The notes beneath the pieces were generated by a model. That model saw nothing but the letters and a program-made list of their open reading frames with translations. It was not told the origin of the DNA and ran no database searches. Positions 1 through 64,000 of a DNA stretch of 64,000 nt are shown piece after piece (position 1 is the stretch's first letter; each line of letters opens with the position of its first letter). Both the position numbers and the translations under genes were made by a program. The stretch comes from Corythucha ciliata (Eukaryota; Arthropoda; Insecta; Hemiptera; Tingidae), in assembly GCA_038030265.1 (NCBI GenBank), contig CM075938.1, positions 54,677,189 through 54,741,188 on the forward strand. The letters run 5' to 3'.

Positions 1-1560
1 TGCTAATTCGCTGCAAAACTATCAGAAAACGCTATTTAACAGCTGATTTGGAGAAAAATCACTAATTCGCGGGTAAAGTTGAGGAAAAACGCTATTTCGC
101 TGATACGAAAATGAAGAATATCACCAATTCCCGGCTGAAATTGAGAAAAAGCGCTAACCCGTGGACAAAATTGAGGAAAATCACTAAAAGTTCGAGGCCA
201 AAACTAAACAATAAACGCTAATCCATAGCAAAAATTAAAGGAAAAAAATGCCAATGTGGGACTGAAATGTGAACAAAAAAATAAATAAATAAAAATAAAC
301 AACAACAAAAAACAAAAAAACCCAGCCAATATTGAAAACATTCACTAATTAGCGCAGCATAAATAAAATAAAAACTCTAGTATTCAGCTCAAATAGGGAA
401 AAAGTGCTATTCCCGGCTAAAAATTGAGGAAAACGCCAACTCGTGGCTAAAATTGAGAAAATTCGCGAATTCACTGGCTAAAAACGCTTCTACGCAGCTA
501 AAAGTGAAAAAAAGCGCTAATTGGCGGCTAAAATTTTGGATAAAGTGTTCAAGAATTTCTAATTCCGCCATCTCGTGTTCTGAGGGCAACTTTGTGACTG
601 AAATTGAGAAAAACGGCAATTTCATGGCTATAAGAAAAAAAAAAAAAAAACAAAAGACAAAAATAAAACACTAATTCACGGCTAGAACTGAGAAAAAGCG
701 CTAATCCATAGTTAAAAAATGCTGATGCGGTGCTAAAATGGAGAAGATCCCGCTAATTTGCAGCTAATATTGAGAAAATCAGTAATTATTCTGACTAAAA
801 TTAAGAGAAAGGTTAATTTTCAGCCTGAATTGAAAAAAGTGCTAATACGCTGCCAAAAATGGAGAAATTGCCAATTTGCACTTAAAATATCGGAAAACGC
901 CAATTCGTGGTTAAAATGAACAGACGGGTTAGAAACGTTACTACGCTGCTAAAATTACGAAAAAGCGCTAATTCGCGGCTAAAATAGAGAAAATTCTCGG
1001 CTTCCTCGGTCAACTTTGTGGCTAAAATTGAGAAAAAGCGCCAATTTATGGCCACGGGTAAAAAACCGGCAAATTGCGGCTAAAACTGAGAAAAAAACAA
1101 GAAAATGCTAATTTTTCGTATACATTTAGAAAAACCCGCTATTTTGCGGCTAATATTGAGTAGATGCTAATTTTCAGTTCAAACCGAGTAAAGTGCTAAT
1201 TCTCTGGTTCCTTCTAGAAAAAATCGCTAATTTGTGAAAATTGTGAAAAACGCCAACTCGAGAAAAAGTTAAGAAACGTCGCTGATTCACAGGATAAAAA
1301 AGCTACTTTGCTGCTAAAGTTGAGAAAAAGCGCGTGTTTATGTCTATAAGGTGGGGAGGGGTGGGAATACTCCACTAATTTGCGGCGAAAAGCGCTAATT
1401 TGCTGGTAAAGTTGACAAAAAGCACTCATTCGCGGCTAAAATGGAGAAATTCGTGGATTAAACTTGGCATAAGCGCTGTTTGGCGGATAGGTTGGGGAAA
1501 TAGCGGTGATTTGCCTAAAACAAGGAAAAGGCCTTGGCTACAATTAGGAAAAGGCCTTAG
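1..1560. repeat. Degenerate ~30-bp tandem repeat, block A
   Basis: Units of about 28-31 bp with the core GCTAATTCGCGGCTAAAA followed by TTGAGAAAAA run from the window edge to about 1560. Units are strongly diverged. The order of variant units matches blocks at 13925-15330 and 29480-30560, for example the closing units with GTTGACAAAAAGCACT and GGCGGATA. No gene is seen. Short ORFs here are repeat translations. Confidence 0.85.
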
Positions 1561-2068
1561 CGGTTACCAATAGAGGTTTGTAATAGGTATGTATAATTAG
1601 AGACTTTTAGGGGCCTCTTGAAGGTTTCCGCCCCGGGCCCCGATACGTGTAGGTCCGCCAGTGGCCCCACTCATCAACGGATGTTGCGTGTTGGATCGGT
1701 GGGGAGCTTAGCTGCTTACTGCTTGGGTTTCCTAGGAAGGCGCAAGGCGTGCCGTAATGTTGCGGCCGTCGGCCGATGTCTTCGCTAAAAACGTTCCCTT
1801 ACAAATTCACGTTCTTGTTTCCTATTCCTAGGTAGCGGTGATCGCATAACATAACAGCGGGTTTGATGCCCCCAGGGTAGTGATGCCCGGGTGCGGACCG
1901 CACACGCCGCACGCCCCTTGCTACGCCTGTGCCTGAAGGCTACTTCATGGGGGTACTGATGAAAGATTCGTCTGGCGGCGCCAAATGCCTAAGGCCGGCC
2001 TTGACTACTTTAAATATGTATGCCAAAGCCCTCGCACAGTAAGAGAGGAGCAAATCCCCCCCTGGATG
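1561..2068. other. GC-richer spacer; its end is shared with repeat blocks near 45.9 and 51.1 kb
   Basis: This stretch is more GC-rich than its surroundings and has no convincing ORF. Its end (about 1945-2005, GGCTACTTCATGGGGGTACT followed by a segment containing CCTAAGGCCGGC) resembles segments at 51056-51120 and 45880-45950 that follow repeat blocks E and D. It is therefore probably part of a mobile repeat unit. Confidence 0.4.
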
Positions 2069-2149
2069 TTAACAAAAATCATCTTTTCCCCCCCTGGCTG
2101 CGTCAATTGGAGGCAAGTCGCCTCCAACCCCCTCCTGATAGACGCCACT

Positions 2150-2880
2150 GTACAGAGGAGCAAGTAGAGTTGAAAAGTTAGGAACAAATTTCGAATAGTA
2201 AGTTGCGCAACCAACGAATGAACGCACTTGAGCAACTGTTTTTGGCTGAGGAGCTTCTAAAATGGCTTTAGCTCGATGAGGTTCTTTCCGAATGCCATGT
2301 TGATCAACGACATGACCGAGGTATTTTATTTCTGTCTTGAAAAAGATACTTTTGTCTTTGTTGATATGAAGGTTGTGACTTTGAAGTCGATCTAGGCAGG
2401 AGAGGAGACGATTGTGACACTCTTCAACGGTTTGGCCGTAGATTAGGATATCATCGAAGTAGGTGACAGTTCCTTCAAGCCCTTGTAAAACAGAATCTAT
2501 AAAGCGATGGAATTCACTGGGCGCCACTTTTACACCGAAACTCAGGCGGTTCATGAGATAGGCCCCTCGATGAGTGGAAATTGCTTGAAGTTTTCTGCTG
2601 GTTTCATCAACGGGAACATGTAAATAAGCCTTGTGAAAATCTAGCTTGCAGAAAATTTTGCCGCCCCTTAGACTGTTGAGTACGTCGCTTGTTGTTCTAG
2701 AACGTCTAATTCAGCGTTGACCTTGTCTTCAAGAGAGTAAGAGATTTTGCGGTGTTTTAGTAATACCGGTTTTACCGACTCACTTTTCAACCTAAGATGA
2801 CACTCGTAGTTTTTCACTTGATATCGACTGTGGCTTTTCTCAAAGAACTCGCTGTACTTTTCACAAATATATTGAGTGAA
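2150..2880 (-). pseudogene. Ty3/gypsy reverse transcriptase fragment, internally deleted and 3'-truncated
   Basis: The minus-strand translation from 2880 continues in the frame of the upstream gag-protease ORF after its stop at 2881-2883. It reads the pre-RT linker (KISYSLEDKVNAELDVLEQQ), then lacks roughly 40 residues of fingers at about 2690. The palm resumes in another frame with KLDFHKAYLHV, FGVKVAPSEFHRF and the catalytic box YFDDILIYG, followed by thumb sequence KYLGHVV. Similarity stops after LLAPLYS near 2150, so RNase H and integrase are missing here. YFDD replaces the more usual YLDD or YVDD. This is an inactive old copy. Confidence 0.85.
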
Positions 2881-4254
2881 CTAGTTGACATTTTGAGGAG
2901 TCATCTGGTCGAGAGCATTACAAAAATTCAGATCAAGGCGACGGATCCAAGAGCGACCAAGAATAGCGGACGCAGGGTCCCGGGCTATGAACATTTCGCC
3001 ATTGAATGAGTTGTTGCCATACTGGACTGGGACGGTGACAATGCCGATGTTTGAAAGTCTGACCCGTATACGTTCGAAAAATGGTAGTCGTAGGCATGAT
3101 TCTCGTGGGAAGATGTGTAGCTTACGATATTCACGCTCCGGAATGATTGTGACAGAACTTCCTGTGTCGATCTCAAAGGTCTGAATTCTTGACCCTAGGG
3201 GTAACTCGATGGTGAATTTTCTGGTGTTCGAAGTCCCCTCGTGGTACATTTTGTTTGGTTGAATTAGATTTCTTATGGCCGTGTCGTGATCAGACTCTTC
3301 TACCGATGAGCTGTCTGTATCAAGGGCTCTCACGCTTTCAAACTTCCTGCGTTTGGCTCGTCGGCAGACCTTGAGAACATGACCAGTCTTGTTGCAACCG
3401 TCACAATGAAGCCGTTCGCGAGGAACACGACATGTTGAGTCATAGTGGTTATTTTTACCACACCGAAAGTACTGAGTTCGGCTTGTAGGTTTTGGACAAG
3501 AGACGGTGGAGGTGGATGGTGGAGGGGAGTTGGCGTAGTAGTGGTTACGATTGCTTGGATTGGAAGGTGAAATCTTCGGCGGATCGCGTGTGTGGACTTT
3601 ATGGACGGTTGTACCTTCTATGACACAGTTTCCTTGTTGAGAAGACTCATGGGCCAACGCGATTTCAACGGCTTGATCGAAATTAAGTGTCTTTCCGCAG
3701 AGAAGTTTGGCTCTAATGTCGCGATCGGCAATTCCCCGAACAAACTGCGCTCGCAGAAACAAGTCATTAACGGATCTGTTGCACTCGTTGTTGGTACAAA
3801 CGAAGTTGCAAGAAATGCTCAGATTTCGTAGGGCGACGACGTATTGTCTGATCGTTTCATCAGGAGATCGTACCGTGGAAAGGAATTTGTGTTGTTCGAC
3901 TACTTCGTTTCTTGAAGGGGAAAACTGCGTTTGAAGAAGAGATATCAATTCATCGTAAGTGCGTTCGGAAGGCGTGTCCGGTGCGGTGAGTGCAGCCAAT
4001 GTTTGGTAATGCTTGCTGCCAACACAGTTGATCAAAACCCTTTTTTTTGTGGACAAGCATTCAGGCGTGTCCGATGTTAATTTCATAAGGGTGAAGTAGT
4101 TTTCAAGTCGCTGTTTGTAAGCCGAGAATGGTTCGGCGTCTTCATCGAAGGCGTCGAAGTCGAAGTTGATGGATGGGGTTCCGGGAATTGACGAGGGCAT
4201 CCGAGACAGAAAATCGCGCGATAGAGAAGCCAGGGCGTTCACCTCCTCCGACAT
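2881..4254 (-). pseudogene. Ty3/gypsy Gag-protease ORF (457 codons), remnant element
   Basis: The ORF begins with ATG at 4254. It encodes a retrotransposon Gag with capsid-like helices (residues ~25-210, including FSAYKQRLENYF and ELISLLQTQFSP), two zinc knuckles (~270-305) and an aspartic protease (~355-445). The second knuckle is intact, CDGCNKTGHVLKVC. In the first, the leading Cys is Tyr (YFRCGKNNHYDSTC), a single G-to-A change. The protease has the active site EIDTGSSVTII and the C-terminal AILGRSW box. The ORF ends in TAG at 2883-2881, after which the same frame stays open into the RT linker. No LTR or primer-binding site was recognised. A TATAAAAG lies upstream near 4290. The ORF is open but the element is dead because the polymerase is broken. 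Confidence 0.9.
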
Positions 4255-4260
4255 CGCAAA

Positions 4261-5640
4261 CGGTTAAGAGTTTTATCCTCGTCGTCACTTTTATACATTA
4301 AGCACGCGAGAATACGAGAACTGAAAAATCCTTTTTTTTATTCACAATTCAAAAACTAATATTTTCTCATATGTGTAATAAATACACAACACCATAGTTT
4401 TACTACAAAAACTGGTCATATTACCTATAACTGTCGGTTTGAACCCCAAAACTAACGATTTCGTAAAAAAAAAAACTCATGTGATCATGTTATGCCGCGG
4501 AAATAACCATTTCACCCTAAAACTTATGGCACCACCTCAAAACTGGACTATTTAACAGAAAACTGACGATTTCACCACAATGATGATGATTGTTCCCAAG
4601 ACGAGATTACCGAGCTCGTCACGGTAGGAATTTTGGCCATAAAGTGGTCAGACGTGTGGCTACGAGTAAAGAGTGATTTTGCGCGTTCTAGACGGGTTAC
4701 GAGAGCGACATTTCTAGGGGTGTCCGATATCACTCTCGAGAACAATCTGGGCGCACGTGGAACGCTTTATAATCTCGTGGAAATTTTGTGCCCTTTTCAA
4801 GCCACACCCATCACCCAAACAATTAAAGGAAAAAACTGCTTCGTAGCCATGCTCCTAACACGTCATTTTCTCCTAAAGCCGGCTCCACACATGTGGTATT
4901 CACCAAATAAGGAGCAAAATGTTTGTCAAATACACGATAGTGTGGATGGGTGCTCGCTATTCGCCAAATCACGAACCGAGACGACTTTATTGCTCAAGAA
5001 TGGTAATTTTAGCCCCAAGAATGGCGATTTTAGTAGGTACCTGCTACTAAATTGGTTACCCCACGATAATGATTTCTCTGCCACATGCAGAAAATCACGT
5101 TCTTTCCGATAAGCAAATTATCCGCGAATCGATGTGTTTTAGACAGCGAAATTTGAGTAATTGATTTCGTATTGACCTATGCGTAAATTGTATGCCAAGT
5201 TTCAGCTCGGTCCGAGCATTTTAAGTGCTCGGTCAGTAGAGAAAATCCTGCGGGTCAGTAAATTAGGCACTCCCGACGTTACAACAAGTGGAAAGCGGAA
5301 AGTATACAGGACAAAACAGTGGACAATTTTTGTTCCTTCCCCGGGCGTCCCCGGACGCTCTAAGAACAAAAAGTAGGACACGTCCGTGGAGATTAGGACG
5401 TTTGGTCACACTAAATTATGTATAGGAAATGCCGATTTGATGATTTCGCCGACGGAAAACTCGACTGCGGAGGGCAACAACCAGGGGCGGTAGCCAGCCC
5501 GTGATCAAGGGGTGGCAGCCAGCTAGGCACGGATCCAATGTGGTGGGGGGGGGGGGTGCGCACGTCTAGAGAAAAAGTTCTCGTTCGCGGATGAAATCTA
5601 GAAAAGGACACTTTGCGGCTAAGACAGAGGTAAAACACCC
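4261..5640. other. Intergenic stretch without recognisable gene
   Basis: 4430-4590 holds a degenerate repeat of the 'aaaactgacgatttcacc' type seen again at 20.3-22.3 kb. A 159-codon ORF (4633-5112) shows no recognisable domain and runs into the same repeat type, so it is not called. AAAGCCGGCTCCACAC at 4875-4890 matches the terminal inverted repeat of the element at 28709-29368. A G-run lies near 5550. Confidence 0.5.
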
Positions 5641-7330
5641 ATTCACGGCTAAAATTGAGAAATAGCGCTGGTTCACGTTGAACTTGATAAATAAATCTCG
5701 TTATTCGCGGTTAAAATTGAGAAAACACGCCTGTTTGCGATTTCACGATGCAAAGTCCGGGGCGGAATTAAGAAAATGCGCTAATTCACGGTTTATAGAT
5801 AAAATTGACAAAATAAATTGCTCGTTCAATGTAGAATTGAGAAAAATCACTCATTTGCGGCTGGAATTGAGGAAAAGCGCCAATTCACGGCTAAAATTGA
5901 GAAATGGAGCTCATTCACGCAGGTAAAATTGAGAGAAGGCGCCTGTTCGCGTTTTCTCAAACATAGGTAAACATTGCGAGAAAGAGCTAATTGACCGTTT
6001 TTATACATATGGCAAATTTGAGGGTGAAATTGAGAAAGACGTGACTTACCGCATACATTTTTGAAAAAAGTGCTTATTCACGGCTAAAATTACGGAAAAT
6101 TGTTCGTTAGCCCGTGAAATTCGCTCTCACGCGATTATGTGAACCTTTTCACTGCTGAAATTTGAAGGGAGAAAAAATTGCTCAAGACAGAATGAGGAAG
6201 TGACACATTTTCCAAAATCATGCTGTCGTGATAGCTTGGGTACCAAAATTCATGAAAACACGATCCGTTCAAATAAAATCAGGCCCTATATTTTTTTTAA
6301 TCAATTTTTAACACTATTGAGTTGCGGGACCCATTTGAAATTCGCTAGATAGACTGATGACGTAATAACGGCATTCACATGACCTTCACAATAGCTTCCC
6401 ACAAATCAAACAACAGGACCAAGGTGACTAAACTTTCCTAGATCATCTACGTCACGAGCAGTCCCAAGTGCCTTTGCGCTGGACCCAGTACATTATTAAT
6501 TGTTATTGGGCTGTGATTTTTGAGCATTCATAACCGTCAATTTCAAAATTAACTTGTTTTGCTGCTCTAGGGTGAGCAATCAGGAGCAAAGGACTGCTGG
6601 TGACGTCAGGCTCCACCCCTCCCGTCCGATTGGCAGGGGGAAATCAGCGGCACCGTCACCTTGAACCGGACTTAAAAGAATGGGAAGGACAAGAAGGGGC
6701 AAGACATGATAACAGCCAGGATGCGGAGGGTTGGGAGAGGTCACAACCCCTTAACTACGTCACGAGTCACAGACCGGCCGTTTAAGGTAACAAAAAAAAC
6801 TGGCAAGTTTTATCATTTCTCTATAAATCGAAATCAATCAATTACGCACTAATATTCAATTCCTAGTCATATTTAGTCATTTTCTTTCGACAAAAATATT
6901 TCCAGCGACTTTTATTTTTTATGTTACTTCCTTATATTAGGAAAAAGCACTAATTTGCGGCTAGAATTCAGGGAAAACGAATTGGCGAAATTGTCACCGT
7001 TTGTTGTTGATTGGTGGAATTCTCGTGGCTAAAATTGAGAAATAGCGTTCATCCACGTTTTTCTTTTTTTTTTGCGGCTGAAACTGACAGAACGCACCAA
7101 TTTGCAGTTAGGCGATTCCCGGTGCTGGGCGTAATTGAAATAGTATATCAAAAATGCATTATTTCACGGTTTTTTTTTAGACCTTTTCTCGGCTAAAATG
7201 AAGAAAATGGGCTAGTTCGAGTTAGAATTGAGAAAAATCACTCAGTTTCAGCTAAAATTAAGGAAAACGTCAATTCGAGGCTAAAACCAGTACTCATTCA
7301 TGAGTAAAATCGGGGGAAAAAAACCCCTGT
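5641..7330. repeat. ~30-bp repeat blocks (5641-6120, 6940-7330) around a unique spacer
   Basis: Both sub-blocks show GCTAATTCACGGCTAAAATT-type units. The 6130-6935 spacer has no supported gene. It includes a GC-richer patch at 6590-6780 with a 61-codon ORF of no recognisable family. Confidence 0.75.
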
Positions 7331-9420
7331 GCAACTACTCTTGAGATAAAACTGGATCCACGCCTGTGGGCCAGCTTCACTGGCGAAAATATCAGATGCA
7401 CCATTGCCTTTTTTGCAGCCTTATAACAGGATCTGGAGGTTAGAATCGCGTCAATTCGCGGTCATCGGAGACTAAATTTGCACAGAAACGGCCACTATCC
7501 GTCAAAAAATTAATATCTGCTGGAAAACTGTCTTTTGCGGCCTTCTATTTCGGATTTTATGTCGAAAACCTGAAACTTCTCCCCCACCCTCCCGGAAAGT
7601 GATACTTTTGGAGCTAAACTTTGAATCTTAGACCTGAGACGGTAAACAGAGCTGGCATTTCCTCTCCCAACCAAGTCTGGATGGCACAGCGGGGTAAACA
7701 TGATTTGAGCTAGCTAAAAACACACGAAAATTGCGCGTCGAACCTGCGAAAATGGGATTTTAGTGTGAAAAATCGGTTTCCAAGTTAAGCCGACCCTCGA
7801 AATCGGTTTGTCAGCAACAAACATCGGCGAATTTTTTATTTTTGGTGAAACTGATAAGCAAAAATGTTTTGTTTTTTTTAGTGAGAAAAATCCGCAAAAT
7901 TGGTTTTATGGAGAGGAATAATACAAGAAAGCCAGATCAGGGATTTTTTGGGGGGGTGGGGCAGCTGCCCCACGAAATCTGTGCTTTTGATTCTAGGGGA
8001 GGACAACTGCCCATCCCTGCCCCCCGCTGGCTACGCCCATGGCAACAACCATCAGATCATCGCAAACCAAAAATAGTTCGCGATTTCAAGATCAGATTTC
8101 CGCACCTTCTGACGAATAACGTTGAATGATATTTTTCCGATTTTCTGTTTTTTTTTTTCGAAACAAAAGAAATCGTTGGAAAAACACGCGAGCTCGGGTT
8201 GAATTACTTTTATCTTTTTTTTACCGCCTAGTATTAAGAATTTATTTTTTAATCGAAATCAACACTAGTCGAACAGAGGACGTTTATTCTTCATGAAATG
8301 AAGAAAAAAAAAAACTTGAACACTTCCAGCCTAAAAGTGAATTTAAGAGATTAAACGGTGTTTCGTCATCAAAATCTTACGATAAAAAATGGTCCGTAAA
8401 GCCGTGGTGGATTACACACGGCACTGAGGCATGTAAACCAAGTGTCGAATTGATTATCCAAACAATCACATTTTCTCTACGAAGTGTTTATCTAATTAAA
8501 TAGCAAGCTTTGTGAAAAAAAATCTCCTCACCAGATTTTTTTTTTTTTTTCGAGTAATCTGGTGTTTTAAACATTCTAATTTGAATCGTGTAGCCTTGGT
8601 TTATCCGAGAAAAAAACTTGAGAAATATATGGACCTTAAAATAATCGTACAAATAATGACGCATTCAACTTTGGAAACTGTCGATATGCCTTCTTTTCCT
8701 GTTCAGACTCAATTGTTTGGAATCAATAAATTAAGGGGAAATATTCGAAAATAAAAGGAAGCCGCCTTTGATGAATAACACGCGGATAAACAAAAACAGC
8801 TGTCTATCAGGGTGTTCATAAATTACCTCGACAGAGAAAGTATGTTGATATTACACCTCATTTGTGATCGAAATTACTAGTTGAGGTTTTTTGGGAATTC
8901 CTCTTGATTTTCGAGATTACGTCCATGGTGACCCTCTGTTTTTTTTTTCGACAAGTGAGTACTACGACATCATCAACAGGTGCTAGACTAAAAGTAAATA
9001 GCTCATTGAAAAGAGCACAAAATTTCCTTCATTATTGGTCCTCAACTCAATAAAACTACACCAAGGCCCTAGCCGCTTGGGCATGAGATATCCGAAATAA
9101 ACTCGTTATTCGCATTTCTGCCCAATTTTCATCAGCGATTTTCACCATTTCGTCAAAGGAAAATATTTTTTTGCATACATAGGGAAAACTTCCTTATGAT
9201 GTTGGCTTTCTAATGACATACAACATTTACCAGTTTTCACCATCTAGTGAAGAGGTAGAAGCAATAAACGAGCCCAAAACTGAAAAATAACCCACAATCA
9301 AGACCCAGGAAAGCCCCCCCTCCCCTAAGAAGATGGTGCCTACTATAAAATGTGGGCTGCACAGATGATTCTTTGACTAGCAATTCGCAACTATAAGTAA
9401 AAACAGCAATCAATCACTCA
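7331..9420. other. Gene-poor AT-rich stretch
   Basis: A short segment at 7355-7420 (GCCAGCTTCACTGGCGAAAA onwards) resembles 34095-34150 and marks a small dispersed repeat. 7730-7960 holds units of the 'cgaaatcggtttt' type that recur at 37790-38540. Many A/T homopolymers are present. No coding signal is supported. Confidence 0.5.
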
Positions 9421-10445
9421 GATGCCTCAACTAATATTGAAAAAACGCCCATTCCAGCGGTTTTTCGAGGTAACATCGGGACTGAAATTGAGTAAAAGCG
9501 CTAATTCACATAGAGATAACATGCAAAAATCACTAATTCGTGGCGAAAATTTAGAGAACCTCCTAATTCACGGCTACAACTAAGAAAACTGCTAATTACT
9601 TCCCACCTAAAATGGGAATTAAACGCTTATCCGCGGCTGAAAATAGAGATAAGGTTCAACTCCCGGCAAAAAGCGCGTATTATAGCCAGTCAAATAAGAA
9701 AGTCGCTGATTCGAGGATCAATTTTTAGAAAATCCACTAATTCGCGGTTCACCGGAAAAAATTAAGAAAACATTTGGCGGCTACAGTGAGAAATAGTGTT
9801 ACATCGCGACAAAAATAGTAAAAAAGCGCTGCCAAAACGGAGGGAAACGCTACGCCACGGAAACACGCTCACTCACAGCAAAAACAACAGAGACAAACCG
9901 CTTATTCCCCATTAAAATCGAGGAAAAAAGTTTATAAATAAGCGTTATTTCGCGGCATAAGTTGACCAGAAACTCTCATTCACAGCTATAAAATGGAGAA
10001 AAAGGATAATTCGCGGATTAGGAGGCCCACTATAATTCGTGGCTGAGAGCGGTAACTCGCCGGTAAGACTAATAAATAATTCGCAACTGAAACTAGGGAA
10101 TATCTCGCGGGTAAAATTGAGAAATAGCGCTAATTTGCGGCAGTAGAGATGAAAAATCGCTAATCTACATAACTGAGAAGTGAAGAAAAACGCTAATTCT
10201 AGGCTAAAATAGAGAAAAGTCAGAAACACGCTGCTGAAATTGAGGGGGAAACGCTTATTTGTCGGATACATTTGATAAGACACACTAATTCATGGCAAAA
10301 ACTGAGAAAGACCACGCGCTAATTCCAGGCTAAAATTGAGACAAATCGCTCATTCGTTTCTAAAATGGAAACGAAACGCTAGTTTACGGAGCAATTTGAC
10401 AAACTCCGCTAATTCGCAGCTAGAATAGAGGAAACGCGTTGATTT
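9421..10445. repeat. ~30-bp repeat block
   Basis: This block has degenerate GCTAATTCGCGG / AAATTGAGAAAA units. The 112-codon minus ORF at 9945-10283 is a translation of the repeat. Confidence 0.8.
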
Positions 10446-11640
10446 GCTTGTATTATAAAGACTATAAACTGATAAATTCACCGAAACTAAAACCCATAAA
10501 TGTCCATCGGCCATCGCGTGGATATCCAGTCAGGAAACTTACTATTTTGAGGGAATTTGTCAGGCTTTGCTCTAAGGCCGGTTAGCCAGAGTTTCGCTGC
10601 CAGGTAAAAGGCCCCAAAACTTGCAATTTTGCTAAAAACTAATATAATCAAGACCCTAAACTTTCATTTTTGAGGGAATTAAGATAGGAAAGTCGCATTG
10701 CCGTGGATATTAGGCCATGGAACTTCCAATCTTTTGGGTATTCATCATGCTCTGCGGTGCTTTAGGACCAGAAATTTCAAACACAATGCATAGCGCTTTT
10801 AATCTTGCTATTCGTGCTATAGTCTATTCGTTAGCCCATGGACGCTTTTGGGGTCGGTCAGACCAAATGGCTTCAAACTTTTGCGATTCTGTTGAATTAA
10901 AGCCGTGGGAATTGCCTAATTTAAGCCAGGAAAGCCAGTTGCTAAAAAACCTAGGAAACTTCCAATTTCTCCTAAAAATACCGTGACTTCGCGGCTATTT
11001 GTCAGGGCGCTGTCGTGGCGTTGACACCATTGTCTAGGTTTCGAGTTCACTAAACTAAAAAATCCCCGAAACTTTCAAATTCGCGAAATCGTTGACATTT
11101 GCCTAAAAAATGTCACCATTTTGCAGTTGTTCGTCAGAGCGCAATAGTGGGAGGCCTAAACCCCGCGGGCATCATGATTACTTTAAAAATAAGGCCCGTA
11201 ACTTACTAATTCTCCCTATGCTAATGGCTAGAACATTGTTTCAAAAGAAAAAAGAGTTTATCAGATTTGTGGTGGAACCCCTCCCAAGATGCGTATTTTT
11301 TTCTATTTTAGCCACAAAGTTGCCTCCAGAGGAGGCAAGAATTAGTACTTCTCGCTTGATCTTCAAAGAAAGTGGTTATTTGCACAACGGCAATCTTTTG
11401 TCGAAAGAAACACTTCTTAGCAAACAATTTAATCGGGGTATTTCCTAACTTTAAGTCACAGATTGAACGAAAGTACATTTCTGTCACCGCTAGGACGGGA
11501 GTGCCTAATTTACTGGCTCAGGCTTTTCGAAATATCAAGTACCACTGGTACTCTACTCCGTACTCCGAGTGCCAAACATACTATACGCCCGGCAACCCGC
11601 ATAACTTCAAATGATTGTTAATTTCTCTTGACCTTAACCC
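10446..11640. repeat. Degenerate repeat of the 'ggaaacttccaattttg' type
   Basis: Spaced recurrences of GGAAACTTACTATTTTGAGG, GGAAACTTCCAATTTCTCC and similar strings indicate an old tandem array with a period of several tens of bp. The small ORFs here (for example 10717-10986 and 11110-11448) look like repeat translations. Confidence 0.5.
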
Positions 11641-11748
11641 TTGTCTCATAACATTGGGGGGGGGGGGGGGTTAGGCCAGGGTTGACCCATCAACCTCCAG
11701 CAGTCAGGTGGTAGTGCAAGAGATGGCCCGACACGAGCAAGTCTCAGG

Positions 11749-12850
11749 TTATATACCAGCCTTCTCTGGCCTTTGGTTCCCGTCGCTGGCCAGGTGACGA
11801 GTCACGGAGTGAGAGGCTGGAAGCGTCCTGAAGAGGACGGTGTTTGCCCGAAGGCAAGAATCATCGCTCCTCGTGGTGGTGGTGGGGGGGGTAACGGAAA
11901 AGGGTTGAGAGTGAAGGAGGAAAAAGAATGAAGGGGTGCGAGGGGAGAGAGAACTAGCTCTCTTCTTCAGAGTCGCTAAAGTCGACAGTAGGAGAGGCAG
12001 TAGCAGCGCTGAGCGGGGGAACCCAGGACACAAGCGGTGGCGACGCCGATTGGCCCAGGCTTGCGCAAAGAGGTTGAGGCGGCGGGCGTCCTGACGGAAA
12101 GGCAGTGTCCAGGCGTCTCTGCTCGAGATGGAAAATGAGGAGCAAGCATCCGCATACATATAATGACCACTCCCATAGTACGTGAGCGGGCAGTTTCCTG
12201 GACGGGTGCCACCACAAGGGCAGAGAGGAGAGTCTCGCCGCCGAAAGAAGTGAAGCCAAAAGTTGAAAACACCATGGCCGGAAACCAATTGACGAGTTAC
12301 TGCGAAGTAGGGACTCCTCCACGACATCTCTTTGCGAGTGCGGACGGCGGGCAGCAGGTGGTGGGCATGCCACGCGGTGGGGCCTGCGTCCCAGCGCTGT
12401 TGCCTCTGGTCCAGGAGGGAGGACTCAAGAAGAGGATCCAACATGGTGGGATCGGGGACGTCGACGAGTCGATCGCGAAGCTCAGTGAGGAGACCGTCAA
12501 ATGCCGCTATAGTTGGCCGGTCATGAAAAAGTGACGAAGAACGATGTGGTCGAGGTCCAGATCGATAGGGGGCACACCGCAGATGAACTGGATCGCGATG
12601 TGAGAGATTGTGTTATTATATGCGGGGCGCTCTTGCTATATCGAACTAAAGCTGGCTTCTCTCCGTTCATTTGAACTGAAAACCGACCCCATCTGAATGT
12701 AAAGTCGCGTATACATGTATACCAGCCCGGACACGAGGCCGGCACAAAACAAAAGGTCCGTGTTGTGCTCGTCGACAATTTTATCCCCACGAATACGCTA
12801 CGATCCACAGGAAAAACAAAACACAGCACGAACTAAGAAAGTTTCCACTG
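11749..12850 (-). pseudogene. C-terminal remnant of an R1/I-like LINE ORF2
   Basis: Minus-strand frames carry, in order, the post-RT signature ICGVPPIDLDLDH (about 12540-12600), then LVSGHGVFNFWLHFFRRRDS followed by PLCPCG (about 12170-12290), then AHVLWEWSLY in another frame. The last two form the CxC...H...C zinc-knuckle region typical of the C-terminus of R1, I and related LINE ORF2 proteins. Frame changes and stops between the pieces show it is dead. Sequence from 11700 to 11940 may be its 3' end. The RT domain is not present. Confidence 0.7.
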
Positions 12851-13119
12851 CCAGAATTTTCAGTCAGTCTCCTGTTCAATTGAAGTGAAATGACAGTGTG
12901 AGCTTCCTCGAGTGGAATGATGACTATTCTACCGAGAAGTAGAGTAGAATAATAAATAAAAGGCAACGTCGTTGGAGGATCGCCTATTTAAATGTGTAAA
13001 AATCACACGCGTCAAACCAGCAGCATTTCATTGATTTTTAAACACAGCAATAAAGAGTCAGCATCCATTTAAAAGGATTCTTATGTACTTATTAATATGT
13101 TTATAAAAATTCAGCGAGC

Positions 13120-13625
13120 TAAAGTTTCCTTAAAGCTCCGCGGATAAAAATGGTAGAAAGAGCGCTAATTAGAAGCTAGAAGTATGGAAATGACAATTTC
13201 CTGTTTCTGAAGGCAAATTCACGTAACTCAAACTGAAAAAAGCGCTAATTCATAGCTAAAAGCAAAAAAGTCGCTAATTCGAAGCTAAAATCAGGAAAAA
13301 TACGACTTCACCGCAAAAATTAAGAAAAATCGCTAAAAAACGCTAATTCGCTGTTTAAATTGAGAAAACGTCAATTCGCGGCCAGAAAGTTAAACAAATC
13401 GCTAATCCAAGGTCAAATTCAGAAAAATTATTAAGGTAATTAGCGGCTAAAATTAAGGAAAAACGCTAATTTAAGGGCTGAAATCAAGATAAATGGCTAA
13501 ATAGGGTGTAAATTTGAGGAAATTCGCTAATTCACTGACAGTATGAGAAAGTGGCGAGCCGCGGTTTTTCCGAGGCAATTTCGTGGACAATAAGGAAAAA
13601 GCGCTAATTTATGGCAAAAATTGAT
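13120..13625. repeat. ~30-bp repeat, block F
   Basis: Units follow the core type. The variant order (TTTCTGAAGGCAAATTCACG followed by CTCAAACTGAAAAAAGCGCT) matches blocks D (44935 onward) and E (50325 onward), suggesting shared ancestry as a block. Confidence 0.8.
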
Positions 13626-13659
13626 AAAAATCGCGAGTTCGCGGCAGTAGCTTACCAAG

Positions 13660-13835
13660 GTAAGAGCGAGGGGGGGGGGCGGACCGCCCGGCGGGCCCCC
13701 GAAAACCTTAAATACGGAAAAATGAGGAATTTTAGGTTCTACATTGTTCATGGATGAGGGTAAGTGAAAAGGTTGGACGGTTTTGGACAGCGGTTCGGCT
13801 CCTGTTTTCCGAATTTCAGTCTCTCCTAACGTTGC
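13660..13835. repeat. Dispersed repeat, second copy at 16850-17020
   Basis: The stretch GGAAAAATGAGGAATTTTAG ... TTGTTCATGGATG ... GGTTGGACGGTTTTGG ... GGCTCCTGTTTTCCG is recognisable again at 16850-17020 in diverged form. Each copy begins near a G-rich run. Type of element unknown. Confidence 0.5.
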
Positions 13836-13924
13836 AATAAGTGACACCAGGGGGCCTATTCTAACAAAAAAGCAATATGTTTTTCGTAGCAATGTTTCTA
13901 TTTTATTCATTTTCTTCAAACATA

Positions 13925-15400
13925 TTATGAACAAGTAGGACAAAGAGTGTGGGCTGAATATTCAATAGAGCCAAATATTGAAAATTCGCGGCTAAAATGG
14001 AGAAAATACACCATCCAAAGTTTCGTTAGTGCACTAATGTGCTGATCGTCAATGTGCAACTTGCTAACTTGCGCTTTGGAAAAAGCGATAATATTCGTGG
14101 CTATAACTGCGATAAAGCTCTGATTCATAGTCTCGCGATCCAACTTCCAGGCCAAAATTGGGGAAAAAACCGTTGATTCGCGGTGTATGGAGACCATTCT
14201 AAGCCTAACATGTAAAAATCGACGCAAAAGAATTGTTTTTAGGCCGATCCAGCGGCTGAAATTGAGAAAACACGCTAAGCGCAAAATAATCGTGGTTAAT
14301 ATTGACAAAAACAACGCAAAATAGTGCTAAAATTGGGCAAAAATAGCGAATTCACCCTGAAATTGCATATAAAAATTCGCACATAAAAAGAGAACGGATG
14401 ATAATTCACAGCAAAAGTAGCAGAAAGCGCTAATTAACAGCTGAAATTGATAAAAATCACTGGAAATACCTAAAATCGGGTACAAATAACTAAATCGCAG
14501 CTAAAATTGAGAAAACCAAAATCCACATAGCTTCTGAATATTGCTTCAAGGCTCAAAATGAAAAACAGCGCTAATCCATAGCAGAAAGTAAAAAAAATGC
14601 TAATGCTGAGCTAAAAAATAGAAAACATCACGGCTAAAATTGAAAAAAATCACTATTAAGTATGTGGCGCTGACAAAATTAATAAAAACTCTTAATTTTC
14701 TGGTCTAATTGAGAAAAAGTGCTAATTCGCTGCTAAAAATGGAAAACGCCAATTTATGGCTAAAATTGAGAACATTCGTTTAGTTCACGGGCTAGAAGCG
14801 ATACTACTTTGCTAAAATCGCTGCGAAAAAGCGCTGGTTCACGGCTAAACTTGAAGAAAATCACCAATTCGTGGACAAAGTGTGGTGAAATTTCCAACTT
14901 AAATACTCGCCTTCGCGCCTTCTAAAGGCAACTTTGTTGCTAAAATTGAGGGAAAAAACAGCAAATGCATGGCTATAAGTTAAAAAACACCGTTGATTCG
15001 CGGCTAGAACTGAGATGTGCTAATCTTCAGTTAAAAGTAAAACAAGATTGCTAATGCCGGGGCTAATTTGTAGCCTGGCTAAAAAATTAAGAAAATGACC
15101 TATTTTCTTCCTAAATTGCTGCTAAATATGAAAAAAATCTCAAATTTTCACCTAAAATTGCGGAAAACGCCAATTCGTAGCTAATATTGAGAAAATTCGC
15201 TAATTCACGTGTTAGAAACGCTACTAAGCTGCTAAAATTAAGAAAAAGCGCTGATTCGCGGGTAAAATTGGGGGAAATCTCTAATTCGCGGCCAAAATTG
15301 TGACAAATTTCAATTTCAATAAAACATTGTGGCTACTAAAGGCAAATTGAAATTGAGGAAAATTGAGGGAAGAAGTTGAGAGGAAATTGAGAAAAATCGA
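13925..15400. repeat. ~30-bp repeat, block B
   Basis: Long array with the same order of variant units as block C (29480-30560): GTGTGGGCTGAATATTCAAT, then CCAAAGTTTCGTTAG, then TCGCGATCCAACTTCC, then GGTGTATGGAGACCATTCTA. Its later part matches block A. No gene. Confidence 0.85.
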
Positions 15401-17160
15401 CAACTTATTGTTATATGGGTGAAAAAAACAGCTGATTTTCGGCTGATGTGGGATGGGGGAAGGCATTGTGTTATTTTATTGTGAACTGTTTCATATTTAT
15501 TTTGAGAGTATAAGAGAAGGAAGGCGACAAATGACATCAGTCGTTCAAGTATTTTGATTTCCTCCTTCATTTCGTCATTTCACTATTGATAAACATCCTT
15601 GTTCGCTGTAAACAATAAAAGGGACTACTATATGTATGGTGAGGGAGTGGAGGGGCGGGGGCTTATCAGAACTACTTCGCCCGGTCTGTATATTAATTAA
15701 AATGTAAATTTCGGCTAATTCGGGCGACTGTGACATGAGAGAGAGAAAAAATTAAAATTCTCGAACAAAAAGTTGTGTTGTACCACTTGCGCAAGAAACT
15801 TTTCCACGCATTGAAAACAAATACAGAAATTGATTGACAGAAATCATGACGGCATCACGAGATTCAGATGTGTAAACAAAGCAATTAATATCCGAGGCGA
15901 GATCCCCCCCCCTCCCCTTCATTTCAAATTGTGGGTCTTCTTAAAACATTTAAATTTCCTTGCCAGCAAGGGCCCCACCGGTTCTAAAACATCTATCGCC
16001 AACTCCTCTCTCTCCTTACCACCCACCCCCCGCCAGCCATCATCCAGACTGTGCACTGGTCGTTTTTTACCTGCATTTTGGGAATCTTCCGTTCCTATTG
16101 TAACAAGATGTGTGCACCACCAAGTGAAATAAAACGTTAAAAATAAATTAAAAAAAAAAAATTGTAGGACATTTTAAAAACTGGAAGAAATTTGAAACCA
16201 CGTGGAACCTTAGCCGATGAATACATCGGTTTTTTTGCGCTAGCGAAATTTCTTATAATGTAATACACACATAAATAAATTATACGAGAAATTGTACTCA
16301 CCAGTATTAATCACGTTCAATAGCAGACCAAAATTTACCATTACAATGCACGAATGATTAAAAATTAAGCTGTTCACCAGCCCGAGACGAAAAAAGCCAA
16401 TAAAAAAAAAATTGTAACGTCTATTAAGACGACTCAAGCGCGTCTGATCGCACACTGGCTGCGGCTATTCAAGATCATTCTTCTTTCTTTCTTTTTTCTC
16501 TCTCTCTCTTCTTTTCTTGTCCACACGTGCGTTCTCCCACTCTTTTATCTGTTCACTGCCTTTGGAAATTAACATGAGTACAAAGGGGGAGGGGTTGAGG
16601 GATGTACAGTAAATTATGATTTCGCTTTAACAATACCAGTTTTTACCCACCCCCTATCGATTATGTTTGGACAGTTAAAATCACTTTCTCTTCAAGTCAA
16701 TTTCAAAGTCGAAGCAACTATGGAAGAATAAATGGTGACGAGGAAGCGGGGGAATCAATGGGGGGGGGGATTCTGGGAAAGATAAAATAAGCTCTGCTTA
16801 TAATAATTCACATGGAGAGACTAGGCAACATACACGCCATTGTTTCCACCCACAGAACCTCCGAAGCCTCTTAAGATGGAAAAATAAGGATTTTTAGATT
16901 TTAAATGTTCACGGAACGTGTAGGATGTTTTAGGATGTTCACGGATGTGTAGGAACATGAAAAGGAAACTTGGAATCCCGGTTGGACGGTGATTTGGCTC
17001 CTCTGTTTCGCATCGTGTCATGTGGCCAGACCTGTCGAGCCGTGGAGGGGGGGAAGGGGCACTGGGTCCGAAATTGTCCCCGGACCTGGGCGTACTTGAG
17101 GGCCCGGATTTAAGAACTAAAATAAAAAGGTAGAAAAGAGAGAGAAAAGGAAAACTTTAC
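15401..17160. other. Intergenic, no supported gene
   Basis: Mixed AT-rich sequence with pyrimidine runs (16475-16520) and G-runs (16760, 17045). 16850-17020 is the second copy of the repeat at 13660-13835. ORFs of 60-100 codons here have no recognisable content. Confidence 0.45.
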
Positions 17161-17164
17161 TTCG

Positions 17165-18225
17165 GTTCAAGCTGTGCTGCGGTTGGATATCAACTGTGGC
17201 TTGAGCTTTGTTGTGGTTAGCCCTTGGGTGTGGTATGACATTTGTTGTGGTTTGACCTTTGCTGTGGTTGGACATTGGCCGTGGTAGCGCCTTTGCTGAG
17301 GCTTGACCGTTGCCGTGGTTGGACCGTTGCTGTGGTTGGACCTTTGCGGTGGTCGGGCCCATGCTGTGGTTGGACCGTTGATGTGGTTGGACCGTTGATG
17401 TGGTTGGACCGTTGATGTGGTTGGACCCATGCTGTGGTTGGACCGTTGCTGTGGTTGGACCTTGGCCGTGATAACGTCTTTGCTGAGGCTTGACCGTTGC
17501 TGTGGTTGGACTGTAGCTGTGGTCGGGCCCATGCTGTGGTTGGACCTCTGATGTGGTTGGACCGTTGATGTGGTTGGACCGTTGATGTGGTTGGACCGTT
17601 GCTGTGGTTGGACCGTTTCTGTGGTTGGACCGTTGCTGTGGTTGCACCGTTGCTGTGGTTTCACCTTTGCTGTGGTTGGACCGTTGATGTGGTTGGACCG
17701 TTGCTGTGGTTGGCCCGTTGCTGTGGTTTGACCTTGGCCGTGGTAACGTCTTTGCTGAGGCTTGACCGTTGCTGTGGTTAGACCGTAGCTGTGGTCGGGC
17801 CCATGCTGTGGTTGGACCGTTGATGTGGTTGGACCGTTGCTGTGGTTGCACCGTTGCTGTGGTTGCACCTTTGCTGTGGTTGGACCGTTGCTGTGGTTGG
17901 ACCGATGCTGTGGTTGGCCCATTGCTGGTGTCGGGCCAATGCTGTGGTTGGACCGTTGCTGTGGTTGGACCGTCGCTGTGGTTGGACCGTTGCTATGGTT
18001 AGACTGTTGCTGTGGTAGACTGTTGCTGTGGTGGCCGTTGCTGTGGTTGGACCATTGCTGTGGTCGGACCGTTGCTGTGGTTGGACCGTTGCTGTGGTTG
18101 GACCGTTACTGTGGTTGGACCTTTGCTGCGATTGGACCGTTGCTGTGGTTTGACCTTAACAGAGGTTGGAGCTTTGCCGCTGTTGGACTTACTGTGGTCG
18201 TAGCTTTGATGTGGTTGGGCCTCTG
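17165..18225. repeat. 17-bp minisatellite, ~1.06 kb
   Basis: Tandem 17-bp units CCGTTGCTGTGGTTGGA with variants (GATGTGGTT, GGTCGGGCCCATGCT) fill this interval. Because 17 is not a multiple of 3 and the unit has no stop, several frames on both strands stay open for up to 251 codons with a 17-residue period (SNHSNGPTTATVQPQQ-like on minus). These are not called as genes. A higher-order pattern of about 230-280 bp (…AACGTCTTTGCTGAGGCTTGACC…) is visible at ~17475 and ~17745. The array directly abuts the gypsy integrase remnant. Confidence 0.95.
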
Positions 18226-18349
18226 TTGACTGTGGGGGGAGGGGGGGTGCATGTACATGTGGCCGTGGTATATACAAATAATTAAACGCCACATCTGCAG
18301 CTCGCCCTACGGAAGAGACTGGAAGTCCGGTTGGTGATGAAAAACTACC

Positions 18350-18950
18350 GTCCTTCTTCGGAGGAGAGTTACGCGTGGAAGACCCGTGAACGTCAACGAA
18401 AGAGATATTGGCCGTTACGGCCCGTTGTTGAGACATCTGTTTTCGAAGACCGTCGACAAGGTTGGACGGGATTCGCTGGATAAGGGCTATTATAGGTGAG
18501 GAAGTGAGAAGTTCACGCGGTAGGCCCAGTGGTTCTTCGTAAACGAATTCAACAGGTGAGGCTTTGAGATCCTCTCGAAAAGCGCTTCGAATTCTTAAGA
18601 GCACGACGATAGGCAGGGCTTCGAAAACGTTCAATCGTGGCGTTGAAGCACGAATGATACTCGGTGTAGAACGGAAGGCTCTCGGTACCTAAAATAGATC
18701 CTGTGGAACTTTGAACAGTTGGGATTCGAACTGTCGTCCTTTTGATCCGCTGTGATCCGTACCAGGGAAGCCGCATCGGTAAATCCAGATGTTGACGAGG
18801 AAAATGTCTTCGAGGGGTCATACTTTTGGCCGTCGCATAAATCTTGTCGATGTCGACAGGGAGGCACTAACGACATTGTTTGAGCCAGTGACGACGGTCG
18901 TCTGATGAGGTCGACGTGTACGTGTTCGAAGAGTGTCTGGCGAGAGATGT
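18350..18950 (-). pseudogene. Ty3/gypsy integrase remnant, frameshifted
   Basis: Minus-strand frames contain pieces of a retroviral-type integrase core in the right order: FEHVHVDLI near 18900, then VRITADQ near 18750, then IERF near 18640, and LRIRSAFREDLKASPVEFVY with EEPLGLPRELLTSSP at ~18500-18600. The pieces lie in different frames, so the gene is broken. The last frame runs into the 17-bp minisatellite. It may be the missing distal half of an element related to the one at 2.1-4.25 kb. Confidence 0.8.
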
Positions 18951-19454
18951 TCGTGGCACGCTAATTCTACTTAAGGAGGTGTCAATTTCTGGTACAAATT
19001 ACCCGTTTCATAAACCGAAAAACAATGCCCCGTTATAATGTTTCTGGGCCTCTCTAAACAGTGATACTATATAAAACGTGGTTTTATAGAAATCATTTAA
19101 GCCCGACAGGAAGGGAAGTAAAATTTGAATTTCGGGAGTTGGAGTGAACAAAGCAAATTTTTAAAGATTCACAAAAATGACAAATGTTTAAAATGTAATA
19201 AAAATAATCAGGAAAAGTTAAAATGACAAGTTAACGTTTCAATAAATTGTTGATAAGCGAATTATCACAGTCCCATTACACTTTCTGGGGAAAAGTGAAA
19301 AATAAAATATTTGTACTTGCTCGATCCAGTCAGCTTCTTTACTCGAACTCAGTGCTTGAAATTATCATCGCATTCCTGTTGGGGGGTGGGGGGGGGGCGC
19401 AAGAAAAACGTAAGAAATTCCAACAAAATTAAATTAAAGGAAAAAAAACAAAGC
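18951..19454. other. Spacer without recognised gene
   Basis: AT-rich with a G-run at ~19380-19398. It includes the presumed 3' flank of the FLYWCH gene ending at 19455. Confidence 0.4.
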
Positions 19455-20285
19455 TTACTGAGCAGCCCGTTCGGCCTCTTCAGCTTCGTTCTCGTCGAAT
19501 TTCGCCGCGCTCATTTCATACTGTTTGACATTTTCAACGGTGGGCAATTTGTCGATATAGTCTCGAATGAAAGGCACGTGACTATGGTGATTGTTGGGCA
19601 GAAGAAATATAGGACTGTTGGGCACTGAAGTGTCCATGTATCCTTTGCACTTGCACAGGTACTTCGTTTTATTTTCCACGCACCTCATGGTCCTTGGTGG
19701 GAAGGAGGGGGGAAACAACAAAAATGAAAATAAAACTGTAATGCACACAATAATAATTAATACTTACGATTTTTTTTGGCCTTTATGGTGCACATGGTAG
19801 TAGTGCCCTCTACCATCATAGTACACGGTTGAGTTGTTCCTTCCTCTAAGAGCTACAGACTCTATTGCTGTGGTATAAGAAATCCGTTGTAATAACAAAA
19901 AATAAAATAGTTAAAAAAAACACGATGAAATACTTACGGTGGTCGTTTATTTCATAGAAAAGTCGGTTTTCTAGAGAATTATAATGGTAATTTTTATTGT
20001 TTGTTTGTTTAATTATGAAAAATGGCTATTAAATATTATACCGTCGATATCAGAGTATCCTTCTTGTACTCCGGCGTGTTCGTCTTGCAGAACAGTCATA
20101 TAATAAACTGAATTGTTAAAATTTTCTTTAAGGGGTTAGATGAAAAAAAAAAAATCAAATAAATAAATGAGTAACGGAAAAGAGCACGGGATTACCTTCA
20201 GGCTCTGCAACGGACGATTGAGATTTATTCGCTTCATCAGGCGGTGAATAATTCTTGATGAAATCTAAATAATTGAGCGGCAAAC
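19455..20285 (-). CDS. FLYWCH-domain protein, copy 1 (no transposase core), 5'-partial
   Basis: Five exons with GT-AG borders and consistent phases: 20196-20285, 20042-20083, 19938-19970, 19768-19867, 19455-19692 (stop). Three small acidic linker exons precede a FLYWCH zinc finger split over the last two exons: STVYYDGRGHYYHV, then MRCVENKTKYLCKCKGYM and NNHHSHVPF, with Cys, Cys and His ligands all present. After FLYWCH the frame ends about 50 residues later in an acidic tail (ENEAEEAERAAQ). No MULE core follows, unlike the four paralogues to the right. The first exon needs an upstream partner, which was not found, so the start is open. FLYWCH domains bind DNA or proteins. A nuclear role is inferred. 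It could be a natural short paralogue or a gene truncated by 3' loss. Confidence 0.8.
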
Positions 20286-20339
20286 CTGAAGAAAAAAAAA
20301 AGAGTCTCCTGTTAATAGAAGATACAATTCAGCGTCGTT

Positions 20340-20835
20340 TCGAGCAAATGGGCATACAAGAAAATGCCTGAACTGACGATTTCTACCGTGAAAAATGGCA
20401 AAACCGCGTATTAGCGCTCTAAAAACGGCCAAATAATAGACCATTCCGCACACCATTGAAAATGGCAAAACTGACAATTCTTACCCTAAATAATCGAGAA
20501 CCCCTAAACGCCCTAGCAATTTCAATATTTAAAGTTTCTCGCTCTAAAAATGTTCAAACTTGTCATCCATTCTTCCTCTTACTAAGCGTTTTGATAAGCG
20601 TTTTGCCCGTTGAAAGTGGCAAAAACTTGACTGATCTGCGCCCAAAACATGACTATAGTGTCATATTGACGCCCTGAAAAATCACTAAATTGACAGATTT
20701 GCGCCCTGAAAATACTTAAATTGACGATCACGTGACTTTGAAACGGCAAAAACGACTATTCCCGCACCAAAAATGGCCAAATTGACCATTCCAGCTATAA
20801 AAATGGGCTGAACTGATGATTCGTGCCCTGACGAT
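20340..20835. repeat. ~27-bp degenerate repeat 'ccctaaaaatggccaaactgacgattcg'
   Basis: Repeated GCCCTGAAAA / AAATGGCCAAATTGACCATT units. The same family occurs at 44150-44560 and, in the opposite sense, at 22690-23200. Confidence 0.7.
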
Positions 20836-20883
20836 CAGGGGTCAGAACTATAAATTGTCCAAGTGTTTTTTCTATTGACAGTT

Positions 20884-21071
20884 TGATTTTATTAAATGGA
20901 TTTGTTTTTGACCTTTTTCTGTCTTGTTGAACATTTCTTTCACGACGTTTCGCCAGGATGATTCCTAACGGCCTCGACCAGAAGACGTTAGGAATCATCC
21001 TGACGAAACGTCGTGAAAGAAAAGTTCAACAAGACAGAAAAATGTCAAAAATAAATCAATTTTATAAATTT
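20884..21071. repeat. Near-perfect palindrome, ~86-bp arms
   Basis: The left arm 20884-20970 and right arm 20986-21071 are inverted copies around a ~15-bp loop. The central parts are almost identical (CGACGTTTCGCCAGGATGAT on the left, its complement with one change on the right). The outer 30 bp are more diverged. It is probably a foldback element or the joined ends of a mobile element. Confidence 0.85.
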
Positions 21072-22260
21072 TCCATGCCCCTCCCACAAAAACTGTCAAT
21101 TTCGTCCTACAAATGTCAATTTCGCCCCAGAACTGACAGTTTTGACTTGAAAACTGCCAATGTCCTCCTACATACCGAAAACCCCCAAACCGAGGGAGCA
21201 TCAGACAGTTCAAGCTCAGACAATGGGGTTTTTAGGCCCCTTCACCGAAACAGTCTAGTAGGTACTGGACAGTGTCTTTGAAACTGTCAATTTCTTCCTT
21301 GGAACAGTCAACTTCGTCCTACAAATGTCAGTTTCGTTATTCAAAACTAAAGATAATTTATTTTTAGTGTTGAGGCTTCTTTTTTCTTTATCTCCGCTGG
21401 TGGAGGCAGGCATCGCCAGAGAAAGTGTTTCTTCAGTTTTCTTCTTCTGAATTCAAAACTTTCAATACAATCTCAGAAACTGACAATTTCATCCTATAAA
21501 CTTTCAATGTGGTCCTATAAACTGTCAATTCTGTCCTACAAACTGTCAGAGAAAATGTTTCTTTATTTTCCTTTTTTTTATAATTCAAAACTGTCAATTC
21601 AATCCCAGAAACTGTCGATTTCGTCCTTGAAACTGTCAATTTCATCTTTAAAAACTACCAATTTCGCCCCAGGAACTGGGGGGGGGGGGTTATTCTGACA
21701 CTTTTTCACATTGAATTTCCTATCGGAAAGTCATGCGCTATCATTCATTTTCTTTAGAAATCACTGAAATGAGGTGATTTTTCGATAGGAAATCCTATGC
21801 TGAAGAATTACAGAATAGCCCCCCCCCCCAGACGGTTTTGGTTTGAAAAAGTCAATTTCCTTCTAAAATACATAAAATCCCAAACCTTGATTTCGAGAAT
21901 AAGAGAATTTGGGATTAGACCAAGGGATTTTTAAAAACCCCTCACCGGAAACAGTCGATTAGGTAGTAAAAACTGTCAATTTCATCCTAGAAATGTCAAT
22001 TTCGTTATTAAAAACAGTAAATTTTGTCGTTTAAAACGTCAATTTCGTCCCGGAAACTATCAGCGGACATTTATTCCTGAAACTGCCAATTTAATTCTAT
22101 AAATGTCAATTTCACCACTCAAAACAGTTTATTTCGTCCTATAAACAGTCAATTTCGTCCTTTAAAACTGTCAATTCCGTCCTACAAACTATCATTTCAT
22201 CCAGGAAACTGCCGATTTCGTCCCAGAAATTGTCAATTTTGAACAAAAATTCAATTTTGA
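21072..22260. repeat. ~20-bp degenerate repeat 'actgtcaatttcgtcctacaa'
   Basis: Dozens of AACTGTCAATTTCGTCCT units fill the interval except for the small inverted-repeat element at 21678-21829. Two units of different age carry a shared extra segment (CCCCAAACCGAGGGAGCATC at 21185, CCCAAACCTTGATTTCGAGA at 21880). Confidence 0.8.
21678..21829. mobile_element. Small MITE-like inverted-repeat element
   Basis: The ends are G-run + TTATTCTG at 21678-21697 and CAGAATAG + C-run at 21811-21829. Inner matches ATTTCCTATCG (about 21715) and CGATAGGAAAT (about 21783) make imperfect arms of ~45-50 bp around a ~50-bp centre. No clear target duplication is visible inside the repeat background. Confidence 0.55.
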
Positions 22261-22269
22261 CAGAAATTG

Positions 22270-22600
22270 ACGTAGCAGGCGGCTACACCTTGGATATAAT
22301 GTTGGCGCTACTGAGCACCACCAGTCCTGTACACACTCCACCATCTCAGCAAGACCGCGGCCCACCGCTAGATGCTTGGTGAAAGAAGCCTCGGGTTGAG
22401 GTCCTTTATAAAGCCCTCCTCCCCTCCAAAAAAAAACCCTGCTTTGGAGAGCCGCAATTGGGGAATGGCACCACGAGAGTACGCGAGGCGGTGCTCACCG
22501 GTTCGATCCCGCCAGCTCCGAACAGGAATACTCCGCCCATCACCACCAAAGAGTCACTCCTCCCATTTTTTTTTTTTAGTTGTGTAAACACACATTTACC
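22270..22600. repeat. Possible SINE-like segment with a B-box
   Basis: The GC-richer segment contains GGTTCGATCCC at 22500-22510, a match to the pol III B-box, followed by a T-run at 22565-22577. A convincing A-box and a tRNA cloverleaf were not found, so this is weak. Confidence 0.25.
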
Positions 22601-22689
22601 TCATCCTCTTGTTTCGGGAACAGTTTTACTACAATAAACACAGTTTATTGATCGTGAATTGAGTCACTTTTTGCCATCTTCAGGGCATG

Positions 22690-23330
22690 CATTATCCTTG
22701 CAGTCATTTTTAGGGGCGAGTTTGGCCAATTTTAGCAACGCGAAGAACCAGCCAAGTAATTTTATGTACGTCGAAAGTAGTCATTTTATCGGGCGCGGAG
22801 AAACATAACAGTAACCGATCGGGGGAGGGGAGGTTGATCAGATGGTTAAGGTGGAGCCATACCTGTTCGGTGCGGGAACGAAGAATGACCAGTTTATAGG
22901 GCGCGCGGAATGGTCAATTTAATCTTAATTTAATAAGCGCGTGACTAAAGTCAGTTTGTCGATTTTATGGGCGCTCATGGTCAGTTTAGCCATTATCAAT
23001 GCGCGAATGGAAAGTTACTGTCGGTTTAGCAATTTTTTCAGCTGAACTGAGACAGATTTGACAATTTTATGGCGTGACTATTTGACCAGTTTGACTATTT
23101 TAGGGCACGAATCGTCAGTTTAACCAGTTACAAGGAATGAATTGACAGTTTGGTCATTTTCTGAGAAGGAGGATTGAAATTCTGACATTTTTATGGAGTT
23201 TCGGCTATTTTGGGCTGCCCGCCCTTCTTTAATTTGTACGACACCAGCTACACCTAAAATCCGTCAATTCACCCCTTCAAAACTAAGCATTTTTGCCTCG
23301 AAAAACCAAAAATAATCTTTAAATTCCGCC
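22690..23330. repeat. 'ggtcagtttagccattttagggcgc' degenerate repeat
   Basis: The units are the reverse complement in style of those at 20340-20835. They are degenerate, and no gene is present. Confidence 0.6.
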
Positions 23331-23369
23331 CATAAAACATGTTTTTCACAGAAAAATGGTCATTTTCAC

Positions 23370-24930
23370 CATTGTCAAATTGAGAAAACAGCTAATTCAC
23401 GGCTAAAACTGAAAAAAAAAAAAATCGCTCATTCAGAGTTAAAACGGAGAAAAAACGCTAATTTAAGGTTAAAAGTAAAAAATCAGCCAATTCGCAGCTA
23501 TAATTGTGAAAATCGCTCAGTATTCGCGGACGAAAATTGAGAAAAAGCGCTGATTCATAGCTGAAATTAAGGAAAAACGCTCATTCTCAGCTAAAATGGA
23601 GAGAAACAGAGGCAAAATACATCGTTTAGAGCTAAATATCTGCGAAATTGTAAGTTTCGAGTTCCAAAAATATCCGCGGAATTGCGAGTTGCGGGACTAA
23701 AATATATGAGAGTTCGGCGAGTTTCGGTTGTTATTTCTTTGTTCTTTGTTTTTGTGGCCGTGGATGCAGAACAGCTCTCAAAGCTCTTAAAATCGCAATT
23801 CCCATCCATTAACTGTGAATTAGAGTTTTCCTCCACTTTTAGACGCGAATTCGCGTTTTTCTCGGCTCCACGCCGTGAATAAGCGCTTTTTCTCAATTTC
23901 AGCTTCCGCCGAGAGGATCCGCGTATTTTAGGTGTGAATTCGCGCCTTTTCTCAATTTTCAAAGCTGCCAAATGGTAACACTTTATCACAAGTTTAGCCG
24001 TGAATATCGCGTTTCTCTATTTTTAGACTCGAATTAGCTTTTTCTCTTTGTTTATCCGTGAATTAGCGTTTTTCTCAGTTTTAGCCGCGTGAATTATCGC
24101 TTTTTCTCAATTTCAGACCCAAAATTGCCCCAAGAGAATCGGCGAATTGGCGTTTTCTCATTTTCAGCTGTGGATTAGCGTGTTTTCCTCAATTTTAGCA
24201 GAGAATTAGCACATTTTCTTAATTTTAGCTGCGATTTTTAGCCCTTTTTCTCGACTTTATCCGTGAAATCGTAATTTTTCATACTTTAGTAGTGTGAATT
24301 ATCGTTTACCTCCACTTTTAGAAGCGAATTCACGTTTTTGTCTATTTCACTCATTAATTAGCGCATTTTCTCAATTTCAGTCCCAATGTTGCCCTGAAAA
24401 TCCTTTTAAAAATAAGAAAATGTTTCTCCCTTTTAGCTGTGAATTCACGCTTTTTCTCAATTTTTTTTTAAAGCTGCTAAATTGAAGCACTTTATCACAA
24501 TTTTAGCCGTTAATTAGTGTGTTTCTTCATTTTTAAGACGCTAATTCGCGTTTTTCTCTTTTTTGTCCTTGAATTAGTGCTTTTCTCAGTTCTAGCCGCG
24601 TGAATTAGCGATTTTTCCCAATTTCAGTACCGATTTTGCCCCAAGAATTCGTGTTTTTGCGTTGTCTCAATGTCAGCTGTGAACTAGGAGTTTTTCTTAT
24701 TTAAAGCCGCATATTGTTGCGCTTAATCACAATCCTAGCAGCGAATTAGCGTTTTTCTTCATTTTGGGCCAAAAGAACTAGTTTTGCTCTTTTTGCAGGT
24801 GTTTTGCTTCAATTTTAGCAGCAAATTAGCACTTTTTGTGCATTCTTTACACAAAGTGGCGTTTCTCATCTATTTTTTCTCTCTAATGCCACGAATTAGC
24901 GTTTGTCTCATTGCATTGCGAACCGAATTT
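23370..24930. repeat. ~30-bp repeat, orientation flips near 23830
   Basis: From 23370 to about 23620 units read in the usual sense (GCTAATTCACGGCTAAAA). From about 23830 to 24930 they read as the complement (TTTTCTCAATTTTAGCCGCG, GAATTAGCG). The 132-codon minus ORF at 23591-23989 spans the flip and is a repeat translation. Confidence 0.85.
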
Positions 24931-24989
24931 TTTCATCTTTAAACTTTTCAGGGGCCCCCCATCCGAACGGGGGCTACGCTACGCTAGTG

Positions 24990-25600
24990 GGCTAATACCC
25001 GCGAAATTAAAAGTTTCCGTTTTCGTTGTTGTTTTTTTAATGGAGCTGCCTTCCTCACTTTAATCAAGCAAGTTTCTCGGCTTAATTCAAGCGAAATTGG
25101 AAAAGTTTGAGGCGCTTTCTTGTTTAGCGATTCTCGACCTTGGGCTGACAGGCCCCGACTGCGCTCAATGCTCTCGATTAGCCGTGTCATTGAAACATTA
25201 AGCTCCAACCATTGAGTTGGCAAGTTGGGGTCCTAAATTGAGCGAAATTACAAATATCCTGGCTGAATATCACCATAATCATTCATTTTGCTAGTTTCGG
25301 GTCTTAAATCATGCGTAAACGCAACTTTCGGGTCTTTCTGTCAACAAAATTGCAAGTTACGGGTCTTAATTTCGCAGACATAGCAAGTTTCGGGGCTAAA
25401 TACCCGTGACATTTGAAGTTTGCATTTGATTTTTTTGTGGACTCAGACCTCGAGCCGGTCGGCCCATGACGGACGGCACGGCGCCGGCGTCTCCGTAGGC
25501 TAAACCCCCCTCCCCCTAACGACAAAACTGTCACATTTGGCTTCAACATTCACTGGAAATTCGCGACTTATTTAAGTACGGTAAGAAGAAAGTATGGTGT
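24990..25600. repeat. 'gcaagtttcgggtcttaatttcgcg' degenerate repeat
   Basis: Recurring AAGTTTCGGG / TCTTAATTTC strings. The same family is at 30900-31400 and 53450-54120. Confidence 0.65.
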
Positions 25601-25830
25601 TTTTTTTATTGGGTGCGGACCCTGGCCTAGCCGGCTTCGACTGCGCCAATAACCTGATGAATACCCGTGTAATTGCAACTTTTAAAAGATAAATATTTAA
25701 TTTGTGTTTTCCACTGAACATCGGCGAAACTGAAAGTTTTCGTGTCGGCGGAAGTTATTGTAGTGGGAAGTATGTTTTGTGTGTGAAGAGGAAAAACACC
25801 ATTGTCGACTTTGCACCCCCTCCCCCCTCA

Positions 25831-28621
25831 TCACCAAGCATCGGTAGCCGAGGCGCACCGGCCTGCATTTTAGTGTTGAGTATTATTTGAAATGAACTCA
25901 CCGTGAGTTAGAGACTCTAAAAATTTGATGTCAAAGCAGGCGATTTTCTTCAAAATATTTACGATGCTGCAGTCGACGTTGCCTGCCCTACGACTCAAAT
26001 CTTCAATTAAGGGCCAGTAAGTGTCCTCTGGCGGTGGCTTTGAGAATCCTTCCTGATAACGGGAGGGGGAATTTTAGTTTTTAACCCGTTTCAGACGAAG
26101 AAGTCGAACTTACATTCTGTCTACTGGTGAAGTCTTCTCTGTAGTATTCTTCAATTTGTCTTATTTTTTCTATAAAGGAAATTAAATTGATTTAAAATAA
26201 ATAAATAAACCTTTCGAGTTTCAAAAGCCTACGGTAAAGAGTCCAGAACGGCATTCGATGTTTGAGACACTCTTCGGTCTTCAAATGAAGCTCTTCGACA
26301 GCACTCGACACTTTCATTCGTGAGCCAAAGACGGAAAAGGCGTGAGTGCCGATTGTGTCGATCCAATGTGTTCTGAACTTTACAAGAATCGGCTTGGCCA
26401 AGGCGAAAAGATGATTGGCATCGGTGAACGTCAAGACTGCCTCCCAGCCTTTGATGAGTGAAATGTTTTTATCATCGTCGGCGGGCAGGAGTGGAAGAGC
26501 GACGAGCTGAATTGGGGACATTTTGTTTTTTAGAAAGTAAAGAACACGCTGCGTTCAAATAGAATATCTTACCAGACGTAGTAGGCACAATATTTCTGGT
26601 TTGTCCGTTAGAGTTTTGATTAGACCCAACTCTTCGACGTGACGAAGCACGCTCTACAACAATTATTAATAAATTAAAACAATGTTTTGATTATTTTACC
26701 AGTCCCTTCTCACACAACGTGCCATATAAAGTAAGCACATACCTGGATGATATGAAACCAATTGAAGGAGATTTCCGCGTTAGGAAAAACCTGCTTCGTA
26801 GCATTCTCTATCATCGAGTTGAAACCAACCATCACGGGAATGTCATTAAAATTTAGATTCAAATCGTCCCTCACAGTTTCCATAGTTTTAAGGAAACATT
26901 CCTCGGAGTCGATTAGTACTGTTACGTACAGAACTGGAATGCACTTTAAAACAAAATAATTAGAAGGATGAGGCTATTAACTCAAAAATAAGAAGAATAA
27001 AACTAACCAGCCCATTGGTATATACATAGACGATAATCAAATGTCTGAAAACGGTGATTTTCGGTTGAACAGTTAAAACACCTGCAGCGTCCAATTTACA
27101 CTTTCGACTGATGGGTAGAACAAATTCCTTGTTAGCCATCCAAATTCCAATCAGCCCTCCATCGGGCGACACAATTCGCCCCTGCACAAACACCGCGGTT
27201 CCATCGCGGACGAGAGCGAATTTCGAGTGTTTCGGATCGAGGACGAGCTGTTCAAAAGCCTCCAAATTCGGGGGAACGGGCGGGAAACCGCACCGACGAT
27301 GACCGTAGAGAGCTCGTCGTACCGTATGGTAGCCGACTTTCGATCTTAAATTTTGATTCCTAGATAGAAGAGAGAGTGAGAGGGGGGGGGGGAGTGAGTA
27401 GAATAAAATCGCGTAAACGAAAATTAAAGAAATTTCAAACTTTTTAAGCTCATCCTCGTAAATTCTTCTGATAGGCTCGTCGCTGTTCATGGCCCTTTCA
27501 ACGACTCTGTCGACAAACTCCAAGGTTTCATTACTGTACTCTCTAACGTACGGTGGGTGATTGTGTGGCCTTGTAATGAAAACGGGAGGGTCGGGAGGCC
27601 CCAGCTCCATGTAGCCAGACGAACGGCACACGTGAGGTGGGCGAGTCTCGACGCAACGAAGGTATTTCCGTATTTTGGACTGCTTGGCCAGGCGATAATA
27701 ATATCCTCGACCGTCGTGGTAAACGGTGAACTCTTTGCTTCGAGGATGAATTATTTCGGAGGGAATTGCTGGGAACAATAGACGTCATTAGTTACGTTTT
27801 ACTATTTTCCTTTCATTATTGTCTTACGGTTCTCCCTGGAGTCCATCATAATTTGCTGGGGATCAACTGAAATTTAGGGTTAAGTTAAAAACGTCATTAT
27901 ATTACTAGTGGGAAGGGAAAAACTTACAAGAAACGTTCTCAGCATCAAATGATGAGGCGTCTGGAAATAAATTTAACGCAATTATTATGTTAGAAAATAA
28001 TAATACTTCGAGTACTAACCTCTTCCTGTGCCATCCTCTGCAATGTTATTTTCTTCAGCAGAATTAACAGCTGGAACAAATTAATCCAGTTAAAAGAGAA
28101 ATGACAAGGTTTTTTTCGTTACTCAAACTACACGAGTGCCTTACATTTCCCCTCACCACTCGTTGAGGCGGCGACGGTACCGGGGGTTCTATCGGGCAGC
28201 CCAGTCATCTTCAAATCCGTTCTACCTGCATGTTCGAAAGTTCAGAAAAACGGGGAAAAAAAATTTGATCAAACTTGTCAACCATCACCCAAAATTAGAA
28301 CCAATGAATCGACAATTTACCTTGAAGAATCGATTCTAAAACTCCGGTGTGACAAGAGCCCAAGCACTCGACCATTTCACCGAAAGTAAATCCGCCTTCT
28401 TGGTATTTCAAGTAAGTCTCTTCGATATAGGCGTCGTTGAGTGCCCAAGGATTTCCTTTCCGATCGATATTCTGTTGAAACAGAAGAGGTTAAGGTTAGA
28501 CTTATTCCAGTGACCAAGATTACGCTTTATGTGATACTGTTGAAGTTACTCACAGTGGACGGTACTTTGATTTCGCGAAGAAACGCCCTTCGGGTGCGTA
28601 ACTCAGCCGATCTCACTTTAG
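25831..28621 (-). CDS. FLYWCH zinc finger + dead MULE transposase core, copy 2 (most complete)
   Basis: Fourteen exons with matching phases: 28554-28621, 28321-28471, 28145-28225, 28020-28070, 27928-27960, 27828-27866, 27441-27768, 27008-27359, 26743-26943, 26573-26653, 26233-26506, 26114-26169, 25902-26052, 25831-25862. Small phase-1 linker exons lead to the FLYWCH domain (FTVYHDGRGYYYRL, LRCVETRPPHVC, HNHPP). The MULE core follows: RDGTAVFVQGRI, KLDAAGVLTVQP at the first-Asp site, DIPVMVGFNSMIENA where the second Asp is Gly, FNWFHIIQ matching the C/FHxxQ motif, then AVEELH matching the third acidic site. With the second Asp lost, transposition activity is not expected. It is probably a domesticated nuclear DNA-binding protein. 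The first exon still needs an upstream start; a TIR element begins 88 bp upstream. The last exon (GRCASATDAW) is the least certain. Confidence 0.85.
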
Positions 28622-28708
28622 CTAAGACAAAAAGAAAAAGGTCTGGGCTGAAATTTCTGTGGGATCCCCAAGTCTCTAAACAAACAAGGAATCGTGGCCG
28701 GATTCTGT

Positions 28709-29368
28709 AAGCCGGCTCCACAATCACCCCGTGAACGAGCGTGAAGACGGCGAACGTGAGAGTGTAGGGTCTTCGCGGTATTTCACGCGTGTTCACGCTT
28801 TTCACCCGTTTTGAGGCGGTATTTTTCCCCGCTTCAAAGGGTTCGCGGCCGTGAATAGAGAAGACCCTCTACATTCGCGTTTCGCACCACCGTCAATTTA
28901 TCATTTTTACTATTATTTCTTCTTTTTTTGCCACTTTGGCAACGATGCCATTTAGCGCCTTGTTGTCTGTTATAAATTAGAACTGACCCTTTGTTTTCAC
29001 GTCTTTTGTACTAGTATGTGTCTCCTGGTCTTGTCCTCACCGACGGGATGTGCGAAAACGAGAAAGAATCAATTTTTTTCGAGAGTTATCAATATGATCC
29101 GATATATGGGATATGGGACCCCAAACACCCATACCATAAAACGCAGGTGAGAAGCGGTCAGAGTCGACTAAGCGTCCAATTGAACGTTCCCGCCCCTGAT
29201 TTGAGGATCATCTGCAGATTTATTTTAAATCGATGGTATATTTTCATTCTATTCCAGAACGACACTCACACTGTGCTGTGAAAAACTTAAGTGAGGAGGT
29301 AGCGGCGTTGCGTTCACGGTATTCACATATCACGCGGTGAATTAACGGGGTGAGTGTAGAACCGGCTT
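28709..29368. mobile_element. TIR element, ~660 bp, non-autonomous
   Basis: 24-bp terminal inverted repeats at 28709-28732 (AAGCCGGCTCCACAATCACC then CCGT) and 29345-29368 differ at three positions. The interior is rich in GTGAACG / TTCACGCG strings. No transposase is present. An isolated matching end occurs at 4875-4890. It lies just upstream of copy 2, possibly inside its 5' intron or promoter. Confidence 0.7.
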
Positions 29369-29479
29369 TATGGAAATTGCAACGAGACAGGGGCGTAGGT
29401 ACGGGGGATAGATCCCCCCCCCCAGAACTACAAGCTAAAATTTCAGTCTACCCGACCTGGAGAATATAACGTTGCAAGT

Positions 29480-30565
29480 GATATCAGCAAAGACTGCGGG
29501 CTGAATATTCGATTGAGTCCCCGAAGCGCTATTCTGGTGGCTCAAATTTAGAAAATTCGCGGCTAAAAAGAGAAAATAACACCGTATCCTAGTTTCGTTA
29601 GGTCCTTAAGCCCATTCATATCCCGGTCGGAAATTTGAAACTTGGTGACGCGGCAAAAAATTGAAAAAATCGCCAATATTCGTGACTACTACTGCGAAAA
29701 AGCGCTGATTCGTGGTCTCGCGATGTAACTTCCAGACTAAAATTGAGCGAAAATCGCTGATTCGCGGTGTATGGAGGCCATTCTACGAATAAATTGTGGA
29801 AATCAACGCAAAAGTGTTGTTTTTGGACCAACCCCGCGGTTAAAATTCAGATAACACGCTGTAATATTGACAAAAAAAAAGATGCTTTCAGGTTAAAATT
29901 GGGCAAAAATAGAAAATTCACAACAAAAGTTGCTAAAAATTGCACATTAGCATACAAAAAAGGGAATAGATGCTAATTCGCGGCAAAATTAACAGAAAAC
30001 ACTATTTCACAGCTTAAATTGTGAACAATTGCTAATTTGCAATTTGCTAATATAAAACTGAGGAAAAACGTTATTTAGCGGGTACAAGGTAAGTCAACTA
30101 GAAAAAAATCACTAATTAGCGCGGCTACAATTAAGAAAAATGCTAATTTACAGTACAAGTAGGGAAAAAGTGATAATTCTCTGCTAAAAATGGAAAAAAT
30201 TGCTTGTTTGCAGCTTAATTTGAGAAAAACGTCAATTCTTGGCAAAAATTGAGAAAATTTGGCTATAAGTATGGCAATGGGTGAAAAATCCGCTAATTCG
30301 CGGGTAAAACTGAGAAAAATCGCTCATGTATTGCGCATGGTGAACAAAAAAATCCGAATTTGTGAAAAGTCCTCGATTTCGCGGGTAATATATTGAGGGA
30401 AACACTTAGGAAAAACGCTAAATTTTAGCTAAAGCTGAGAAAAGTGCTAATCCCTTGCTAAAATTGCTAATTCGCTGGTAAAGTTGACAAAAAGCACTAA
30501 TTAATTGATAAACTCGCGGCTTGAACTGGTCATAAGCGCTAATTGGCGGATAAAAAGAGGTGAAA
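29480..30565. repeat. ~30-bp repeat, block C
   Basis: Ordered variant units match block B (beginning GCGGGCTGAATATTCGATTG and TCGCGATGTAACTTCC) and block A (ending with GTTGACAAAAAGCACTAATT and GGCGGATAAAA). Confidence 0.85.
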
Positions 30566-30601
30566 TATCGGTAATTCGTTCGGCCCCCCGACTTAGAGGG
30601 G

Positions 30602-31400
30602 CCTGACCCGGATTTTTCATACGGTGGGCTCCCGGACTATTAGAGCATTTTGTAGCAGGACTTAATTTTGTGGTCGAGCGCTTTCTGTGGTTGAGTGTTT
30701 TTTGAGCTAAGAACTTTTTTGTGGTTAGCGCATGTCTGGTTAGAGGTTTTTGAGGTTAGCGCTTTCCGTTGTTGGAGATTTTTTTTGTGGTTAGAGCGTT
30801 TTTTTTTGCGAGTTTTGGAGTTGCTGCTTTTTGTGGTTCATTTTTTTTGTGGTTAGAGCACTTTGTGGTTTGGATCATTTTTGGTTAGAGGGAAGAAACT
30901 TTTGTCCGATTTTGCAAAATTTCGAGTTGGCAACCCTACTTTTGGGTCTTAATTTCTACGAAAATCGGGACTTGATTTCTGTGAAAATGCTCGGAGCTCA
31001 ATTTAAACAAAATAGGAAGTTTCGGGTCTTAATTTCAGCGAAATAACAAAAATTTGGTTCTCAATTTTGGCGAAATTGTGAGTTTCGGGTCTTAATTTCA
31101 GTGAATTCACAAGATTTTATTCTTAATTTCAGAGAAATGCTCCAGTTTCACAGGACCTGTTTTTAAGTGGGCGTTTCTCCGGCGGTCTAGGCGGCACCGC
31201 GGGATCGCCCAAAGCTTGATGAGCAATCTCAAAATTAAATCATTCAGAGTTAAATATTAGTGAATTAGTGGCAGAATATCCATCGAATGGACGTTGACGC
31301 TTAGTGTCTTAATTGCCAGTTTGTGGGCCTATTTTTTGGCGGCGGAACGCAGGCGAATTGGAAGTTTCCTGGCTGAATATCCATGAACTCACGTTTTATA
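30602..31400. repeat. Mixed short repeats: shared 37-bp tag, 'tgtggttagagctttt' and 'cgggtcttaatttc' families
   Basis: 30602-30640 (CCCGGATTTTTCATACGGTG then GGCTCCCGGA) recurs almost unchanged at 44716-44752. 30650-30900 contains TTTGTGGTTAGAGC-like units related to the 17-bp family. 30900-31400 contains TTTCGGGTCTTAATTTC units. No gene. Confidence 0.6.
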
Positions 31401-31599
31401 GGCAAACCAATCAGGTGGGTATAAATTTGCAGTTTTCCGTCAACCAATTCGGAGGAACGGTCAGTCAGAAGGGAGAGGGAGCGCCGCCAGTTTCTTGGCA
31501 AAAATTGACAATATCTCTAACGAATAGCAGCCAATTTTGCCAATTAGGTAGCGGCGAGGGGAGCAGAACTTCCCGGGGGCCACTCTTCAGAGTGAGCCC

Positions 31600-31960
31600 T
31601 CTAAACGTTTAAAGATTCGCTAATTCACGACAGAAATTTATAAAAACGTTAATCCGCGACAAAAATGAGAAAAACTGCCAATTCCTGGCCGAAATTGAGA
31701 AAAAAAAACGCTCACTCGCGGCAAAAATTGAAGGAAGACACTGCAATGGTATATCAAATTGGCGGCAAAAACTGAGAAAAGCGCCAGTTAGCTGCTGAAA
31801 TTTAGAATAGTGCTAATTCACAGTACCTCTATAATCGAGAGCTTCCGGGGGCCACTTCGTGGCTAAAATTAAAAAAAAACGCCAATTTGCGGCTGAAATA
31901 AAAAAAAAAAAATCGCTAACTCACGGCTGGAATAGAGAAACCCCACTTTACAGTAAGTTA
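31600..31960. repeat. ~30-bp repeat block
   Basis: Short run of the GCTAATTCACGRC / AAATTGAGAAAAA units. Confidence 0.75.
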
Positions 31961-32135
31961 CTGTTGTTTAGTGGCCCAGAACTGAGACCGTCTATCAAGG
32001 TTTTCACGGAAAAATCCTTTTTCCCTGATCAGCTTTGAATTTAGCTCTCAAGTTAGATGAAGAGAACGATGGTGACCGACCGGGACAGTGAACCACACGA
32101 CACAGCCAGCCCCCTCCCCACTCAACCCGGAAATT

Positions 32136-34021
32136 TTAAGGTACGTAATAGCTTATCCCTAAAATATCAGTAGGTATTTGGTACTCACTGTAGATTTTCC
32201 AAGGCGAACTCAATATTTTCGTATTAACGCTCGTCTTCAAAAACGATTCTTCGACGAATTCGTTGAGTTGCCGAGTCTTATAACACGAGAACCCTTCAGG
32301 GGTGATGTCATTCATCCAAAACTCCTGATAATATTTTATGAAATCCTCAAGCGCCTTCCCCATCGAGTGTTTTTCCACTTCAGCCAGAACGTGCTCCAAA
32401 CCCTTTTGAATCGTCACGCTTTCAATGCCTTCCTGTGGGCTGGGTGGCAGTAGGGCCAAAGCTAGGAACTACGAAATTTGATAAATACGGGGAAATCACT
32501 CGGTATTTTTAGCGAACTTACCAGTCTGACGATCGAATTTTTCGTTTGGTTTCTCACCTTTATTTTGAAGTTAATGTCTTCAAGCTTTTTCAATATAGCC
32601 TGTTCAAAATTTTGTCAAATTATCATGGTTAATGTCAAAATGATTATTTAAATAAATAAAAAAGCGACGGGAACTGTCAAACCTGGTTGTAGTAGAACCA
32701 ACTTGGCGTTATTTTAATATTGGGCCCTGCCTTTTTAGCTGCTTTGAGCATGTTCATATTGAACGGTAGTATAACTGGAACGTCGTAGCACTGAAGGCGA
32801 AAACTGGAGAATAACGCATTCATTAGGTTGAAATACGTATCCTCTGAAGAATCCGCCAGTATTGCACACAAAATCGGTAGGCTCTGTGATTTTTACGTGA
32901 AAAAGTTTTTGAAATCAATTACTAGTGAACACGGTGGGGGGGGGGACATTCTTTTTTAATTTTTACCTTTCCATTTACGATGAAATAGACAGTAATGAAA
33001 TATTCCATTGCTGCATGTTGGTATGTTTTCAATTCAAGAAGATAGACCGCTTCGAAATACTGTATGCAATCCGAGATAAGTCTCTGTGCGAACTCTACAT
33101 TGCAGAACCACACGCCATTCTAAACAGAAACATTACAAAATTAGAGAAAAAAACGCGTCATGTACCCGAAGGGGGGGGGGACGCATCCTCACAACTTGCT
33201 CGTCGGAATTTTTAAATATCCCCTGGAAGAGCGCTTGTTCCGTCTGTAGCGCGTTGGACCATTTCAAACGGTGTAAAGGATTTTGAAGAATCCAGGCCAT
33301 CTGACCAAGATCTTTTGGATTCGGAGTCAACGCCTTGCGAGCGCAACGAATCACTTGTTGCCTCACGCAATTATACGTCACGTATTTTGCCGCTTCAGGG
33401 AAACTAATTAAATCCCCGACCACCATCTCGATTAATAAAACAAAGAAAATCAAATCCACAAAAGGGGAATGAAAACTCACTTTTCTAATTCTTCGTCGAA
33501 TATTTTCTTGAAATTTCTTTCATTTTTAAGGTAGCGTTTTTTAACCGCTTCTAAAAAGGGAACAGTGTGAATGTGATGCTTCGTATTTGGCGGATGATTG
33601 TGGCTTTTGATTAATTGAATCGGCGCATTAGGCGGGTCTTTGAACATGGAGGCAGATCCTGGACAGCCGCTTTTAGAGCGCTTTTCAGCGCATCTCAATT
33701 GCCTGGAAAAGAAAGGAAAATAATTTCAATGACGGTAATCCTCATCCACGTGAAATGTAAATTCAACACATTACTCAAAAATTTTAAATAATAGAAAATC
33801 ATTAATGAGAAATATGGAATAAGTAGACACCTTTTATTAGTTGAAGTTCCGCAGCAGTGGTAGTAGTACCCAACGCCATCGTAATACAACGTGAAGTCTT
33901 CAAGCCGTTTAATTTTCAACGATGGAATACCTGAAATTTATAGAGCGTTAGCCTCGACGTAATTCGTTACATTTTACGAGAAAATTACCTTTTTTCTTCT
34001 TCGTCTCTTCCGTATTTTCTT
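32136..34021 (-). CDS. FLYWCH zinc finger + dead MULE transposase core, copy 3, 5'-partial
   Basis: Nine exons: 33989-34021, 33831-33930, 33481-33702, 33196-33403, 32967-33119, 32683-32883, 32522-32599, 32189-32468, 32136-32158 (stop). FLYWCH: FTLYYDGVGYYYHC, LRCAEKRSKSGC, HNHPP, all ligands kept. MULE core: GVWFCNVEFAQRL, then DVPVILPFNMNMLKAA, where the second catalytic Asp site is Pro, then WFYYNQ in place of the FHxxQ motif, then LNEFVEES. The first catalytic Asp site is also replaced (CIQYFEAVYL). The C-terminus is shorter than in copies 2, 4 and 5. The first visible exon (EENTEETKKKK) needs an upstream partner. A LINE occupies the DNA immediately upstream (from ~34240), so the 5' exons are lost or lie beyond it. 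Confidence 0.83.
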
Positions 34022-34084
34022 CTGTAAAAATTAAAAACGTGATTAGAAAATGATAGACAACTCAAGGGTCACGGTTGAACAACA

Positions 34085-34160
34085 TCAGTTTTAGGGGTGG
34101 GCAGCTTCACTGGAGAAGATAGTATCAGATGCATCATTCCCTAATGCAGGCTTGAATATT
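34085..34160. repeat. Short dispersed repeat shared with 7355-7420
   Basis: GGGCAGCTTCACTGGAGAAG ... TATCAGATGCATCATTCC matches 7365-7410 with several changes. Confidence 0.4.
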
Positions 34161-34233
34161 TGGGGATAAGCCCATAAAATCGGTCCAAAAAAAAAGTGTT
34201 GGCGCTCATCTCCGAATATGAGTTGCACGAGTC

Positions 34234-37200
34234 ATGCAGCACATTAAAAAAAAAAAAATCGTTGTCTATCCCCCGAGTGTTGGCTCGCAAAGTAAAGATA
34301 ATGTAAGGGGTAGAAATAGAAAGTTTGTGAATAGAGATGTAGTCAACTACGATAAACTGGAATCCGTACTGAAAGAGGAAAATTGGGAATCCGTTTATAA
34401 GAACACGTATGACGTGAACAAAGCACTAGATCAGTTTGTAAATAAGTTGGAAAATATGGTTAGTTCTTGTTCAATTAATCAAGTGTTCAAGGCTAAAAAT
34501 AAACACATGAAATTAACTGATTGGATAACTAAAGGATTGGTCAGTTCAATCCGTTCTAGGGATCGGATGAGGAGAAAACTTCGTTCTGAACCATATAATT
34601 TAGCGCTGAAAACCCGTTTCGTTAGGTATAGAAACCTTTTAAACTTGTTACCCAAAAAAGCCAAAGTGATGCACTTCAGAAGTAAAATTTTAGAGGGGAA
34701 AGGGAACCCTAAAAATGTTTGGAATGTTATTAATGAATTAGTACCCGGGGGTAACTTAAATAATAGCGAGGTAGATGAAATTCTAACTGATTCGGGCCTA
34801 ATTGTTAATGACGCTGAAAAGATTGCTGACTGCTTCAACTGCTATTTTTCGGAAGTGGGGAGACAGTGTAAGGAGGGTATTGACGTTCCTGACGTTGAAA
34901 GAATCAATATGGTTAATGAAAGGTGTGATCCTAGGATCGTCAGGGAATCTATTTTCCTTTCGCCAGTTACTCCTCAAGAAGTCCTTAGCTACTTGATTAA
35001 AATAAAAAAGACTAGCAGCTGTGTAATTGGTAATCTAAAGAACGCCGTTCTCAGACAAATTGCATCTTTTATTTGTGCTCCCATCGCCCATTTGTTCAAC
35101 TTAGGCTTTTCGATTGGGACTTTTCCTGATATATTCAAGAAAACTGTCATTATACCTGTCCATAAGGGTGGAGATACTAAACTCCTAAGCAATTATAAAC
35201 CTATTGGCGATTGTAGCTAAGGGATACGATGTCTGGCGGCGTTTCAGAGAAATATTGAGTCCGGTACTCCATGTGATTTGTTGTTGTCGTTTGACAACAA
35301 ACTACAACAAAGGTTTTATACAATGAGGAAGTTCATGTATCAAAAATGTTGATCAGTGACACTTTTTTACTATGAACTACGGCTAAATAATCCGATGGTG
35401 ACGAGGAGGCCTCGATATTGTACCATTGGCATCACCGAATCAAGAAAACAAGACGGTTATGCGGGTGCGCAGTACACCCGTACAGAAACTTTCACTGTCG
35501 GCTATTTGTTGGAGCAGGAAAACTCGAAAACAGCGATTCAAAAACGTTTTCGACCATTTTGCTGAACCTGTGCCGTTCTCTGAACACTAAAACGAAACGG
35601 TGAACTGGCGAGTACCAATGAAGAAATGATAGGGCGCTCGTGGGATGTCTCTCAAGGGTGAATCCAGAGAAAACTGTGTGCTGTGGTTTCTCTTCCCAGC
35701 GTAACCGAGACACAACATTGTCATTTCATTGTTTGGCAAAAATTGAGGGTTCAACGGTGTCAGCTATCAATTAGCCCAGTGTTGGGAGAAAGTCGACCGC
35801 CGAAAGGCTTGGGGGCTTGCTTGACGTTCGAGTATATAAGTGTATCAGAGACCATGTTCTTCTGTTCTCGTCACTTTAGGCCAACTGACTACTTTTTTCC
35901 CATTATGTTACGGACGTTGACCACGAAAAAACAGAAGACTTGTTATCATTTAACATATGTATGGAGTACCGGTTTCATTATCACACGACACTAGCGCCGC
36001 TAGTGATAGCTACAATCGCCAATAGCACTGACATCTGCTTTAGCTAAAGTATTTGAAAAATGTATTAAAACTCGACTTTGTGATTTCCTGGATAAACATG
36101 AAATTTTGTCACCAAACCAATATGGGTTTAGAAAAAGACGGAGTACTGAGCATGCTCTGTTTAATTTACACAATTCAATTCTAGATAAATTGGATAATGG
36201 GATGCATGTACTGGGTGTTTTTCTTGACGTTAAAAAAGCGTTTGACACTATTGACCATGAGTTGTTAGTGAGTAAATTACTTAATTGTGGAATTCGTGGG
36301 GTGACTCTTGACATTCTATGGTCGTTTTTGAAAGACAGACCATGTGCCACTAGGATAGGGGATAAATATAGTAGGGAAGTAATATCAAAGTGTGGCGTGC
36401 CGCAGGGCTCAGTCTTGGGTCCTTTGTTGTTCCTGATCTTTGTGAACGATCAGCTGAACCTAAAACTCTCGGGTGAGATTCAGGCATTTGCAGATGATCT
36501 GTCTCATATTTAGTCATTCGAATTGGGATCATTTGGTTAATCTTGCTAGTAGTGAATTACAAGTCGTAAAGATGTGGTATGATAACAATCTGCTTAGCTT
36601 GAATTTAGCAAAGACGGCGGCAATTCGTTTTTCTTTTTAAAAAAGTGTGTAATCCAATCGCTACTTCTTTTAAAATACATAAGTATGTGTGTACTGCGGG
36701 TCAGAATTTACAGTGTGACTGTCAAGACGTAAGATACACTTTTGAACATAAATATTTGGGAATCCTATTCGATCGTAATTTAAAATTTAAAAACCATGTT
36801 TCTAAATTAGTTTCTCGTATGCGTAAGTTATTTCATAGATTTAGAATTCTTCGTTCCGTTTTACCCTTAGACCTTTTGAAATCTGTTTATTTTGCTTTGG
36901 TTGAATCAATTTTATGTTACGGTGTGGTGATTTGGGGGTCCACTGTGAAATCCCATTTAAAATCTGTCCGGTCTGCTCAAAATACCCTTATTAAGATCAT
37001 TTTGTGTAAGGCTAGGCGGTTCACGACTTCTTTAATTTTCAATGAATTTGGGGTTTTAAATTTGAAACAGCTTTTTCTTTTGAATTCGGTGTTGAGTCTT
37101 CTCTATCTTAACTTAGACAAATGTAAATCTAACAGTCGTTTTGGCACCAGGGCGGTGTCTCAATGTGATATGAATTTGCCGACTATCCATACGGAAACAC

Positions 37201-37610
37201 GTAGGCGTTCAGCATTGTTTTCTGGAATCAAGTTTTGTTATGATAATAAAATTAATTTGAGGAACTTTAAATCGAGGAAAGCTTTGAGAACCTTTCTTCG
37301 GGGTGTTCTACAAAATTTTCAGTGATGTGTTGGTGCAAAGATGTCTGGCTATTTGTTATTCTCTCCTTTTTGTATTAACTTCGTGATTTTTATTGGTTAT
37401 ATTTAGGCTAATAGAATGTAGTCTAAAATTTGATTTTTATTTCAGTAGTGTGCATGCTCGTTCTAGGCTATAAAGAGTGCTAGGCCCCTTGGCACAAGCT
37501 TTTAGCTTTTAAAGGGGCTGGCCAATTATCTGTCTCTTATTGAAGTATTTGTAATTACTAGTGTATCTGGCAAAAATAAATAAATAAATAAATAAAATAA
37601 AATAAAATCT
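34234..37610 (+). pseudogene. 5'-truncated jockey/CR1-like LINE ORF2, split by a TIR element and two frameshifts
   Basis: Piece 1 (34234-35203) encodes the linker after the endonuclease and the first RT block (FKKTVIIPVHKGGD, NYKP). Piece 2 (36023-36513) continues in the same frame after the inserted element: SPNQYGFRKRRSTEHAL, VFLDVKKAFDTIDHELL, CGVPQGSVLGPLLFLIFVND and the catalytic FADD. A +1 shift at ~36505 and another near 36640 separate it from the C-terminal part (to 37325: LGILFDRNLKFKNH, SILCYGVVIWG). The endonuclease domain is absent, a usual 5' truncation. The 3' end is an (AAAT)n-type tail at 37572-37608. Not functional. Confidence 0.92.
35204..36022. mobile_element. TIR DNA element (~0.82 kb) inserted in the LINE
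   Basis: Perfect 16-bp inverted ends TTGGCGATTGTAGCTA (35204-35219) and TAGCTACAATCGCCAA (36007-36022), with a further inverted match CCGGTACTCCAT about 55-60 bp inside each end. Removing 35204-36022 restores the LINE frame exactly, so either there is no target duplication or a 2-bp AT duplication with ends TGGCG...CGCCA. The interior has a 69-codon ORF (35356-35565) whose stretch YLLEQENSKTAIQKRFR looks like the N-terminal helix-turn-helix of some mariner-type transposases. No complete transposase is present. Confidence 0.88.
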
Positions 37611-38620
37611 ACCCTATCATTTTGCATCCAGGTGCAAACATGTTCACGAAAATCATTTCACCCTATCGCGAAATACGCATGAACTCGTTTAGCGGGTCGT
37701 TTAAGTCTGCCAAGGGTAGGGGGATAGATACGGATACGATTCATACTCGCCCCCACCAAAAAATATTGCAAATCAGGTTCTAGAAAGCAAAAACCCCTGA
37801 AATTATTATTTTTTTAAAATCCTGACTCGCGAAATTGGGATTTTTACAGAGGAAAAAACCAAAATACAATTTGTTTTATAGTGAGGAACATCTGGAAACG
37901 GATCACTTTTCAACAGCCAACACCGTTTTTTTTTTTGGTGGCAAAAATGGTTTTAGTACGCCAAATCCTCAAAATTTGTTTGTCAAAATGCATATTCGCG
38001 GATTTCACTCGCTAGAAATACAATTTCAATCTGGCTCGCTAAAATATCAACTTTACAGACTTTTGTAGGCGAAACCCAATTTTGAGAGGTCACCTAATTC
38101 AATAACCAATTCTGCGAATTTTGCACGCTAAACAACCATTTTCGTGGATTTTGTACGCTAAATAAACCTTTTTAGCAATTGTGACCCACTAAAACGCCAA
38201 TTTTGAGGTGTTTGCTCGCTAGTGAACCATTTACGCCTGCCTGACAAAATTGGTTCTCAAGAGAGCAAAATACGCGAATTTTTAGAGCCCCCAAAAACCC
38301 GCTAAAATGGGGTTTGAATAAAATTGGTCTTTGAATTAGACGATCCCACGAAATCGGGGTTTCGCCAAGAACAGCCCCCCCCCCCGCACCGTGAAATGGT
38401 GTCATTAGTGAGCCAGGCTACTGGTTGTTATTTTTGGGAGAAAAACCATCCAAAAGTTGGTTTTTTAGAGAGAAAAATCCGAGAAATCGGGTTTTCAGTG
38501 AGCAAGACTAGCGAAAATGATTTTTGTTGTATGCCAAAAAAACACCGTGGAAAGGCTCTCGGCGGGACCCCGAAGATCGTGATATGTAAGAGGCATTCCT
38601 TTCCAACGTTTACCACGGGA
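37611..38620. repeat. Degenerate 'cgcgaaattggttttttagagagc' repeat
   Basis: From about 37790 to 38540 units such as GAAATCGGGTTTTCAGTGAGCAA recur at ~35-45 bp spacing. Related units are at 7730-7960. No supported gene. Confidence 0.6.
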
Positions 38621-38639
38621 AAATAAATTGCCACGGTAA

Positions 38640-39440
38640 CGGTTACCATAGTAAGGTTGCCAATCTATCCATTACCACGGTAACCGTTGTCATAGTAACG
38701 ATTTTAATGGAACCGTACCATGGCAACTTTACCATGCAAACTGTTACCATAGCGTCAGTTGCCATGCCATCGGCAACCACAACAACGTGTGCCATGGTAA
38801 CGGTTACTGTAACATCAGTTACCATGGTATCAGTAACCATTTCGTCACACGAAATGCCACACTTTACCATGGCAACCGTTGCTACGGTAACCGTTACCAT
38901 GGCAACCGTTGCTACGGTAACCGTTACCATGGCAACCGATGCTAACACGGCAACTTTAACGTGAAAACTGTTACCATAGCAACGGTTGCCTAAAGGTTAC
39001 CATAGCAACGGTTGCCATGGTAACAGTTACCATAGCAACGGTGTCATATTTCATATTCCATCGATCATATCTCATCATCATATCGATCATATTCCGACGA
39101 TGCTAAGGTAATCGTTACCACGGCCACTTTACCATGCAAGCTGTTACCGTAGCAACAGTTGGCATGGTAACGGTTACAATGGAACAGCACCATGGCAACT
39201 TTACGACGCCAACTGTTACCGTAGCAACGGTTGCTATGGTAAAGGTTACCGTCGCATCAGTTGCCAAGCCATGCCATCGGCAAACGCCACAACGTTTGCC
39301 ATGGTCACGGTTACCGTAACATCAGTTGCCATGGTATCAGTAACCATTTCGTCACACGAAATGTCACACTTTACCATGGCAACCGATGCAAACACGGCAA
39401 CTTTAACAAGAAAACTGTTACCATAGCAACGGTGTCTATT
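38640..39440. repeat. Array of X-box-like palindromes (GTTRCCATRGYAAC)
   Basis: Tandem/dispersed units of about 15-18 bp. Seven exact matches to GTTRCCATRGYAAC lie at 38893, 38923, 38970, 38996, 39011, 39026 and 39417 (14 bp each), with many one- or two-base variants between. The palindrome fits the RFX/DAF-19 X-box consensus. A larger duplication is visible: the segment with CGGCAACCACAACAACGTGT (38768) and CATTTCGTCACACGAAATG (38837) recurs at ~39278-39363. ORFs in it on both strands are repeat translations. Confidence 0.9.
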
Positions 39441-39611
39441 TGAAGTGGCAAAAAAAAAAAAGGCTTCCCTAAAGACATTTCACACCAAAACCGTACAAGT
39501 CGTTTTTGGATTAGGCCAACCCGCTATATTGTTTTTTTCCTCAATAAAAATCCGCGGACTCGGGGGACTTTTCCCGTTTTTAAAGCATATTTCTAATCTC
39601 CTGGTGGTCAT

Positions 39612-42543
39612 TCAACGATGAACTGTTTGAGGTATACAAGAAAGAAAGAAGCCACTAACCTGAGGAATCCACGTCTATGTCGAAGGTTTCCTTCTTCTCT
39701 GGTTCTGGCAGAATCATTTCTCTTTCTAGGAAAATAAAAAACGTTGTAAAATGAATAAAAATAAAAATGGAGAAAATATTACCATCGAGAGGTATCGGAC
39801 AGCAAGTGCCAACTGCGCTCATAAACTGAGCGAGTGAGCTTTCCCCCTTTTTAACGTCGCTCAAAGCTTTCGAAATGATGACGGAACTTTTTTTTGGTTT
39901 TTGCAGACCGTCCGGCTGTACAAAAAAATTGTTCAAACGAAAATGAACTGTAGCGACTGGGTAGGCAGATCTTACATCGTCATCTTCGTTGAAAATTTCT
40001 TCTTCGCCACGAGAGGCTTCCGCGTAGCGTTGCCGGAAGCCTTTTTCCATGTCGCGTAATTTATCTGTGGGAGAAAAACAAGATTGAGGGTATTTGAAGG
40101 TACGGTAATGATGGGGGGGGGGGAGTCTTACCGTAGAAGACCCAAAATCGATCACTTTCCTGGGTCGCCTCGTACAGTGCAGATCGATGTTCTTCCACCA
40201 AATCGTTCAATTCGAGTATTCCACCCTCGTTACTATTAATCCTGTTGAAAAGACTAAACTCTTCAGGGCCCAAACGGTTGATCCACTCGAATCGAACGTA
40301 GTCCATGATTGGCTTGAGAGTGTTGGTCAAACCTCGTCGAGCCGCCTCTTTATTTATGTGCTTCCAACCAGTTTTCAATGATAAATCACCGTAGTCGGTC
40401 GTCTTGTCAGGCGGTAGTAAAGGCAAAGCGACAATGAGACGTATAATATTCATGGCGTCCACGTTTGATTTGACGACGTGACGAAGTCGAAACTCGGAGA
40501 GCATCTCGACAACGGCCTAAAAAAAAGTCGGTTGATGAATCGCCCCAATGGCGTCGAGAGAATGAGAGGAGGAAAACTGACCCGAGAAAAGTGCGACCAA
40601 CAAGACTCTTTTTTCACAGTGGCAAACACGGCTGAAAGTGACTCGCGTGCGTATTTCTCATAGCCAACTATCACTTTCATGCCGGACATATCCAACTGGA
40701 GGTGGTTTTTTAGAATTTCACAGACAGCGTTGTAACACTCGTAGTTGGGCTTTAGTGACAGAACGTAAATTATATCGGTGATCTAAACGACAAAAAAAAA
40801 AAAGTAAGGAAAAACATATTAATAGTCAATGAATTCATTTAGTAATGCAAACTTTTTTAGAAGACAAAACGGATGTGACGATAATCTGCCGAAGCGGTAG
40901 GTTCGTATAACACGGCAGTAGAAGACTCTCGAAAATGACCGCGTCTATTTTTTCTGACTTCACAAAATCGCAGGCGAAATTCTTATTACACAGCCATAAT
41001 CCAATCTGAGGGAAAAAGAGACAAATGCATAGAATTCAGCAACGCACAAAATGTTAAAAAGGAAGGGGCAAACGCTTACCAAATCACCGCCTTTGGGCCG
41101 AATGAAACTTTGACAAAAGTTAACGTTCGATCCTTTCAACTTCAGGTACTGGTTACAAACCGGATTCAAAAATATTTTCTTCAGTCTCGACAAATCGTGC
41201 GGTTCGTAGAAACTCTTCAGATCTTGTTTCCCGGCCCTTCTGGCGCGAGACGTCCTCTGTGCTTCATCAGGTTTGGCAGTGTCAACAGCCGTGCCGCTGG
41301 GGGCGCCCAGTTTTCTCGACTCATCAATTGCCGACGGTTCAATTAGTGACAGTCGTTTGGCCCTGTGAACTCGATTTTTTTTTTTTTTTTTTAGTAAAGG
41401 AAACATCCACAATGGACGGCGGGAAAATTACGAGGGGTTGACGACAGTTGAAGAGATCCTGTGTGACCCGCGCGCGTGGGAAGCCTCTGGCGAAGGTTCA
41501 ACCGTTGTCAATTCCTTGGCCCTGCAAATTTTTCCCTTTTTAGTAAACAAACGGGCGCTATTTATAACAAAAGGGACATTTACGAAGTAGCCATCCTCGA
41601 CTTGTTCACCGAGATTATACCCTTCCCAGGCGTCGCACTCTCAACAGGAAATTTTTCTTGGAGACGAACGAGGAAAGCCTCCGAGTCGACGACGTTTGAA
41701 GTGGTTTTGAAGGGCCCATGAGAGTGTGTCGAATGCGTTATGATGGGCGCTAGTGGTTTATCTTTTGTGAGGGTAGCGGTCGCTGTACACCGGAATGAAG
41801 TCTTTGACTCGACACACTGAAGCTTCCCACTGAGGACAATGAAGAAGTTGTGAGAAGTGAAGTTCATTTTGCAATGACCTCACATAAAACTATCATACCC
41901 GTGCTGGTTGAAAAACCAAAATCCTTTGCCGTCGTAGTAAATATAGGTTTTAAAACGCCTGCAGTACACTTTTGCTGAAGGTACTGTAATCAAAACGCAA
42001 GTTAAGATACAAAAAAGATAAAAAAAAAACAAAGGTACTAAAAATTGAAAACTTCATTAATTAACTCACCCAAAATTTCATTGTCGACGTCATGAAGTAC
42101 GGCTAAATTCAAGATAAAAACAATGAAGATAAATAAATAAAAAACTCGCAAACAAAACCATCTTACTTTCACTCGCTGCGCCACCACTCGTACCATCGGC
42201 CAATAATTCATCCACGGATGACTTAGCCATTGCCTCGGAAGGAGACAAAATTGAAGAAAGCGCGAGGGGATCTGTTGACGTACTGGCTCCAACTGAAACG
42301 TCCATTGACATTTCATCACCCTTGAGAGTGCAGACACTCGTAATTCTAGGAGAATCGTTGGTTTCTAAAGTGTTAATGTGAGGATATAATATGACATTTT
42401 TTGGAACTCTGGAAGGCGGTGGTGGAGGAGCAGAATGTACAAACCAGAAGGAGCCAGTTCTTGGATGCCGTCGTCATCATCGCTTGACAAGTCAATCATG
42501 GTGATCGGCGGTTTTTTAGCTTCATTGGCCGAGCTAGTGGATG
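39612..42543 (-). CDS. FLYWCH zinc finger + dead MULE transposase core, copy 4, 5'-partial
   Basis: Exons: 42445-42543, 42167-42364, 42070-42102, 41899-41983, ~41610-41829, 41432-41521, 41080-41362, 40853-41005, 40582-40782, 40132-40516, 39976-40064, 39783-39915, 39660-39725, 39612-39622. The N-terminal linker has TMIDLSSDDDD, a textbook SUMO-interacting motif pattern. FLYWCH: YIYYDGKGFWFFNQ, LQCVESKTSFRC, HSH. The MULE core keeps the first Asp (EKIDAVIFESLLP) but the second is Gly (KVIVGYEKYARES). The W-rich C-terminal region (RFWVFYG) matches copies 2 and 5. The junction 41610/41521 does not join in phase with the sites chosen, so that border is uncertain. The 41432-41521 exon looks like a partial duplicate of the start of the next exon. 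Probable role: nuclear DNA-binding protein of transposase origin. Confidence 0.82.
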
Positions 42544-42687
42544 CTGAGAGAGAGAGAAAAAGAGCCATTAAAGCGAGAGTACTTTTAAAAGGCATTACAC
42601 CGCGAACATTCTCCGTTCAACAAATCAAAAGCGTCTTCGACAAATTGTTATTAGCTAGTGAATGTTAAAATTAACTTTGGGTAACTC

Positions 42688-42796
42688 AATGATTTTTTGA
42701 GTTGTAACATTCACTTTTATTGCACTTTTACCGACTAGTTTCGGAATAGTTGGCAAAAGTTCAATAAAAATGAATGTTTCAACTCAAAAAATCATT
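42688..42796. repeat. ~109-bp hairpin with ~50-bp arms
   Basis: The left arm begins AATGATTTTTTGAGTTG (42688-42704) and pairs perfectly with CAACTCAAAAAATCATT at 42780-42796. Pairing continues inward (ACATTCACTTTTATTGCACTTTTACC against its near-complement) with about five mismatches and a loop of ~10 nt around 42742. It is a miniature foldback element or a pre-miRNA-like hairpin. The sequence alone cannot decide. Confidence 0.75.
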
Positions 42797-43139
42797 TAAT
42801 TACCTGGCGTCTTCAAGTTCTTTAGTGACTATAATGACCAGACGTTGGAGTGATTTCCCAGTACGCCCGGTACGAAAAATTAGGACGCTGGCGGTGAAGT
42901 CAGTCAGCATTGGGGGAGCAAAAGTTTGAGCAGAGATACAGATTTATACCCCCCCCCTCTCTTAATTGACCAATGCTCAGAGGCTTAGTGCGACATTCTG
43001 ATACCCCAGGGCGGAGGTCACATCGGGTACAGCTCTCCCTCACCACCCCCTAAAACTCAAATAATGTTTCTCTTTTGTTTTAATGATAGTCGACGATGGA
43101 AAAGGTTTTCAGGAGATAGTTTGAAATGAGCCTACAGAA

Positions 43140-44020
43140 ACCGCTCACTTGCTGCTAAAACTGTCCGTATGGATCTAAACTTTAGGAAAAGCGCTCATTC
43201 GCAGCTTACTTGAGGAACAGCGCTCATTTAATTGCGTCTAGAATTAACAAAATTGAGTTGTTCGCGGCTAAATTAGAAAACAAAATTAAATTTGCGTCTA
43301 AAATTGAAAAAAACGCTAATTCGCTTCTAAAATTTACAAAAATAGCTAATTCGCGGCTGAAATTATATGTTATGATATTTTGCGGCTAAAGTATAAACCA
43401 CTGATTCTCTACTAAACTTGAGAAAAATCGTCGTAGTGCATCTAAACTCGAGGAAAATAGATCATTTGCGGCTAAAATTGAGAAAAAGCTCCTATTCGCG
43501 GTTGAATTTTAGCAAAAGTGTTACTTGCCGGCTAAAGAAAGCGATTATTAGTGGCTAAAATATAAAAACTCTAATCGCGGCTAAAATTTAGAAAAATAGC
43601 TAATTAGCGGTTGAAATTATAAGTTACGCTATTTTGCTGCTGTTGTTTACAAAAAGCACCCATTCACGGTTAAAATTTTAAAAAGTGCTACTTTCCGGCT
43701 AAAGAAAGCGATTATTACCGGCTAAAATATAAAAACGCTAATCGTGGCCAAATTTTAGAAAATTGATAATTCGCGGCTGAAATTGCGAGTTATGCTACAT
43801 CGCGGCTGAAGTTGCGGGTTGTTGTGGGGGTGGGGATTTGATAACGTCAATGGTTATTCAATGAAGTGGATGGTGTGAGGAAAGAGGGGGTAAGACACAT
43901 TTTCAAGGGGACAATTTTCATTGTTGATGTCTAAAATTAAACTAAAAACGCTAATTCGCGGCTAAAAATGAGAAAACCACAATTCGCGTCTTATTGAGAA
44001 AAAGGGCTTATTCCCGATAA
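43140..44020. repeat. ~30-bp repeat block
   Basis: Core-type units. Internal segments repeat each other: CTAAAGAAAGCGATTATTAG at ~43530 and CTAAAGAAAGCGATTATTAC at ~43700, implying a ~170-bp secondary duplication. Confidence 0.8.
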
Positions 44021-44149
44021 CGGGTGTAGGTGGCGTGTCGGCAGGTCACTTCCCTGAAGTCTTGACTGGTCTATCCTGGCAATGAGCCCTCCAGGACATC
44101 AAATCAGGGCGAGAAGAAGGCACACACCTGGTACCGCACTAGTTTTGTA

Positions 44150-44580
44150 CAGCTAAATTTTTAATTCAGGCCCTAAAAATGGCAAACATAAGTATAATGT
44201 GGTACAAAAACAGCTAAACTGACAGTTCGAGCCTTGAAAATGCTCAACGTAGCGATAACTGCCCCGAAAATGTTTAAAACTGACGATTCGAGCCCTCAAA
44301 ATGCCAAAAAACTGACCACTTGTGTTCGAAAAATGGCCAAACTGACCATTCAAGCATTGACTTCACTTACATTTTACGACTTAAAAAACAACCCAACCGG
44401 CAATTCAAGCCCTGATGGCTTGACGGACCATTCTTGTCTTAAGAACGACAAAACTGACTATTTTTTCGACAAAAAAAAATGGTAAAATTGACCATCCACG
44501 CCCTAAAAATGGCCGTACTGATAATCAAACTGGCCATTCACGTCTTAAAAATGTAAAAAAAATGAATCTATACACCCTAA
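44150..44580. repeat. 'gccctaaaaatggccaaactgac' degenerate repeat
   Basis: Same family as 20340-20835. Confidence 0.7.
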
Positions 44581-44715
44581 GAAAAGGTGTGTTTGCCAAC
44601 AGCTAGCTCTGTTGTGAGCGCCTGTCCCACGGAAAATGTCTGGCGACCTCAGAAGTGTCATCTCCTAGGCCTAGACCATAAAAAACGTCCTGCGAAGGTG
44701 CCAGACACGATAAAA

Positions 44716-46172
44716 TGACCCGGATTTTTCATACGGTGGGCTCCCGGAATATTTTTATGACGTTTCATTAACTAATCCATAAAAACCACCAGCGTAATAA
44801 TGTTTAACTGCTAATTCAATGATGAAATTGGGGGAAATCGTTATTTCGCGGCTAAAATCACGTTTCATGGCTAAAGTGGAGAATATATTAAAAAAAAAAA
44901 AAAAAACACCTTCTAAGTATGGAAAACGATAATTTTCAGTTTCTGAAGGCAAGTTCGTGGCTCAAACTGCGAAAAAACGCTAATCCACAGCTAGTAGCGA
45001 AACAAATCTCACTAATTCACAGCTAAAATTAAGAAAAGTTGCTCTTTCAAGAATAAAATTGAGAAAAATCGCTAACTAGCGGTTAAAATGGTGAAAAATC
45101 GCTAAAACGACAAAAAATCGTTAATTCGCGACTGAAATGGTGAAATGAAAAGTTGGTAATTCATCGATAGAAATTGAGAAGAAGCACTAAAGTGAAGAAA
45201 ATACTAATTCGCGGATTAAATGAAGAAAACGTCAATTCGCAGCTTCGTGCCAAAAAGTGAAAAAAAGCTAATCTGCGGCAAAATTTCAAAAAAAGCGTCA
45301 AAAATTCGCGGAGAAAATGGGGGGGGGGAATCCATAATCAGCAGCTAAAATGAGGAAAAATAGAGGAATAATGGCTAATTGGGGGTTGATTTGAGAAAAT
45401 TTGCTGATTCACGTAAAATTGAGAAAGCAGGAAAAACTCGAATTCACTTCGAAATTCAGATAAATCGCTAATTCACAGCTTAAAAGGGGAGAAATCGATA
45501 ATTCCCCGATAAAATTGAGAAGAAGCACTGACGTGCGGAAAAACGCTAATTCGCTGTTAAAAATTCGTGGCTGAAAGTGAGCAAAATCGCTAATCCGCGG
45601 CTAAGTGAGAATAATGCACTAATTCGCGGATAAAATTCAGAAAAAGCGTCAACTCGTAGCGAAAATTGGGAAACGAAACTCTAATTGATGGCTCGCTGGG
45701 AGGCTAAAATTAGGTGAAACGCTAATTCACGGCTGAAGTCAAGAAAAATGGCTATTTATGGGGTTAAATTGAGAACATTTGCTGTTTCACAGAAATAATA
45801 TGGGTAAATGACAAGTCGCGGTTTCCGGAGACAACTTCGTGGGTAAAATTAGAAAATATAGCGCTAATTCACGTGTGAAATCACTCATTGTAGCGGCTCA
45901 AATCGCCTGGGGGAGCCAAATGTCAAGGGCCGGCACTGCAATGAGCTGCCCCAGGAAACATCTTTTGTGCAAATGAAAAACGCTATTATGCTGTGGTTAA
46001 CTTATGTCGTTGAAGTTATTAAACAGGCCCCAGAGCTTTTTATTCAGAACGTCACGGCCTCTTGCTTAAGATCAAAGTGTTTTGATAGAGGGGGGGGGCG
46101 AGGATGGGTGGCCCACCTGAGTTCATACAACTAGGTTTATGACCCACGACCAAAAAAGGTTGGCCGGCCCTG
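44716..46172. repeat. ~30-bp repeat, block D, ending in a hAT-like terminus
   Basis: The block starts after the tag at 44716-44752 and contains core-type units to about 45880. It then has a segment (CAAATGTCAAGGGCCGGCAC ... GAGCTGCCCCAGG ... GCAAATGAAAAACGCTATTA) shared with 51100-51190. It finishes with AAAGGTTGGCCGGCCCTG at 46155-46172, which in reverse complement is CAGGGCCGGCCAACC, like a hAT terminal repeat. Confidence 0.6.
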
Positions 46173-46229
46173 CTCTACTGGATGGTGAAGAAGGAGCGGG
46201 ATTTGAGTGAAATGCGCATAGTTGGATCG

Positions 46230-46600
46230 CCAGCGAGAACTTCTTCTAAACTTTGAGAAAATGTACCCTATAGCGAAACTAAGGACGTATCCACGTCAAA
46301 AACGCTAACTCCGATCTAAAATTACGAAAAAGCGCTCGTTCGCGGCTCACATTGACAAGGGTCCTATCCTGATCCCCTCCTCAGCATATTATTCTACTTC
46401 TACGGCTTAACGGCTGAGGAAAAATCGGTAATTCGCGGACAAAACTGAGAAAAAACGAACGAGAAAAAGCGCTTATTTGCGGCTAAAACTGAGAAAAAAT
46501 TGCGCTAATTCGAGGTTTATGGAGGAAATTTCATGACTAAAATTGAGTAAAATCTCTAATTTACCGATTAAACTGAGAAATTGCACTAATTTGTCAATCA
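46230..46600. repeat. ~30-bp repeat block at the 3' side of copy 5
   Basis: Core-type units. Any last exon of copy 5 would have to lie in or beyond this block. Confidence 0.7.
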
Positions 46601-46642
46601 AAATACCCCACGAATAAGACAAAATAGTGATAAAGAACTCAC

Positions 46643-49600
46643 GGCCTGGTGATTCAATGACGACTACATCCATCGAAGTGCTTTCAGTCGGCATATCCAC
46701 CACGGGTGGAACGGAATCAGTCGACGGTGTCGCCGTTTCTGGTGGTTCACCTTTGTAAGAACAGAAATTAAACGGGTAGGGGGTAGGGATGGGTCGTGAA
46801 AAAAAACAAAACAAAAAAACAATGAACTTTGTTTTTACCTTCAACGCGAGCCTTCTTCACGGGTGGAGTCGACTTTGGCGCTAAAGACAGAAAACAAAAA
46901 AAAGTCAGTAACGGACAATACCCACGTCTGAGATAAACTTACTAGAAATATTAGGACGCTTCTTCAATATGGACGGACCTCGCAAATTGGTTACAGGAGC
47001 TGAAAAATACAGTTGAAGTTTAGTAAAACGAAAACCAACCATTCAGGACAACAAATTGTACCTTTTACGCTCGGGTTTATCACTTTGCGGCGATTCGAAC
47101 CATAGTCCGGTAATAAACAGCCTGCTTGGGAGAGATACATATCCTTTTCTGGATAATAAGCTGTTAACAAAAAAATGGATAACGCGATATTTGTTTTAAA
47201 TTTAATATTGTTTTCGGGTACCTTTTAGGTATGTTTCAATGAGGCCAGCGGGCACTGAAGCCAGTTTCTCCATTAATGAAATCACACTGGTGTGTTGAGC
47301 ATTATACATCGCGAATATCTTGCTTATATTATCTTGCAAGGGTTTATGGCCATCTACCGCAGCCGGCTGTTCGAAAGGGAAGTTTTAATAATGCGGTACA
47401 CTTACTTAATTCATGGCAACTTACAGATTTCTTTTGAATGAAAGCCATAATGTTTTTCTTGTCAAGATTTTGTAGACTTTCTATTTAATAAACAAAATAA
47501 CACTGTTAAAATTCCTGGAAGAAAAATTTCTAACGCTTGAATTCACCGTAGAAAACCCAAAAAGGCGGGGAGTCGTGAATGAGGAGTAAAATTTGCGAAT
47601 TGAAGACTTCAACGAGTTCGTTCATCTTGTGCGAGACGTCGAACACGGAAATCATTCGCGGGCCGATCGTTTTCATCCAGTAACTTTGAAAATGATCGAA
47701 AAATGGCTTCAAAGCGGTCGTAGTGTAAAGTTTTTGCTGCTGAGTTTGTTTGAGAATGGCGCTCCAACAATTGGTGAGCGTTAGAAAATGGGGCAGCTCA
47801 TCGCGAGGGCGATGCGGCAAGAACGAAAGGGCCATCAGCTACAATGTGGTGGTGAGGCTTGGTGATTAAAAAACATGGTAAATGAATCGTGCAATGAAGA
47901 GTGTTACCATTTTTACGAGAAGGAAACTTATTGGATAGCGGTTGAAAACTGATTTAAGTTTGAATTCTTCAAATTGATTGAGTAGGCTCTGAAAAATAAA
48001 AAATAGATTGTTAATTAATTACATTTTTCAGAATAAAAGAAATGAACTTACCAAACAATAGTGAAAACGACACGCTTTGGGCAATAAAAAGGGAAACACA
48101 GAGTACGCGGCTTTCCTTAAAGCTGAATTGTATCCGATTAAGACGTTAACTCCGTTCAAACTAAAATCCAAATTGTCTTTGAATAATTGAAGAACAGCCG
48201 TGTACACGTCTTGATTAGCCTTTTGTAGAAGAGCGTGCAAAACTGGAACACACTATTTGCCGCCAAGTTATTTTACGTCGCTCTTAGACGCACCTTTTTC
48301 TAAGCTTACCACGTCTTCGTAAATAAAGTAGATCGTAAACAGGTAAGACACTGGATAGGATTCGGGGAGTTGTAGCTGATCCAAACCGAAAGTGTGGATT
48401 TCCATTGAATTTTCGAGTTTCGTTAAAAAAAATTGGTTTCCAAACCAAAACCCGACCTAAAATATCAAACACGGAACTTTTGTTACTTAAAACTACCCAT
48501 AAATATTTTTTAAACGATAGAAACATTACCATGTCACCGTCCGAATTTGTGACCTCTCCTTGAAATGTGTTTCCCGAGGCCACCATATTATCCCGTTTCA
48601 ACGCTTCCGCATAAGCCCTGCTGGTGAACAAATCCTTCAAGTGATGCATGTTGAGAGGATTAGGCAGAGATCGAAACACAATGTGCCGACTGGAAAATAA
48701 AAATGTGTACAATTGAAAAGTCGTACAACGTTTGTGGCAGGGACTACGGGTGAAATACGCACAAAGGGCTGCCCGTAATGACGGCCTCGGGTCGAACTCT
48801 AACGCCGGTTGATGGCCGTGACGACGTTCGTTGATTTACGGTCGTATTAGCTCGAAGCGGAGTTGACGACGCACGCGGTTGAAGAAACTGAACAGGTTTG
48901 ACACGAATTCCCGATTCTTGTCTTTTCCTCTTATTCACCGCAGTCTGAGGTGTTTGCTTCGGCCTAAATTGAACTAATTTAAAGTGATTTCAATACCTCT
49001 CACCCCCCCCCTTATTAAGGTTATTCGAAGACTGACATCGAATCTTTTTTTGCTTGTATTTCAGCTTTCTTGAGCAACTCAATGTCATTGGCACTTCGAA
49101 TATTCGGCTGATGGTTATGCTTGTTCAACTCCTTTAGCTCATTATTATTCACTCGGAGCGTGGCCCTTGCCAAACACTTATGAACGGAAGTGGATTCAAT
49201 GCATTTTAGTCGAAAAACGGCTTTGCTGTGACGAGAAAAAAAAATCGATTAAAAAAAAGTCGACTGAATCACAAAAGAGGCAGCGGTAAGGGAGAGCCAC
49301 CCACGTAGACGCTTCGATGACTTTTTTCCAATAGTTTCCGCGCCCATCGCCGTAAAGCAAGTCAGTAAGTTTGATGACTGATTTAACTGAACAAAACAAA
49401 TAAATTGTTGGTTTTATTGTGGAATAAGGAGGAGTACGAATTCCCAACCTGATTGATTATCGACTGTATTGGTGTCCAAAATTACGGATTCCTTTTCGAC
49501 AATGCCAGAAAAAGTTTTGAAGACTTTAAAAAAGAAAGTTTCAATAATAAAGACACAGATCTATTAAAAAAAAAATCATAGCCGTCATGGCTCATCACAA

Positions 49601-49767
49601 ACCATTGGTCGATAGCGACGCAGGCGAACAGATTTTGAGATCCACCAGCTCAACAATATCGTCATCATCATCATCACCATTACCCGGTGTTGGTCCATCA
49701 CCTTCGTGTCCAACGAAGTCATCACCCCCACCAAAGTAGTCGTGGTCACACATATTCCGAATGCAAT
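46643..49767 (-). CDS. FLYWCH zinc finger + dead MULE transposase core, copy 5, both ends open
   Basis: Sixteen exons with continuous phases: 49603-49767, 49449-49523, 49305-49386, 49037-49225, 48763-48963, 48530-48689, 48310-48456, 48052-48252, 47908-47988, 47547-47838, 47425-47480, 47222-47366, 47062-47160, 46943-46999, 46839-46880, 46643-46750. The N-terminus has DDDDDDIVELVDL, an acidic-hydrophobic SIM-like run. FLYWCH: LTDLLYGDGRGNYWKKV, LKCIESTSVHKC, HNHQP. A basic linker exon (NKRKRQE) looks like a nuclear localisation signal. In the MULE core the first Asp site appears lost, the second is Gly (VNVLIGYNSALRKAA), and RFHYCL matches the FHxxQ region. The long C-terminal tail has a second basic run (PPVKKARVE) and MDVVVIES. 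The final donor at 46642 needs a downstream exon that was not found. Confidence 0.83.
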
Positions 49768-49891
49768 CTGGAGAGGGGGGGGGCAAATTAATGAATAAAA
49801 TATAAACGAAAACCTACCCCGCCCCCCTTCCACACACTTTTCTATGTTTTCCCCAACCGTATCGCTATAGATTCACTTTGACCCTGTACAC

Positions 49892-51230
49892 CAGGGGTGG
49901 CCAACGGTGGAAAGTGGGCGGTTTTTTGGAAAGTGCTAATAATCGTGGCCACTTCATGAATACCAAAATTGAAAAAACGCTAATTTTGGGCTGAAATTAA
50001 GATAAATGGCTAATTCACAGCTTAAATTATTGAGAAAAATCTATGATTCACGGACAGAAGTGAGAAAAAGTGCTGAAACGCTGCTAAAACTAAGAAAAAT
50101 GCATAGCCATAGCTAATTCGCGGGGTAAAACGTTACTTCACGGCTAAAATTGCGGATAAAGTGAAAAAACAAAACAAAACAAAAACAGTAATACGCAATT
50201 AAATTGCGAAACATGGTAATTCACGGATCTAGATGAGTGAAAAATCAATAACTAACCTATGGTTTGGCGAAAAAGCGCTAATTCGCCCATAAAATTGCGA
50301 AACCACAAATTCTATGCTTATTCAGAAGGGCAAGTTCGTGGCTCAATCAAAGAAAAAACGCTAATTCATGGCTAATATTGAAAAAATCGATAATTCGCTG
50401 GCAAAATTAAGAAAAAGTGCTAATTCACGGATAAAGTCTGGGCAAATAGCTCTCTAGCGGCTAAAATCACGAATTCGCGGCTAAAGTGGAAAAAATCGAC
50501 AATTCCCAGCTAAAGTGGAAAAAATCGACAATTCCCAGCTAAAATGGGGGAAAATCGCTAATTCACCGTTAAAGTTGAGAAGAAGAGCTGAAGTGTGGAA
50601 AAAACGCCAATTCTAGACTTCTGAAGGTAACTTCGTGGCTAAAAAATAAGATAATAGCTAATCCACGGCTAAATGAGGAAAATGCGCTGATTCGCGGCGA
50701 AAATTGGGGAACAAAATTCTCACTTACGGCTCGCTAGGAGGCTAGAATTAGGTAAAACAGTATTTCACGGCTAAAATCAAGAAAAAAGGCCAATTAGGGT
50801 GGTAAATTGAGAACATTTTGATAATTCACAGAAACACGGTTTCCGGAGGCAACTTCGCATTTAGAAAATAGTGCTAATTCACGGGTAAAATTGGGAAAAA
50901 TCGCTCATTAGCGGCTAAAATCAGGGAAACACAAATTTATTGCAAGAAAAATCACTAATTCGCGGCTAAAGTGGAGAAAAATCACTTAATTGACCGAAGA
51001 AATTGAGAAGAATTGATGACGTGTGGAAAAAACGCTTATTCGCGGCTTCTCAAGGTAACTTCATGGGGGTCTCGTTGGTGTAAGATTCACCAAAGGCACC
51101 AAATGTCTAAGGCCGGCACTGCAGAGAGCTGCCCCAGGGCACATTTTTGTGCAAATGGAAAACGCTATTGTAAACTATCGTTAACTAATGTTGTTCAAGT
51201 TATTGAACAGCCCCCCCCCCCCAGTGTAGT
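49892..51230. repeat. ~30-bp repeat, block E, starting at a hAT-like terminus
   Basis: Begins CAGGGGTGGCCAACGGTGG (49892-49910), like a hAT terminal inverted repeat. Core-type units follow to about 51060, in an order matching blocks D and F. The distal segment TTCATGGGGGTCTCGTTGGT ... CTAAGGCCGGCACTGCAGAG ... GCAAATGGAAAACGCTATTG is shared with block D and, in part, 1945-2005. It ends at a C-run (51211-51222). Confidence 0.65.
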
Positions 51231-51759
51231 GCTGATCACCCGCATTCTGACGCCCTTGAACTTTCTCAGTAAAGAATAGGTTGACCAACTCGAAATTTGT
51301 ACAAATCGGGGCAAAAAGTTCCAAGCACCAATATATGCCGGGACAAAAAGGGAAAAAGCGAGTCACTTGAATTCAGGTGACCATGTAATGTCACCCAAGA
51401 ATTAATAATAATGATAATAAGTATATAAGATAAATACATATATAAGGTTCGTATATGGTCATATATGGACATATATGGTCGGAAGACGACCATGAGCTTG
51501 AACCACAAAAAAATCTCTGACCCCAACAAGTTATACCCACAAAACGTTTGAAAAATAAAAATTTTGAACTCTAAACGCTCTAAAAGGTCGAACCTCAAAA
51601 AGTTTTAACCACAACACAAAAAGCTCTAATCACGAAACCAAACCGTTAAAAAACAAAATTTAGATTTTGAAAAATAATTGGCGCTGATCTGGCTCAAAAT
51701 AAAACCAATTTCACGAGGTTACGTCTCATGGTAAAAACTTTGCAAGTTGAGTTCTTGTC

Positions 51760-51793
<34 letters not shown>

Positions 51794-51990
51794 GTGGAGT
51801 TCAGTCGTTGAAACCCCCAAATTTTGCTCGTTAATCACTTCAACGAAATAGCAAAAGTCCGTTTTGCGGGTTTCGGTCGTCAAAAATCAGTTGAAAAAAT
51901 ATGCAATTTCGCGGGTCAGACTCTTTGAAAAATATTTGAATGATGAAAAAACCAATTCGGCGTTGCTGGGCCATTAAAAATCCCAAATGT
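51231..51990. other. AT-rich spacer with a 31-A run
   Basis: 51420-51480 has tandem TCATATATGGACATATATGG. 51761-51791 is an uninterrupted A-run. No gene. Confidence 0.5.
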
Positions 51991-52570
51991 TGCTCAAATT
52001 TAGTTCAAACCGCAAAAATTCCCGACCAAAAAAAAATCCAACCACAAAACTTTCTGACCACAAAAGGCTCTAACCACAAAATAATGAACCTCTGTAACAT
52101 TGACCCAGAAAAAGGACTTACCACAAAAACTATCAACATAAAAGTCTAACCACAATCCTAGCCACTAAAAGCTCCAAGCACGAAAAGGGCTGAACACAAA
52201 ACGTTCTAAATATATAAAGTATAAAAGAAAATAAATAAAGCTTCAACCATAACATTTCGTGAGCACAAAAAGGTGCTACAACAAAAAATTGAACTACAAA
52301 GTGCTTAAACCCCACACCGTTTGATCGAACCACAAAACGTTCCAATCACAGAAAGGTCTAACCATTCGAAAGTTCTGTACGACAAAAGCTCTAATCAAAA
52401 AAAGATTGAACCAGAAACGGCTAAATCACAAAAAGCTCTGACGACAAAAGGTTCTAATCACAAAACGATTAAACCACAAAAAAAGCCCTGACCACAGCAA
52501 GGTCGAACCACAAAATGATTGAACAACAAAAAGCTTGAACCCAAAAAACGATCAAACCACAAAAAATGTG
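51990..52570. repeat. 16-17-bp degenerate repeat 'aaccacaaaaagctcta'
   Basis: Units such as CTCTAACCACAAAATAATG and AACCACAAAACGTTCCA at ~16-17 bp spacing. The core AACCACA is shared with the complement of the 17-bp minisatellite (AACCACAGCAACGGTCC). Confidence 0.75.
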
Positions 52571-52699
52571 ACCCTTGACCCCCCCTCCCACTAACACCAC
52601 TCAACCACCTCTATACTAAACATGGGCGATCGCCCCTACCGTTCTTTACCAAATCCAAGGGTGTAGCCAGCTCGGGGACAAAACAGTGGGCCGGTTTTC

Positions 52700-54230
52700 A
52701 AAATTCGCCACCAATCACCCTTCATCATTTCTATGAAAATACAGACACCCCTATCCCAGAATCCGATTATTTCATCCAGAAACTACCAATTTTTCGGCAG
52801 AGGACTGCCGTTTCCAGAAATAGCTCATTCAAAGCCAAAATTTGGTGACTTTCGCTTCTTTAAAACTCCTTCCGCGGAATTGGATCTTCAAAAGTTATGG
52901 CTATGGCTCTTTTAAAAAAATGCTGCTGCGTGTTCCGCTTGTTCGAAAAAAACAATTTTGTAGGCTTGGCTTTTTCCAAAGCCAATCTCGCGCGTTCCGC
53001 TTCTTAAGTAAAACGTATGTACTAATAAAAAAATAAAATCAATTTCACTGGCTTGACACAGTCAAAAAGCCAAATTTTAGAATTTGTCTTGCCCAGAGGC
53101 TAAATTTCATGGGTTTGGACGATTCAATTCCCACTTTAGAAATATTTAAAGAGAGAGAGAGAAAAAAAAATGCGGGCTTGGTTCACTCAAAAGGCCAAAT
53201 TTTTCAGTTTAGCTTCTTGGCTCAATTTGTCTGTTGATGACGTTATCTGTGGCAAACAAAGCGGGTTTCTGGGACCCAATCGGAGTTCTTTTAATGAAAA
53301 ATCCGACCTCGGAGTAGTTTTTCGCCCATCGTAAGTCAACGTTTCATTGAATGACTTAGCAGATAAGCTACTCAAAATTCAAATTGTACAGTTCAGCCGC
53401 TGAATTGCAATCTTGGAGTCAAGCCACCGCGATATCGCTACTTTCGAAGATTAAAATCTTCAAAATTACAAGTTTCGGTTCCAAATAACAACGAAATAGC
53501 ACGTCTGGTATTTATTTTCACGAAATAACAATCCCCCCTCCCCCCAGGACGCAATGAGCAATCCAGCCCCAACTAAACCCATAGTCAGACAAATATACGC
53601 GTGTTTGCAACACTTGGAGTTGAATATTTGTGAGTTTAAAAGTTCGGGCCCAAAGAGAGAAATTACAAGTTTACCGGTCCGGCTGAATTTCCGCAGCATT
53701 GCAACTTTCGGGTCATAATTTATGCGAAAGGAAAGTTTCCGTTCTTAATTTCAGCGAAACTGCAAGTTGCGGGATCTTTTTTATATTAGGGAAAAACGTC
53801 ATCAGTTGGAGCTAAATATCGGAGAACTCGCAGGTTGCGTGGCTAAATAACCGCGAAATTGCAAGTTCACGATTGTTTATTGTGGCAAATTTGGACCCGA
53901 ACTTGTAAACTCATAAATATTCAGCTCTAAATTTCGCAATTACTCGTCTGGCTACGGGTGTAGTTGGGGCCAGATTGCTCAGGACGTCCGCGCCCACTAA
54001 AAAAAAAAAGGAAGGACAGGAATTTGCCATTTCGCTGATATTTGGACCCAAAACTTGCAATTTTGAAGATTTTCTTCGAATGTAGCGATTTCGCGGTGAC
54101 TTGACTCAAATGTTGCAATTCGGCGGCTTTTTCAGCCGTTTCTGCGGTATCATGACTCAAATACGCGTTTATAGCCGAAGATATCAAATTCTGGAAGGTT
54201 TTCCACACTTGTTAAAAAGTAATTTCCTGA
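52700..54230. repeat. Mixed degenerate repeats
   Basis: 52720-53400 has diverged units of the type 'gccaaatttt..gtttggcttctt'. 53450-54120 has 'gcaagtttcgggtc' units as at 24990 and 30900. No supported gene. Confidence 0.5.
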
Positions 54231-54239
54231 TAAATAAAG

Positions 54240-54710
54240 AAAAATAAAATTCCAAGTCGTCCAGTTTTATGGCCACTTCGACCATTTCCATGTCACTTAG
54301 TTAGTTTAGTCAGTTCCCAGGTCTCGCACTTTGCCAGTTTCCAGGCTACTTAGTCAGTGTCGCGGTCACTTTCCTGCAGATAAATTCTGCACTGAATGAT
54401 AAAGGGCAGTTTTCGCGGTGGACTTTTTGTGTGACATTTTCATTCGAATTTATTGAAGAAGTAGATTTCAGTTACCCCCCCTCCCATAAGAGGGGCGTGA
54501 ACTTGTCTCCGTGTCCTCAAGGTTGAGACTGAGACCCGCCAAAAAATATATAGGGAATTTCAGGAACGTCACATTTCTGTTTCTTTACGCTGTCCGTGAG
54601 CCCCTCCGACCATACTCAATTGAGAAATGCAGCCGGCTGCATTTATGCTCGGGAAAAGAGAATACAAGGAAAGCTTTACTGAGTTGGAGCTCTACTGTAT
54701 AATGAAATCT
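54240..54710. other. Spacer, no gene recognised
   Basis: Weak repeats of 'cagtttcc..gccacttc' near 54270-54380. Nothing else supported. Confidence 0.4.
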
Positions 54711-54714
54711 CAAC

Positions 54715-55020
54715 TGTAGTTGGAGCTTTGTAGTGGTTGGACCTTTTGCTGTGGTTGAACATTTTCTGTGGTTGAGAGCTTTGCTATGGTTGGACCTTTG
54801 CTGTGGTTAGACCATTGCTTCAGTTGGACATTTGCTGTGGTTGGACTTTGGCATTGGCTTGACCTTTGCTGTAGCTAGCCCTTCTTTGTGCTTGAGACGC
54901 TACTGTCGATGGAGCTTCTAACTGGTTTACAATTTCACTGTGATTGGACCTTATTGTACATTTTACAGTGGCTGTAGGCCTTCTTGGTGGTTTCAGAATT
55001 TGGCTGCGACTGTATCTTTA
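54715..55020. repeat. Diverged 17-bp-family repeat
   Basis: TTGCTGTGGTTGGACCTTTG-like units, an older relative of the array at 17165-18225. Confidence 0.75.
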
Positions 55021-55196
55021 TTGAGGTTATATGGAGACCTTTCTTTCGAGAAATAAGCGAGGGTAGCACTGGGGTCTGTTACTCACCCAAGTGAAAGGGC
55101 CCCATTGAGTTTCGCCCATGGGCCCGGATATTCTCACCACAGCCGAAGCAGTTGGTCTCGATCTAAATGCACCAAAAGGGGCTGTCATTGCCCGTA

Positions 55197-55945
55197 TAAG
55201 TGGTCAAAAATTTGCGTTTGGCCTTGCCAGTGGTTTTGATCATTTTCTCGACTTCAAGGGGGGGCCAACCATGGTTCGCATGCTTGGAGGCTCATTCTTG
55301 CACTTTTGAGTTTTTGATTACGTGAACACTGCCTTTACGTTCTGAAAACGCGCGCATGCGGCCAAAAACGGGGGCTTCGTAGTGAGAAGCAGGCTCTTTC
55401 TTGATATTATGCCGGTTTGACCAAAATCGAAGATTTTCGTGTTTTCGGGTCTTTAATAATGTCTGCTTATAAAATGAATATTTTTTCCTCAATACAATGC
55501 ATTGGCAGGGAAGGGGGCCAACGAATTTTCAAGGGCCAAGGGGAGGGAGCATGACCGTGGCAAGGTTGAGAACCACTGATGTAGATGAAGGAACAAAAAT
55601 GCTGCTTGAGCAGCCTAAAGCACGGTGTCAGAAAACTGATGGGGGGGGGGGAGAATATCAAACTTGTCAAAATAGGCTCGAATTCTCAGAGAACTTTTTG
55701 GTCAAAAAGCTGAAATTTCAAGATGAGTTACCAATTACTTAATACAAGAATATCAACATTTGCCCCGGAAACCTGCTGAGTGTATCCCCCCCCCCCAACT
55801 CATCTTTAACGAGTTGCCCCGTACCGAAAACATGTATCGCATACATGCGCTGCATGCATGCGGACCATGGTTGGACCCCCCTTGAAGCCGAGAAAATGAT
55901 CAAAACCACTGGCAAGGCCAAACGCAAATTTTTGACCACTTATCG
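55197..55945. mobile_element. Inverted-repeat element, ~88-bp arms, nested hAT-like end
   Basis: The left arm 55197-55283 (AAGTGGTCAAAAATTTGCGT onward) and right arm 55858-55945 are inverted copies with only a few differences, enclosing ~575 bp. Inside, GTGGCAAGGTTGAGAACCACTG at 55557-55578 is the complement of a typical hAT end (CAGTGGTTCTCAACC). A G-run (55640) and a C-run (55787) also lie within. No transposase. Confidence 0.75.
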
Positions 55946-56249
55946 AAGGCTGAACTCGCCTAGTGACCCTAGTTTTAGGGCCCTCAGCGTCTAACCAATT
56001 TCTCCACACCAACAATGTCTTATAGGATGGGCATGAAGCTGCTCACGGCCCTGTACGTACATTGTAGTCTATGGAATTGATTCGACTCACCTAACACTAA
56101 CACGACTAAATTTCTTTGAGTCCCCGAAAAAATTATGTTTTTGAGGGTTCGAAGGCAAACGGGCATTTTTTGGAGTCGCTAGTGGACAGAAAGATAAAAA
56201 AAAAAAACAAAAAAACATGGGTTGGTCGGTAGCCCTATGCCCTAACTAT

Positions 56250-56793
56250 AAAATATTTGGCCCCTGAAAATCGTAGCGTTCAACAATTTCACGTTTTTAT
56301 TAGAGGCCTCGATGACGACGACGACGACCAAGTTGATCAAGCGATAATTATCAAGCTTTATTTTCTTCTTTTTTATCACCCAAGACCAAGACCCAGAAAG
56401 AACTCACCAATTCACAATTCTCCCCAAAACAGGGCACATGAGGTGGATCGAGCCAACGACTCAACAACCCTTGTCGATCCCTGAGCCTTGCCCGAATGAA
56501 AAGGATCCGGATCACTTTGTATACCGCACAGATCAAAACTACAGCAAGTTAGGAATGAAAAATGTTCGTACGGTCGACGGGAAAGTTCACTTTGCTCCGC
56601 GGGGATGCTAACCTAAACAAAAATTGTAACAGGCGAGTCTACCTTCTTGTCGAGGGTTCCCGCGTAAATCGGCAGCGTTGGTGCTGGCTAGAGGAATACG
56701 GAAAATGCCGTTGGGATTCGAGCATTTTTTCTGAAGCCCTTTCGCGAAAAAACTACTTCTGGGTCACTCGAGACCAAAGTTTCAGCAACAGTT
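56250..56793 (+). CDS. Candidate small gene, terminal part, unknown product
   Basis: The 77-codon frame ending at 56793 (from 56562) has a non-repetitive composition: RQRWCWLEEYGKCRWDSS, then LSRKNYFWVTRDQSF. AATAAA follows at about 56809. In another frame, 56440-56610 reads EPCPNEKDPDHFVYRTDQNY and could be a preceding exon: acceptor ..CCAAAACAG at 56433, possible intron to the acceptor ..TTGTAACAG near 56632. The 56257-56484 frame with a poly-Asp run is an alternative. No family recognised. The joining of pieces is a guess. Confidence 0.3.
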
Positions 56794-57009
56794 AAATCAA
56801 CATTGCCAAAAATAAAACCATAAAACGCAGATTTTTATAAGATAGTAATGAACTTGTTTATAGTGCTGAAAACACTCTTGGGCTTTGTGAAGCGAATGCA
56901 TAAATCACCATAGCAATTTTGTTTCTTATTTAAACTCCAGTGGAGGATAAAATAATAGTCCAGGAAGCAGGTAGTTTGGGGAGGAAAAAACTCCGGAGCA
57001 AAGTTTGTT

Positions 57010-58870
57010 TTCAGGTGTGCTGAATCAGAATTTTAACTTTGCACAATAGATTAATATTAGCCCAGTCAATAGGAGATTTGGCCGGGACAAACGTATAGAA
57101 GTAGTTTTGTCGACGGATCTGTATGTTTCTTGGGGTGCTGAATCCGAATCTGAACTTTGCTAACAAAAAATCGGTCGGCTTCACGTCGAAAAACGAAAAA
57201 AAACAAAAAAAAAACTGGAAATTTCCTAATTTTTTCTACTCAATTGATTATATCTGGAACTATGCACTTTTCGATGATGGAGCTCCTTTGCATTTTTTAA
57301 ATAGACTAAATTTGTGACAATTTAATCCCAATTGTAGCTCCGTACGACTAATAGTTCCTGAGATATGACCCGTCAAAACTTGTCCATTTGTGCCGCTGAT
57401 GGAAAATTGGCATAATTTGTACGAAAAAACGTTGTTTTTGGCTTGAATAGTTTATTAAAATCCTCACGCCCTTCATCTGGTGATGAAGTCGTTTCATATG
57501 TCCCGTCGTTCATATGAAAATAGCCAAAAAAACACGAATTTTTTCTATACTTAAAAATGGGCCCTAAAAAATTTGTATCGTGATTTACGCAGGACTGACC
57601 GTTTTCTCCCATCGCACGCAGTTTTTTGTGCTCAAATGAATGAGCTATAGTCGGGATCGGTAGAAACAATACTTTTGAGTTACGGACAAACATCTCCAGC
57701 ATTTTAAAAGGATTTGTTCTTATATTTGTGGGCGTATCTCATGGATGGGGGATTGACCTCAGCAATCCCTGCAAACGCTCATTCGATTCGAAAAAACTAC
57801 GTAAGATCAGAGAACATGGTTAGTCCTGCCCAAAATCTAGATACACATTTTCATAGCACATCACAGTATCGGGAAAAACTCGTTTTTTCAGGTATTTTCG
57901 TTAGTAACTCAAAGAATATTGATCGCCGAGAAACGAGCCACCATACATTTGATTCAGCGCCAAAAACTGCTTCAGAAATCACACGTCAACTGCATTGCTG
58001 AACGTTGGACGTGAGGATTTTTTGGTTTTATTCAAGCCAAAAACCAAGTTTTTTGGTACAATTTACGTCGTAACTCAAAAACTAATCGTGGCATATGGAC
58101 TTGTGGTTGATTTTTATCGACTCGGCACACAAAACTACATAGGATTAGACACCCTGTTTGGGCAAATTTCTTCACCCTATATGTGTTGGTCAACACGTCT
58201 AGCCTCCCTTAAAAGGATGTTTGCCACCCCATATCGCAGGGGACTCTTCGAATCCTAGAAGTATGCATCAATAGGAATTTTTAAAGCCACATATTTGAAG
58301 TTGGGCCGAATTGTTCCGCTATTCTGCCTTTTTTAAAGCTTTATTTCCTGTACTTAATTTACATTTATTAAGATGTTTTGGTTATTCGTCTGAGAAACGA
58401 AATTTGCACTCAGCATACTTACCATAAAAACTGGGAACTCGATTAAAACCCGCAAAAAAGTGAAAAAAAAATGTTAAAAAGTGTTGAAAACGTGAGGTTT
58501 TTTGTGTATCCTTGAATATTTTCTGATACTTGGCGTAGCATAGGGAGCAGGGAATTCGATGTTCGGATTCAGATTGCCCGAAAACGTAAGAAACTGATGT
58601 GAACTATGCCAATTTCGGATTTTGATGCATACCACTTCGTTTTCGATTTATAGGTTGTAGCGTCTCTTGTTAGGGTTTCGGGGGCTAAAATTCAGATTCA
58701 GGACATGTGAAACATGAGGAATGAGGGGGAAACATATTTTTGAAAAACTATCACGCTCGATGGCGTGGTGAAAACCCTGTAAAAACACGATTTTTAAAAA
58801 TCCATTCAAATTACGGCGTGTTGCCGGGGTTTTAACGTTGGTTAAAGTTAAAAATTCGGATTCAGCACAT
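57010..58870. mobile_element. Large diverged palindromic element centred near 57710
   Basis: The minus-strand translation of 57373-57702 and the plus-strand translation of 57750-58080 are similar (IPTIAHSFEHKK vs IPANAHSIRKN, KYRKNSCFFGYF vs QYREKLVFSGIF, GREDFNKLFKPKTTFF vs GREDFLVLFKPKTKFF). Farther out, GTGCTGAATCCGAATCTGAA (57137) has its complement at ~58845 and a second pair lies at 57016 and ~58690. Long, old inverted repeats of ~0.9 kb with almost no spacer. Family unknown. Confidence 0.65.
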
Positions 58871-59380
58871 CTAAAAACATTAAAATCAGCCATCAAAACA
58901 TAGTACCGGAGTTCTTTCCTGTTTGGTAACCTGCTTCCTATACTAAAAACGCAGCAAATTTTACACATGGGTTTATTATTCATGAATGTAGTCAAACCCG
59001 GCTTTAAATTACATGAAAATCGACACCCCACACCCCTATGATCTCAAAACCTTTGAAAACCCCCACTTTGGACCCACTTTTTGGCGCATAAAACGTCAGG
59101 GAGTTATTTGATCAAACTGATCAGATGTTAGGACCAACTAGATCCCAAATGGAGGCTATATACAAAAGAACGAGTTTTTTCGAGCAATACTAGGGCAAGA
59201 TATGGCCAGGACGGCGTACGGACATTGCAGAAATCGATTCTAGACATGTTAAAACGTACACAGAAAAAGTTTTAAGGGTGGGTTGTAAAAAAAAAATTCT
59301 GACCGAAAACATAGGTGTGGTATTCAGAATGAATAATAATCCAAAACAGGCCAAAAAAAATGCTCACTCAGTGCAGAAAA
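58871..59380. other. Spacer, no gene recognised
   Basis: Contains no convincing ORF or repeat. It may be the outer part of the palindromic element. Confidence 0.35.
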
Positions 59381-59790
59381 AGTGTTGAGGTAGTGCCGAT
59401 ATGTGGGACCACAAAGGAGGCTAAAACACATCAAAAAGCACCAAACCATAGTGCTAGAATCACAAAAGATGGCCCAATAAGGCTCAACCACAGCCACAGA
59501 CAATTCTAACCACTGCAAAGGTCCAACAACATTATCAAACCTCCAACTACAAAAAGCTCTAACCATAGTAACGTCCTAGCCACGAAGAAACCCCAACCAC
59601 AGCACTGAGGCCAAACCTCTGCCAAGGTCCAACCACAGCAATAATGGTCCGACCACAGCACTGCTCTAAGCTTAGCAAAGGTTCAACCCCAAAAAAGGTC
59701 TAGCCACAGTAAAGGTCCAACTACAAAAAAACTTGAACCACAGTTTGGTGGCCCAGAAGGATACATAGAAGACCCGTAGAGCTTCAACCT
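59380..59790. repeat. 17-bp-family repeat, complementary sense
   Basis: Units CCACAGCAAAGGTCCAA and AACCACAGCACTG at ~17-20 bp spacing, complementary to the array at 17165-18225. Confidence 0.75.
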
Positions 59791-60743
59791 CAGTAAAGCT
59801 TCATTTTTGTTTCTCTTTTCTTCCTTTTCTTTATTTATCCTATGACCCAGCTCGACAGGCCTTCCCTTCCACCAGCACTCCCCCCCAAAAAATCCTAGCT
59901 GTCCTCTTCTCGCTCAACGGCCGGTGACCCCCTTGTATTATTTAGTGAAGTTTATAGCATAATAGGCACCGTATTTTGACAAAAAATACTAAATAGATGA
60001 ACGTTCCGAAAAACGTTCCTTGTGAGAGTCCTCTAGTTATAAATGAGTAGCATAATAGAATCTGGGGTAACAAAACCTCAAACGCGATTTTTTTAGGGTC
60101 GGAAATCGCCGGGAATTGAGGTTTTCAGACTCCCGACACTTCATATTCTGCAATAACCGATCAAATTGGGTGATTTGAAGTTGGAGGGACCATTGCGAAG
60201 TAAGTTTTTGAATGTTGGACAGGCCCCTCATTTGGTCTCGTTAAGGCCCCAAAAACCGGGACGGAGTTTAACGTATTTATTAGTTTTAATACCATTTGAC
60301 GTGAATATCACATAAAACCAATCGTGAAATTATTGCATGGTTAATGCTAATTAACAAAATCACGGTTTTTGAGCTAAACACGAAGAAAAACAATGTTTAT
60401 AGTCGCCCGAGAGTACAAAAAAAAACGGGAAATGTGCAAAAAAATCGATAAATACTGTGAAGATAACACAAAGCAATACAAAAATATAAAGCTATCCGCC
60501 GATAAATATTACCAAATAGTAGACAAAATCTATGCCTAAGGAATGTCAAACCATATTTTAAAACAAAAAAAAAATCCATAGCTGTTGGAATCTCATAAGA
60601 AAAATAAGAATTAGTGACTTATTTACAGTCAAGGAACAATCGACAATAACAAAGGAATAATCGATATTAAATGAAAAGCGGATTCATCGCGGGTTTTTAA
60701 GCTCCCTCAGCCAGCGTGGAAAGCGTTAGAATAGCCTCGTCCA
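59791..60743. other. 3' flank of the Rab escort gene; otherwise empty
   Basis: AT-rich, no repeats of the main families after ~59800. It probably includes the 3' UTR of the minus-strand gene. No canonical AATAAA was seen close to the stop. CTGTAAATAAGTC at ~60620 on the minus strand is a possible variant signal. Confidence 0.4.
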
Positions 60744-62273
60744 TTACTCGTGCTCCTCTTCGGCCGGTGGAGCCGGTAAGAATTCCTCATCGGGAAACAT
60801 TCGCTTGAATATAGCTTCGGCGTCTTGAATTGACGACTGGAAATCAATGCTGAGAGTGGCCGGGCCGGAGCAAAGGTGCAAATTAGTCGGTACGGACGAC
60901 AGATCGCTCGCTGTGATGTCGGTCGTCGTGAAAAACAGGCGATAGAGTATGCGAGCTTTGTCTTTGACCAGTTGATCGATGACGGCTTCAAGAGCTGAAT
61001 AGCCGGTGTCACCACCGCGACTCATTAAATGAAGTGCGCACAGTCCGGAGGGGCAGGCAACGGCCGAACTTGGGAGTTCAATAGCGGTGACAGGGTCGTG
61101 GGGTGAGTCGAATAATGGGCAGGTGAGAAGAGAGACGCCTCTTTTACCGTCGGGATAGAGGGGTGAGTCGGTGATGAGAAGGCCTCGCCTTGTTGACCGT
61201 CCTTTGACTGGACCGACGACATTTTCAGGGGCTAGCCCAGTTGACATGATGACGTGTTTGGCTTTGAGAAGGCGTCCTTCTGACATGACGCCCTGACATA
61301 CGTTGTTGTCATCGACCGCTATGGCTTCAGCGTCACGACTTAGACAGTAAAGTCCTCCGTAAACGGCGCTCAGACGGCAAAACGCTTGAAGGATTTCAGA
61401 CGATCCATAGAGCGGCCAAAGAAAGGGCGAGTTGCCGCAGTATCCCAATGATTTGAGAAACTGCTGAGCTCGACGCATTCCTTCAACGCAGGTAGTTTCT
61501 TCGTCTGCCATTGCTATTGAATATAACACGTAGTGCTGTATGGTTGGCGGAACGTCCTGACTACGCAAAAATTCGGCAAAAGTAGTCGACGCATCCTGAG
61601 AGCTTTCGTCAAAATTTTGAATAGAGCCTAAAAGTTTCATGAGCTTACGTTTGTCGACCACTGAAACAGTTTTAGTAGCAAAAACGTCCGCTTTGGAGCA
61701 AGGGACCAACTCTAGGGTTGAGTCAACGTACAAAAGTATGTTGACAACGTTTAAAAATTCGAGATAGCGAGACACTTGAGACTTGATGAGCAAGTCTACC
61801 ATCGGTCCTTTGTAAAAAAGCAACTTGGGGGCCAAGTCCAAATTAAACTTACGAGACACGGCCGCAAGCTTCTGGCGGACCTGGTCTGGATCAAGTTCAA
61901 CCGTTTCCTCGCCCTCGTCCGACGGTTTGAGCGCTGCAGGACAGTCGGCTCGAGATCTTGAATATGAATACCACTCTTCGTTCAAATCACTGACGAGTCG
62001 TTTATCATCGTTGGTGGGTAGCAGTTTAAGGCCTTCAACGGTCGACTCTTTCAATGCAGGCAGAGGCGTCTGAACGCGACAGGCTTCGGCCCATTTGCCC
62101 AGCTCGTCCAGTGGGAAAGTCGCCCACTGTTGACCGTAGAACTTGTTTCTGTCAATGTGCAAAACTTGTTTACCTACTCGAGAAGCGGCGGCAGCCAAGA
62201 TGGACTCGACCATGCCCGTTCCGACGACGATCACGTCGTAGCTTGACGGCATTTCCTCCTCCATAGTTGACAT
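60744..62273 (-). CDS. CHM: Rab escort protein (Rab geranylgeranyltransferase component A)
   Basis: This single-exon ORF encodes about 509 residues and belongs to the GDI/REP superfamily. REP presents newly made Rab GTPases to geranylgeranyltransferase in the cytosol and delivers them to membranes. The dinucleotide-fold motif at the N-terminus is SYDVIVVGTGMVESILAAAA followed by VLHIDRNKFYG. The middle has LLFYKGPMVDLLIKSQVSRY, and the second conserved block ends in GYCGNSPFLWPLYG. It is longer than GDI (about 450) because of an inserted linker after the first block and an acidic tail, which favours REP over GDI. It is shorter than vertebrate REP-1 (about 650). The frame extends 10 codons upstream to 62303, but ATTTCCATCCAG lies directly before this ATG, so 62273 is preferred as the start, immediately after a splice acceptor. 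It is divergent from FIP1. Confidence 0.93.
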   Translation of the reverse strand: MSTMEEEMPSSYDVIVVGTGMVESILAAAASRVGKQVLHIDRNKFYGQQWATFPLDELGKWAEACRVQTPLPALKESTVEGLKLLPTNDDKRLVSDLNEEWYSYSRSRADCPAALKPSDEGEETVELDPDQVRQKLAAVSRKFNLDLAPKLLFYKGPMVDLLIKSQVSRYLEFLNVVNILLYVDSTLELVPCSKADVFATKTVSVVDKRKLMKLLGSIQNFDESSQDASTTFAEFLRSQDVPPTIQHYVLYSIAMADEETTCVEGMRRAQQFLKSLGYCGNSPFLWPLYGSSEILQAFCRLSAVYGGLYCLSRDAEAIAVDDNNVCQGVMSEGRLLKAKHVIMSTGLAPENVVGPVKGRSTRRGLLITDSPLYPDGKRGVSLLTCPLFDSPHDPVTAIELPSSAVACPSGLCALHLMSRGGDTGYSALEAVIDQLVKDKARILYRLFFTTTDITASDLSSVPTNLHLCSGPATLSIDFQSSIQDAEAIFKRMFPDEEFLPAPPAEEEHE

Positions 62274-62309
62274 CTGGATGGAAATTATAAGTTGCGAAGA
62301 CAAAAATCT

Positions 62310-63025
62310 GGAGCAGCGAAAACTGTTACGCTTCGCGTGATTCGACCAGAGGAGTCTCAGCTGGTAGAAAACTCAGTGGGGGAGACTCTCGCAACAAAGA
62401 TTTCACCAACTTTTCCTTTTTTTCCCCTCTTTTTATATAATACTTGAATTGTTCGGGAAAAGCCTGTGCAATCAGGGCTACTGCACGGGGGGGGGGGGGG
62501 TGACGGTCAAGAAAACTCAGGACTTGTCAGATCGATAACAATGAAATAAACTGCCAGTACCACAACACTACAAATTACTGTAATTAATTAATGATAATTA
62601 GAACGTTAAATTAATTGGTATATGCGAGTACGCTAAAGCAAATTAAGAGGCGATAAAGAAAGAGTGCTCACCTCAAGGGGATGGGTACTTCGTTGTTCGT
62701 TAATTCAGTTGTTCAGAAACACTTTAGGAATTATGAAATCTATCATTTCAATTAAAATTGTTATTCACTGACACCACAAACGTTAAATATTTTATGAAAA
62801 TTAGCTTTTAATGACAATAATTAACGGACGGAGCATGAACCATGTACAGTCGGGCTTCTCTTCTGGAGCTTTCTAGCCGAAAGAAAGGTTATCTAACGTC
62901 AGGTTATGTTGCTTTAGAGCCTAGAGGTGATTGTTGTACGTGCAGCTTTCATTAATTCTTGTGTATAAAAAGCAACGAATGCTGTTTTTTTCTCGTCTTC
63001 GCAGTTGAATCGCTTTCTGTCAAAA
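62310..63025. promoter_or_regulatory. Shared 5' region of the divergent Rab escort and FIP1 genes
   Basis: The ~0.75 kb between the two start codons must contain both promoters and probably 5' UTR introns: acceptors CATCCAG before 62273 and TCTTCGCAG just before 63005. A G-run of about 13 lies at 62488-62500. No TATA box or named motif is claimed. Confidence 0.5.
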
Positions 63026-63859
63026 ATGTCAGAACAAGAGGACGACTCGATGAACGACGACAGTTGGTTGTACGGTGACAACGACGGAACTGGTCCGACC
63101 CCTGACGCTGGTGGTGGCGAGGTTCCTCCTGGCGACTCGACGGAGGTCCGTCGAGACTCCTCCGAGAAGGAAAAGTCCGAGGAAACAGTTCCTCCGCCGT
63201 TGGAACACAACTACCCAAGCGATGAACCGCCTCCGCCCGGTGAAGCGCCGCTAAGTGACATCGACGGCCTTCTGCCGCGTCCTTTCAACGAAGACGATGA
63301 GCCCGGTGTTCCGGGCGATGATACACTACCGCCGGGCGAGGTATGCATATTTGTTGTTTCTAAAAAAAAAATCAATTTCCGTTTAATTGGTGTCCTACAT
63401 TTTTCGTCCAAAGCTACGAGATGCCGATGAGTCTGGAGTCGCCGATGGTGAAAGTAAATCCATTGATGGTGCACCGTCCAAAGAGCCGGGGCAAGCAGGA
63501 GGTGAAGATGATGAAGAGGACGAAGACGATGACAGTGAGGATGACATTCGCGTTACAATCGGCGACATTAAAACGGCCCCACCTCAGTATTCGAATATAA
63601 ACATCAAACGGGGAGCAAATTTGGCTGCTGGGATCGATAAAATGACGAAGGTATATTGGATTGACACTTCTTTTATTCCTAATTGTCACTGTTACTTGTG
63701 AATCTCATTCCTTCATTTCTCGACCATCCAAACAGCAAGGAAAGTTTTCTATCGAAGAATTTGAAAGTATTGGAGCTATAAACGGTGTGCCTGCCCATGA
63801 GTTCAGTATCGACGCATTGGAAGACAAACCATGGAGGAAACCCGGAGCAGACATAACAG
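63026..63859 (+). CDS. FIP1L1: FIP1, pre-mRNA 3'-end processing factor, 5' part (continues past window)
   Basis: Three exons: 63026-63340, 63414-63650, 63736-63859, joined in frame, with a donor at 63860 opening an intron that leaves the window. FIP1 is a subunit of the cleavage and polyadenylation specificity factor and links poly(A) polymerase to the RNA. The N-terminus is acidic and proline-rich ([17 protein letters not shown]). Exon 2 ends an acidic run with [16 protein letters not shown], a hallmark of the family. Exon 3 carries the FIP1 motif, [20 protein letters not shown] then KPGADIT. The ATG at 63026 is the first in the exon. The in-frame codons before it (from 63005) follow a probable 5' UTR acceptor. 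The C-terminal part is outside the window. Confidence 0.95.
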
Positions 63860-64000
63860 GTATGTGACATTTTTGCCTATTAACCGACATCTAAAACCAA
63901 CAGTGTACTAAAGCACTAAAATACACCTGAGTGACGAAAGGGCCAATCTGAAAGCGGTTAAGAAGGATTTTTGACAAGTGTGTCAAAAATATTGCCAAAT

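What the first reader, a model, noticed from the sequence alone, without database searches (positions are those of the whole stretch)
19455..49767. A cluster of five same-strand FLYWCH genes, four with a MULE transposase core
Five multi-exon genes in ~30 kb, all on the minus strand, share one architecture: small phase-1 acidic linker exons, a FLYWCH finger, then (four of five) a Mutator-like transposase core and a W-rich C-terminal region. Protein identity between copies is low although gene structure is kept, so the family is old or fast-evolving. Known MULE transposons may carry FLYWCH domains, but a tandem, intron-rich cluster looks like a host gene family. By analogy with other expanded zinc-finger clusters it could act against mobile elements, which are dense here. 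That last step is inference.
Basis: partly seen in the sequence, partly recalled or inferred. Interest (0 to 1): 0.92.

Follow-up and report, generated by a model that had tools for sequence, protein, structure and literature searches.

The report
Tandem cluster of dead-transposase zinc-finger genes
Five neighbouring, anciently duplicated genes in a eukaryotic genome keep a DNA-binding finger from a jumping gene, and four also keep its transposase core but have lost a residue needed to jump, so they look like jumping-gene parts reused as DNA-binding regulators, although nothing yet shows that they are expressed.

The parts
19339..20285 (-). Copy A: three phase-1 linker exons plus FLYWCH finger; no MULE core (truncated)
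   Evidence: FLYWCH 17.2 bits, below cut-off; found by profiles not containing it
25893..28471 (-). Copy B: 12-exon model, linkers, FLYWCH (27441-27768), MULE exons, C-terminal part; start and end not certain
   Evidence: FLYWCH fold; single copy at DNA level
32136..34021 (-). Copy C: FLYWCH plus MULE core; C-terminus short or truncated (last modelled intron only 30 nt)
   Evidence: FLYWCH 17.6 bits, below cut-off
39655..42543 (-). Copy D: 13-exon model with acidic IDLSSDDDD linker, FLYWCH, MULE core, duplicated cassette exon (41521-41432), stop at 39655
   Evidence: no Pfam hit at E<=1; canonical profile 5.7e-10
47062..49753 (-). Copy E: 13-exon model from a candidate ATG; donor of exon 5 ambiguous (four candidates); more C-terminal exons down to about 46.5 kb not modelled
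   Evidence: MULE 19.7 bits, below cut-off
26743..26943 (-). 201-nt MULE exon of B; D2 position reads VMVGFN (canonical IFIDFE)
32683..32883 (-). 201-nt MULE exon of C; D2 position reads VILPFN
40582..40782 (-). 201-nt MULE exon of D; D2 position reads VIVGYE
48052..48252 (-). 201-nt MULE exon of E; D2 position reads VLIGYN

Best explanation
A-E are tandem paralogues of an old, low-copy, multi-exon gene lineage derived from a FLYWCH-bearing Mutator-like (Phantom-type) transposase. Shown: common descent; FLYWCH finger with all four metal ligands; a MULE-like core whose second catalytic Asp is gone in four of four; dispersed relatives elsewhere in the genome. Inferred: they no longer transpose and were kept as nuclear DNA-binding proteins. 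The finger reads a DNA sequence; the dead RNase-H-like core and C-terminal part serve as a pairing or DNA-holding scaffold; the acidic, partly SUMO-interaction-like linkers recruit partners. They would act as sequence-specific regulators, more likely repressors, as plant FHY3/FAR1 and animal FLYWCH factors regulate genes. Local duplication after loss of catalysis then let the copies diverge.
Against: No transcript evidence. dN/dS not measurable. A and C look truncated. Models are hand-drawn. A dispersed multi-exon relative keeps catalytic DFE, so the lineage as a whole may not be domesticated. No relatives in two public-protein searches, although the same database gave 97 hits for an ordinary element; that tool misses distant relatives. 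Foldseek's own E for 2rpr is only 3.7e-3, none of its matches being under 0.001, and the folded alignment held canonical FLYWCH rows. In Pfam B scores slightly better with DDE_Tnp_ISL3 (E 0.007) than with MULE (0.024), both below cut-off. The third catalytic Glu is kept in four of four by mafft --add, which complete release from transposase function does not explain. The SUMO-interaction-like label and the mechanism of the FHY3 analogy are recalled, not tested.
Confidence: 0.6

Rival explanations
1. Relics: an intron-bearing MULE transposon lineage left a tandemly duplicated group of decaying copies here, and no copy makes a functional protein.
For: Two of five copies look truncated (A, C). 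One dispersed multi-exon relative has intact DFE. 21 of 49 matches to that exon carry stops inside the match, and 15 of them the same two kinds (one TAG, one TAA), over six chromosomes (150 of 234 candidates scored), so relatives of this exon have spread and died. Tm1-A shows that Phantom-type MULEs can have introns (PMC3169594, passages).
Against: B, D and E can be read as long open exon chains at 20-27% identity, second codon positions are constrained, and finger ligands are kept in five of five. Neutral relics this diverged should be riddled with stops.
Confidence: 0.22
2. Element-encoded brakes: inactive transposase paralogues that bind the ends of still-active FLYWCH-MULEs of this genome and inhibit them, kept by selfish or mutual interaction rather than as ordinary host regulators.
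For: Many MULE frames exist in the genome (150 PF10551 matches scored of 510 candidates), some recently copied (two pairs). Cluster proteins keep the finger and lack D2.
Against: No binding data. The B finger is only 12-18% identical to the canonical rows it was aligned with. Shared end sequences between cluster and elements were not searched for.
Confidence: 0.13
3. Five independent recent insertions of a mobile FLYWCH-MULE.
For: Family resemblance to Phantom-type elements; repeat-rich surroundings.
Against: Same strand, no DNA-level match between copies at E<=1e-10, B single copy, D2 lost in four of four.
Confidence: 0.03

Closest known systems
Phantom-type (FLYWCH) MULE transposons, e.g. 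Tm1-A of Meloidogyne (PMC3169594, passages)
   Same: FLYWCH then MULE core, about 500 aa; Tm1-A is reported to have introns
   Different: Window copies lack the second catalytic Asp and the DGT motif, lie in tandem and share no DNA-level match; no clear TIRs among the 25 of 202 inverted pairs listed
TE-derived FLYWCH transcription factors of metazoans, incl. ctenophore expansions (PMC10027918, passages)
   Same: Lineage-specific expansion of FLYWCH genes of Mutator origin; tandem duplication of TF families is mentioned in general
   Different: Here the MULE core is retained but dead, over a shared multi-exon structure, in one 30-kb array; the passages that I read do not describe this
C. elegans FLYWCH factors (PMC12265568, passages)
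   Same: FLYWCH fingers of Mutator origin used as transcription factors
   Different: No orthology tested; presence of a MULE core there not checked
Plant FHY3/FAR1 (PMC10027918 passages) and MUSTANG (PMC6446971 passages)
   Same: MULE-derived proteins used by the host as regulators or host genes
   Different: Different finger and independent origin (recalled)
Canonical single-ORF FLYWCH-MULE elements of the same genome (L004, L039)
   Same: Alignable over 393 columns
   Different: Intact DGT, DFE and E, one ORF; L039 has a recent 98.1% copy, itself broken, on another chromosome (L040)

Membership tests
FLYWCH zinc finger (PF04500) | Two Cys and two His ligands in order | tested here: met
   Invariant in A, B, C, D, E and L038; with nine canonical proteins three invariant and one at least 90%
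FLYWCH zinc finger (PF04500) | Pfam gathering score 23.6 | tested here: not met
   A 17.2, B 12.5, C 17.6, E 15.3 bits; D none at E<=1. With the domain alone 5 of 6 members incl. L038 match at E<=1, best 7.5e-7, B 0.011
FLYWCH zinc finger (PF04500) | FLYWCH fold | tested here: met
MULE transposase (PF10551) | Pfam gathering score 27.6 | tested here: not met
   B 15.5, E 19.7; C and D no hit at E<=1
MULE transposase (PF10551) | Homology to FLYWCH-MULE proteins by profile | tested here: met
   hhalign probability 99.1 over 393 columns; each of four copies found by the canonical HMM
Active MULE transposon | Catalytic D2 (DFE) | tested here: not met
   G, P, G, G in B, C, D, E
Active MULE transposon | Catalytic D1 (DGT) | tested here: inconclusive
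   DGT absent in all four; exact column depends on the aligner
Active MULE transposon | Catalytic E3 | tested here: met
   Glu in 4 of 4 by mafft --add; single-sequence hhalign also gives Glu in 4 of 4 but a different Glu in D
Active MULE transposon | Terminal inverted repeats and target duplications | tested here: inconclusive
   Of 202 inverted pairs only 25 were listed; four of these bracket B, at 71-75% with arms that look like the common ~30-nt repeat
Active MULE transposon | Near-identical copies at other sites | tested here: not met
   B: only itself in the genome. C, D, E: searches not answered
Exapted host gene | Transcription | not testable with these tools
   No RNA data
Exapted host gene | Purifying selection on protein | tested here: inconclusive
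   Codon position 2 differs less than 3, but dS saturated in 5 of 6 pairs and 3.8 in the sixth
Exapted host gene | Syntenic orthologues in other species | not tested
   No related genome held; protein searches for B and the four-copy alignment empty

The most novel reading that the evidence does not exclude
A tandem, fast-diverging array of catalytically dead transposases whose FLYWCH fingers each recognise a different mobile element and recruit silencing through SUMO-type acidic linkers: a counterpart of the vertebrate KRAB zinc-finger clusters, built from the enemy's own transposase.
Probability: 0.1. Interest if true: 0.88.

Novelty: new variant of a known kind. Interest (0 to 1): 0.45.

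Why it matters
It gives a graded series in one genome: recently copied single-ORF MULEs, dispersed multi-exon relatives of which the one sampled keeps DFE, and a tandem array that lost D2 but kept the finger. Loss of catalysis and local expansion can then be ordered and tested. If functional, the array shows how a genome turns a transposase into a diversifying DNA-reading family.

Tried and rejected
D1 to Asn: the first MAFFT alignment put a conserved W-x-N opposite DGT and I noted a shared D1-to-N loss. hhalign, mafft --add and single-copy hhalign place D1 some 15 residues later, so I dropped that claim.

Intron-rich as proof of host origin: dropped, because related exons occur at dispersed places and Tm1-A is reported to have introns.

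High-copy mobility of the multi-exon lineage: suspected from equal scores, not shown. In the DNA search with L038 nearly all rows are a 366-bp palindromic repeat (query 2664-3029); only 40 of 5602 candidates were scored, and among these the coding part has one other, partial, match (C2:23.36 Mb), so more copies are not excluded by that call. The protein search with its FLYWCH exon scored all 27 candidates and gave 15 rows. The 15 stop-bearing copies are not near those rows, so they may be a separate dead element; that the stops sit at the same positions was not seen.

PDB search with the FLYWCH profile: nothing real (best E 0.58); FLYWCH came only through the fold. dN/dS: saturated. TIR and TSD at the similarity edges of L039/L040: none seen. 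Rfam and tRNA: none. Taxon: not determined. PF04500 search of the genome: not answered, not repeated.
Full report
What was checked. The window lies on contig C2 (54677189-54741188) of a 400.9-Mb assembly with 57 contigs that is held without a name. Spliced models for five minus-strand copies were drawn from three-frame views and assembled by script. Start codons are uncertain, the donor of E exon 5 has four candidates, C's last intron (30 nt) is not credible, and E seems to continue towards 46.5 kb.

Is it more than chance? Yes. The copies share no DNA-level match with each other at E<=1e-10, yet a profile from any three finds the fourth among raw six-frame ORFs of 304 kb (best E: B 2.7e-26, C 1e-9, D 2.4e-18, E 4e-16). 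It also finds copy A, which was in no profile (7.7e-7 to 1.5e-12). Outside the copies the best place scores 0.57, and reversed ORFs give nothing better than 0.26. Intron phases largely agree, and the exon over the D2 motif is 201 nt in four of four. Apart from C's last one, introns are 53-181 nt, and they are AT-rich (GC 0.30-0.36 against 0.42-0.47 in exons). No sixth copy was found within 120 kb.

What has been lost and kept. D218, D284 and E407 of L004 are each conserved in 98% of the canonical proteins. At D284 the window copies read G, P, G, G in mafft --add and in all four single-copy hhalign alignments. E407 is Glu in four of four by mafft --add. D218 is alignment-dependent, but the DGT motif is absent from all four. 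The finger's C, C, H, H are invariant in A-E and in L038. Catalysis by a DDE enzyme needs all three acids (established knowledge), so cutting activity is unlikely while DNA binding may remain.

Relatives in the same genome. PF10551 gives 150 scored matches of 510 candidates, many in long open frames. Two pairs that I compared were recently copied: L039 on C5 and L040 on C3, 98.1% over 1627 bp; L005 and L008, both on C4, 99.9% over 996 bp. Separately, the FLYWCH exon of L038 gives 15 rows at E<=0.001, all 27 candidates scored. They are 13 places outside the cluster counting itself (three of them partial, one with a stop) plus window gene B; A, C, D and E fall below that threshold. At six of the 13 places a match to the 201-nt exon lies on the same strand within 6 kb, and four of these six also have a C-terminal match to B, at E 4.6e-5, 0.010, 0.016 and 0.25. 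The one such exon that I could read (L043, 180 bases, 4.2 kb downstream of L038's finger) has ITDFE, so D2 is intact there. At DNA level gene B is unique; C, D and E did not complete. The 201-nt exon also has stop-bearing dispersed relatives: 21 of 49 matches carry stops, 15 of them one TAG and one TAA (150 of 234 candidates scored). On a short D2-exon tree of 15 sequences (P0096 dropped for want of the motif) B-E are split from L043 and canonical proteins with support 89, which is weak but consistent with one loss before duplication.

Selection. Second codon positions differ at 0.45-0.52 and third at 0.67-0.72, so protein sequence was constrained after the copies separated; dS is saturated in 5 of 6 pairs and 3.8 in the sixth, so no valid dN/dS exists.

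Mechanism. Shown: finger kept, D2 lost, tandem arrangement. Inferred: a nuclear DNA-binding regulator in which FLYWCH reads DNA, the dead core is a scaffold and the acidic linkers recruit partners (A, B, D and E N-terminal parts: 16-23 acidic against 5-10 basic residues; D has IDLSSDDDD). The likeness to a SUMO-interacting motif is recalled, not tested. Nothing here speaks for action against mobile elements beyond their abundance.

Public relatives. B and the four-copy alignment found nothing, while a canonical element found 97, among them aphids, scale insects and a sea slug. The tool needs shared 5-residue words, so absence is weak. Seven literature searches turned up TE-derived FLYWCH factors (PMC10027918), MULE phylogeny (PMC6446971), Tm1 (PMC3169594) and worm FLYWCH factors (PMC12265568), all four read as passages only. 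None of these passages describes a tandem array with a dead MULE core, though PMC10027918 mentions tandem duplication in general. Phantom's original description is not held.

Verdict. The host-family reading is favoured but unproven; the defence reading is a guess. It is a new variant of transposase-derived FLYWCH families.

Noticed in passing
window 2072-4263, minus: LTR-retrotransposon remnant: reverse transcriptase (RVT_1 2.7e-25) and a gag-like ORF with sub-threshold gag hits.
   Followed up: partly
window 34222-37322, plus: Non-LTR (LINE-like, by eye) ORFs, one with RVT_1 at 4.5e-25, lying between copies C and D on the opposite strand.
   Followed up: partly
window 60747-62372, minus; 62969 onwards, plus: Rab escort/GDI-like gene (PF00996, RAE1_2 domain) head to head with an ORF that resembles FIP1 (name recalled; no Pfam hit).
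   Followed up: partly
window 17242-18155: 17-bp minisatellite, 53.9 copies, read through by two overlapping long minus-strand ORFs; another 17-bp array at 54714-54872.
   Followed up: no
window 38643-39433: Array of 15/30-bp palindromic units (GGTTACCATGGCAACC type) next to copy D.
   Followed up: no
window 41521-41432 and 41362 onwards, minus: Copy D has a duplicated exon start (AGGGCCAA...TTGAACC...); both could splice in phase 2, so it may be an alternative cassette exon.
   Followed up: partly
L038:2664-3029 as read on its minus strand (C6:30.7445-30.7449 Mb): 366-bp palindromic interspersed repeat; dozens of 87-95% matches on C1, C2, C3, C5, C6 and C7 among 40 scored of 5602 candidates.
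   Followed up: no
C2:37359989, C3:33479105, C6:47429152 and 12 more: Fifteen dispersed matches to the 201-nt MULE exon with one TAG and one TAA each: perhaps a dead repeat family with a transposase fragment.
   Followed up: partly
C6:30693984-30746049 and C1:26347286-26534527: Two further small groups of the FLYWCH exon (three places each, one partial), so the window's array may not be the only one.
   Followed up: no
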